Below the pieces are notes generated by a model. That model had not been told where the DNA came from. It made no database searches and worked only from the letters and a program-made list of their open reading frames with translations. Shown here piece by piece: positions 1-64,000 of a stretch of DNA of 64,000 nucleotides. Position numbers and translations under genes: made by a program. The stretch is from positions 11,437,501-11,501,500 of the forward strand of contig NC_092580.1 of the NCBI RefSeq assembly GCF_037975245.1, given 5' to 3'. Each line of letters starts with the position of its first letter. Within the stretch, counting starts at the first letter, position 1. The stretch is from Apostichopus japonicus. Lineage: Eukaryota; Echinodermata; Holothuroidea; Aspidochirotida; Stichopodidae.

Positions 1-3000
1 CTGCAGTAGTTGGAGCATCAGTGGAAGTTGCTGCAGTCATTTCAATAGTACTACTTACGGGACTTGATGTCTCTAATGTTGTCAAGACTTTGGTTGTTGT
101 GTCTTCTATTGTTGATTCCAATGTCGTTTCTTCAGTTGTAGGTTCCAGTGATGTACTTACAGTGCTCTCAAATGTAGCTTCTTCTTCTGTAGAACTCTTC
201 TCAGCTGTAGTTGAAGATTGTCGAGTTGTAATGTCTGTCGTTTCTACCCTTGTACTTTCAACTGCAGTAGTTGGAGATACAGTGGAAGTTGCTGCAGTCC
301 TTTCAATAGTACTACTTACGGGACTTGATGTCTCTAATGTTGTCAAGACTTTGGCTGTTGTGTCTTCTTCGGTTGATTCCAATGTTGTTTCTTCAGTTGA
401 AGGTACCAGTGATGTACTAACAGTACTTTCAATTGTAGTTTCTTCCTCTGTAGTACTCACCTCCTCTGATGGTGAGGGACTGAGAGTTGTAATAACTGAA
501 GTTTCTACCCTACTACTTTCTTCTTCAGTAGTTGGAGTTACAGTGGAAGTTGCTGCGGAGCTTTCAATAGTACTAATTACAGGTGTTGTTGTTTCTAATG
601 TTGTCAAGACTTTGGCTGTTGTCTCTTCTTCTGTTGATCCCAGTGTCGTTTCTTCAGTAGTGGGTAACATTGATGTACCGAAAGTACTCTCAAATGTAGT
701 TTCTTCTTCTGTAGAACTCTTCTCAGCTGTAGTTGAAGGTTGTGGAGTTATAATGTCTGAAGTTTCTACCCTTGTACTTTCAACTGCAGTAGTTGGAGAT
801 ACAGTGGAAGTTGCTGCAGAGCCTTCAATAGTACTACTTACAGGTGTTGCTGTTTCTAATGTTGTCAAGACTTTGGCTGTTGTCTCTTCTTCTGTTGATT
901 TCAAAGTTGTTTCTTCAGTAGTGGGTAACATTGATGTACCGAAAGTACTCTCAAATGTAGTTTCTTCTTCTGTAGAACTCTTCTCAGCTGTAGTTGAAGG
1001 TTGTTGAGTTATAATGTCTGAAGTTTCTACCCTTGTACTTTCAACTGCAGTAGTTGGAGATACAGTGGAAGTTGCTGCAGAGCCTTCAATAGTACTACTT
1101 ACAGGTGTTGCTGTTTCTAATGTTGTCAAGAATTTGGCTGTTGTCTCTGCTTCTGTTGATTCCAATGTTGTTTCTTCAGTTGTAGGTACCAGTGATGTAT
1201 TAACAGTACTTTCAATTGTAGTTTCTTCCTCTGTAGTACTCACCTCCTCTGAAGGTGAGGGACTGAGAGTTGTAATAACTGAAGTTTCTACCATAGTACT
1301 TTCTTCTACAGTAGTTGGAGCTACTGTGGATGTGCCTATAGAGCTTTCAATAGTATTACCTACAGGAGTTGTTATAGTTTCAACTGCAGTAGTTGAAGAT
1401 ACAGTGGAAGTTGCTGTGGAGCCTTCAATAGTACTACTTACAGGTGTTGCTGTTTCTAATGTTGTGAAGACTTTGGCTGTTGTCTCCTCTTCTGCCAAAG
1501 TTGTTTCTTCAGTAGTTGGTAACATTGATGTACCAAAGGTACTCTCAAATGTAGTTTCTTCTTCTGTAGAACTCTTCTCAGCTGTAGTTGAAGGTTGTCG
1601 AGTTATAATATCTGAAGTTTCTATGCTTGTACTTTCAACTGCAGTAGTTGGAGATACAGTGGAAGTTGCTGCGGAGCTTTCAATAGTACTACTTACAGGT
1701 GTTGTTGTTTCTAATGTTGTCAAGACTTTGGCTGTTGTGTCTTCTTCTGTTGCTTCCAATGTTGTTTCTTCAGTTGTAGGTACCAGTGATGTACTTAATG
1801 TGCTCTCAAATGTAGCTTCTTCTTCTGTAGAACTCTTCTCAGCTGTTGTTGAAGGTTGTCGAGTTGTAATGTCTGAAGTTTCTACCCTAGTACTTTCAAC
1901 TGCAGTTGTTGGAGATACAGTGGAAGTTGTTGCGGAGCTTTCATAAGTACTACTTAGAGGTGTTGTTGTTTCTAATGTTGTCAAGACTTTGGCTGTTGTC
2001 TCTTCTTCTGTTGATTCCAAAGTTGTTTCTTCAGTTGTGGGTAACATTGATGCATGTGAAGTACTCTCAAATGTAGTATCTTCCTCAGTAGTACTCACCC
2101 CCTCTGACGGCGAGGGACTGAGAGTTGTACGCTCTGAAGTTTCTACCCTAGTACTTTCTTCTTCACTAGTTGGAGATACAGTGGAAGTTGCTGCAGAGCT
2201 TTCAATCGTACTACTAAAAGATGTTTTTGTTTCTAAGGTTGTCAAGAATTTGGCTGTTGTCTCTTCTTCTGTTGTTTCCAAAGTTGTTTCTTCAGTAGTG
2301 GGTAACATTGATGTACGAGAAGAACTCTCAAATGTAGTTTCTTCTTCCGTAGAACTCATCTCAGCTGTAGTTGAAGGTTTTCGAGTGGTAACCACTGAAG
2401 TTTCTACCCTAGTACTTTCTTCTTCAGTAGTTGGAGCTACTGTGGATGTGCCTATAGAGCTTTCAATAGTACTACCTACATGAGTTGTTGTCTCTAATGT
2501 TGTCATTACTTTAGCTGTTGTCTCTTCTTCTGTTGATTCCAAAGTTGTTTCTGCAGTTGTGGGTACCAGTGATGTACGTGAAGTACTCTCAAATGTAGTT
2601 TCTTCTTCTGTAGAACTCTTCTCAGCTGTAGTTGAAGGTTGTCGAGTTGTAATGTCTGAAGTTTCTACCCTAGTACTTTCAACTGCAGTAGTTGGAGATA
2701 CAGTGGAAGTTGCTGAAGAGCTTTCAATAGTACTAATTTCAGGTGTTGTTGTCTCTAATGTTGTCAAGCCTTTGGCTGTTGTCTCTTGTTCTGTTGATTC
2801 CAATGTTGATTCTTCAGTTATAGGTACCAGTGATGTACTTACAGTACTCTCAAATGTAGTATCTTCCTCTGTAGTACTCACCTCCTCTGACGGTGAGGGA
2901 CTGAGAGTTGTACGCTCTGAAGTTTCTACCCTAGTACTTTCTTCTTCACTAGTTGGAGATACAGTGGATGTTGGTGCAGAGCTTTCAATCGTACTACTAA

Positions 3001-3050
3001 AAGATGTTGTTGTCTCTAAGGTTGTCAAGACTTTGGCTGTTGTCTCTTCT
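1..3050 (-). repeat. Diverged units at the C-terminal side of the array
   Basis: Units here differ from one another more than elsewhere. Many private substitutions are seen, for example at 230-245, 1130-1150, 1370-1400, 1490-1500 and 1940-1960. No long block is repeated near-perfectly. Two units at about 31-70 and 292-350 carry the gcagtc plus acgggacttgatg signature. That signature otherwise marks the flank of the 72-residue domain, but here the domain is absent. Array edges are often older and less homogenised than centres, so the array may end a short way beyond coordinate 1. This is inference. Confidence 0.6.
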
Positions 3051-6000
3051 TTTGTTGATTCCAATGTTGTGTCTTCAGTAGTGGGTAACATTGATGTACG
3101 AGAAGAACTCTCAAATGTAGTTTCTTCTTCCGTAGAACTCACCTCAGCTGTAGTTGAAGGTTGTCGAGTGGTAATCACTGAAGTTTTTACTCTAGTACTT
3201 TCTTCTTCAGTAGTTGGAGCTACTGTGGATGTGCCTATCGAGCTTTCAATAGTACTACCTACATGAGTTGTTGTCTTTAATGTTGTCAATACTTCAGCTG
3301 TTGTCTCTTCTTCTGTTGATCCCAGTGTTGTATCTTCAGTTGTGGGTAACATTGATGTACCGAAAGTACTCTCAAATGTAGTTTCTTCTTCTGTAGAACT
3401 CTTCTCAGCTGTAGTTGAAGGTTGTCGAGTGGTACGCTCTGAAGTTTCTACCCTAGTACTTTCTTCTTCAGTAGTTGGTGCTACTGTGGATGTGCCTATA
3501 GAGCTTTCAATAGTACTACTTACAGGCGTTGTTGTCTCTAATGTTGTCAATACTTTGGCTGTTGTCTCTTCTTCTGTTGATGCCAAAGTTGTTTCTGCAG
3601 TTGTGGGTATCATTGATGTACTGAAAGTACTCTTAAATGTAGTTTCTTGCTCTGTAGTACTCACCTCCTCTGAAGGTGAGGGACTGAGAGTTGTACGCTC
3701 TGAAGTTTCTACCCTAGTACTTTCTTCTTCAGTAGTTGGAGCTACTGTGGATGTGCCTATAGAGCTTTCAATAGTACTAACAACAGGAGTTGTTGTCTCT
3801 AATGTTGTCAATACTTCAGCTGTTGTCTCTTCTTCTGTTGATTCCAATGTTGCTTCTTCAGTTGTGGGTACCAGTGATGTTCTTACAGTACTCTCAAATG
3901 TAGTTTCTTCCTCTGTAGTACTCATCTCAGCTGTAGTTGAAGGTTGTCGAGTGGTACGCTCTGAAGTTTCTACACTAGTACTTTCTTCTTCAGTAGTTAG
4001 AGATACAGTGGAAGTTGCTGCGGAGCTTTCAATAGTACTACTTACAGGTGTTGTTGTTTCTAATGTTGTAAAGACTTTGGCTGTTGTGTCTTCTTCTTCT
4101 GTTGATTCCAATGTTGTGTCTTCAGTAGTGGGTAACATTGATGTATGAGAAGAACTCTCAAATGTAGTTTCTTCTTCCGTAGAACTCACCTCAGCTGTAG
4201 TTGAAGTTTGTCGAGTGGTAATCACTGAAGTTTTTACTCTAGTACTTTCTTCTTCAGTAGTTGGAGCTACTGTGGATGTGCCTATCGAGCTTTCAATAGT
4301 ACTACCTACATGAGTTGTTGTCTTTAATGTTGTCAATACTTCAGCTGTTGTCTCTTCTTCTGTTGATCCCAGTGTTGTATCTTCAGTTGTGGGTAACATT
4401 GATGTTCTTACAGTACTCTCAAATGTAGTTTCTTCTTCTGTAGAACTCTTCTCAGCTGTAGTTGAAGGTTGTCGAGTGGTACGCTCTGAAGTTTCTACCC
4501 TAGTACTTTCTTCTTCAGTAGTTGGAGATACAGTGGAAGTTGCTGCGGAGCTTTCAATAGTACTACTTACAGGAGTTGTTGTCTTTAATGTTGTCAATAC
4601 TTCAGCTGTTGTCTCTTCTTCTGTTGATCCCAGTGTTGTATCTTCAGTTGTGGGTAACATTGATGTTCTTACAGTACTCTCAAATGTAGTTTCTTCTTCT
4701 GTAGAACTCTTCTCAGCTGTAGTTGAAGGTTTTCGAGTGGTACGCTCTGAAGTTTCTACCCTAGTACTTTCTTCTTCAGTAGTTGGAGCTACTGTGGATG
4801 TGCCTATAGAGCTTTCAATTGTACTACTTACAGGAGCTGTTGTCTCTAATGTTGTCAATACTTTGGCTGTTGTCTCTTCTTCTGTTGATGCCAAAGTTGT
4901 TTCTGCAGTTGTGGGTATCATTGATGTACTGAAAGTACTCTTAAATGTAGTTTCTTGCTCTGTAGTACTCACCTCCTCTGAAGGTGAGGGACTGAGAGTT
5001 GTACGCTCTGAAGTTTCTACCCTAGTACTTTCTTCTTCAGTAGTTGGAGCTACTGTGGATGTGCCTATAGAGCTTTCAATAGTACTAACAACAGGAGTTG
5101 TTGTCTCTAATGTTGTCAATACTTCAGCTGTTGTCTCTTCTTCTGTTGATTCCAATGTTGTTTCTTCAGTTGTGGGTACCAGTGATGTTCTTACAGTACT
5201 CTCAAATGTAGTTTCTTCCTCTGTAGTACTCATCTCAGCTGTAGTTGAAGGTTGTCGAGTGGTACGCTCTGAAGTTTCTACCCTAGTACTTTCTTCTTCA
5301 GTAGTTGGAGATACAGTGGAAGTTGCTGCGGAGCTTTCAATAGTACTACTTACAGGTGTTGTTGTTTCTAATGTTGTAAAGACTTTGGCTGTTGTGTCTT
5401 CTTCTGTTGATTCCAATGTTGTGTCTTCAGTAGTGGGTAACATTGATGTACGAGAAGAACTCTCAAATGTAGTTTCTTCTTCCGTAGAACTCACCTCAGC
5501 TGTAGTTGAAGGTTGTCGAGTGGTAATCACTGAAGTTTTTACTCTAGTACTTTCTTCTTCAGTAGTTGGAGCTACTGTGGATGTGCCTATCGAGCTTTCA
5601 ATAGTACTACCTACAGGAGTTGTTGTCTTTAATGTTGTCAATACTTCAGCTGTTGTCTCTTCTTCTGTTGATCCCAGTGTTGTATCTTCAGTTGTGGGTA
5701 ACATTGATGTTCTTACAGTACTCTCAAATGTAGTTTCTTCTTCTGTAGAACTCTTCTCAGCTGTAGTTGAAGGTTGTCGAGTGGTACGCTCTGAAGTTTC
5801 TACCCTAGTACTTTCTTCTTCAGTAGTTGGAGCTACTGTGGATGTGCCTATAGAGCTTTCAATAGTACTACTTACAGGAGTTGTTGTCTCTAATGTTGTC
5901 AATACTTTGGCTGTTGTCTCTTCTTCTGTTGATTCCAATGTTGTTTCTGCAGTTGTGGGTATCATTGATGTACTGAAAGTACTCTTAAATGTAGTTTCTT

Positions 6001-9000
6001 CCTCTGTAGTACTCACCTCCTCTGAAGGTGAGGGACTGAGAGTTGTACGCTCTGAAGTTTCTACCCTAGTACTTTCTTCTTCAGTAGTTGGAGCTACTGT
6101 GGATGTGCCTATAGAGCTTTCAATAGTACTAACAACAGGAGTTGTTGTCTCTAATGTTGTCAATACTTCAGCTGTTGTCTCTTCTTCTGTTGATTCCAAT
6201 GTTGTTTCTTCAGTTGTGGGTACCAGTGATGTTCTTACAGTACTCTCAAATGTAGTTTCTTCCTCTGTAGTACTCATCTCAGCTGTAGTTGAAGGTTGTC
6301 GAGTGGTACGCTCTGAAGTTTCTACCCTAGTACTTTCTTCTTCAGTAGTTGGAGATACAGTGGAAGTTGCTGCGGAGCTTTCAATAGTACTACTTACAGG
6401 TGTTGTTGTTTCTAATGTTGTAAAGACTTTGGCTGTTGTGTCTTCTTCTGTTGATTCCAATGTTGTGTCTTCAGTAGTGGGTAACATTGATGTACGAGAA
6501 GAACTCTCAAATGTAGTTTCTTCTTCCGTAGAACTCACCTCAGCTGTAGTTGAAGGTTGTCGAGTGGTAATCACTGAAGTTTTTACTCTAGTACTTTCTT
6601 CTTCAGTAGTTGGAGCTACTGTGGATGTGCCTATCGAGCTTTCAATAGTACTACCTACAGGAGTTGTTGTCTTTAATGTTGTCAATACTTCAGCTGTTGT
6701 CTCTTCTTCTGTTGATCCCAGTGTTGTATCTTCAGTTGTGGGTAACATTGATGTTCTTACAGTACTCTCAAATGTAGTTTCTTCTTCTGTAGAACTCTTC
6801 TCAGCTGTAGTTGAAGGTTGTCGAGTGGTACGCTCTGAAGTTTCTACCCTAGTACTTTCTTCTTCAGTAGTTGGAGATACAGTGGAAGTTGCTGCGGAGC
6901 TTTCAATAGTACTACTTACAGGAGTTGTTGTCTCTAATGTTGTCAATACTTTGGCTGTTGTCTCTTCTTCTGTTGATGCCAAAGTTGTTTCTGCAGTTGT
7001 GGGTATCATTGATCTACTGAAATTACTCTTAAATGTAGTTTCTTGCTCTGTAATACTCACCTCCTCTGAAGGTGAGGGACTGAGAGTTGTACGCTCTGAA
7101 GTTTCTACCCTAGTACTTTGTTCTTCAGTAGTTGGAGCTACTGTGGAAGTGCCTATAGAGCTTTCAATAGTACTACCTACAGGAGTTGTTGTCTCTAATG
7201 TTGTCAATACTTCAGCTGTTGTCTCTTCTTCTGTTGATCCCAGTGTTGTTTCTTCAGTAGTTGGTAACATTGATGTACCGAAAGTACTCTCAAATGTAGT
7301 TTCTTCTTCTGTAGAACTCTTCTCAGCTGTAGTTGAAGGTTGTCGAGTTGTAATGTCTGAAGTTTCTACCCTTGTACTTTCAACTGCAGTAGTTGGAGAT
7401 ACTGTGGATGTGCCTATAGAGCTTTCAATAGTACTACTTACAGGTGTTGTTGTAAGTTCTTCTGTAGTTTGGCGTGTTCCCTTTTCTGTTGTTTGAATCA
7501 AAATGGTTGAAAATCCCTGACTTGGTGTTTGGACAGTTACTAACTTCTCACCTTTTTCCTTAGTAATAGTTAGGACATCAGGAGTTTCTTCACTCGTTGG
7601 AAAAATACTACTCAATTCATCTTTAGTTATTGTATTGATAGATGTAGCCAGCATAGATATTTTTTCGGTTGCTTCTTCTTCTTCAGTAGTTGAGGCTACT
7701 ATAGGTGTTGCTGCAGAGCTTTCAAAAGAACTTCTGATGGGAGTTGTTAGCTCTAATGTTGTATAGACTTGGATTGTTGTGTCTTCTTCTGTTGATTCCA
7801 ATGTTGATTCTTCAGTTGTAGGTAACACTGATGTAATTTCAGTACTCCTAAAAGTACTTTCTTCTTCTGTAGAACTCATATCAGCTGTAGTTGAAATTTC
7901 TGTAGTTGTAATTACTGAAGTTTCTACCCTAGTACTTTTTTCTTCTTCAGAAGTTGGAGCTACTGTGGATGTGCCTATAGAGCTTTCAATAGTACTACCT
8001 ACATGAGTTGTATCTAATGTTGTCAAGCCTTCAGCTGTTGTCTCTTCTTCTGTTGATTCCAGAGTTGTTACTTCAGTTGTGGGTAACATTGATGTACCGA
8101 AAGTACTCTCAAATGTAGTTTCTTCTTCTGTAGCACTCATCTCAGCTTTAGTTGAAGGTTGTCGAGCGGTAATCACTGAAGTTTCTACCCTAGTACTTTC
8201 TTCTTCAGTAGTTGGAGCTACTGTGGATGTGCCTATAGAGCTTTCAATAGTACTACTTACAGGAGTTGTTGTCTCTAATGTTGTCAAGACTTTGGCTGTT
8301 GTCTCTTCTTCTGTTGATTCCAAAGTTGTTTCTTCAGTTGTGGGTAACATTGATGCATGTGAAGTACTCTCAAATGTAGTTTCTTCCTCTGTAGTACTCA
8401 CCTCCTCTGACGGTGAGGGACTGAGAGTTGTACGCTCTGAAGTTTCTACCCTAGTACTTTCTTCTTCACTAGTTGGAGATACAGTGGAAGTTGCTGCAGA
8501 GCTTTCAATCGTACTACTAAAAGATGTTGTTGTTTCTAAGGTTGTCAAGACTTCAGCTGTTGTCTCTTCTTCTGTTGATCCCAGTGTTGTATCTTCAGTT
8601 GTGGGTAACATTGATGTTCTTACAGTACTCTCAAATGTAGTTTCTTCTTCTGTAGAACTCTTCTCAGCTGTAGTTGAAGGTTGTCGAGTGGTACGCTCTG
8701 AAGTTTCTACCCCAGTACTTTCTTCTTCAGTAGTTGGAGCTACTGTGGATGTGCCTATAGAGCTTTCAATAGTACTACTTACAGGAGTTGTTGTCTCTAA
8801 TGTTGTCAATACTTTGGCTGTTGTCTCTTCTTCTGTTGATGCCAAAGTTGTTTCTGCAGTTGTGGGTATCATTGATCTACTGAAAGTACTCTTAAATGTA
8901 GTTTCTTGCTCTGTAATACTCACCTCCTCTGAAGGTGAGGGACTGAGAGTTGTACGCTCTGAAGTTTCTACCCTAGTACTTTCAACTGCAGTAGTTGGAG

Positions 9001-12000
9001 ATACAGTGGAAGTTGCTGCGGAGCTTTCAATAGTACTACCTACAGGAGTTGTTGTCTCTAATGTTGTCAATACTTCAGCTGTTGTCTCTTCTTCTGTTGA
9101 TCCCAGTGTTGTTTCTTCAGTAGTGGGTAACATTGATGTACCGAAAGTACTCTCAAATGTAGTTTCTTCTACTGTAGAACTCTTCTCAGCTGTAGTTGAA
9201 GGTTGTCGAGTTGTAGTGTCTGAAGTTTCTACCCTAGTACTTTCAACTGCAGTAGTTGGAGATACAGTGGAAGTTGCTGCAGAGCTTTCAATAGTACTAA
9301 TTACAGGTGTTGTTGTCTCTAATGTTGTCAAGACTTTGGCTGTTGTCTCTTCTTCTGTTGTTTCTTCAGTTGTGGGTACCAGTGATGTTCTTACAGTACT
9401 CTCAAATGTAGTTTCTTCCTCTGTAGTACTCATCTCAGCTGTAGTTGAAGGTTGTCGAGTAGTAAGCACTGAAGTTTCTACCCTAGTACTTTCTTCTTCA
9501 GTAGTTGGAGCTACTGTGGATGTGCCTATAGAGCTTTCAATAGTACTACCTACAGGAGTTGTTGTGACTAATGTTGTCAATACATCAGCTGTTGTCTCTT
9601 CTTCTGTTGATCCCAGTGTTGTTTCTTCAGTAGTTGGTAACATTGATGTACCGAAAGTACTCTCAAATGTGGTTTCTTCTTCTGTAGAACTCTTCTCAGC
9701 TGTAGTTGAAGGTTGTCGAGTTGTAATGTCTGAAGTTTCGACCCTTGTACTTTCAACTGCAGTAGTTGGAGATACAGTGGAAGTTGCTGCAGAGCTTTCA
9801 ATAGTGCTAATTACAGGTGTTGTTGTCTGTAATGTTGTCAAGACTTTGGCTGTTGTCTCTTCTTCTGTTGATTCCAATGTTGTTTCTTCAGTAGTGGGTA
9901 ACATTGATGTACCCAAAGTACTCTCAAATGTAGTTTCTTCTTCTGTAGAACTCTTCTCAGCTGTAGTTGAAGGTTGTCGAGTTGTAATGTCTGAAGTTTC
10001 GACCCTAGTACTTTCAACTGCAGTAGTTGGAGTTACTGTGGATGTGCCTATAGAGCTTTCAATAGTACTACCTACATGAGTTGTTGTCTCTAATCTTGTC
10101 AATACTTCAGCTGTTGTCTCTTCTTCTGTTGATTCCAATGTTGTTTCTTCAGTTGTGGGTACCAGTGATGTTCTTACAGTACTCTCAAATGTAGTTTCTT
10201 CCTCTGTAGTACTCATCTCAGCAGTAGTTGAAGGTTGTCGAGTTGTAATCACTGAAGTTTCTACCCTAGTACTTTCTTCTTCAGTAGTTGGAGCTACTGT
10301 GGATGTGCCTATCGAGCTTTCAATAGTACTACCTACATGAGTTGTTGTCTCTAATGTTGTCATTACTTCAGCTGTTGTCTCTTCTTCTGTTGATCCCAGT
10401 GTTGTTTCTTCAGTAGTGGGTAACATTGATGTACCTAAAGTACTCTCAAATGTAGTTTCTTCTTCTGTAGAACTCTTCTCAGCTGTAGTTGAAGGTTGTC
10501 GAGTTGTAGTGTCTGAAGTTTCTACCCTAGTACTTTCAACTGCAGTAGTTGGAGATACAGTGGAAGTTGCTGCGGAGCTTTCAATAGTACTACCTACAGG
10601 AGTTGTTGTCTCTAATGTTGTCAATACTTCAGCTGTTGTCTCTTCTTCTGTTGATCCCAGTGTTGTTTCTTCAGTAGTGGGTAACATTGATGTACCGAAA
10701 GTACTCTCAAATGTAGTTTCTTCTACTGTAGAACTCTTCTCAGCTGTAGTTGAAGGTTGTCGAGTTGTAGTGTCTGAAGTTTCTACCCTAGTACTTTCAA
10801 CTGCAGTAGTTGGAGATACAGTGGAAGTTGCTGCAGAGCTTTCAATAGTACTAATTACAGGTGTTGTTGTCTCTAATGTTGTCAAGACTTTGGCTGTTGT
10901 CTCTTCTTCTGTTGTTTCTTCAGTTGTGGGTACCAGTGATGTTCTTACAGTACTCTCAAATGTAGTTTCTTCCTCTGTAGTACTCATCTCAGCTGTAGTT
11001 GAAGGTTGTCGAGTAGTAAGCACTGAAGTTTCTACCCTAGTACTTTCTTCTTCAGTAGTTGGAGCTACTGTGGATGTGCCTATAGAGCTTTCAATAGTAC
11101 TACCTACAGGAGTTGTTGTGACTAATGTTGTCAATACATCAGCTGTTGTCTCTTCTTCTGTTGATCCCAGTGTTGTTTCTTCAGTAGTTGGTAACATTGA
11201 TGTACCGAAAGTACTCTCAAATGTGGTTTCTTCTTCTGTAGAACTCTTCTCAGCTGTAGTTGAAGGTTGTCGAGTTGTAATGTCTGAAGTTTCGACCCTT
11301 GTACTTTCAACTGCAGTAGTTGGAGATACAGTGGAAGTTGCTGCAGAGCTTTCAATAGTGCTAATTACAGGTGTTGTTGTCTGTAATGTTGTCAAGACTT
11401 TGGCTGTTGTCTCTTCTTCTGTTGATTCCAATGTTGTTTCTTCAGTAGTGGGTAACATTGATGTACCGAAAGTACTCTCAAATGTAGTTTCTTCTTCTGT
11501 AGAACTCTTCTCAGCTGTAGTTGAAGGTTGTCGAGTTGTAATGTCTGAAGTTTCGACCCTAGTACTTTCAACTGCAGTAGTTGGAGTTACTGTGGATGTG
11601 CCTATAGAGCTTTCAATAGTACTACCTACATGAGTTGTTGTCTCTAATCTTGTCAATACTTCAGCTGTTGTCTCTTCTTCTGTTGATTCCAATGTTGTTT
11701 CTTCAGTTGTGGGTACCAGTGATGTTCTTACAGTACTCTCAAATGTAGTTTCTTCCTCTGTAGTACTCATCTCAGCAGTAGTTGAAGGTTGTCGAGTGGT
11801 AATCACTGAAGTTTCTACCCTAGTACTTTCTTCTTCAGTAGTTGGAGCTACTGTGGATGTGCCTATCGAGCTTTCAATAGTACTACCTACATGAGTTGTT
11901 GTCTCTAATGTTGTCAATACTTCAGCTGTTGTCTCTTCTTCTGTTGATCCCAGTGTTGTTTCTTCAGTAGTGGGTAACATTGATGTACCTAAAGTACTCT

Positions 12001-15000
12001 CAAATGTAGTTTCTTCTTCTGTAGAACTCTTCTCAGCTGTAGTTGAAGGTTGTCGAGTTGTAGTGTCTGAAGTTTCTACCCTAGTACTTTCAACTGCAGT
12101 AGTTGGAGATACAGTGGAAGTTGCTGCGGAGCTTTCAATAGTACTACCTACAGGAGTTGTTGTCTCTAATGTTGTCAATACTTCAGCTGTTGTCTCTTCT
12201 TCTGTTGATCCCAGTGTTGTTTCTTCAGTAGTGGGTAACATTGATGTACCGAAAGTACTCTCAAATGTAGTTTCTTCTACTGTAGAACTCTTCTCAGCTG
12301 TAGTTGAAGGTTGTAGAGTTGTAGTGTCTGAAGTTTCTACCCTAGTACTTTCAACTGCAGTAGTTGGAGATACAGTGGAAGTTGCTGCAGAGCTTTCAAT
12401 AGTACTAATTACAGGTGTTGTTGTCTCTAATGTTGTCAAGACTTTGGCTGTTGTCTCTTCTTCTGTTGTTTCTTCAGTTGTGGGTACCAGTGATGTTCTT
12501 ACAGTACTCTCAAATGTAGTTTCTTCCTCTGTAGTACTCATCTCAGCTGTAGTTGAAGGTTGTCGAGTAGTAAGCACTGAAGTTTCTACCCTAGTACTTT
12601 CTTCTTCAGTAGTTGGAGCTACTGTGGATGTGCCTATAGAGCTTTCAATAGTACTACCTACAGGAGTTGTTGTGACTAATGTTGTCAATACATCAGCTGT
12701 TGTCTCTTCTTCTGTTGATCCCAGTGTTGTTTCTTCAGTAGTTGGTAACATTGATGTACCGAAAGTACTCTCAAATGTGGTTTCTTCTTCTGTAGAACTC
12801 TTCTCAGCTGTAGTTGAAGGTTGTCGAGTTGTAATGTCTGAAGTTTCGACCCTTGTACTTTCAACTGCAGTAGTTGGAGATACAGTGGAAGTTGCTGCAG
12901 AGCTTTCAATAGTGCTAATTACAGGTGTTGTTGTCTCTAATGTTGTCAAGACTTTGGCTGTTGTCTCTTCTTCTGTTGATTCCAATGTTGTTTCTTCAGT
13001 AGTGGGTAACATTGATGTACCGAAAGTACTCTCAAATGTAGTTTCTTCTTCTGTAGAACTCTTCTCAGCTGTAGTTGAAGGTTGTCGAGTTGTAATGTCT
13101 GAAGTTTCGACCCTAGTACTTTCAACTGCAGTAGTTGGAGTTACTGTGGATGTGCCAATAGAGCTTTCAATAGTACTACCTACAGGAGTTGTTGTGACTA
13201 ATGTTGTCAATACTTCAGCTGTTGTCTCTTCTTCTGTTGATCCCAGTGTTGTTTCTTCAGTAGTGGGTAACATTGATGTACCGAAAGTACTCTCAAATGT
13301 AGTTTCTTCTTCTGTAGAACTCTTCTCAGCTGTAGTTGAAGGTTGTCGAGTTGTAATGTCTGAAGTTTCGACCCTTGTACTTTCAACTGCAGTAGTTGGA
13401 GATACAGTGGAAGTTGCTGCAGAGCTTTCAATAGTGCTAATTACAGGTGTTGTTGTCTGTAATGTTGTCAAGACTTTGGCTGTTGTCTCTTCTTCTGTTG
13501 ATTCCAATGTTGTTTCTTCAGTAGTGGGTAACATTGATGTACCGAAAGTACTCTCAAATGTAGTTTCTTCTTCTGTAGAACTCTTCTCAGCTGTAGTTGA
13601 AGGTTGTCGAGTTGTAATGTCTGAAGTTTCGACCCTAGTACTTTCAACTGCAGTAGTTGGAGTTACTGTGGATGTGCCTATAGAGCTTTCAATAGTACTA
13701 CCTACATGAGTTGTTGTCTCTAATCTTGTCAATACTTCAGCTGTTGTCTCTTCTTCTGTTGATTCCAATGTTGTTTCTTCAGTTGTGGGTACCAGTGATG
13801 TTCTTACAGTACTCTCAAATGTAATTTCTTCCTCTGTAGTACTCATCTCAGCAGTAGTTGAAGGTTGTCGAGTGGTAATCACTGAAGTTTCTACCCTAGT
13901 ACTTTCTTCTTCAGTAGTTGGAGCTACTGTGGATGTGCCTATCGAGCTTTCAATAGTACTACCTACATGAGTTGTTGTCTCTAATGTTGTCAATACTTCA
14001 GCTGTTGTCTCTTCTTCTGTTGATCCCAGTGTTGTTTCTTCAGTAGTGGGTAACATTGATGTACCTAAAGTACTCTCAAATGTAGTTTCTTCTTCTGTAG
14101 AACTCTTCTCAGCTGTAGTTGAAGGTTGTCGAGTTGTAGTGTCTGAAGTTTCTACCCTAGTACTTTCAACTGCAGTAGTTGGAGATACAGTGGAAGTTGC
14201 TGCGGAGCTTTCAATAGTACTACCTACAGGAGTTGTTGTCTCTAATGTTGTCAATACTTCAGCTGTTGTCTCTTCTTCTGTTGATCCCAGTGTTGTTTCT
14301 TCAGTAGTGGGTAACATTGATGTACCGAAAGTACTCTCAAATGTAGTTTCTTCTACTGTAGAACTCTTCTCAGCTGTAGTTGAAGGTTGTCGAGTTGTAG
14401 TGTCTGAAGTTTCGACCCTAGTACTTTCAACTGCAGTAGTTGGAGATACAGTGGAAGTTGCTGCAGAGCTTTCAATAGTACTAATTACAGGTGTTGTTGT
14501 CTCTAATGTTGTCAAGACTTTGGCTGTTGTCTCTTCTTCTGTTGTTTCTTCAGTTGTGGGTACCAGTGATGTTCTTACAGTACTCTCAAATGTAGTTTCT
14601 TCCTCTGTAGTACTCATCTCAGCTGTAGTTGAAGGTTGTCGAGTAGTAAGCACTGAAGTTTCGACCCTAGTACTTTCTTCTTCAGTAGTTGGAGCTACTG
14701 TGGATGTGCCTATAGAGCTTTCAATAGTACTACCTACAGGAGTTGTTGTGACTAATGTTGTCAATACATCAGCTGTTGTCTCTTCTTCTGTTGATCCCAG
14801 TGTTGTTTCTTCAGTAGTTGGTAACATTGATGTACCGAAAGTACTCTCAAATGTGGTTTCTTCTTCTGTAGAACTCTTCTCAGCTGTAGTTGAAGGTTGT
14901 CGAGTTGTAATGTCTGAAGTTTCGACCCTTGTACTTTCAACTGCAGTAGTTGGAGATACAGTGGAAGTTGCTGCAGAGCTTTCAATAGTGCTAATTACAG

Positions 15001-18000
15001 GTGTTGTTGTCTGTAATGTTGTCAAGACTTTGGCTGTTGTCTCTTCTTCTGTTGATTCCAATGTTGTTTCTTCAGTAGTGGGTAACATTGATGTACCGAA
15101 AGTACTCTCAAATGTAGTTTCTTCTTCTGTAGAACTCTTCTCAGCTGTAGTTGAAGGTTGTCGAGTTGTAATGTCTGAAGTTTCGACCCTAGTACTTTCA
15201 ACTGCAGTAGTTGGAGTTACTGTGGATGTGCCAATAGAGCTTTCAATAGTACTACCTACAAGAGTTGTTGTGACTAATGTTGTCAATACTTCAGCTGTTG
15301 TCTCTTCTTCTGTTGATCCCAGTGTTGTTTCTTCAGTAGTGGGTAACATTGATGTACCGAAAGTACTCTCAAATGTAGTTTCTTCTTCTGTAGAACTCTT
15401 CTCAGCTGTAGTTGAAGGTTGTCGAGTTGTAATGTCTGAAGTTTCGACCCTAGTACTTTCAACTGCAGTAGTTGGAGATACTGTGGATGTGCCTATAGAG
15501 CTTTCAATAGTACTACCTACAGGAGTTGTTGTGACTAATGTTGTCAATACTTCAGCTGTTGTCTCTTCTTCTGTTGATCCCAGTGTTGTTTCTTCAGTAG
15601 TGGGTAACATTGATGTACCGAAAGTACTCTCAAATGTAGTTTCTTCTTCTGTAGAACTCTTCTCAGCTGTAGTTGAAGGTTGTCGAGTTGTAATGTCTGA
15701 AGTTTCTACCCTTGTACTTTCAACTGCAGTAGTTGGAGATACTGTGGATGTGCCTATAGAGCTTTCAATTGTACTACTTACAGGTGTTGTTGTTTCTAAT
15801 GTTGTCAAGACTTTGGCTGTTGTCTCTTCTTCTGTTGATTCCAAAGTTGTTTCTTCAGTTGTGGGTAACATTGATGCATGTGAAGTACTCTCAAATGTAG
15901 TTTCTTCCTCTGTAGTACTCACCTCCTCTGACGGTGAGGGACTGAGAGTTGTACGCTCTGAAGTTTCTACCCTAGTACTTTCTTCTTCACTAGTTGGAGA
16001 TACAGTGGAAGTTGCTGCAGAGCTTTCAATCGTACTACTAAAAGATGTTGTTGTTTCTAAGGTTGTCAAGACTTCAGCTGTTGTCTCTTCTTCTGTTGAT
16101 TCCAAAGTTGTTTCTTCAGTAGTGGGTAACATTGATGTACGAGAAGAACTCTCAAATGTCGTTACTTCTTCCGTAGAACTCATCTCAGCAGTAGTTGAAG
16201 GTTGTCGAGTGGTAATCACTGAAGTACTTTCTTCTTCAGTAGTTGGTGCTACTGTGGATGTGCCTATGGAGCTTTCAATAGTACTACCTACAGGAGTTGT
16301 TGTCTCTAATGTTGTCAATACTTCAGCTGTTGTCTCTTCTTCTGTTGATCCCAGTGTTGTTTCTTCAGTAGTGGGTAACATTGATGTACCGAAAGTACTC
16401 TCAAATGTAGTTTCTTCTTCTGTAGAACTCTTCTCAGCTGTAGTTGAAGGTTGTCGAGTTGTAATGTCTGAAGTTTCTACCCTAGTACTTTCAACTGCAG
16501 TAGTTGGAGATACTGTGGAAGTTGCTGCAGAGCTTTCAATAGTGCTAATTACAGGTGTTGTTGTCTCTAATGTTGTCAAGACTTTGGCTGTTGTCTCTTC
16601 TTCTGTTGATTCCAATGTTGTTTCTTCAGTAGTGGGTAACATTGATGTACCGAAAGTACTCTCAAATGTAGTTTCTTCTTCTGTAGAACTCTTCTCAGCT
16701 GTAGTTGAAGGTTGTCGAGTTGTAATGTCTGAAGTTTCGACCCTAGTACTTTCAACTGCAGTAGTTGGAGTTACTGTGGATGTGCCTATAGAGCTTTCAA
16801 TAGTACTACCTACATGAGTTGTTGTCTCTAATCTTGTCAATACTTCAGCTGTTGTCTCTTCTTCTGTTGATTCCAATGTTGTTTCTTCAGTTGTGGGTAC
16901 CAGTGATGTTCTTACAGTACTCTCAAATGTAGTTTCTTCCTCTGTAGTACTCATCTCAGCAGTAGTTGAAGGTTGTCGAGTGGTAATCACTGAAGTTTCT
17001 ACCCTAGTACTTTCTTCTTCAGTAGTTGGAGCTACTGTGGATGTGCCTATCGAGCTTTCAATAGTACTACCTACATGAGTTGTTGTCTCTAATGTTGTCA
17101 ATACTTCAGCTGTTGTCTCTTCTTCTGTTGATCCCAGTGTTGTTTCTTCAGTAGTGGGTAACATTGATGTACCTAAAGTACTCTCAAATGTAGTTTCTTC
17201 TTCTGTAGAACTCTTCTCAGCTGTAGTTGAAGGTTGTCGAGTTGTAGTGTCTGAAGTTTCTACCCTAGTACTTTCAACTGCAGTAGTTGGAGATACAGTG
17301 GAAGTTGCTGCGGAGCTTTCAATAGTACTACCTACAGGAGTTGTTGTCTCTAATGTTGTCAATACTTCAGCTGTTGTCTCTTCTTCTGTTGATCCCAGTG
17401 TTGTTTCTTCAGTAGTGGGTAACATTGATGTACCGAAAGTACTCTCAAATGTAGTTTCTTCTACTGTAGAACTCTTCTCAGCTGTAGTTGAAGGTTGTCG
17501 AGTTGTAGTGTCTGAAGTTTCTACCCTAGTACTTTCAACTGCAGTAGTTGGAGATACAGTGGAAGTTGCTGCAGAGCTTTCAATAGTACTAATTACAGGT
17601 GTTGTTGTCTCTAATGTTGTCAAGACTTTGGCTGTTGTCTCTTCTTCTGTTGTTTCTTCAGTGGTGGGTACCAGTGATGTTCTTACAGTACTCTCAAATG
17701 TAGTTTCTTCCTCTGTAGTACTCATCTCAGCTGTAGTTGAAGGTTGTCGAGTAGTAAGCACTGAAGTTTCTACCCTAGTACTTTCTTCTTCAGTAGTTGG
17801 AGCTACTGTGGATGTGCCTATAGAGCTTTCAATAGTACTACCTACAGGAGTTGTTGTGACTAATGTTGTCAATACATCAGCTGTTGTCTCTTCTTCTGTT
17901 GATCCCAGTGTTGTTTCTTCAGTAGTTGGTAACATTGATGTACCGAAAGTACTCTCAAATGTGGTTTCTTCTTCTGTAGAACTCTTCTCAGCTGTAGTTG

Positions 18001-21000
18001 AAGGTTGTCGAGTTGTAATGTCTGAAGTTTCGACCCTTGTACTTTCAACTGCAGTAGTTGGAGATACAGTGGAAGTTGCTGCAGAGCTTTCAATAGTGCT
18101 AATTACAGGTGTTGTTGTCTGTAATGTTGTCAAGACTTTGGCTGTTGTCTCTTCTTCTGTTGATTCCAATGTTGTTTCTTCAGTAGTGGGTAACATTGAT
18201 GTACCGAAAGTACTCTCAAATGTAGTTTCTTCTTCTGTAGAACTCTTCTCAGCTGTAGTTGAAGGTTGTCGAGTTGTAATGTCTGAAGTTTCGACCCTAG
18301 TACTTTCAACTGCAGTAGTTGGAGTTACTGTGGATGTGCCAATAGAGCTTTCAATAGTACTACCTACAGGAGTTGTTGTGACTAATGTTGTCAATACTTC
18401 AGCTGTTGTCTCTTCTTCTGTTGATCCCAGTGTTGTTTCTTCAGTAGTGGGTAACATTGATGTACCGAAAGTACTCTCAAATGTAGTTTCTTCTTCTGTA
18501 GAACTCTTCTCAGCTGTAGTTGAAGGTTGTCGAGTTGTAATGTCTGAAGTTTCGACCCTAGTACTTTCAACTGCAGTAGTTGGAGATACTGTGGATGTGC
18601 CTATAGAGCTTTCAATAGTACTACCTACAGGAGTTGTTGTGACTAATGTTGTCAATACTTCAGCTGTTGTCTCTTCTTCTGTTGATCCCAGTGTTGTTTC
18701 TTCAGTAGTGGGTAACATTGATGTACCGAAAGTACTCTCAAATGTAGTTTCTTCTTCTGTAGAACTCTTCTCAGCTGTAGTTGAAGGTTGTCGAGTTGTA
18801 ATGTCTGAAGTTTCTACCCTTGTACTTTCAACTGCAGTAGTTGGAGATACTGTGGATGTGCCTATAGAGCTTTCAATTGTACTACTTACAGGTGTTGTTG
18901 TTTCTAATGTTGTCAAGACTTTGGCTGTTGTCTCTTCTTCTGTTGATTCCAAAGTTGTTTCTTCAGTTGTGGGTAACATTGATGCATGTGAAGTACTCTC
19001 AAATGTAGTTTCTTCCTCTGTAGTACTCACCTCCTCTGACGGTGAGGGACTGAGAGTTGTACGCTCTGAAGTTTCTACCCTAGTACTTTCTTCTTCACTA
19101 GTTGGAGATACAGTGGAAGTTGCTGCAGAGCTTTCAATCGTACTACTAAAAGATGTTGTTGTTTCTAAGGTTGTCAAGACTTCAGCTGTTGTCTCTTCTT
19201 CTGTTGATTCCAAAGTTGTTTCTTCAGTAGTGGGTAACATTGATGTACGAGAAGAACTCTCAAATGTCGTTACTTCTTCCGTAGAACTCATCTCAGCAGT
19301 AGTTGAAGGTTGTCGAGTGGTAATCACTGAAGTACTTTCTTCTTCAGTAGTTGGTGCTACTGTGGATGTGCCTATGGAGCTTTCAATAGTACTACCTACA
19401 GGAGTTGTTGTCTCTAATGTTGTCAATACTTCAGCTGTTGTCTCTTCTTCTGTTGATCCCAGTGTTGTTTCTTCAGTAGTGGGTAACATTGATGTACCGA
19501 AAGTACTCTCAAATGTAGTTTCTTCTTCTGTAGAACTCTTCTCAGCTGTAGTTGAAGGTTGTCGAGTTGTAATGTCTGAAGTTTCTACCCTAGTACTTTC
19601 AACTGCAGTAGTTGGAGATACTGTGGAAGTTGCTGCAGAGCTTTCAATAGTGCTAATTACAGGTGTTGTTGTCTGTAATGTTGTCAAGACTTTGGCTGTT
19701 GTCTCTTCTTCTGTTGATTCCAATGTTGTTTCTTCAGTAGTGGGTAACATTGATGTACCGAAAGTACTCTCAAATGTAGTTTCTTCTTCTGTAGAACTCT
19801 TCTCAGCTGTAGTTGAAGGTTGTCGAGTTGTAATGTCTGAAGTTTCGACCCTAGTACTTTCAACTGCAGTAGTTGGAGTTACTGTGGATGTGCCTATAGA
19901 GCTTTCAATAGTACTACCTACAGGAGTTGTTGTGACTAATGTTGTCAATACTTCAGCTGTTGTCTCTTCTTCTGTTGATCTCAGTGTTGTTTCTTCAGTA
20001 GTGGGTAACATTGATGTACCGAAAGTACTCTCAAATGTAGTTTCTTCTTCTGTAGAACTCTTCTCAGCTGTAGTTGAAGGTTGTCGAGTTGTAATGTCTG
20101 AAGTTTCGACCCTAGTACTTTCAACTGCAGTAGTTGGAGATACTGTGGATGTGCCTATAGAGCTTTCAATAGTACTACCTACAGGAGTTGTTGTGACTAA
20201 TGTTGTCAATACTTCAGCTGTTGTCTCTTCTTCTGTTGATCCCAGTGTTGTTTCTTCAGTAGTGGGTAACATTGATGTACCGAAAGTACTCTCAAATGTA
20301 GTTTCTTCTTCTGTAGAACTCTTCTCAGCTGTAGTTGAAGGTTGTCGAGTTGTAATGTCTGAAGTTTCTACCCTTGTACTTTCAACTGCAGTAGTTGGAG
20401 ATACTGTGGATGTGCCTATAGAGCTTTCAATTGTACTACTTACAGGTGTTGTTGTTTCTAATGTTGTCAAGACTTTGGCTGTTGTCTCTTCTTCTGTTGA
20501 TTCCAAAGTTGTTTCTTCAGTTGTGGGTAACATTGATGCATGTGAAGTACTCTCAAATGTAGTTTCTTCCTCTGTAGTACTCACCTCCTCTGACGGTGAG
20601 GGACTGAGAGTTGTACGCTCTGAAGTTTCTACCCTAGTACTTTCTTCTTCACTAGTTGGAGATACAGTGGAAGTTGCTGCAGAGCTTTCAATCGTACTAC
20701 TAAAAGATGTTGTTGTTTCTAAGGTTGTCAAGACTTCAGCTGTTGTCTCTTCTTCTGTTGATTCCAAAGTTGTTTCTTCAGTAGTGGGTAACATTGATGT
20801 ACGAGAAGAACTCTCAAATGTCGTTACTTCTTCCGTAGAACTCATCTCAGCAGTAGTTGAAGGTTGTCGAGTGGTAATCACTGAAGTACTTTCTTCTTCA
20901 GTAGTTGGTGCTACTGTGGATGTGCCTATGGAGCTTTCAATAGTACTACCTACAGGAGTTGTTGTCTCTAATGTTGTCAATACTTCAGCTGTTGTCTCTT

Positions 21001-24000
21001 CTTCTGTTGATCCCAGTGTTGTTTCTTCAGTAGTGGGTAACATTGATGTACCGAAAGTACTCTCAAATGTAGTTTCTTCTTCTGTAGAACTCTTCTCAGC
21101 TGTAGTTGAAGGTTGTCGAGTTGTAATGTCTGAAGTTTCTACCCTAGTACTTTCAACTGCAGTAGTTGGAGATACTGTGGAAGTTGCTGCAGAGCTTTCA
21201 ATAGTGCTAATTACAGGTGTTGTTGTCTCTAATGTTGTCAAGACTTTGGCTGTTGTCTCTTCTTCTGTTGATTCCAATGTTGTTTCTTCAGTAGTGGGTA
21301 ACATTGATGTACCGAAAGTACTCTCAAATGTAGTTTCTTCTTCTGTAGAACTCTTCTCAGCTGTAGTTGAAGGTTGTCGAGTTGTAATGTCTGAAGTTTC
21401 GACCCTAGTACTTTCAACTGCAGTAGTTGGAGTTACTGTGGATGTGCCTATAGAGCTTTCAATAGTACTACCTACATGAGTTGTTGTCTCTAATGTTGTC
21501 AATACTTCAGCTGTTGTCTCTTCTTCTGTTGATTCCAATGTTGTTTCTTCAGTTGTGGGTACCAGTGATGTTCTTACAGTACTCTCAAATGTAGTTTCTT
21601 CCTCTGTAGTACTCATCTCAGCAGTAGTTGAAGGTTGTCGAGTGGTAATCACTGAAGTTTCGACCCTAGTACTTTCTTCTTCAGTAGTTGGAGCTACTGT
21701 GGATGTGCCTATCGAGCTTTCAATAGTACTACCTACATGAGTTGTTGTCTCTAATCTTGTCAATACTTCAGCTGTTGTCTCTTCTTCTGTTGATCCCAGT
21801 GTTGTTTCTTCAGTAGTGGGTAACATTGATGTACCGAAAGTACTCTCAAATGTAGTTTCTTCTTCTGTAGAACTCTTCTCAGCTGTAGTTGAAGGTTGTC
21901 GAGTTGTAATGTCTGAAGTTTCGACCCTTGTACTTTCAACTGCAGTAGTTGGAGATACAGTGGAAGTTGCTGCAGAGCTTTCAATAGTGCTAATTACAGG
22001 TGTTGTTGTCTCTAATGTTGTCAAGACTTTGGCTGTTGTCTCTTCTTCTGTTGATTCCAATGTTGTTTCTTCAGTAGTGGGTAACATTGATGTACCGAAA
22101 GTACTCTCAAATGTAGTTTCTTCTTCTGTAGAACTCTTCTCAGCTGTAGTTGAAGGTTGTCGAGTTTTAATGTCTGAAGTTTCGACCCTAGTACTTTCAA
22201 CTGCAGTAGTTGGAGTTACTGTGGATGTGCCTATGGAGCTTTCAATAGTACTACCTACAGGAGTTGTTGTCTCTAATGTTGTCAATACTTCAGCTGTTGT
22301 CTCTTCTTCTGTTGATCCCAGTGTTGTTTCTTCAGTAGTGGGTAACATTGATGTACCGAAAGTACTCTCAAATGTAGTTTCTTCTTCTGTAGAACTCTTC
22401 TCAGCTGTAGTTGAAGGTTGTCGAGTTGTAATGTCTGAAGTTTCTACCCTAGTACTTTCAACTGCAGTAGTTGGAGATACAGTGGAAGTTGCTGCAGAGC
22501 TTTCAATAGTGCTAATTACAGGTGTTGTTGTCTCTAATGTTGTCAAGACTTTGGCTGTTGTCTCTTCTTCTATTGATTCCAATGTTGTTTCTTCAGTAGT
22601 GGGTAACATTGATGTACCGAAAGTACTCTCAAATGTAGTTTCTTCTTCTGTAGAACTCTTCTCAGCTGTAGTTGAAGGTTGTCGAGTTGTAATGTCTGAA
22701 GTTTCTACCCTAGTACTTTCAACTGTAGTAGTTGGAGTTACTGTGGATGTGCCTATAGAGCTTTCAATAGTACTACCTACATGAGTTGTTGTCTCTAATG
22801 TTGTCAATACTTCAGCTGTTGTCTCTTCTTCTGTTGATTCCAATGTTGTTTCTTCAGTTGTGGGTACCAGTGATGTTCTTACAGTACTCTCAAATGTAGT
22901 TTCTTCCTCTGTAGTACTCATCTCAGCAGTAGTTGAAGGTTGTCGAGTGGTAATCACTGAAGTTTCTACCCTAGTACTTTCTTCTTCAGTAGTTGGAGCT
23001 ACTGTGGATGTGCCTATCGAGCTTTCAATAGTACTACCTACATGAGTTGTTGTCTCTAGTGTTGTCAATACTTCAGCTGTTGTCTCTTCTTCTGTTGATC
23101 CCAGTGTTGTTTCTTCAGTAGTGGGTAACATTGATGTACCGAAAGTACTCTCAAATGTAGTTTCTTCTTCTGTAGAACTCTTCTCAGCTGTAGTTGAAGG
23201 TTGTCGAGTTGTAATGTCTGAAGTTTCTACCCTAGTACTTTCAACTGCAGTAGTTGGAGATACAGTGGAAGTTGCTGCAGAGCTTTCAATAGTGCTAATT
23301 ACAGGTGTTGTTGTCTCTAATGTTGTCAAGACTTTGGCTGTTGTCTCTTCTTCTGTTGATTCCAATGTTGTTTCTTCAGTAGTGGGTAACATTGATGTAC
23401 CGAAAGTACTCTCAAATGTAGTTTCTTCTTCTGTAGAACTCTTCTCAGCTGTAGTTGAAGGTTGTCGAGTTTTAATGTCTGAAGTTTTGACCCTAGTACT
23501 TTCAACTGCAGTAGTTGGAGTTACTGTGGATGTGCCTATAGAGCTTTCAATAGTACTACCTACATGAGTTGTTGTCTCTAATGTTGTCAATACTTCAGCT
23601 GTTGTCTCTTCTTCTGTTGATTCCAATGTTGTTTCTTCAGTTGTGGGTACCAGTGATGTTCTTACAGTACTCTCAAATGTAGTTTCTTCCTCTGTGATAC
23701 TCATCTCAGCTGTAGTTGAAGGTTGTCGAGTGGTAATCACTGAAGTTTCTACCCTAGTACTTTCTTCTTCAGTAGTTGGAGCGACTGTGGATGTGCCTAT
23801 AGAGCTTTCAATAGTACTAACAACAGGAGTTGTTGTCTCTAATGTTGTCAATACTTCAGCTGTTGTCTCTTCTTCTGTTGATCTCAGTGTTGTTTCTTCA
23901 GTAGTGGGTAACATTGATGTACCGAAAGTACTCTCAAATGTAGTTTCTTCTTCTGTAGAACTCTTCTCAGCTGTAGTTGAAGGTTGTCGAGTTGTAATGT

Positions 24001-27000
24001 CTGAAGTTTCTACCTTAGTACTTTCTTCTTCAGTAGTTGGAGATACAGTGGAAGTTGCTGCGGAGATTTCTATAGTACTAATTACAGGTGTTGTTGTGAC
24101 TAATGTTGTCAAGACTTTTGCTGTTGTCTCTTCTTCTGTTGATTCCAATGTTGTTTCTTCAGTTGTGGGTACCAGTGATGTTCTTACAGTACTCTCAAAT
24201 GTAGTTTCTTCCTCTGTAGTACTCATCTCAGCTGTAGTTGAAGGTTGTCGAGTGGTAATCACTGAAGTTTCTACCCTAGTACTTTCTTCTTCAGTAGTTG
24301 GAGCTACTGTGGATGTGCCTATCGAGCTTTCAATAGTACTACCTACATGAGTTGTTGTCTCTAATGTTGTCAATACTTCAGCTGTTGTCTCTTCTTCTGT
24401 TGATCCCAGTGTTGTTTCTTCAGTAGTGGGTAACATTGATGTACCGAAAGTACTCTCAAATGTAGTTTCTTCTTCTGTAGAACTCTTCTCAGCTGTAGTT
24501 GAAGGTTGTCGAGTTGTAATGTCTGAAGTTTCTACCCTAGTACTTTCAACTGCAGTAGTTGGAGATACAGTGGAGGTTGCTGCAGAGCTTTCAATAGTAC
24601 TAATTACAGGTGTTGTTGTCTCTAATGTTGTCAAGACTTTGGCTGTTGTCTCTTCTTCTGTTGATTCCAATGTTGTTTCTTCAGTTGTGGGTACCATTGA
24701 TGTTCTTACAGTACTCTCAAATGTAGTTTCTTCCTCTGTAGTACTCATCTCAGCTGTAGTTGAAGGTTGTCGAGTGGTAATCACTGAAGTTTCTACCCTA
24801 GTACTTTCTTCTTCAGTAGTTGGAGCTACTGTGGATGTGCCTATCGAGCTTTCAATAGTACTACCTACATGAGTTGTTGTCTCTAATGTTGTCAATACTT
24901 CAGCTGTTGTCTCTTCTTCTGTTGATCCCGGTGTTGTTTCTTCAGTAGTGGGTAACATTGATGTACCGAAAGTACTCTCAAATGTAGTTTCTTCTTCTGT
25001 AGAACTCTTCTCAGCTGTAGTTGAAGGTTGTCGAGTTGTAATGTCTGAAGTTTCTACCCTAGTACTTTCAACTGCAGTAGTTGGAGATACAGTGGAAGTT
25101 GCTGCAGAGCTTTCAATAGTGCCAATTACAGGTGTTGTTGTCTCTAATGTTGTCAAGACTTTGGCTGTTGTCTCTTCTTCTGTTGATTCCAATGTTGTTT
25201 CTTCAGTAGTGGGTAACATTGATGTACCGAAAGTACTCTCAAATGTAGTTTCTTCTTCTGTAGAACTCTTCTCAGCTGTAGTTGAAGGTTGTCGAGTTGT
25301 AATGTCTGAAGTTTCTACCCTAGTACTTTCAACTGCAGTAGTTGGAGATACAGTGGAAGTTGCTGCAGAGCTTTCAATAGTGCTAATTACAGGTGTTGTT
25401 GTCTCTAATGTTGTCAATACTTTGGCTGTTGTCTCTTCTTCTGTTGATGCCAAAGTTGTTTCTGCAGTTGTGGGTATCATTGATGTACTGAAAGTACTCT
25501 TAAATGTAGTTTCTTGCTCTGTAGTACTCACCTCCTCTGAAGGTGAGGGACTGAGAGTTGTACGCTCTGAAGTTTCTACCCTAGTACTTTCTTCTTCAGT
25601 AGTTGGAGCTACTGTGGATGTGCCTATAGAGCTTTCAATAGTACTACCTACATGAGTTGTTGTCTCTAATGTTGTAAAGACTTTGGCTGTTGTGTCTTCT
25701 TCTGTTGATTCCAATGTTGTTTCTTCAGTAGTGGGTAACATTGATGTACCGAAAGTACTCTCAAATGTAGTTTCTTCTTCTGTAGAACTCTTCTCAGCTG
25801 TAGTTGAAGGTTGTCGAGTTGTAATGTCTGAAGTTTCTACCCTAGTACTTTCAACTGCAGTAGTTGGAGATACAGTGGAAGTTGCTGCAGTCTTTTCAAT
25901 AGTACTACTCACGGGACTTAATGTCTCTAATGTTGTCAAGACTTCCGCTGTTGTCTCTTCTTCTGTTGCTTCCAATGTTGTTTCTTCAGTTGTGGGAAGC
26001 AGTGATTTACTTTCAGTTCTCTCAAATGTAAGTTCTTCTGTAGTTTGGCGTGTTCCTGTTTCTGTTGTTTGAATCAAAATGGTTGAAAATCCCTGACTTG
26101 GTGTTTGGACAGTTACTAACTTCTCACCTTTTTCCTTAGTAATAGTTAGGACATCGGGAGTTTCTTCACTCGTTGGAAAAATACTACTCAATTCATCTTT
26201 AGTTATTGTATTGATAGATGTAGCCAGCATAGATATTTTTTCGGTTGCTTCTTCTTCTTCAGTAGTTGAGGCTACTATAGGTGTTCCTGCAGAGCTTTCA
26301 AAAGAACTTCTGATGGGAGTTGTTAGCTCTAATGTTGTATAGACTTGGATTGTTGTGTCTTCTTCTGTTGATTCCAATGTTGATTCTTCAGTTGTAGGTA
26401 ACACTGATGTAATTTCAGTACTCCTAAAAGTACTTTCTTCTTCTGTAGAACTCATATCAGCTGTAGTTGAAATTTCTGTAGTTGTAATTACTGAAGTTTC
26501 TACCCTAGTACTTTTTTCTTCTTCAGAAGTTGGAGCTACTGTGGATGTGCCTATAGAGCTTTCAATAGTACTACCTACATGAGTTGTATCTAATGTTGTC
26601 AAGCCTTCAGCTGTTGTCTCTTCTTCTGTTGATTCCAAAGTTGTTACTTCAGTTGTGGGTAACATTGATGTACCGAAAGTACTCTCAAATGTAGTTTCTT
26701 CTTCTGTAGAACTCTTCTCAGCTGTAGTTGAAGGTTGTCGCGTTGTAATGTCTGAAGTTTCGACCCTAGTACTTTCAACTGCAGTAGTTGGAGTTACTGT
26801 GGATGTGCCTATAGAGCTTTCAATAGTACTACCTACATGAGTTGTTGTCTCTAATGTTGTCAATACTTCAGCTGTTGTCTCTTCTTCTGTTGATTCCAAT
26901 GTTGTTTCTTCAGTTGTGGGTACCAGTGATGTTCTTACAGTACTCTCAAATGTAGTTTCTTCCTCTGTAGTACTCATCTCAGCTGTAGTTGAAGGTTGTC

Positions 27001-30000
27001 GAGTGGTAATCACTGAAGTTTCTACCCTAGTACTTTCTTCTTCAGTAGTTGGAGATACAGTGGAAGTTGCTGGGGAGATTTCAATAGTACTAATTACAGG
27101 TGTTGTTGTCTCTAATGTTGTCAAGACTTTGGCTGTTGTCTCTTCTTCTGTTGATTCCAATGTTGTTTCTTCAGTTGTGGGTAACATTGATGTACCGAAA
27201 GTACTCTCAAATGTAGTTTCTTCTTCTGTAGAACTCTTCTCAGCTGTAGTTGAAGGTTGTCGAGTTGTAATGTCTGAAGTTTCTACCCTAGTACTTTCAA
27301 CTGCAGTAGTTGGAGATACAGTGGAAGTTGCTGGGGAGATTTCAATAGTACTAATTACAGGTGTTGTTGTCTCTAATGTTGTCAAGACTTTGGCTGTTGT
27401 CTCTTCTTCTGTTGATTCCAATGTTGTTTCTTCAGTTGTGGGTACCAGTGATGTTCTTACAGTACTCTCAAATGCAGTTTCTTCCTCTGTAGTACTCATC
27501 TCAGCTGTAGTTGAAGGTTGTCGAGTGGTAATCACTGACGTTTCTACCCTAGTACTTTCTTCTTCAGTAGTTGGAGCTACTGTGGATGTGCCTATCGAGC
27601 TTTCAATAGTACTACCTACATGAGTTGTTGTCTCTAATGTTGTCAATACTTCAGCTGTTGTCTCTTCTTCTGTTGATCCCAGTGTTGTTTCTTCAGTAGT
27701 GGGTAACATTGATGTACCGAAAGTACTCTCAAATGTAGTTTCTTCTTCTGTAGAACTCTTCTCAGCTGTAGTTGAAGGTTGTCGAGTTGTAATGTCTGAA
27801 GTTTCGACCCTAGTACTTTCAACTGCAGTAGTTGGAGATACAGTGGAAGTTGCTGCAGAGCTTTCAATAGTGCTAATTACAGGTGTTGTTGTCTCTAATG
27901 TTGTCAAGACTTTGGCTGTTGTCTCTTCTTCTGTTGATTCCAATGTTGTTTCTTCAGTAGTGGGTAACATTGATGTACCGAAAGTACTCTCAAATGTAGT
28001 TTCTTCTTCTGTAGAACTCTTCTCAGCTGTAGTTGAAGGTTGTCGAGTTGTAATGTCTGAAGTTTCTACCCTAGTACTTTCAACTGCAGTAGTTGGAGAT
28101 ACAGTGGAAGTTGCTGCAGAGCTTTCAATAGTGCTAATTACAGGTGTTGTTGTCTCTAATGTTGTCAAGACTTTGGCTGTTGTCTCTTCTTCTGTTGATT
28201 CCAATGTTGTTTCTTCAGTAGTGGGTAACATTGATGTACCTAAAGTACTCTCAAATGTAGTTTCTTCTTCTGTAGAACTCTTCTCAGCTGTAGTTGAAGG
28301 TTGTCGCGTTGTAATGTCTGAAGTTTCGACCCTAGTACTTTCAAATGCAGTAGTTGGAGTTACTGTGGATGTGCCTATAGAGCTTTCAATAGTACTACCT
28401 ACATGAGTTGTTGTCTCTAATGTTGTCAATAATTCAGCTGTTGTCTCTTCTTCTGTTGATTCCAATGTTGTTTCTTCAGTTGTGGGTACCAGTGATGTTC
28501 TTACAGTACTCTCAAATGTAGTTTCTTCCTCTGTAGTACTCATCTCAGCTGTAGTTGAAGGTTGTTGAGTGGTAATCACTGACGTTTCTACCCTAGTACT
28601 TTCTTCTTCAGTAGTTGGAGCTACTGTGGATGTGCCTATCGAGCTTTCAATAGTACTACCTACATGAGTTGTTGTCTCTAATGTTGTCAATACTTTGGCT
28701 GTTGTCTCTTCTTCTGTTGATCCCAGTGTTGTTTCTTCAGTAGTGGGTAACATTGATGTACCGAAAGTACTCTCAAATGTAGTTTCTTCTTCTGTAGAAC
28801 TCTTCTCAGCTGTAGTTGAAGGTTGTCGAGTTGTAATGTCTGAAGTTTCTACCCTAGTACTTTCAACTGCAGTAGTTGGAGATACAGTGGAAGTTGCTGC
28901 AGAGCTTTCAATAGTGCTAATTACAGGTGTTGTTGTCTCTAATGTTGTCAATACTTTGGCTGTTGTCTCTTCTTCTGTTGATGCCAAAGTTGTTTCTGCA
29001 GTTGTGGGTATCATTGATGTACTGAAAGTACTCTTAAATGTAGTTTCTTGCTCTGTAGTACTCACCTCCTCTGAAGGTGACGGACTGAGAGTTGTACGCT
29101 CTGAAGTTTCTACCCTAGTACTTTCTTCTTCAGTAGTTGGAGCTACTGTGGATGTGCCTATAGAGCTTTCAATAGTACTACCTACATGAGTTGTTGTCTC
29201 TAATGTTGTAAAGACTTTGGCTGTTGTGTCTTCTTCTGTTGATTCCAATGTTGTTTCTTCAGTAGTGGGTAACATTGATGTACCGAAAGTACTCTCAAAT
29301 GTAGTTTCTTCTTCTGTAGAACTCTTCTCAGCTGTAGTTGAAGGTTGTCGAGTTGTAATGTCTGAAGTTTCTACCCTAGTACTTTCAACTGCAGTAGTTG
29401 GAGATACAGTGGAAGTTGCTGCAGTCTTTTCAATAGTACTACTCACGGGACTTAATGTCTCTAATGTTGTCAAGACTTCCGCTGTTGTCTCTTCTTCTGT
29501 TGCTTCCAATGTTGTTTCTTCAGTTGTGGGAAGCAGTGATTTACTTTCAGTTCTCTCAAATGTAAGTTCTTCTGTAGTTTGGCGTGTTCCTGTTTCTGTT
29601 GTTTGAATCAAAATGGTTGAAAATCCCTGACTTGGTGTTTGGACAGTTACTAACTTCTCACCTTTTTCCTTAGTAATAGTTAGGACATCGGGAGTTTCTT
29701 CACTCGTTGGAAAAATACTACTCAATTCATCTTTAGTTATTGTATTGATAGATGTAGCCAGCATAGATATTTTTTCGGTTGCTTCTTCTTCTTCAGTAGT
29801 TGAGGCTGCTATAGGTGTTCCTGCAGAGCTTTCAAAAGAACTTCTGATGGGAGTTGTTAGCTCTAATGTTGTATAGACTTGGATTGTTGTGTCTTCTTCT
29901 GTTGATTCCAATGTTGATTCTTCAGTTGTAGGTAACACTGATGTAATTTCAGTACTCCTAAAAGTACTTTCTTCTTCTGTAGAACTCATATCAGCTGTAG

Positions 30001-33000
30001 TTGAAATTTCTGTAGTTGTAATTACTGAAGTTTCTACCCTAGTACTTTTTTCTTCTTCAGAAGTTGGAGCTACTGTGGATGTGCCTATAGAGCTTTCAAT
30101 AGTACTACCTACATGAGTTGTATCTAATGTTGTCAAGCCTTCAGCTGTTGTCTCTTCTTCTGTTGATTCCAAAGTTGTTACTTCAGTTGTGGGTAACATT
30201 GATGTACCGAAAGTACTCTCAAATGTAGTTTCTTCTTCTGTAGAACTCATCTCAGCTTTAGTTGAAGGTTGTCGAGTGGTAATGTCTGAAGTTTCGACCC
30301 TAGTTCTTTCAACTGCAGTAGTTGGAGTTACTGTGGATGTGCCTATAGAGCTTTCAATAGTACTACCTACATGAGTTGTTGTCTCTAATGTTGTCAATAC
30401 TTCAGCTGTTGTCTCTTCTTCTGTTGATTCCAATGTTGTTTCTTCAGTTGTGGGTACCAGTGGTGTTCTTACAGTACTCTCAAATGTAGTTTCTTCCTCT
30501 GTAGTACTCATCTCAGCTGTAGTTGAAGGTTGTCGAGTGGTAATCACTGAAGTTTCTACCCTAGTACTTTCTTCTTCAGTAGTTGGAGATACAGTGGAAG
30601 TTGCTGGGGAGATTTCAATAGTACTAATTACAGGTGTTGTTGTCTCTAATGTTGTCAAGACTTTGGCTGTTGTCTCTTCTTCTGTTGATTCCAATGTTGT
30701 TTCTTCAGTTGTGGGTACCAGTGATGTACCGAAAGTACTCTCAAATGTAGTTTCTTCTTCTGTAGAACTCTTCTCAGCTGTAGTTGAAGGTTGTCGAGTT
30801 GTAATGTCTGAAGTTTCTACCCTAGTACTTTCAACTGCAGTAGTTGGAGATACAGTGGAAGTTGCTGCAGAGCTTTCAATAGTGCTAATTACAGGTGTTG
30901 TTGTCTCTAATGTTGTCAAGACTTTGGCTGTTGTCTCTTCTTCTGTTGATTCCAATGTTGTTTCTTCAGTTGTGGGTAACATTGATGTACCGAAAGTACT
31001 CTCAAATGTAGTTTCTTCTTCTGTAGAACTCTTCTCAGCTGTAGTTGAAGGTTGTCGAGTGGTAATCACTGAAGTTTCTACCCTAGTACTTTCTTCTTCA
31101 GTAGTTGGAGATACAGTGGAAGTTGCTGGGGAGATTTCAATAGTACTAATTACAGGTGTTGTTGTCTCTAATGTTGTCAAGACTTTGGCTGTTGTCTCTT
31201 CTTCTGTTGATTCCAATGTTGTTTCTTCAGTTGTGGGTACCAGTGATGTTCTTACAGTACCCTCAAATGTAGTTTCTTCCTCTGTAGTACTCATCTCAGC
31301 TGTAGTTGAAGGTTGTCGAGTGGTAATCACTGAAGTTTCTACCCTAGTACTTTCTTCTTCAGTAGTTGGAGATACAGTGGAAGTTGCTGGGGAGATTTCA
31401 ATAGTACTAATTACAGGTGTTGTTGTCTCTAATGTTGTCAAGACTTTGGCTGTTGTCTCTTCTTCTGTTGATTCCAATGTTGTTTCTTCAGTTGTGGGTA
31501 CCAGTGATGTTCTTACAGTACTCTCAAATGTAGTTTCTTCCTCTGTAGTACTCATCTCAGCTGTAGTTGAAGGTTGTCGAGTTGTAATGTCTGAAGTTTC
31601 TACCCTAGTACTTTCTTCTTCAGTAGTTGGAGATACAGTGGAAGTTGCTGCGGAGATTTCAATAGTACTAATTACAGGTGTTGTTGTCTCTAATGTTGTC
31701 AAGACTTTGGCTGTTGTCTCTTCTTCTGTTGATTCCAATGTTGTTTCTTCAGTTGTGGGTACCAGTGATGTTCTTACAGTACTCTCAAATGTAGTTTCTT
31801 CCTCTGTAGTACTCATCTCAGCTGTAGTTGAAGGTTGTCGAGTGGTAATCACTGAAGTTTCTACCCTAGTACTTTCTTCTTCAGTAGTTGGAGCTACTGT
31901 GGATGTGCCTATAGAGCTTTCAATAGTACTACCTACATGAGTTGTTGTCTCAAATGTTGTCAATACTTCAGCTGTTGTCTCTTCTTCTGTTGATACCAGT
32001 GTTGTTTCTTCAGTAGTGGGTAACATTGATGTACCGAAAGTACTCTCAAATGTAGTTTCTTCTTCTGTAGAACTCTTCTCAGCTGTAGTTGAAGGTTGTC
32101 GAGTTGTAATGTCTGAAGTTTCTACCCTAGTACTTTCAACTGCAGTAGTTGGAGATACAGTGGAAGTTGCTGCAGAGCTTTTAATAGTGCTAATTACAGG
32201 TGTTGTTGTCTCTAATGTTGTCAAGACTTTGGCTGTTGTCTCTTCTTCTGTTGATTCCAATGTTGTTTCTTCAGTTGTGGGTAACATTGATGTACCGAAA
32301 GTACTCTCAAATGTAGTTTCTTCTACTGTAGAACTCTTCTCAGCTGTAGTTGAAGGTTGTCGAGTGGTAATCACTGAAGTTTCTACCCTAGTACTTTCTT
32401 CTTCAGTAGTTGGAGATACAGTGGAAGTTGCTGGGGAGATTTCAATAGTACTAATTACAGGTGTTGTTGTCTCTAATGTTGTCAAGACTTTGGCTGTTGT
32501 CTCTTCTTCTGTTGATTCCAATGTTGTTTCTTCAGTTGTGGGTACCAGTGATGTTCTTACAGTACCCTCAAATGTAGTTTCTTCCTCTGTAGTACTCATC
32601 TCAGCTGTAGTTGAAGGTTGTCGAGTGGTAATCACTGAAGTTTCTACCCTAGTACTTTCTTCTTCAGTAGTTGGAGATACAGTGGAAGTTGCTGGGGAGA
32701 TTTCAATAGTACTAATTACAGGTGTTGTTGTCTCTAATGTTGTCAAGACTTTGGCTGTTGTCTCTTCTTCTGTTGATTCCAATGTTGTTTCTTCAGTTGT
32801 GGGTACCAGTGATGTTCTTACAGTACTCTCAAATGTAGTTTCTTCCTCTGTAGTACTCATCTCAGCTGTAGTTGAAGGTTGTCGAGTTGTAATGTCTGAA
32901 GTTTCTACCCTAGTACTTTCTTCTTCAGTAGTTGGAGATACAGTGGAAGTTGCTGCGGAGATTTCAATAGTACTAATTACAGGTGTTGTTGTCTCTAATG

Positions 33001-36000
33001 TTGTCAAGACTTTGGCTGTTGTCTCTTCTTCTGTTGATTCCAATGTTGTTTCTTCAGTTGTGGGTACCAGTGATGTTCTTACAGTACTCTCAAATGTAGT
33101 TTCTTCCTCTGTAGTACTCTTCTCAGCTGTAGTTGAAGGTTGTCGAGTGGTAATCACTGAAGTTTCTACCCTAGTACTTTCTTCTTCAGTAGTTGGAGCT
33201 ACTGTGGATGTGCCTATAGAGCTTTCAATAGTACTACCTACATGAGTTGTTGTCTCTAATGTTGTCAAGACTTTGGCTGTTGTCTCTTCTTTTGTTGATC
33301 CCAGTGTTGTTTCTTCAGTAGTGGGTAACATTGATGTACCGAAAGTACTCTCAAATGTAGTTTCTTCTTCTGTAGAACTCTTCTCAGCTGTAGTTGAAGG
33401 TTGTCGAGTTGTAATGTCTGAAGTTTCGACCCTAGTACTTTCAACTGCAGTAGTTGGAGATACAGTGGAAGTTGCTGCAGAGCTTTCAATAGTGCTAATT
33501 ACAGGTGTTGTTGTCTCTAATGTTGTCAAGACTTTGGCTGTTGTCTCTTCTTCTGTTGATTCCAATGTTGTTTCTTCAGTAGTGGGTAACATTGATGTAC
33601 CGAAAGTACTCTCAAATGTAGTTTCTTCTTCTGTAGAACTCTTCTCAGCTGTAGTTGAAGGTTGTCGAGTTGTAATGTCTGAAGTTTCTACCCTAGTACT
33701 TTCAACTGCAGTAGTTGGAGATACAGTGGAAGTTGCTGCGGAGATTTCAATAGTACTAATTACAGGTGTTGTTGTCTCTAATGTTGTCAAGACTTTGGCT
33801 GTTGTCTCTTCTGCTGTTGATTCCAATGTTGTTTCTTCAGTTGTGGGTACCAGTGATGTTCTTACAGTACTCTCAAATGTAGTTTCTTCCTCTGTAGTAC
33901 TCATCTCAGCTGTAGTTGAAGGTTGTCGAGTGGTAATCACTGATGTTTCTACCCTAGTACTTTCTTCTTCAGTAGTTGGAGCTACTGTGGATGTGCCTAT
34001 CGAGCTTTCAATAGTACTACCTACATGAGTTGTTGTCTCTAATGTTGTCAATACTTCAGCTGTTGTCTCTTCTTCTGTTGATCCCAGTGTTGTTTCTTCA
34101 GTAGTGGGTAACATTGATGTACCGAAAGTACTCTCAAATGTAGTTTCTTCTTCTGTAGAACTCTTCTCAGCTGTAGTTGAAGGTTGTCGAGTTGTAATGT
34201 CTGAAGTTTCGACCCTAGTACTTTCAACTGCAGTAGTTGGAGATACAGTGGAAGTTGCTGCAGAGCTTTCAATAGTGCTAATTACAGGTGTTGTTGTCTC
34301 TAATGTTGTCAAGACTTTGGCTGTTGTCTCTTCTTCTGTTGATTCCAATGTTGTTTCTTCAGTTGTGGGTACCAGTGATGTTCTTACAGTACTCTCAAAT
34401 GTAGTTTCTTCCTCTGTAGTACTCATCTCAGCTGTAGTTGAAGGTTGTCGAGTTGTAATGTCTGAAGTTTCTACCCTAGTACTTTCTTCTTCAGTAGTTG
34501 GAGATACAGTGGAAGTTGCTGCGGAGATTTCAATAGTACTAATTACAGGTGTTGTTGTCTCTAATGTTGTCAAGACTTTGGCTGTTGTCTCTTCTTCTGT
34601 TGATTCCAATGTTGTTTCTTCAGTTGTGGGTACCAGTGATGTTCTTACAGTACTCTCAAATGTAGTTTCTTCCTCTGTAGTACTCTTCTCAGCTGTAGTT
34701 GAAGGTTGTCGAGTGGTAATCACTGAAGTTTCTACCCTAGTACTTTCTTCTTCAGTAGTTGGAGCTACTGTGGATGTGCCTATAGAGCTTTCAATAGTAC
34801 TACCTACATGAGTTGTTGTCTCTAATGTTGTCAAGACTTTGGCTGTTGTCTCTTCTTTTGTTGATCCCAGTGTTGTTTCTTCAGTAGTGGGTAACATTGA
34901 TGTACCGAAAGTACTCTCAAATGTAGTTTCTTCTTCTGTAGAACTCTTCTCAGCTGTAGTTGAAGGTTGTCGAGTTGTAATGTCTGAAGTTTCGACCCTA
35001 GTACTTTCAACTGCAGTAGTTGGAGATACAGTGGAAGTTGCTGCAGAGCTTTCAATAGTGCTAATTACAGGTGTTGTTGTCTCTAATGTTGTCAAGACTT
35101 TGGCTGTTGTCTCTTCTTCTGTTGATTCCAATGTTGTTTCTTCAGTAGTGGGTAACATTGATGTACCGAAAGTACTCTCAAATGTAGTTTCTTCTTCTGT
35201 AGAACTCTTCTCAGCTGTAGTTGAAGGTTGTCGAGTTGTAATGTCTGAAGTTTCTACCCTAGTACTTTCAACTGCAGTAGTTGGAGATACAGTGGAAGTT
35301 GCTGGGGAGATTTCAATAGTACTAATTACAGGTGTTGTTGTCTCTAATGTTGTCAAGACTTTGGCTGTTGTCTCTTCTTCTGTTGATTCCAATGTTGTTT
35401 CTTCAGTTGTGGGTACCAGTGATGTTCTTACAGTACTCTCAAATGTAGTTTCTTCCTCTGTAGTACTCATCTCAGCTGTAGTTGAAGGTTGTCGAGTGGT
35501 AATCACTGATGTTTCTACCCTAGTACTTTCTTCTTCAGTAGTTGGAGCTACTGTGGATGTGCCTATCGAGCTTTCAATAGTACTACCTACATGAGTTGTT
35601 GTCTCTAATGTTGTCAATACTTCAGCTGTTGTCTCTTCTTCTGTTGATCCCAGTGTTGTTTCTTCAGTAGTGGGTAACATTGATGTACCGAAAGTACTCT
35701 CAAATGTAGTTTCTTCTTCTGTAGAACTCTTCTCAGCTGTAGTTGAAGGTTGTCGAGTTGTAATGTCTGAAGTTTCGACCCTAGTACTTTCAACTGCAGT
35801 AGTTGGAGATACAGTGGAAGTTGCTGCAGAGCTTTCAATAGTGCTAATTACAGGTGTTGTTGTCTCTAATGTTGTCAAGACTTTGGCTGTTGTCTCTTCT
35901 TCTGTTGATTCCAATGTTGTTTCTTCAGTTGTGGGTACCAGTGATGATCTTACAGTACTCTCAAATGTAGTTTCTTCCTCTGTAGTACTCATCTCAGCTG

Positions 36001-39000
36001 TAGTTGAAGGTTGTCGAGTGGTAATCACTGAAGTTTCTACCCTAGTACTTTCTTCTTCAGTAGTTGGAGATACAGTGGAAGTTGCTGGGGAGATTTCAAT
36101 AGTACTAATTACAGGTGTTGTTGTCTCTAATGTTGTCAAGACTTTGGCTGTTGTCTCTTCTTCTGTTGATTCCAATGTTGTTTCTTCAGTTGTGGGTACC
36201 AGTGATGTTCTTACAGTACTCTCAAATGTAGTTTCTTCCTCTGTAGTACTCATCTCAGCTCTAGTTGAAGGTTGTCGAGTGGTAATCACTGAAGTTTCTA
36301 CCCTAGTACTTTCTTCTTCAGTAGTTGGAGCTACTGTGGATGTGCCTATAGAGCTTTCAATAGTACTACCTACATGAGTTGTTGTCTCTAATGTTGTCAA
36401 TACTTCAGCTGTTGTCTCTTCTTCTGTTGATTCCAATGTTGTTTCTTCAGTAGTGGGTAACATTGATGTACCTAAAGTACTCTCAAATGTAGTTTCTTCT
36501 TCTGTAGAACTCTTCTCAGCTGTAGTTGAAGGTTGTCGCGTTGTAATGTCTGAAGTTTCGACCCTAGTACTTTCAACTGCAGTAGTTGGAGTTACTGTGG
36601 ATGTGCCTATAGAGCTTTCAATAGTACTACCTACATGAGTTGTTGTCTCTAATGTTGTCAATAATTCAGCTGTTGTCTCTTCTTCTGTTGATTCCAATGT
36701 TGTTTCTTCAGTTGTGGGTACCAGTGATGTTCTTACAGTACTCTCAAATGTAGTTTCTTCCTCTGTAGTACTCATCTCAGCTGTAGTTGAAGGTTGTCGA
36801 GTGGTAATCACTGAAGTTTCTACCCTAGTACTTTCTTCTTCAGTAGTTGGAGCTACTGTGGATGTGCCTATCGAGCTTTCAATAGTACTAACAACAGGAG
36901 TTGTTGTCTCTAATGTTGTCAAGACTTTGGCTGTTGTCTCTTCTTCTGTTGATCCCAGTGTTGTTTCTTCAGTAGTGGGTAACATTGATGTACCGAAAGT
37001 ACTCTCAAATGTAGTTTCTTCTTCTGTAGAACTCTTCTCAGCTGTAGTTGAAGGTTGTCGAGTTGTAATGTCTGAAGTTTCGACCCTAGTACTTTCAACT
37101 GCAGTAGTTGGAGATACAGTGGAAGTTGCTGCAGAGCTTTCAATAGTGCTAATTACAGGTGTTGTTGTCTCTAATGTTGTCAATACTTTGGCTGTTGTCT
37201 CTTCTTCTGTTGATGCCAAAGTTGTTTCTGCAGTTGTGGGTATCATTGATGTACTGAAAGTACTCTTAAATGTAGTTTCTTGCTCTGTAGTACTCACCTC
37301 CTCTGAAGGTGAGGGACTGAGAGTTGTACGCTCTGAAGTTTCTACCCTAGTACTTTCTTCTTCAGTAGTTGGAGCTACTGTGGATGTGCCTATAGAGCTT
37401 TCAATAGTACTACCTACATGAGTTGTTGTCTCTAATGTTGTAAAGACTTTGGCTGTTGTGTCTTCTTCTGTTGATTCCAATGTTGTTTCTTCAGTAGTGG
37501 GTAACATTGATGTACCGAAAGTACTCTCAAATGTAGTTTCTTCTTCTGTAGAACTCTTCTCAGCTGTAGTTGAAGGTTGTCGAGTTGTAATGTCTGAAGT
37601 TTCTACCCTAGTACTTTCAACTGCAGTAGTTGGAGATACAGTGGAAGTTGCTGCAGTCTTTTCAATAGTACTACTCACGGGACTTAATGTCTCTAATGTT
37701 GTCAAGACTTCCGCTGTTGTCTCTTCTTCTGTTGCTTCCAATGTTGTTTCTTCAGTTGTGGGAAGCAGTGATTTACTTTCAGTTCTCTCAAATGTAAGTT
37801 CTTCTGTAGTTTGGCGTGTTCCTGTTTCTGTTGTTTGAATCAAAATGGTTGAAAATCCCTGACTTGGTGTTTGGACAGTTACTAACTTCTCACCTTTTTC
37901 CTTAGTAATAGTTAGGACATCGGGAGTTTCTTCACTCGTTGGAAAAATACTACTCAATTCATCTTTAGTTATTGTATTGATAGATGTAGCCAGCATAGAT
38001 ATTTTTTCGGTTGCTTCTTCTTCTTCAGTAGTTGAGGCTACTATAGGTGTTCCTGCAGAGCTTTCAAAAGAACTTCTGATGGGAGTTGTTAGCTCTAATG
38101 TTGTATAGACTTGGATTGTTGTGTCTTCTTCTGTTGATTCCAATGTTGATTCTTCAGTTGTAGGTAACACTGATGTAATTTCAGTACTCCTAAAAGTACT
38201 TTCTTCTTCTGTAGAACTCATATCAGCTGTAGTTGAAATTTCTGTAGTTGTAATTACTGAAGTTTCTACCCTAGTACTTTTTTCTTCTTCAGAAGTTGGA
38301 GCTACTGTGGATGTGCCTATAGAGCTTTCAATAGTACTACCTACATGAGTTGTATCTAATGTTGTCAAGCCTTCAGCTGTTGTCTCTTCTTCTGTTGATT
38401 CCAAAGTTGTTACTTCAGTTGTGGGTAACATTGATGTACCGAAAGTACTCTCAAATGTAGTTTCTTCTTCTGTAGAACTCATTTCAGCTTTAGTTGAAGG
38501 TTGTCGAGTGGTAATGTCTGAAGTTTCGACCCTAGTTCTTTCAACTGCAGTAGCTGGAGTTACTGTGGATGTGCCTATAGAGCTTTCAATAGTACTACCT
38601 ACATGAGTTGTTGTCTCTAATGTTGTCAATACTTCAGCTGTTGTCTCTTCTTCTGTTGATTCCAATGTTGTTTCTTCAGTTGTGGGTAACATTGATGTAC
38701 CGAAAGTACTCTCAAATGTAGTTTCTTCTTCTGTAGAACTCTTCTCAGCTGTAGTTGAAGGTTGTCGAGTGGTAATCACTGAAGTTTCTACCCTAGTACT
38801 TTCTTCTTCAGTAGTTGGAGATACAGTGGAAGTTGCTGGGGAGATTTCAATAGTACTAATAACAGGTGTTGTTGTCTCTAATGTTGTCAAGACTTTGGCT
38901 GTTGTCTCTTCTTCTGTTGATTCCAATGTTGTTTCTTCAGTTGTGGGTACCAGTGATGTTCTTACAGTACCCTCAAATGTAGTTTCTTCCTCTGTAGTAC

Positions 39001-42000
39001 TCATCTCAGCTGTAGTTGAAGGTTGTCGAGTTGTAATGTCTGAAGTTTCTACCCTAGTACTTTCTTCTTCAGTAGTTGGAGATACAGTGGAAGTTGCTGC
39101 GGAGATTTCAATAGTACTAATTACAGGTGTTGTTGTCTCTAATGTTGTCAAGACTTTGGCTGTTGTCTCTTCTTCTGTTGATTCCAATGTTGTTTCTTCA
39201 GTTGTGGGTACCAGTGATGTTCTTACAGTACTCTCAAATGTAGTTTCTTCCTCTGTAGTACTCATCTCAGCTCTAGTTGAAGGTTGTCGAGTGGTAATCA
39301 CTGAAGTTTCTACCCTAGTACTTTCTTCTTCAGTAGTTGGAGCTACTGTGGATGTGCCTATCGAGCTTTCAATAGTACTACCTACAGGAGTTGTTGTCTC
39401 TAATGTTGTCAATACTTCAGCTGTTGTCTCTGCTTCTGTTGATCCCAGTGTTGTTTCTTCAGTAGTGGGTAACATTGATGTACCGAAAGTACTCTCAAAT
39501 GTAGTTTCTTCTTCTGTAGAACTCTTCTCAGCTGTAGTTGAAGGTTGTCGAGTTGTAATGTCTGAAGTTTCTACCCTAGTACTTTCAACTGCAGTAGTTG
39601 GAGATACAGTGGAAGTTGCTGCAGAGCTTTCAATAGTGCTAATTACAGGTGTTGTTGTCTCTAATGTTGTCAAGACTTTGGCTGTTGTCTCTTCTTCTGT
39701 TGATTCCAATGTTGTTTCTTCAGTTGTGGGTAACATTGATGTACCGAAAGTACTCTCAAATGTAGTTTCTTCTTCTGTAGAACTCTTCTCAGCTGTAGTT
39801 GAAGGTTGTCGAGTTGTAATGTCTGAAGTTTCTACCCTAGTACTTTCAACTGCAGTAGTTGGAGATACAGTGGAAGTTGCTGGGGAGATTTCAATAGTAC
39901 TAATTACAGGTGTTGTTGTCTCTAATGTTGTCAAGACTTTGGCTGTTGTCTCTTCTTCTGTTGATTCCAATGTTGTTTCTTCAGTTGTGGGTACCAGTGA
40001 TGTTCTTACAGTACTCTCAAATGCAGTTTCTTCCTCTGTAGTACTCATCTCAGCTGTAGTTGAAGGTTGTCGAGTGGTAATCACTGACGTTTCTACCCTA
40101 GTACTTTTTTCTTCAGTAGTTGGAGCTACTGTGGATGTGCCTATCGAGCTTTCAATAGTACTACCTACATGAGTTGTTGTCTCTAATGTTGTCAATACTT
40201 CAGCTGTTGTCTCTTCTTCTGTTGATCCCAGTGTTGTTTCTTCAGTAGTGGGTAACATTGATGTACCGAAAGTACTCTCAAATGTAGTTTCTTCTTCTGT
40301 AGAACTCTTCTCAGCTGTAGTTGAAGGTTGTCGAGTTGTAATGTCTGAAGTTTCGACCCTAGTACTTTCAACTGCAGTAGTTGGAGATACAGTGGAAGTT
40401 GCTGCAGAGCTTTCAATAGTGCTAATTACAGGTGTTGTTGTCTCTAATGTTGTCAAGACTTTGGCTGTTGTCTCTTCTTCTGTTGATTCCAATGTTGTTT
40501 CTTCAGTAGTGGGTAACATTGATGTACCGAAAGTACTCTCAAATGTAGTTTCTTCTTCTGTAGAACTCTTCTCAGCTGTAGTTGAAGGTTGTCGAGTTGT
40601 AATGTCTGAAGTTTCTACCCTAGTACTTTCAACTGCAGTAGTTGGAGATACAGTGGAAGTTGCTGCAGAGCTTTCAATAGTGCTAATTACAGGTGTTGTT
40701 GTCTCTAATGTTGTCAAGACTTTGGCTGTTGTCTCTTCTTCTGTTGATTCCAATGTTGTTTCTTCAGTAGTGGGTAACATTGATGTACCTAAAGTACTCT
40801 CAAATGTAGTTTCTTCTTCTGTAGAACTCATCTCAGCTGTAGTTGAAGGTTGTCGCGTTGTAATGTCTGAAGTTTCGACCCTAGTACTTTCAACTGCAGT
40901 AGTTGGAGTTACTGTGGATGTGCCTATAGAGCTTTCAATTGCACTACCTACATGAGTTGTTGTCTCTAATGTTGTCAATAATTCAGCTGTTGTCTCTTCT
41001 TCTGTTGATTCCAATGTTGTTTCTTCAGTTGTGGGTACCAGTGATGTTCTTACAGTACTCTCAAATGTAGTTTCTTCTTCTGTAGAACTCTTCTCAGCTG
41101 TAGTTGAAGGTTGTCGAGTGGTAATCACTGAAGTTTCTACCCTAGTACTTTCTTCTTCAGTAGTTGGAGATACAGTGGAAGTTGCTGGGGAGATTTCAAT
41201 AGTACTAATTACAGGTGTTGTTGTCTCTAATGTTGTCAAGACTTTGGCTGTTGTCTCTTCTTCTGTTGATTCCAATGTTGTTTCTTCAGTTGTGGGTACC
41301 AGTGATGTTCTTACAGTACCCTCAAATGTAGTTTCTTCCTCTGTAGTACTCATCTCAGCTGTAGTTGAAGGTTGTCGAGTTGTAATGTCTGAAGTTTCTA
41401 CCCTAGTACTTTCTTCTTCAGTAGTTGGAGATACAGTGGAAGTTGCTGCGGAGATTTCAATAGTACTAATTACAGGTGTTGTTGTCTCTAATGTTGTCAA
41501 GACTTTGGCTGTTGTCTCTTCTTCTGTTGATTCCAATGTTGTTTCTTCAGTTGTGGGTACCAGTGATGTTCTTACAGTACTCTCAAATGTAGTTTCTTCC
41601 TCTGTAGTACTCATCTCAGCTCTAGTTGAAGGTTGTCGAGTGGTAATCACTGAAGTTTCTACCCTAGTACTTTCTTCTTCAGTAGTTGGAGCTACTGTGG
41701 ATGTGCCTATCGAGCTTTCAATAGTACTACCTACATGAGTTGTTGTCTCTAATGTTGTCAATACTTCAGCTGTTGTCTCTGCTTCTGTTGATCCCAGTGT
41801 TGTTTCTTCAGTAGTGGGTAACATTGATGTACCGAAAGTACTCTCAAATGTAGTTTCTTCTTCTGTAGAACTCTTCTCAGCTGTAGTTGAAGGTTGTCGA
41901 GTTGTAATGTCTGAAGTTTCGACCCTAGTACTTTCAACTGCAGTAGTTGGAGATACAGTGGAAGTTGCTGCAGAGCTTTCAATAGTGCTAATTACAGGTG

Positions 42001-45000
42001 TTGTTGTCTCTAATGTTGTCAAGACTTTGGCTGTTGTCTCTTCTTCTGTTGATTCCAATGTTGTTTCTTCAGTAGTGGGTAACATTGATGTACCGAAAGT
42101 ACTCTCAAATGTAGTTTCTTCTTCTGTAGAACTCTTCTCAGCTGTAGTTGAAGGTTGTCGAGTTGTAATGTCTGAAGTTTCTACCCTAGTACTTTCAACT
42201 GCAGTAGTTGGAGATACAGTGGAAGTTGCTGCAGAGCTTTCAATAGTGCTAATTACAGGTGTTGTAGTCTCTAATGTTGTCAAGACTTTGGCTGTTGTCT
42301 CTTCTTCTGTTGATTCCAATGTTGTTTCTTCAGTAGTGGGTAACATTGATGTACCTAAAGTTCTCTCAAATGTAGTTTCTTCTTCTGTAGAACTCATCTC
42401 AGCTGTAGTTGAAGGTTGTCGCGTTGTAATGTCTGAAGTTTCGACCCTAGTACTTTCAACTGCAGTAGTTGGAGTTACTGTGGATGTGCCTATAGAGCTT
42501 TCAATAGTACTACCTACATGAGTTGTTGTCTCTAATGTTGTCAATAATTCAGCTGTTGTCTCTTCTTCTGTTGATTCCAATGTTGTTTCTTCAGTTGTGG
42601 GTACCAGTGATGTTCTTACAGTACCCTCAAATGTAGTTTCTTCTTCTGTAGAACTCTTCTCAGCTGTAGTTGAAGGTTGTCGAGTGGTAATCACTGAAGT
42701 TTCTACCCTAGTACTTTCTTCTTCAGTAGTTGGAGATACAGTGGAAGTTGCTGCGGAGATTTCAATAGTACTAATTACAGGTGTTGTTGTCTCTAATGTT
42801 GTCAAGACTTTGGCTGTTGTCTCTTCTTCTGTTGATGCCAATGTTGTTTCTTCAGTTGTGGGTACCAGTGATGTTCTTACAGTACTCTCAAATGTAGTTT
42901 CTTCCTCTGTAGTACTCATCTCAGCTGTAGTTGAAGGTTGTCGAGTGGTAATCACTGAAGTTTCTACCCTAGTACTTTCTTCTTCAGTAGTTGGAGCTAC
43001 TGTGGATGTGCCTATAGAGCTTTCAATAGTACTACCTACATGAGTTGTTGTCTCTAATGTTGTAAAGACTTTGGCTGTTGTGTCTTCTTCTGTTGATTCC
43101 AATGTTGTTTCTTCAGTAGTGGGTAACATTGATGTACCGAAAGTACTCTCAAATGTAGTTTCTTCTTCTGTAGAACTCTTCTCAGCTGTAGTTGAAGGTT
43201 GTCGAGTTGTAATGTCTGAAGTTTCTACCCTAGTACTTTCAACTGCAGTAGTTGGAGATACAGTGGAAGTTGCTGCAGTCTTTTCAATAGTACTACTCAC
43301 GGGACTTAATGTCTCTAATGTTGTCAAGACTTCCGCTGTTGTCTCTTCTTCTGTTGCTTCCAATGTTGTTTCTTCAGTTGTGGGAAGCAGTGATTTACTT
43401 TCAGTTCTCTCAAATGTAAGTTCTTCTGTAGTTTGGCGTGTTCCTGTTTCTGTTGTTTGAATCAAAATGGTTGAAAATCCCTGACTTGGTGTTTGGACAG
43501 TTACTAACTTCTCACCTTTTTCCTTAGTAATAGTTAGGACATCGGGAGTTTCTTCACTCGTTGGAAAAATACTACTCAATTCATCTTTAGTTATTGTATT
43601 GATAGATGTAGCCAGCATAGATATTTTTTCGGTTGCTTCTTCTTCTTCAGTAGTTGAGGCTACTATAGGTGTTCCTGCAGAGCTTTCAAAAGAACTTCTG
43701 ATGGGAGTTGTTAGCTCTAATGTTGTATAGACTTGGATTGTTGTGTCTTCTTCTGTTGATTCCAATGTTGATTCTTCAGTTGTAGGTAACACTGATGTAA
43801 TTTCAGTACTCCTAAAAGTACTTTCTTCTTCTGTAGAACTCATATCAGCTGTAGTTGAAATTTCTGTAGTTGTAATTACTGAAGTTTCTACCCTAGTACT
43901 TTTTTCTTCTTCAGAAGTTGGAGCTACTGTGGATGTGCCTATAGAGCTTTCAATAGTACTACCTACATGAGTTGTATCTAATGTTGTCAAGCCTTCAGCT
44001 GTTGTCTCTTCTTCTGTTGATTCCAAAGTTGTTACTTCAGTTGTGGGTAACATTGATGTACCGAAAGTACTCTCAAATGTAGTTTCTTCTTCTGTAGAAC
44101 TCATTTCAGCTTTAGTTGAAGGTTGTCGAGTGGTAATGTCTGAAGTTTCGACCCTAGTTCTTTCAACTGCAGTAGCTGGAGTTACTGTGGATGTGCCTAT
44201 AGAGCTTTCAATAGTACTACCTACATGAGTTGTTGTCTCTAATGTTGTCAATACTTCAGCTGTTGTCTCTTCTTCTGTTGATTCCAATGTTGTTTCTTCA
44301 GTTGTGGGTACCAGTGATGTTCTTACAGTACTCTCAAATGTAGTTTCTTCCTCTGTAGTACTCATCTCAGCTGTAGTTGAAGGTTGTCGAGTGGTAATCA
44401 CTGAAGTTTCTACCCTAGTACTTTCTTCTTCAGTAGTTGGAGATACAGTGGAAGTTGCTGGGGAGATTTCAATAGTACTAATTACCGGTGTTGTTGTCTC
44501 TAATGTTGTCAAGACTTTGGCTGTTGTCTCTTCTTCTGTTGATTCCAATGTTGTTTCTTCAGTTGTGGGTACCAGTGATGTTCTTACAGTACTCTCAAAT
44601 GTAGTTTCTTCCTCTGTAGTACTCATCTCAGCTGTAGTTGAAGGTTGTCGAGTTGTAATGTCTGAAGTTTCTACCCTAGTACTTTCTTCTTCAGTAGTTG
44701 GAGATACAGTGGAAGTTGCTGCGGAGATTTCAATAGTACTAATTACAGGTGTTGTTGTCTCTAATGTTGTCAAGACTTTGGCTGTTGTCTCTTCTTCTGT
44801 TGATTCCAATGTTGTTTCTTCAGTTGTGGGTACCAGTGATGTTCTTACAGTACTCTCAAATGTAGTTTCTTCCTCTGTAGTACTCATCTCAGCTGTAGTT
44901 GAAGGTTGTCGAGTGGTAATCACTGAAGTTTCTACCCTAGTACTTTCTTCTTCAGTAGTTGGAGCTACTGTGGATGTGCCTATAGAGCTTTCAATAGTAC

Positions 45001-48000
45001 TACCTACATGAGTTGTTGTCTCTAATGTTGTCAATACTTCAGCTGTTGTCTCTTCTTCTGTTGATCCCAGTGTTGTTTCTTCAGTAGTGGGTAACATTGA
45101 TGTACCGAAAGTACTCTCAAATGTAGTTTCTTCTTCTGTAGAACTCTTCTCAGCTGTAGTTGAAGGTTGTCGAGTTGTAATGTCTGAAGTTTCTACCCTA
45201 GTACTTTCAACTGCAGTAGTTGGAGATACAGTGGAAGTTGCTGCAGAGCTTTCAATAGTGCTAATTACAGGTGTTGTTGTCTCTAATGTTGTCAAGACTT
45301 TGGCTGTTGTCTCTTCTTCTGTTGATTCCAATGTTGTTTCTTCAGTTGTGGGTAACATTGATGTACCGAAAGTACTCTCAAATGTAGTTTCTTCTTCTGT
45401 AGAACTCTTCTCAGCTGTAGTTGAAGGTTGTCGAGTGGTAATCACTGAAGTTTCTACCCTAGTACTTTCTTCTTCAGTAGTTGGAGATACAGTGGAAGTT
45501 GCTGGGGAGATTTCAATAGTACTAATAACAGGTGTTGTTGTCTCTAATGTTGTCAAGACTTTGGCTGTTGTCTCTTCTTCTGTTGATTCCAATGTTGTTT
45601 CTTCAGTTGTGGGTACCAGTGATGTTCTTACAGTACCCTCAAATGTAGTTTCTTCCTCTGTAGTACTCATCTCAGCTGTAGTTGAAGGTTGTCGAGTTGT
45701 AATGTCTGAAGTTTCGACCCTAGTACTTTCTTCTTCAGTAGTTGGAGATACAGTGGAAGTTGCTGCGGAGATTTCAATAGTACTAATTACAGGTGTTGTT
45801 GTCTCTAATGTTGTCAAGACTTTGGCTGTTGTCTCTTCTTCTGTTGATTCCAATGTTGTTTCTTCAGTTGTGGGTACCAGTGATGTTCTTACAGTACTCT
45901 CAAATGTAGTTTCTTCCTCTGTAGTACTCATCTCAGCTCTAGTTGAAGGTTGTCGAGTGGTAATCACTGAAGTTTCTACCCTAGTACTTTCTTCTTCAGT
46001 AGTTGGAGCTACTGTGGATGTGCCTATCGAGCTTTCAATAGTACTACCTACAGGAGTTGTTGTCTCTAATGTTGTCAATACTTCAGCTGTTGTCTCTGCT
46101 TCTGTTGATCCCAGTGTTGTTTCTTCAGTAGTGGGTAACATTGATGTACCGAAAGTACTCTCAAATGTAGTTTCTTCTTCTGTAGAACTCTTCTCAGCTG
46201 TAGTTGAAGGTTGTCGAGTTGTAATGTCTGAAGTTTCTACCCTAGTACTTTCAACTGCAGTAGTTGGAGATACAGTGGAAGTTGCTGCAGAGCTTTCAAT
46301 AGTGCTAATTACAGGTGTTGTTGTCTCTAATGTTGTCAAGACTTTGGCTGTTGTCTCTTCTTCTGTTGATTCCAATGTTGTTTCTTCAGTTGTGGGTAAC
46401 ATTGATGTACCGAAAGTACTCTCAAATGTAGTTTCTTCTTCTGTAGAACTCTTCTCAGCTGTAGTTGAAGGTTGTCGAGTTGTAATGTCTGAAGTTTCTA
46501 CCCTAGTACTTTCAACTGCAGTAGTTGGAGATACAGTGGAAGTTGCTGGGGAGATTTCAATAGTACTAATTACAGGTGTTGTTGTCTCTAATGTTGTCAA
46601 GACTTTGGCTGTTGTCTCTTCTTCTGTTGATTCCAATGTTGTTTCTTCAGTTGTGGGTACCAGTGATGTTCTTACAGTACTCTCAAATGCAGTTTCTTCC
46701 TCTGTAGTACTCATCTCAGCTGTAGTTGAAGGTTGTCGAGTGGTAATCACTGACGTTTCTACCCTAGTACTTTCTTCTTCAGTAGTTGGAGCTACTGTGG
46801 ATGTGCCTATCGAGCTTTCAATAGTACTACCTACATGAGTTGTTGTCTCTAATGTTGTCAATACTTCAGCTGTTGTCTCTTCTTCTGTTGATCCCAGTGT
46901 TGTTTCTTCAGTAGTGGGTAACATTGATGTACCGAAAGTACTCTCAAATGTAGTTTCTTCTTCTGTAGAACTCTTCTCAGCTGTAGTTGAAGGTTGTCGA
47001 GTTGTAATGTCTGAAGTTTCTACCCTAGTACTTTCAACTGCAGTAGTTGGAGATACAGTGGAAGTTGCTGCAGAGCTTTCAATAGTGCTAATTACAGGTG
47101 TTGTTGTCTCTAATGTTGTCAAGACTTTGGCTGTTGTCTCTTCTTCTGTTGATTCCAATGTTGTTTCTTCAGTAGTGGGTAACATTGATGTACCAAAAGT
47201 ACTCTCAAATGTAGTTTCTTCTTCTGTAGAACTCTTCTCAGCTGTAGTTGAAGGTTGTCGAGTTGTAATGTCTGAAGTTTCTACCCTAGTACTTTCAACT
47301 GCAGTAGTTGGAGATACAGTGGAAGTTGCTGCAGAGCTTTCAATAGTGCTAATTACAGGTGTTGTTGTCTCTAATGTTGTCAAGACTTTGGCTGTTGTCT
47401 CTTCTTTTGTTGATCCCAGTGTTGTTTCTTCAGTAGTGGGTAACATTGATGTACCTAAAGTACTCTCAAATGTAGTTTCTTCTTCTGTAGAACTCATCTC
47501 AGCTGTAGTTGAAGGTTGTCGCGTTGTAATGTCTGAAGTTTCGACCCTAGTACTTTCAACTGCAGTAGTTGGAGTTACTGTGGATGTGCCTATAGAGCTT
47601 TCAATTGTACTACCTACATGAGTTGTTGTCTCTAATGTTGTCAATAATTCAGCTGTTGTCTCTTCTTCTGTTGATTCCAATGTTGTTTCTTCAGTTGTGG
47701 GTACCAGTGATGTTCTTACAGTACTCTCAAATGTAGTTTCTTCTTCTGTAGAACTCTTCTCAGCTGTAGTTGAAGGTTGTCGAGTGGTAATCACTGAAGT
47801 TTCTACCCTAGTACTTTCTTCTTCAGTAGTTGGAGATACAGTGGAAGTTGCTGGGGAGATTTCAATAGTACTAATTACAGGTGTTGTTGTCTCTAATGTT
47901 GTCAAGACTTTGGCTGTTGTCTCTTCTTCTGTTGATTCCAATGTTGTTTCTTCAGTTGTGGGTACCAGTGATGTTCTTACAGTACCCTCAAATGTAGTTT

Positions 48001-51000
48001 CTTCCTCTGTAGTACTCATCTCAGCTGTAGTTGAAGGTTGTCGAGTTGTAATGTCTGAAGTTTCTACCCTAGTACTTTCTTCTTCAGTAGTTGGAGATAC
48101 AGTGGAAGTTGCTGCGAAGATTTCAATAGTACTAATTACAGGTGTTGTTGTCTCTAATGTTGTCAAGACTTTGGCTGTTGTCTCTTCTTCTGTTGATTCC
48201 AATGTTGTTTCTTCAGTTGTGGGTACCAGTGATGTTCTTACAGTACTCTCAAATGTAGTTTCTTCCTCTGTAGTACTCATCTCAGCTCTAGTTGAAGGTT
48301 GTCGAGTGGTAATCACTGAAGTTTCTACCCTAGTACTTTCTTCTTCAGTAGTTGGAGCTACTGTGGATGTGCCTATCGAGCTTTCAATAGTACTACCTAC
48401 ATGAGTTGTTGTCTCTAATGTTGTCAATACTTCAGCTGTTGTCTCTGCTTCTGTTGATCCCAGTGTTGTTTCTTCAGTAGTGGGTAACATTGATGTACCG
48501 AAAGTACTCTCAAATGTAGTTTCTTCTTCTGTAGAACTCTTCTCAGCTGTAGTTGAAGGTTGTCGAGTTGTAATGTCTGAAGTTTCGACCCTAGTACTTT
48601 CAACTGCAGTAGTTGGAGATACAGTGGAAGTTGCTGCAGAGCTTTCAATAGTGCTAATTACAGGTGTTGTTGTCTCTAATGTTGTCAAGACTTTGGCTGT
48701 TGTCTCTTCTTCTGTTGATTCCAATGTTGTTTCTTCAGTAGTGGGTAACATTGATGTACCGAAAGTACTCTCAAATGTAGTTTCTTCTTCTGTAGAACTC
48801 TTCTCAGCTGTAGTTGAAGGTTGTCGAGTTGTAATGTCTGAAGTTTCTACCCTAGTACTTTCAACTGCAGTAGTTGAAGATACAGTGGAAGTTGCTGCAG
48901 AGCTTTCAATAGTGCTAATTACAGGTGTTGTTGTCTCTAATGTTGTCAAGACTTTGGCTGTTGTCTCTTCTTCTGTTGATTCCAGTGTTGTTTCTTCAGT
49001 AGTGGGTAACATTGATGTACCTAAAGTTCTCTCAAATGTAGTTTCTTCTTCTGTAGAACTCATCTCAGCTGTAGTTGAAGGTTGTCGCGTTGTAATGTCT
49101 GAAGTTTCGACCCTAGTACTTTCAACTGCAGTAGTTGGAGTTACTGTGGATGTGCCTATAGAGCTTTCAATAGTACTACCTACATGAGTTGTTGTCTCTA
49201 ATGTTGTCAATAATTCAGCTGTTGTCTCTTCTTCTGTTGATTCCAATGTTGTTTCTTCAGTTGTGGGTACCAGTGATGTTCTTACAGTACCCTCAAATGT
49301 AGTTTCTTCTTCTGTAGAACTCTTCTCAGCTGTAGTTGAAGGTTGTCGAGTGGTAATCACTGAAGTTTCTACCCTAGTACTTTCTTCTTCAGTAGTTGGA
49401 GATACAGTGGAAGTTGCTGGGGAGATTTCAATAGTACTAATTACAGGTGTTGTTGTCTCTAATGTTGTCCAGACTTTGGCTGTTGTCTCTTCTTCTGTTG
49501 ATTCCAATGTTGTTTCTTCAGTTGTGGGTACCAGTGATGTTCTTACAGTACTCTCAAATGTAGTTTCTTCCTCTGTAGTACTCATCTCAGCTGTAGTTGA
49601 AGGTTGTCGAGTGGTAATCACTGACGTTTCTACCCTAGTACTTTCTTCTTCAGTAGTTGGAGCTACTGTGGATGTGCCTATCGAGCTTTCAATAGTACTA
49701 CCTACATGAGTTGTTGTCTCTAATGTTGTAAAGACTTTGGCTGTTGTGTCTTCTTCTGTTGATTCCAATGTTGTTTCTTCAGTAGTGGGTAACATTGATG
49801 TACCGAAAGTACTCTCAAATGTAGTTTCTTCTTCTGTAGAACTCTTCTCAGCTGTAGTTGAAGGTTGTCGAGTTGTAATGTCTGAAGTTTCGACCCTAGT
49901 ACTTTCAACTGCAGTAGTTGGAGATACAGTGGAAGTTGCTGCAGAGCTTTCAATAGTGCTAATTACAGGTGTTGTTGTCTCTAATGTTGTCCAGACTTTG
50001 GCTGTTGTCTCTTCTTCTGTTGATCCCAGTGTTGTTTCTTCAGTAGTGGGTAACATTGATGTACCGAAAGTACTCTCAAATGTAGTTTCTTCTTCTGTAG
50101 AACTCTTCTCAGCTGTAGTTGAAGGTTGTCGAGTTGTAATGTCTGAAGTTTCTACCCTAGTACTTTCAACTGCAGTAGTTGGAGATACAGTGGAAGTTGC
50201 TGCAGAGCTTTCAATAGTGCTAATTACAGGTGTTGTTGTCTCTAATGTTGTCAAGACTTTGGCTGTTGTCTCTTCTTCTGTTGATTCCAATGTTGTTTCT
50301 TCAGTAGTGGGTAACATTGATGTACCTAAAGTACTCTCAAATGTAGTTTCTTCTTCTGTAGAACTCTTCTCAGCTGTAGTTGAAGGTTGTCGCGTTGTAA
50401 TGTCTGAAGTTTCGACCCTAGTACTTTCAACTGCAGTAGTTGGAGTTACTGTGGATGTGCCTATAGAGCTTTCAATAGTACTACCTACATGAGTTGTTGT
50501 CTCTAATGTTGTCAATAATTCAGCTGTTGTCTCTTCTTCTGTTGATTCCAATGTTGTTTCTTCAGTTGTGGGTACCAGTGATGTTCTTACAGTACTCTCA
50601 AATGTAGTTTCTTCCTCTGTAGTACTCATCTCAGCTGTAGTTGAAGGTTGTCGAGTGGTAATCACTGAAGTTTCTACCCTAGTACTTTCTTCTTCAGTAG
50701 TTGGAGCTACTGTGGATGTGCCTATCGAGCTTTCAATAGTACTAACAACAGGAGTTGTTGTCTCTAATGTTGTCAATACTTCAGCTGTTGTCTCTTCTTC
50801 TGTTGATCCCAGTGTTGTTTCTTCAGTAGTGGGTAACATTGATGTACTGAAAGTACTCTCAAATGTAGTTTCTTCTCCTGTAGAACTCTTCTCAGCTGTA
50901 GTTGAAGGTTGTCGAGTTGTAATGTCTGAAGTTTCTACCCTAGTACTTTCAACTGCAGTAGTTGGAGATACAGTGGAAGTTGCTGCAGAGCTTTCAATAG

Positions 51001-54000
51001 TACTAATTACAGGTGTTGTTGTCTCTAATGTTGTCAAGACTTTGGCTGTTGTCTCTTCTTCTGTTGATTCCAATGTTGTTTCTTCAGTTGTGGGTACCAG
51101 TGATGTTCTTACAGTACCCTCAAATGTAGTTTCTTCCTCTGTAGTACTCATCTCAGCTGTAGTTGAAGGTTGTCGAGTTGTAATGTCTGAAGTTTCTACC
51201 CTAGTACTTTCTTCTTCAGTAGTTGGAGATACAGTGGAAGTTGCTGCGAAGATTTCAATAGTACTAATTACAGGTGTTGTTGTCTCTAATGTTGTCAAGA
51301 CTTTGGCTGTTGTCTCTTCTTCTGTTGATTCCAATGTTGTTTCTTCAGTTGTGGGTACCAGTGATGTTCTTACAGTACTCTCAAATGTAGTTTCTTCCTC
51401 TGTAGTACTCATCTCAGCTCTAGTTGAAGGTTGTCGAGTGGTAATCACTGAAGTTTCTACCCTAGTACTTTCTTCTTCAGTAGTTGGAGCTACTGTGGAT
51501 GTGCCTATCGAGCTTTCAATAGTACTACCTACATGAGTTGTTGTCTCTAATGTTGTCAATACTTCAGCTGTTGTCTCTGCTTCTGTTGATCCCAGTGTTG
51601 TTTCTTCAGTAGTGGGTAACATTGATGTACCGAAAGTACTCTCAAATGTAGTTTCTTCTTCTGTAGAACTCTTCTCAGCTGTAGTTGAAGGTTGTCGAGT
51701 TGTAATGTCTGAAGTTTCGACCCTAGTACTTTCAACTGCAGTAGTTGGAGATACAGTGGAAGTTGCTGCAGAGCTTTCAATAGTGCTAATTACAGGTGTT
51801 GTTGTCTCTAATGTTGTCAAGACTTTGGCTGTTGTCTCTTCTTCTGTTGATTCCAATGTTGTTTCTTCAGTAGTGGGTAACATTGATGTACCGAAAGTAC
51901 TCTCAAATGTAGTTTCTTCTTCTGTAGAACTCTTCTCAGCTGTAGTTGAAGGTTGTCGAGTTGTAATGTCTGAAGTTTCTACCCTAGTACTTTCAACTGC
52001 AGTAGTTGAAGATACAGTGGAAGTTGCTGCAGAGCTTTCAATAGTGCTAATTACAGGTGTTGTTGTCTCTAATGTTGTCAAGACTTTGGCTGTTGTCTCT
52101 TCTTCTGTTGATTCCAGTGTTGTTTCTTCAGTAGTGGGTAACATTGATGTACCTAAAGTTCTCTCAAATGTAGTTTCTTCTTCTGTAGAACTCATCTCAG
52201 CTGTAGTTGAAGGTTGTCGCGTTGTAATGTCTGAAGTTTCGACCCTAGTACTTTCAACTGCAGTAGTTGGAGTTACTGTGGATGTGCCTATAGAGCTTTC
52301 AATAGTACTACCTACATGAGTTGTTGTCTCTAATGTTGTCAATAATTCAGCTGTTGTCTCTTCTTCTGTTGATTCCAATGTTGTTTCTTCAGTTGTGGGT
52401 ACCAGTGATGTTCTTACAGTACCCTCAAATGTAGTTTCTTCTTCTGTAGAACTCTTCTCAGCTGTAGTTGAAGGTTGTCGAGTGGTAATCACTGAAGTTT
52501 CTACCCTAGTACTTTCTTCTTCAGTAGTTGGAGATACAGTGGAAGTTGCTGGGGAGATTTCAATAGTACTAATTACAGGTGTTGTTGTCTCTAATGTTGT
52601 CCAGACTTTGGCTGTTGTCTCTTCTTCTGTTGATTCCAATGTTGTTTCTTCAGTTGTGGGTACCAGTGATGTTCTTACAGTACTCTCAAATGTAGTTTCT
52701 TCCTCTGTAGTACTCATCTCAGCTGTAGTTGAAGGTTGTCGAGTGGTAATCACTGACGTTTCTACCCTAGTACTTTCTTCTTCAGTAGTTGGAGCTACTG
52801 TGGATGTGCCTATCGAGCTTTCAATAGTACTACCTACATGAGTTGTTGTCTCTAATGTTGTAAAGACTTTGGCTGTTGTGTCTTCTTCTGTTGATTCCAA
52901 TGTTGTTTCTTCAGTAGTGGGTAACATTGATGTACCGAAAGTACTCTCAAATGTAGTTTCTTCTTCTGTAGAACTCTTCTCAGCTGTAGTTGAAGGTTGT
53001 CGAGTTGTAATGTCTGAAGTTTCGACCCTAGTACTTTCAACTGCAGTAGTTGGAGATACAGTGGAAGTTGCTGCAGAGCTTTCAATAGTGCTAATTACAG
53101 GTGTTGTTGTCTCTAATGTTGTCCAGACTTTGGCTGTTGTCTCTTCTTCTGTTGATCCCAGTGTTGTTTCTTCAGTAGTGGGTAACATTGATGTACCGAA
53201 AGTACTCTCAAATGTAGTTTCTTCTTCTGTAGAACTCTTCTCAGCTGTAGTTGAAGGTTGTCGAGTTGTAATGTCTGAAGTTTCTACCCTAGTACTTTCA
53301 ACTGCAGTAGTTGGAGATACAGTGGAAGTTGCTGCAGAGCTTTCAATAGTGCTAATTACAGGTGTTGTTGTCTCTAATGTTGTCAAGACTTTGGCTGTTG
53401 TCTCTTCTTCTGTTGATTCCAATGTTGTTTCTTCAGTAGTGGGTAACATTGATGTACCTAAAGTACTCTCAAATGTAGTTTCTTCTTCTGTAGAACTCTT
53501 CTCAGCTGTAGTTGAAGGTTGTCGCGTTGTAATGTCTGAAGTTTCGACCCTAGTACTTTCAACTGCAGTAGTTGGAGTTACTGTGGATGTGCCTATAGAG
53601 CTTTCAATAGTACTACCTACATGAGTTGTTGTCTCTAATGTTGTCAATAATTCAGCTGTTGTCTCTTCTTCTGTTGATTCCAATGTTGTTTCTTCAGTTG
53701 TGGGTACCAGTGATGTTCTTACAGTACTCTCAAATGTAGTTTCTTCCTCTGTAGTACTCATCTCAGCTGTAGTTGAAGGTTGTCGAGTGGTAATCACTGA
53801 AGTTTCTACCCTAGTACTTTCTTCTTCAGTAGTTGGAGCTACTGTGGATGTGCCTATCGAGCTTTCAATAGTACTAACAACAGGAGTTGTTGTCTCTAAT
53901 GTTGTCAATACTTCAGCTGTTGTCTCTTCTTCTGTTGATCCCAGTGTTGTTTCTTCAGTAGTGGGTAACATTGATGTACCGAAAGTACTCTCAAATGTAG

Positions 54001-57000
54001 TTTCTTCTCCTGTAGAACTCTTCTCAGCTGTAGTTGAAGGTTGTCGAGTTGTAATGTCTGAAGTTTCTACCCTAGTACTTTCAACTGCAGTAGTTGGAGA
54101 TACAGTGGAAGTTGCTGCAGAGCTTTCAATAGTGCTAATTACAGGTGTTGTTGTCTCTAATGTTGTCAATACTTTGGCTGTTGTCTCTTCTTCTGTTGAT
54201 GCCAAAGTTGTTTCTGCAGTTGTGGGTATCATTGATGTACTGAAAGTACTCTTAAATGTAGTTTCTTGCTCTGTAGTACTCACCTCCTCTGAAGGTGAGG
54301 GACTGAGAGTTGTACGCTCTGAAGTTTCTACCCTAGAACTTTCTTCTTCAGTAGTTGGAGCTACTGTGGATGTGCCTATAGAGCTTTCAATAGTACTACC
54401 TACATGAGTTGTTGTCTCTAATGTTGTAAAGACTTTGGCTGTTGTGTCTTCTTCTGTTGATTCCAATGTTGTTTCTTCAGTAGTGGGTAACATTGATGTA
54501 CCGAAAGTACTCTCAAATGTAGTTTCTTCTTCTGTAGAACTCTTCTCAGCTGTAGTTGAAGGTTGTCGAGTTGTAATGTCTGAAGTTTCGACCCTAGTAC
54601 TTTCAACTGCAGTAGTTGGAGATACAGTGGAAGTTGCTGCAGTCTTTTCAATAGTACTACTCACGGGACTTAATGTCTCTAATGTTGTCAAGACTTCCGC
54701 TGTTGTCTCTTCTTCTGTTGCTTCCAATGTTGTTTCTTCAGTTGTGGGAAGCAGTGATTTACTTTCAGTTCTCTCAAATGTAAGTTCTTCTGTAGTTTGG
54801 CGTGTTCCTGTTTCTGTTGTTTGAATCAAAATGGTTGAAAATCCCTGACTTGGTGTTTGGACAGTTACTAACTTCTCACCTTTTTCCTTAGTAATAGTTA
54901 GGACATCGGGAGTTTCTTCACTCGTTGGAAAAATACTACTCAATTCATCTTTAGTTATTGTATTGATAGATGTAGCCAGCATAGATATTTTTTCGGTTGC
55001 TTCTTCTTCTTCAGTAGTTGAGGCTACTATAGGTGTTCCTGCAGAGCTTTCAAAAGAACTTCTGATGGGAGTTGTTAGCTCTAATGTTGTATAGACTTGG
55101 ATTGTTGTGTCTTCTTCTGTTGATTCCAATGTTGTTTCTTCAGTTGTGGGTACCAGTGATGTTCTTACAGTACTCTCAAATGTAGTTTCTTCCTCTGTAG
55201 TACTCATCTCAGCTGTAGTTGAAGGTTGTCGAGTGGTAATCACTGAAGTTTCGACCCTAGTACTTTCTTCTTCAGTAGTTGGAGATACAGTGGAAGTTGC
55301 TGCGGAGATTTCAATAGTACTACCTACATGAGTTGTTGTCTCTAATGTTGTCAATACTTCAGCTGTTGTCTCTTCTTCTGTTGATCCCAGTGTTGTTTCT
55401 TCAGTAGTGGGTAACATTGATGTACCGAAAGTACTCTCAAATGTCGTTTCTTCTTCTGTAGAACTCTTCTCAGCTGTAGTTGAAGGTTGTCGAGTTCTAA
55501 TGTCTGAAGTTTCGACCCAAGTACTTTCAACTGCAGTAGTTGGAGTTACTGTGGATGTGCCTATAGAGCTTTCAATAGTACTACCTACATGAGTTGTTGT
55601 CTCTAATGTTGTCAATAATTCAGCTGTTGTCTCTTCTTCTGTTGATTCCAATGTTGTTTCTTCAGTTGTGGGTACCAGTGATGTTCTTACAGTACTCTCA
55701 AATGTAGTTTCTTCCTCTGTAGTACTTATCTCAGCTGTAGTTGAAGGTTGTCGAGTGGTAATCACTGAAGTTTCTACCCTAGTACTTTCTTCTTCAGTAG
55801 TTGGAGATACACTGGAAGTTGCTGCGGAGCTTTCAATAGTACTACTTACAGGTGTTGTTGTTTCTAATGTTGTAAAGACTTTGGCTGTTGTGTCTTCTTC
55901 TGTTGATTCCAATGTTGTGTCTTCAGTAGTGGGTAACATTGATGTACCGAAAGTACTTTCAAATGTAGTTTTTTCTTCTGTAGAACTCATCTCAGCTGTA
56001 GTTGAAGGTTGTCGAGTAGTAATCACTGAAGTTTCTACCCTAGTACTTTCTCCTTCAGTAGTTGGAGATAGAGTGGATGTGCCTATAGAGCTTTCAATAG
56101 TACTACTTACAGGTGTTGTTGTTTCTAATGTTGTCAAGACTTTGGCTGTTGTCTCTTCTTCTGTTGATTCCAAAGTTGTTTCTTCAGTTGTGGGTAAAAT
56201 TAATACACGTGAAGTACTCTCAAATGTAGTTTCTTCTTTCGTAGAAATCTTCTCAGCTGTAGTTGAAGGTTGTTGAGTGGTAATCACTGAAGTACTTTCT
56301 TCTTCAGTAGTTGGAGCTACTGTGGATGTGCCTATAGAGCTTTCAATAGTACTACCTACATTAGTTGTTGTCTCTAATGTTGTCAATACTTCAGCTGTTG
56401 TCTCTTCTTCTGTTGATCCCAGTGTTGTTTCTTCAGTAGTGGGTAACATTGATGTACCAAAAGTACTCTCAAATGTAGTTTCTTCTTCTGTAGAACTCTT
56501 CTCAGCTGTAGTTGAAGGTTGTCGAGTTGTAATGTCTGAAGTTTCTACCCTAGTACTTTCAACTGCAGTAGTTGGAGATACAGTGGAAGTTGCTGCAGAG
56601 CTTTCAATAGTGCTAATTACAGGTGTTGTTGTCTCTAATGTTGTCAAGACTTTGGCTGTTGTCTCTTCTTCTGTTGATTCCAATGTTGTTTCTTCAGTTG
56701 TGGGTACCAGTGATGTTCTTACAGTACTCTCAAATGTAGTTTCTTCCTCTGTAGTACTCATCTCAGCTGTAGTTGAAGGTTGTCGAGTGGTAATCACTGA
56801 AGTTTCTACCCTAGTACTTTCTTCTTCAGTAGTTGGAGATACAGTGGAAGTTGCTGTGGAGCTTTCAATAGTACTACCTACAGGAGTTGTTGTCTCTAAT
56901 GTTGTCAATACTTCAGCTGTTGTCTCTTCTTCTGTTGATCCCAGTGTTGTTTCTTCAGTAGTGGGTAACATTGATGTACCGAAAGTACTCTCAAATGTAG

Positions 57001-60000
57001 TTTCTTCTTCTGTAGAACTCTTCTCAGCTGTAGTTGAAGGTTGTCGAGTTGTAATGTCTGAAGTTTCGACCCTAGTACTTTCAACTGCAGTAGTTGGAGA
57101 TACAGTGGAAGTTGCTGCAGAGCTTTCAATAGTGCTAATTACAGGTGTTGTTGTCTCTAATGTTGTCAAGACTTTGGCTGTTGTCTCTTCTTCTGTTGAT
57201 CCCAGTGTTGTTTCTTCAGTAGTGGGTAACATTGATGTTCTTACAGTACTCTCAAATGTAGTTTCTTCCTCTGTAGTACTCATCTCAGCTGTAGTTGAAG
57301 GTTGTCGAGTGGTAATCACTGAAGTTTCTACCCTTGTACTTTCTTCTTCAGTAGTTGGAGATACAGTGGAAGTTGCTGCGGAGCTTTCAATAGTACTACT
57401 TACAGGTGTTGTTGTTTCTAATGTTGTAAAGACTTTGGCTGTTGTGTCTTCTTCTGTTGATTCCAATGTTGTGTCTTCAGTAGTGGGTAACATTGATGTA
57501 CCGAAAGTACTTTCAAATGTAGTTTTTTCTTCCGTAGAACTCATCTCAGCTGTAGTTGAAGGTTGTCGAGTAGTAATCACTGAAGTTTCTACCCTAGTAC
57601 TTTCTTCTTCAGTAGTTGGAGATACAGTGGATGTGCCTATAGAGCTTTCAATAGTACTACTTACAGGTGTTGTTGTTTCTAATGTTGTCAAGACTTTGGC
57701 TGTTGTCGCTTCTTCTGTTGATTCCAAAGTTGTTTCTTCAGTTGTGGGTAAAATTGATACACGTGAAGTACTCTCAAATGTAGTTTCTTCTTCCGTAGAA
57801 ATCTTCTCAGCTGTAGTTGAAGGTTGTTGAGTGGTAATCACTGAAGTGCTTTCTTCTTCAGTAGTTGGAGCTACTGTGGATGTGCCTATAGAGCTTTCAA
57901 TAGTACTACCTACATGAGTTGTTGTCTCTAATGTTGTCAATACTTCAGCTGTTGTCTCTTCTTCTGTTGATCCCAGTGTTGTTTCTTCAGTAGTGGGTAA
58001 CATTGATGTACCAAAAGTACTCTCAAATGTAGTTTCTTCTTCTGTAGAACTCTTCTCAGCTGTAGTTGAAGGTTGTCGAGTTGTAATGTCTGAAGTTTCT
58101 ACCCTAGTACTTTCAACTGCAGTAGTTGGAGATACAGTGGAAGTTGCTGCAGAACTTTCAATAGTACTACCTACATGAGTTGTTGTCTCTAATGTTGTCA
58201 ATACTTCAGCTGTTGTCTCTTCTTCTGTTGATTCCAATGTTTCTTCAGTTGTGGGTACCAGTGATGTTCTTACAGTACTCTCAAATGTAGTTTCTTCCTC
58301 TGTAGTACTCATCTCAGCTGTAGTTGAAGGTTGTCGAGTGGTAATCACTGAAGTTTCTACCCTTGTACTTTCTTCTTCAGTAGTTGGAGATACAGTGGAA
58401 GTTGCTGCGGAGCTTTCAATAGTACTACTTACAGGTGTTGTTGTTTCTAATGTTGTAAAGACTTCAGCTGTTGTCTCTTCTTCTGTTGATTCCAATGTTA
58501 TGTCTTCAGTAGTGGGTAACATTGATGTACCGAAAGTACTCTCAAATGTAGTTTCTTCTTCTGTAGAACTCTTCTCAGCTGTAGTTGAAGGTTGTCGAGT
58601 TCTAATGTCTGAAGTTTCGACCCTAGTACTTTCAACTGCAGTAGTTGGAGTTACTGTGGATGTGCCTATCGAGCTTTCAATAGTACTACCTACATGAGTT
58701 GTTGTCTCTAATGTTGTCAATACTTCAGCTGTTGTCTCTTCTTCTGTTGATTCCAATGTTGTTTCTTCAGTAGTGGGTACCAGTGATGTTCTTACAGTAC
58801 TCTCAAATGTAGTTTCTTCCTCTGTAGTACTCATCTCAGCTGTAGTTGAAGGTTGTCGAGTGGTAATCACTGAAGTTTCTACCCTTGTACTTTCTTCTTC
58901 AGTAGTTGGAGATACAGTGGAAGTTGCTGCGGAGCTTTCAATAGTACTACTTACAGGTGTTGTTGTTTCTAATGTTGTAAAGACTTTGGCTGTTGTGTCT
59001 TCTTCTGTTGATTCCGATGTTGTGTCTTCAGTAGTGGGTAACATTGATGTACCGAAAGTACTTTCAAATGTAGTTTTTTCTTCCGTAGAACTCATCTCAG
59101 CTGTAGTTGAAGGTTGTCGAGTAGTAATGTCTGAAGTTTCTACCCTAGTACTTTCAACTGCAGTAGTTGGAGATACAGTGGAAGTTGCTGCAGAGCTTTC
59201 AATAGTGCTAATTACAGGTGTTGTTGTCTCTAATGTTGTCAAGACTTTGGCTGTTGTCTCTTCTTCTGTTGATTCCAATGTTGTTTCTTCAGTTGTGGGT
59301 ACCAGTGATGTTCTTACAGTACTCTCAAATGTAGTTTCTTCCTCTGTAGTACTCATCTCAGCTGTAGTTGAAGGTTGTCGAGTGGTAATCACTGAAGTTT
59401 CTACCCTAGTACTTTCTTCTTCAGTAGTTGGAGATACAGTGGAAGTTGCTGTGGAGCTTTCAATAGTACTACCTACAGGAGTTGTTGTCTTTAATGTTGT
59501 CAATACTTCAGCTGTTGTCTCTTCTTCTGTTGATCCCAGTGTTGTTTCTTCAGTAGTGGGTAACATTGATGTACCGAAAGTACTCACAAATGTAGTTTCT
59601 TCTTCTGTAGAACTCTTCTCAGCTGTAGTTGAAGGTTGTCGAGTTGTAATGTCTGAAGTTTCTACCCTAGTACTTTCAACTGCAGTAGTTGGAGATACAG
59701 TGGAAGTTGCTGCAGAGCTTTCAATAGTGCTAATTACAGGTGTTGTTGTCTCTAATGTTGTCAAGACTTTGGCTGTTGTCTCTTCTTCTGTTGATCCCAG
59801 TGTTGTTTCTTCAGTAGTGGGTAACATTGATGTTCTTACAGTACTCTCAAATGTAGTTTCTTCCTCTGTAGTACTCATCTCAGCTGTAGTTGAAGGTTGT
59901 CGAGTGGTAATCACTGAAGTTTCTACCCTTGTACTTTCTTCTTCAGTAGTTGGAGATACAGTGGAAGTTGCTGCGGAGCTTTCAATAGTACTACTTACAG

Positions 60001-63000
60001 GTGTTGTTGTTTCTAATGTTGTAAAGACTTTGGCTGTTGTGTCTCCTTCTGTTGATTCCAATGTTGTGTCTTCAGTAGTGGGTAACATTGATGTACCGAA
60101 AGTACTTTCAAATGTAGTTTTTTCTTCCGTAGAACTCATCTCAGCTGTAGTTGAAGGTTGTCGAGTAGTAATCACTGAAGTTTCTACCCTAGTACTTTCT
60201 TCTTCAGTAGTTGGAGATACAGTGGATGTGCCTATAGAGCTTTCAATAGTACTACTTACAGGTGTTGTTGTTTCTAATGTTGTCAAGACTTTGGCTGTTG
60301 TCGCTTCTTCTGTTGATTCCAAAGTTGTTTCTTCAGTTGTGGGTAAAATTGATACACGTGAAGTACTCTCAAATGTAGTTTCTTCTTCCGTAGAAATCTT
60401 CTCAGCTGTAGTTGAAGGTTGTTGAGTGGTAATCACTGAAGTACTTTCTTCTTCAGTAGTTGGAGCTACTGTGGATGTGCCTATAGAGCTTTCAATAGTA
60501 CTACCTACATGAGTTGTTGTCTCTAATGTTGTCAATACTTCAGCTGTTGTCTCTTCTTCTGTTGATCCCAGTGTTGTTTCTTCAGTAGTGGGTAACATTG
60601 ATGTACCAAAAGTACTCTCAAATGTAGTTTCTTCTTCTGTAGAACTCTTCTCAGCTGTAGTTGAAGGTTGTCGAGTTGTAATGTCTGAAGTTTCTACCCT
60701 AGTACTTTCAACTGCAGTAGTTGGAGATACAGTGGAAGTTGCTGCAGAACTTTCAATAGTACTACCTACATGAGTTGTTGTCTCTAATGTTGTCAATACT
60801 TCAGCTGTTGTCTCTTCTTCTGTTGATTCCAATGTTGTTTCTTCAGTTGTGGGTACCAGTGATGTTCTTACAGTACTCTCAAATGTAGTTTCTTCCTCTG
60901 TAGTACTCATCTCAGCTGTAGTTGAAGGTTGTCGAGTGGTAATCACTGAAGTTTCTACCCTTGTACTTTCTTCTTCAGTAGTTGGAGATACAGTGGAAGT
61001 TGCTGCGGAGCTTTCAATAGTACTACTTACAGGTGTTGTTGTTTCTAATGTTGTAAAGACTTCAGCTGTTGTCTCTTCTTCTGTTGATTCCAATGTTGTG
61101 TCTTCAGTAGTGGGTAACATTGATGTACCGAAAGTACTCTCAAATGTAGTTTCTTCTTCTGTAGAACTCTTCTCAGCTGTAGTTGAAGGTTGTCGAGTTG
61201 TAATGTCTGAAGTTTCGACCCTAGTACTTTCAACTGCAGTAGTTGGAGTTACTGTGGATGTGCCTATCGAGCTTTCAATAGTACTACCTACATGAGTTGT
61301 TGTCTCTAATGTTGTCAATACTTCAGCTGTTGTCTCTTCTTCTGTTGATTCCAATGTTGTTTCTTCAGTTGTGGGTACCAGTGATGTTCTTACAGTACTC
61401 TCAAATGTAGTTTCTTCCTCTGTAGTACTCATCTCAGCTGTAGTTGAAGGTTGTCGAGTGGTAATCACTGAAGTTTCTACCCTTGTACTTTCTTCTTCAG
61501 TAGTTGGAGATACAGTGGAAGTTGCTGCGGAGCTTTCAATAGTACTACTTACAGGTGTTGTTGTTTCTAATGTTGTAAAGACTTTGGCTGTTGTGTCTTC
61601 TTCTGTTGATTCCAATGTTGTGTCTTCAGTAGTGGGTAACATTGATGTACCGAAAGTACTTTCAAATGTAGTTTCTTCTTCCGTAGAACTCATCTCAGCT
61701 GTAGTTAAAGGTTGTCGAGTAGTAATCACTGAAGTTTCTACCCTAGTACTTTCTTCTTCAGTAGTTGGAGATACAGTGGATGTGCCTATAGAGCTTTCAA
61801 TAGTACTACTTACAGGTGTTGTTGTTTCTAATGTTGTCAAGACTTTGGCTGTTGTCGCTTCTTCTGTTGATTCCAAAGTTGTTTCTTCAGTTGTGGGTAA
61901 AATTGATACACGTGAAGTACTCTCAAATGTAGTTTCTTCTTCCGTAGAAATCTTCTCAGCTGTAGTTGAAGGTTGTTGAGTGGTAATCACTGAAGTACTT
62001 TCTTCTTCAGTAGTTGGAGCTACTGTGGATGTGCCTATAGAGCTTTCAATAGTACTACCTACATGAGTTGTTGTCTCTAATGTTGTCAATACTTCAGCTG
62101 TTGTCTCTTCTTCTGTTGATCCCAGTGTTGTTTCTTCAGTTGTGGGTACCAGTGATGTTCTTACAGTACTCTCAAATGTAGTTTCTTCCTCTGTAGAACT
62201 CATCTCAGCTGTAGTTGAAGGTTGTCGAGTGGTAATCACTGAAGTTTCTACCCTTGTACTTTCTTCTTCAGTAGTTGGAGATACAGTGGAAGTTGCTGCG
62301 GAGCTTTCAATAGTACTACTTACAGGTGTTGTTGTTTCTAATGTTGTAAAGACTTTGGCTGTTGTGTCTTCTTCTGTTGATTCCAATGTTGTGTCTTCAG
62401 TAGTGGGTAACATTGATGTACCGAAAGTACTTTCAAATGTAGTTTTTTCTTCCGTAGAACTCATCTCAGCTGTAGTTGAAGGTTGTCGAGTAGTAATCAC
62501 TGAAGTTTCTACCCCAGTACTTTCTTCTTCAGTAGTTGGAGATACAGTGGATGTGCCTATAGAGCTTTCAATAGTACTACTTACAGGTGTTGTTGTCTCT
62601 AATGTTGTCAAGACTTTGGCTGTTGTCTCTTCTTCTGTTGATTCCAAAGTTGTTTCTTCAGTTGTGGGTAAAATTGATACACGTGAAGTACTCTCAAATG
62701 TAGTTTCTTCTTCCGTAGAAATCTTCTCAGCTGTAGTTGAAGGTTGTTGAGTGGTAATCACTGAAGTACTTTCTTCTTCAGTAGTTGGAGCTACTGTGGA
62801 TGTGCCTATAGAGCTTTCAATAGTACTACCTACAGGAGTTGTTGTCTCTAATGTTGTCAATACTTCAGCTGTTGTCTCTTCTTCTGTTGATCCCAGTGTT
62901 GTTTCTTCAGTAGTGGGTAACATTGATGTACCGAAAGTACTCTCAAATGTAGTTTCTTCTTCTGTAGAACTCTTCTCAGCTGTAGTTGAAGGTTGTCGAG

Positions 63001-64000
63001 TTGTAATGTCTGAAGTTTCTACCCTAGTACTTTCAACTGCAGTAGTTGGAGATACAGTGGAAGTTGCTGCAGTCTTTTCAATAGTACTACTCACGGGACT
63101 TAATGTCTCTAATGTTGTCAAGACTTCCGCTGTTGTCTCTTCTTCTGTTGCTTCCAATGTTGTTTCTTCAGTTGTGGGAAGCAGTGATTTACTTTCAGTT
63201 CTCTCAAATGTAAGTTCTTCTGTAGTTTGGCGTGTTCCTGTTTCTGTTGTTTGAATCAAAATGGTTGAAAATCCCTGACTTGGTGTTTGGACAGTTACTA
63301 ACTTCTCACCTTTTCCCTTAGTAATAGTTAGGACATCGGGAGTTTCTTCACTCGTTGGAAAAATACTACTCAATTCATCTTTAGTTATTGTATTGATAGA
63401 TGTAGCCAGCATAGATATTTTTTCCGTTGCTTCTTCTTCTTCAGTAGTTGAGGCTACTATAGGTGTTGCTGTAGAGCTTTCAAAAGAACTTCTGATGGGA
63501 GTTGTTAGCTCTAATGTTGTATAGACTTGGATTGTTGTGTCTTCTTCTGTTGATTCCAATGTTGATTCTTCAGTTGTAGGTAACACTGATGTAATTTCAG
63601 TACTCCTAAAAGTACTTTCTTCTTCTGTAGAACTCATCTCAGCTGTAGTTGAAATTTCTGTAGTTGTAATTACTGAAGTTTCTACCCTAGTACTTTCTTC
63701 TTCTTCAGTAGTTGGAGCTACTGTGGATGTGCCTATAGAGCTTTCAATAGTACTACCTACATGAGTTGTATCTAATGTTGTCAAGCCTTCAGCTGTTGTC
63801 TCTTCTTCTGTTGATTCCAAAGTTGTTACTTCAGTTGTGGGTAACATTGATGTACCGAAAGTACTCTCAAATGTAGTTTCTTCTTCTGTAGAACTCTTCG
63901 CAGCTGTAGTTGAAGGTTGTCGAGTTGTAATGTCTGAAGTTTCTACCCTAGTACTTTCAACTGCAGTAGTTGGAGATACAGTGGAAGTTGCTGCGGAGCT
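2..64000 (-). CDS. Giant Thr/Ser/Glu-rich mucin-like repeat protein, partial at both ends
   Basis: Reverse-complementing plus triplets that begin at positions congruent to 2 modulo 3 gives an open frame. I met no stop in the ordinary units, the divergent units or the deleted units I translated. The protein is about 245 repeats of 87 residues. An A-type unit contains GSTIESSIGTSTVAP, then VETSVITTRQPSTTAE, then EEETTFESTVRTSLVPT, then TAKVLTTLETTTPV. Composition is dominated by Thr, Ser and Glu, with Val and Pro. I saw no Cys and a single Trp, so disulphide-bonded domains are absent. Dense Thr/Ser with Pro is typical of mucin-type O-glycosylated stalks, so I infer an extended secreted or surface protein, but no signal peptide or membrane segment lies in the window. 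Frame-preserving indels and wobble-position variation support real coding. In-frame ATG codons occur in many units, so the start cannot be chosen. The alternative is a giant bacterial surface protein. The family is not recognised. Confidence 0.85.
1362..1690 (-). repeat. Internally deleted units
   Basis: At about 1371-1381 the unit start (acaggagttgtt) runs almost directly into the tcaactgcagtag block. In a normal unit the same landmarks are about 201 bp apart (7179 to 7380); here they are about 18 bp apart, a loss of about 183 bp or 61 codons. Further on, at about 1491-1500, a 6-bp deletion gives tctgccaaag instead of the longer form with gttgatg. Both losses keep the minus-strand frame. Confidence 0.7.
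3050..7100 (-). repeat. Four-unit higher-order repeat, period 1,044 bp
   Basis: The marker cgagaagaactctc (an unusual unit with a ...SSRTS... block in the protein) occurs at 3099, about 4146 (as tgagaag), 5451 and 6495. The first interval is 1,047 bp, which is 4 x 261 plus a 3-bp insertion near 4090 (an extra ctt in the cttctt run). The second is 1,305 bp (5 x 261) and the third 1,044 bp (4 x 261). The order of A, B and C unit types between markers is the same, so a block of four units was amplified as a whole. Confidence 0.75.
7454..7669 (-). repeat. Divergent 72-residue domain, copy 1
   Basis: These 216 bp do not align with the ordinary unit. They encode, N to C, TEKISMLATSINTITKDELS, then a stretch with IFPTSEETPDVLTITKE, then EKLVTVQTPSQGFSTILIQ, ending near RQTTEEL. 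It is poorer in Thr and richer in Lys, Gln, Ile, Leu and Phe than the rest of the array, so it could be a small folded, beta-rich element between disordered stalks. This copy differs from the others in reading K rather than T near the end (tcccttttc). Its coordinate-left flank is an ordinary unit (caggtgttgttg) rather than the acgggactta flank seen in the other copies. No known family is recognised. Confidence 0.8.
7762..8006 (-). repeat. Partner unit N-terminal to the 72-residue domain (copy 1)
   Basis: This unit always lies next to the domain on its N-terminal side in copies 1 to 5 and 7. It carries the plus-strand words gtatagacttggattg and gaaatttctgtagttg, which encode TTIQVYTTLELTT and VITTEISTTADM in the protein. 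These differ from the ordinary AKVLTTLETTT and VITTRQPSTTAE. Equivalent units begin at 26338, 29872, 38104, 43726 and 63520. Copy 6 lacks most of it. Confidence 0.75.
8962..15250 (-). repeat. Six-unit higher-order repeat, period 1,554 bp (version 1)
   Basis: Positions 9001, 10555, 12109 and 14185 start equivalent blocks. The spacings are 1,554, 1,554 and 2,076 bp, the last being 1,554 plus two extra units. The block is 6 x 261 minus 12 bp. The missing 12 bp are gattccaatgtt, lost between two tgttg direct repeats at about 9360, 10914, 12468 and 14544; another copy lies at 17652. A second marker, cttctactgtagaac, recurs once per block. The copies are almost identical over their length, pointing to recent amplification. 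Confidence 0.85.
14046..21480 (-). repeat. 3,108-bp duplication and six-unit repeat, period 1,554 bp (version 2)
   Basis: The rare marker gatgcatgtgaag lies at 15873, 18981 and 20535, spacings 3,108 and 1,554 bp. About 14046-16800 is repeated from 17154 at an offset of 3,108 bp. Within the second copy a 1,554-bp block is repeated again. Here the 12-bp deficit comes from a different deletion: tttctaccctag is lost between agt direct repeats at about 16225, 19333 and 20887, so the protein lacks TRVE there. Confidence 0.85.
21480..25400 (-). repeat. Mixed A/B units with a five-unit rhythm
   Basis: The acatgag variant (His codon on the coding strand) and matching unit orders recur at about 1,305 bp (5 x 261): 21555 matches 22860, and 21816 matches 23121 and 24426. 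Unit order is otherwise shuffled. Private substitutions such as gttttaatg (about 22165 and 23470) are shared by only two units, which suggests local copying of single blocks. Confidence 0.55.
25440..26640 (-). repeat. Domain cassette, copy 2
   Basis: From low to high coordinate the cassette has four parts: a C-type unit (SPSPSEE block, about 25530), a B-type unit, a flank with gcagtc and cacgggactta (25887-26029), and the 72-residue domain with its partner unit. The same order recurs at offsets of +3,534 and +11,766 bp, and at 54.2-55.1 kb with the right end altered. The C-type unit therefore travels with the domain in these copies. Confidence 0.7.
26030..26245 (-). repeat. Divergent 72-residue domain, copy 2
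   Basis: This is near-identical to copies 3, 4, 5 and 6 and reads T instead of K in the TEKGTR segment of copy 1. The frame is preserved on both sides. It lies 18,576 bp from copy 1, which equals 71 x 261 + 141 - 8 x 12. That is the value expected from one cassette (141 bp longer than a whole number of units) and the eight 12-bp deletions I located between them. Confidence 0.8.
29564..29779 (-). repeat. Divergent 72-residue domain, copy 3
   Basis: This copy lies 3,534 bp from copy 2 (13 x 261 + 141). About 1.7 kb around both copies is duplicated as one piece: 28.5-30.2 kb matches 24.9-26.6 kb. A private change just beyond the domain (gaggctgctatagg, about 29803-29816) replaces a Val codon by Ala. 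Confidence 0.8.
30450..33245 (-). repeat. Five-unit higher-order repeat, period 1,305 bp
   Basis: The private variant cagtaccctc (ordinary form cagtactctc) lies at about 31255 and 32560, 1,305 bp apart (5 x 261). The surrounding order of units is the same: several consecutive A-type left halves joined to B-type right ends with ggggagatttc. A-type central blocks are unusually frequent here. Confidence 0.65.
32890..36380 (-). repeat. Six-unit duplication, offset 1,566 bp
   Basis: About 33241-34270 matches 34807-35836 at an offset of 1,566 bp (6 x 261, with no deleted unit). The rare cttcttttgttgatccc variant is shared at about 33285 and 34851. One unit differs between copies, cggagatttc against ggggagatttc, and another reads cttctgctgttg only in the first copy (about 33808). 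Confidence 0.75.
37796..38011 (-). repeat. Divergent 72-residue domain, copy 4
   Basis: This copy lies 8,232 bp from copy 3 (31 x 261 + 141). The cassette around it, about 37.35-38.68 kb, is duplicated at 42.96-44.30 kb with an offset of 5,622 bp. The duplicate shares the private variant gtagctggag in the unit N-terminal to the domain (about 38551 and 44173). Confidence 0.8.
38660..43270 (-). repeat. Large duplicated block, first copy (offset 6,666 bp)
   Basis: About 4.6 kb here matches 45.33-49.94 kb at an offset of 6,666 bp (25 x 261 + 141). The private word aataacagg at 38859 and 45525, and the gcttctgttgatccc variant at about 39432 and 46098, confirm the pairing. The duplicated unit therefore contained one domain cassette, and the present array shows it as copies 4 and 5. 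Confidence 0.75.
43418..43633 (-). repeat. Divergent 72-residue domain, copy 5
   Basis: This copy lies 5,622 bp from copy 4 (21 x 261 + 141). It has the same sequence as copies 2 to 4 as far as I compared. It is flanked by the cacgggactta segment on the C-terminal side and the partner unit on the N-terminal side. Unlike copies 2, 3, 4 and 6, no C-type (SPSPSEE) unit lies next to it; an A-type unit is found there (about 42890-42960). Confidence 0.8.
45330..49936 (-). repeat. Large duplicated block, second copy (offset 6,666 bp)
   Basis: This pairs with 38.66-43.27 kb. Differences are few: for example ggggagatttc against cggagatttc near the coordinate-right end, gacgtttctacc against gaagtttctacc (about 49625), and cgaagatttc at about 48115. 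At its right end both copies share gtaaagactttgg (43063 and 49729), then diverge, the first copy running into the domain cassette and the second into ordinary B-type units. Confidence 0.7.
47870..54133 (-). repeat. 3,132-bp tandem duplication (two adjacent copies)
   Basis: About 47870-51001 and 51002-54133 are adjacent near-identical copies of 12 units (12 x 261). Shared private variants include cgaagatttc (about 48115 and 51247), gttgaagatacag (48875 and 52007), gtccagac (49467 and 52599), and cttctcctgtag, which marks the end of the duplication (50874 and 54006). The few differences include gtactgaaag against gtaccgaaag at 50847 and 53979. This is among the youngest events in the window. 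Confidence 0.85.
54782..54997 (-). repeat. Divergent 72-residue domain, copy 6
   Basis: The domain and its C-terminal-side flank match copies 2 to 5. It lies 11,364 bp from copy 5 (43 x 261 + 141). The partner unit is chimeric: its first part (gtatagacttggattg, about 55088) is normal for a cassette, but from about 55130 it continues as an ordinary A-type unit (gggtaccagtg). Later it takes a B-type end (gcggagatttc). Confidence 0.8.
55517..55519 (-). other. Lone Trp codon
   Basis: The plus triplet is cca instead of the usual cct, which turns an Arg codon (AGG) of the STRVETS segment into Trp (TGG). It is the only Trp codon I noticed in the predicted protein. A one-off substitution or a sequence error would both explain it. 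Confidence 0.55.
55860..61980 (-). repeat. Higher-order repeats carrying a KI..T..R unit, spacings 1,554 and 2,595 bp
   Basis: The marker acacgtgaagtac lies at 56205, 57759, 60354 and 61908. Intervals are 1,554, 2,595 and 1,554 bp, that is 6 x 261 - 12, 10 x 261 - 12 - 3 and 6 x 261 - 12. Each marked unit is followed by the tttctaccctag deletion (about 56292, 57845, 60441 and 61995) and by a Gln codon replacing Arg (gttgttgagtgg). A 3-bp loss at about 58230 (aatgtttcttc) explains the extra -3. The first marker copy is more diverged (aattaatacacg, ctttcgtag). Confidence 0.8.
61371..62750 (-). repeat. Three-unit repeat, period 771 bp
   Basis: The acacgtgaagtac marker at 61908 recurs at 62679, an interval of 771 bp, which is 3 x 261 - 12. 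The units between are in the same order in both copies. Both copies end in the 12-bp-deleted unit (about 61995 and 62765). Confidence 0.75.
63212..63427 (-). repeat. Divergent 72-residue domain, copy 7
   Basis: This copy lies 8,430 bp from copy 6, equal to 32 x 261 + 141 - 5 x 12 - 3, again as predicted from the small deletions I could locate. It has two private differences: ccttttcccttag replaces one Glu codon by Gly (about 63316), and ttttccgttgc is a silent Thr change. Just beyond the domain it reads gttgctgtagag instead of gttcctgcagag. It is therefore the most diverged copy after copy 1. Confidence 0.8.

Follow-up and report, generated by a model that had tools for sequence, protein, structure and literature searches.

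A 64-kb window of sea cucumber DNA within a predicted 101.6-kb exon for a putative Kazal-capped, mucin-like giant protein

Introduction

Human titin, a folded protein of approximately 34,000-36,000 amino acids, is encoded by hundreds of exons, and PKZILLA-1 has about 45,000 amino acids. The mucin MUC12 ends in SEA/EGF domains plus a membrane anchor. PKZILLA is treated in a paper that was available as partial text (PMC12300183).

Large in-frame VNTR exons are a common feature of mucins according to the accessible part of a 2026 preprint, which gives the longest human MUC12 allele as 23,080 amino acids and ranks its exon as the largest of all human exons (PMC13345508). MUC2, MUC5AC and MUC5B are secreted, and their ends, which are rich in cysteine, enclose a large region rich in Ser and Thr (PMC9080433, partial text), and the mark of a canonical gel-forming or transmembrane mucin is a VWD or SEA domain (PMC1552070, partial text).

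The locus described here, from the sea cucumber Apostichopus japonicus, resembles these mucins in its repeat exon, but differs from them in the domains at its ends. The window, i.e., the whole stretch of 64,000 nucleotides that was analysed, probably represents the middle of a 101.6-kb exon in an eight-exon gene of about 116 kb, predicted to encode a secreted, Kazal-capped, mucin-like filament of 34,241 amino acids. No earlier description of the gene was found among the literature matches listed, outside of which lie most subscription papers and bioRxiv-only preprints. Nor is the gene described in the accessible parts of publications that deal with very large proteins, the matrix of echinoderms and single-cell data from sea cucumbers (PMC11573180, PMC10381214, PMC11925454).

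Results

An open frame across the window and its flanks

A genome of 671.6 Mb in 35 contigs (numbered C1-C35) was searched. The window is C20:11437501-11501500, such that a window coordinate equals the C20 coordinate minus 11437500. On the minus strand, the frame whose plus-strand triplets begin at 2 mod 3 spans positions 2-64000 and gave 0 stops in 21,333 codons on translation, and the other five frames of the window contained 97 to 2,036 stops each. With contiguous flanks added (31 kb to the right and 20 kb to the left, without any N), the frame ran for 33,893 codons from stop to stop, C20:11526436 to 11424755. A base-shuffled exon had 2,121 in-frame stops on average and never fewer than 2,066 (20 shuffles). 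Together with the stop-variant test and its frame controls (see below), this rules out an open frame by chance.

The antisense plus-strand frame contains 176 stops, and its longest ORF has 1,466 codons. Five shuffles of synonymous codons produced longest antisense ORFs of 1,476-1,670 codons with 112-134 stops. Since they so reproduce the long antisense ORFs, these are a by-product of composition, and antisense coding was rejected. An Rfam scan of the window returned nothing at gathering thresholds.

A sequence-only reading of the window had held that a minus-strand frame of at least 21,333 codons carries no stop and that both of its ends lie outside, and translation agrees on both points: the frame is open at the two window edges because the whole window sits inside one predicted exon, which runs beyond them on either side. 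It had also warned that a gene finder requiring a start and a stop inside the window would miss the frame and report only antisense fragments. A repeat without a start or stop within 64 kb indeed means that window-based gene finders can miss the gene or call such fragments.

A predicted gene with Kazal exons on both sides

Kazal-pattern ORFs were located upstream and downstream of the giant exon on the same strand, and the following exons are predicted:

C20:11538574-11538484, minus strand: exon 1, signal-peptide-like leader
C20:11531154-11530993, minus strand: exon 2, Kazal
C20:11529992-11529834, minus strand: exon 3, Kazal
C20:11528115-11527951, minus strand: exon 4, Kazal
C20:11527550-11527356, minus strand: exon 5, Kazal
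C20:11526378-11424763, minus strand: exon 6, the giant exon, 101,616 bp, 33,872 codons
Window 1..64000, minus strand: in-window part of giant exon 6, from the open frame and the gene model
C20:11423065-11422892, minus strand: exon 7, Kazal
C20:11422516-11422353, minus strand: exon 8, Kazal, terminating in TAA

The resulting protein would consist, in order, of the leader, four Kazal domains, a Thr/Ser/Glu-rich, cysteine-free repeat region of 33,872 codons, two further Kazal domains and the stop. The predicted coding sequence of 102,726 bp specifies 34,241 amino acids (3.64 MDa before glycosylation), in line with the earlier claim of a polypeptide that rivals the largest known, and the giant exon accounts for 99% of it. 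The upstream end of the giant frame has 182 codons without a methionine. Its acceptor, tttctgtttcag/ACATCC (slash, junction; fuller context tctgttgctttctgtttcag/ACATCC), is strong, and its donor, CTACAG/gtgagtag, lies ahead of the first downstream stop. All seven introns of the model are GT-AG and of phase 1. However, the splice sites of the small exons were picked with phase in view, and only the giant exon has its phase set by its own frame at both ends, such that the phase agreement is supportive, but no independent test.

Exon 1 begins with MRIDLILLQLVICILHAVQS and reaches a hydrophobicity of 3.12 over 9 residues (by eye and by a hydrophobicity scan). No other leader candidate among the 20 listed in C20:11531175-11562500 has a GTRAG-type phase-1 donor. 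An intron in the 5′ UTR may precede it (ccatgcag/GTGAAATG). No AATAAA or ATTAAA was present within 2 kb past the TAA stop, which counts against the model, unless the 3′ UTR is longer. The next downstream gene on the same strand looks BRPF/peregrin-like by eye.

Extension into the flanks, as the sequence-only reading had proposed, thus uncovered a putative hydrophobic leader exon with a start on the upstream side and a TAA on the downstream side. The exon by itself, in turn, cannot be taken for the whole gene, since start, leader and stop belong to other exons.

Domain content of the ends

Pfam was run on the joined N-terminal 257 and C-terminal 112 amino acids. Kazal_2 (cut-off 22.8 bits) matched the former in four stretches (E 1.3e-31, 108.9 bits) and the latter in two (E 2.1e-18, 66.6 bits). 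Only Kazal families were found in these terminal parts, with no VWD, SEA, cystine-knot, laminin-G or EGF domain, and VWD and SEA were also absent from three 2,000-aa samples of the giant exon, the remainder of which lay outside the Pfam scan. Because VWD and SEA are lacking in the parts scanned, we call the protein mucin-like rather than a canonical mucin. A match of the repeat to DUF4450 (two of the three samples, E 2.5e-10 and 1e-9, with no single stretch passing) was dismissed as an artefact of composition.

All 36 cysteines of the predicted protein fall into residues 13-247 and 34,135-34,239, one of them in the leader. Counted by reading the sequence, Kazal domains 1, 2, 4 and 6 have six each. 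The third (exon 4) has only four, the second and fourth cysteine having been lost together; in Kazal domains, these two form a disulfide pair. The fifth (exon 7) has seven, i.e., one extra. The reactive site of a Kazal domain is the second residue after the second cysteine. By this rule, the first domain would present Arg and the last Leu, pointing to trypsin-like and chymotrypsin/elastase-like targets. The Kazal domains may serve to inhibit proteases or to protect the ends of the chain, inhibition being inferred. The C-terminal Kazal pair had agrin as its top PDB match (8s9p, E 7e-42 summed over seven domains), with ovomucoid, follistatin and rhodniin among the further top matches.

Architecture of the repeat array

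Autocorrelation of the giant exon peaks at a period of 87 amino acids, corresponding to 261-bp units, and a profile search found 369 units of about this length. The 368 spacings between them comprise 308 of 87 codons, 23 of 83, 20 of 88, seven of 134, four of 111, three of 86 and three single larger ones, and every change in unit length keeps the reading frame. Short peptides such as QPSTTAEK, VETSDITTR and VETSVITTR are predicted to recur 149, 132 and 100 times, respectively. At either end of the exon, a non-repetitive stretch (459 codons at the head, 429 at the tail) is likewise free of stops. By coarse clustering, 272 of the 369 units belong to one dominant subfamily, and the last 19 are of a distinct type. 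The rarer variants E, F and G are represented by seven units each and form a complete E-F-G cassette six times. An insert of 47 codons occurs eight times, in the six full cassettes, in one E-F pair without G and before one lone G. Within the window, the array presents itself as follows:

29..63988, minus strand: 241 of the 369 units lying wholly in the window (profile search)
63326..63727, minus strand: 134-codon variant unit, class F, 47-codon insert, full E-F-G cassette
54896..55297, minus strand: 134-codon variant unit, class A then G, 47-codon insert
43532..43933, minus strand: 134-codon variant unit, class F, 47-codon insert, full E-F-G cassette
37910..38311, minus strand: 134-codon variant unit, class F, 47-codon insert, full E-F-G cassette
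29678..30079, minus strand: 134-codon variant unit, class F, 47-codon insert, full E-F-G cassette
26144..26545, minus strand: 134-codon variant unit, class F, 47-codon insert, full E-F-G cassette
7412..7969, minus strand: 186-codon variant unit, class F, 47-codon insert, E-F without G
1334..1666, minus strand: variant unit of 111 codons, class I; another three are located at the low end of the window or past it

The 47-codon insert contains ATEKISMLATSINTITKDELSSIFPTSEETPDVLT and is less mucin-like than the remaining array; it is irregularly spaced, and seven of its eight copies are in the window.

The 308 units with a length of exactly 87 codons include 222 distinct ones, with a mean pairwise nucleotide identity of 87%. 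As the distance between units grows, identity drops merely from 0.88 to 0.86, and this near-flat relationship fits an array that undergoes exchange and homogenisation.

Selection on the reading frame

For each column of the unit, codons that differ by one base from the commoner codon were counted, each distinct variant once; variants with more than one changed base (119) were omitted, and the expectation was derived from the observed spectrum of base changes. Of 498 distinct variants, 128 were synonymous and 370 replaced the residue, and not a single one created a stop, as compared to 24.1 expected (P ~2e-11). As a control, the two shifted frames of the same strand were counted in 86 columns. 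Stops there came close to expectation, with 42 versus 35.9 for +1 and 31 versus 27.2 for +2, as opposed to 0 versus 24.0 in frame. The two halves of the array, taken separately, also had no stops versus 12.1 and 16.6 expected, the last 19 units being excluded from the second half. Restricting the count to singletons, which is a weaker test, left 0 stops among 126 variants (5.3 expected, P ~0.005).

The residues themselves were a different matter. No purifying selection on them was found: the 370 replacements compare with 354 expected, so that the residues of the unit look nearly unconstrained. The combination of zero stops with the expected number of replacements indicates that selection keeps the frame, not the residues. 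Cysteine was never gained among the 498 variants, although 7.3 such gains were expected. Ser/Thr was lost 106 times (122.7 expected) and gained 36 times (24.7), Asn was gained 8 times (18.3), and Pro was gained 13 times (21.0) and lost 10 times (16.7), none of these comparisons carrying a significance test; acidic residues were lost 59 times versus 59.5 expected. As inferred from these variants, the stop deficit means that nonsense changes have been removed. It is no proof of a protein in the present-day animal.

Composition and predicted structure

The giant exon encodes 31% Thr, 17.5% Glu, 14.8% Ser, 4.4% Pro and no Cys. Ser and Thr together make up 46%, a value that also holds for the frame within the window, and number 15,551 residues. 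Its net charge is -4,678 before glycans, or about -12 per unit. As far as the available text of the source goes, the guideline for mucin-type (PTS) sequences is Ser+Thr above 40% with about 5% proline (PMC9080433). The mark for Ser+Thr was passed, with at least 40% in 95.7% of 33,830 windows of 100 amino acids, and so was that for tandem repeats in one large, albeit predicted, exon. Proline, in contrast, has a median of 4% per window and reaches at least 5% in 42% of the 100-aa and 14% of the 200-aa windows; both marks are met together in 39% and 13% of them, respectively. AlphaFold, given one unit along with 20 others, returned a mean pLDDT of 60, a pTM of 0.13 and no secondary structure, which fits a disordered chain.

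Integrity of the assembly and genomic copies

The longest exact repeat in the giant exon measures 2,988 bp, its copy being 3,132 bp away. Exact repeats of at least 500 bp start at 22% of positions, of at least 1 kb at 7% and of at least 2 kb at 2%, and none reaches 3 kb. The accessible part of the paper on the likely source assembly gives HiFi reads of 14.7 kb on average, 64-fold coverage and a QV of 48.86 (Sun et al. 2023, PMC10344927). Such a QV predicts about 1.3 base errors over the length of the giant exon, which is consistent with none of them breaking the frame. The concern of the sequence-only reading that the array might be a misassembly is largely answered by the length of the longest exact repeat.

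The best 150 of 391 candidate matches to the unit in the genome all lie within the giant frame; a distant second copy of the array is not excluded, because only these 150 were scored. The unique tail of the exon has a single genomic match, namely itself (one of 11 candidates).

Other loci came up in these searches. C10:6672020-6930749 holds dozens of Kazal matches, with runs at a spacing of ~960 bp, and six identical 75-aa Kazal ORFs recur with a period of 961 bp in C10:6917001-6923000. Duplication of one Kazal exon may have given rise to a second huge gene here, or an array may have expanded recently. Clusters of Kazal exons at C4:1549704-1566248 (~430-bp spacing) and C3:16165975-16185139 were among the best matches to exon 7, at ~40-54% identity. 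Furthermore, C29:14745-31219 contains COX1-like pieces with TGA codons, while a complete copy is present on the mitochondrial contig C35; C29 may be a second mitochondrial-type contig, or the pieces may be a nuclear copy. C35 has a length of 16,099 bp. Its COX1 frame is free of stops under several mitochondrial codes, of which the echinoderm code (table 9) was adopted because it yields the conserved residues of COX1. On 7 kb of C35, ARAGORN detected 8 tRNAs; with CytB, ND1 and ND2, identified by eye and without annotation of the rRNAs, they follow the gene order of echinoids and holothuroids.

Discussion

Our analysis supports the reading of a giant coding exon from sequence alone; there is no RNA or peptide evidence behind its transcription. 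If the prediction is correct, the repeat region would form a disordered, heavily O-glycosylated, polyanionic filament, the glycosylation being inferred without glycan data, and 15,551 Ser/Thr residues together with the net charge of -4,678 would make it a strongly hydrated polyanion. Mucin-like chains extend by 0.25-0.36 nm per residue, from which arithmetic yields a contour length of about 8-12 micrometres for the extended molecule. The filament may hydrate and thicken mucus or a surface coat, a localisation that is itself inferred, and the Kazal caps, which would hold the sole disulfides of the molecule, may inhibit serine proteases at its ends. Unequal exchange and conversion among the 261-bp units presumably lengthened the exon, with selection preserving an open, cysteine-free frame, but barely constraining the residues of the unit.

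Could the array instead be a non-coding satellite that is open in one frame by accident? Its period is divisible by three, its high content of Thr, Ser and Glu codons reduces the chance of stops, and there is a long antisense frame as well, all of which would suit a satellite. However, stop-making variants are missing in one frame only, the head and tail are non-repetitive and yet open, Kazal exons in phase flank the exon on both sides, the matches scored belong to one locus, and no cysteines were gained where 7.3 were expected. We consider a satellite to be refuted by the stop test with its frame controls, and give it next to no credence. That the array length was misassembled, with the true exon much shorter or longer, is a somewhat more tangible worry: tandem arrays are the usual site of collapse and expansion, and the 2,988-bp exact duplicate lies only 3,132 bp from its copy. 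Against this stand the 14.7-kb HiFi reads of the likely source assembly at 64-fold coverage, which nowhere meet an exact repeat as long as 3 kb, and a region without any N, and we regard such an error as highly improbable.

Harder to dismiss is a genuine coding gene in which whole units are removed from most transcripts in an exitron-like manner, such that the full chain of ~34,000 amino acids is rarely or never made. There are no transcript data to speak against it, and tandem in-frame units could in principle supply internal splice sites. But the 101.6 kb are free of stops and frameshifts throughout, which suggests that the entire exon has been translated often enough to purge nonsense changes, and partial splicing therefore seems unlikely to us. 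The least settled point is where the protein would act. Rather than in surface mucus, the same molecule might serve as a core protein of connective tissue, in an egg coat or in the coelomic clot. The body wall of sea cucumbers contains an extensive matrix, and the best PDB match of the C-terminal Kazal pair, agrin, is a proteoglycan of the extracellular matrix. Yet no laminin-G, EGF or other matrix-binding domain turned up in the N- and C-terminal parts scanned, and the protein has the composition of a mucin-like domain. We thus see these sites as a possibility to be kept in mind rather than the favoured one: by inference, mucus or a surface coat is the leading site for the Kazal-capped filament, with matrix or an egg coat not excluded.

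If the gene operates as predicted, it would put transcription, the definition of an exon across 100 kb, translation and secretion to the test at extreme length. It would also show that animals need not polymerise short chains to obtain very long mucin-like filaments, but can extend a single chain. We tentatively raise the possibility, which remains doubtful for now, that this is the longest single coding exon recognised in animals, and that it specifies a Kazal-capped megamucin, a filament of ~10 micrometres that does without VWD-driven polymerisation and in which the extra cysteine in Kazal domain 5 would be available for end-to-end linking.

How does the locus compare with known systems? MUC12, MUC4, MUC16 and MUC3A share with it one huge in-frame, Ser/Thr-rich repeat exon flanked by small exons for folded domains, and an extracellular product. 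The unit here differs from those of this group in having 87 amino acids and in being acidic and proline-poor. As opposed to MUC12, the predicted exon has 101,616 bp and 33,872 codons, the ends are Kazal domains, and TAA follows directly after the last of them. The sequence-only reading had placed the frame, if it is one exon, far beyond the largest well-known animal exons, such as those of titin and MUC16. That it is one exon is supported by the splice sites and by the phase shared with the Kazal exons, but the yardstick was dated. Because the longest MUC12 allele encodes 23,080 amino acids according to the accessible part of the preprint, the margin over the MUC12 exon is only about 1.5-fold and not several-fold. 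Transcribed as one exon, the locus would nevertheless exceed the largest human exon reported there (PMC13345508).

The secreted mucins MUC2, MUC5AC and MUC5B likewise place cysteine-rich ends around a large Ser/Thr-rich region, whereas the terminal parts here have no VWD or cystine-knot domain and enclose a middle of 33,872 residues without cysteine. Agrin and follistatin-type multi-Kazal proteins have runs of Kazal domains in common with the predicted protein, but here no laminin-G or EGF modules were found in the parts scanned and the giant repeat dominates. In size, finally, titin and PKZILLA-1 are in a comparable class. Unlike in titin, 99% of the predicted protein comes from one exon and is expected to be disordered, so that a chain of the titin class would be obtained from almost a single exon.
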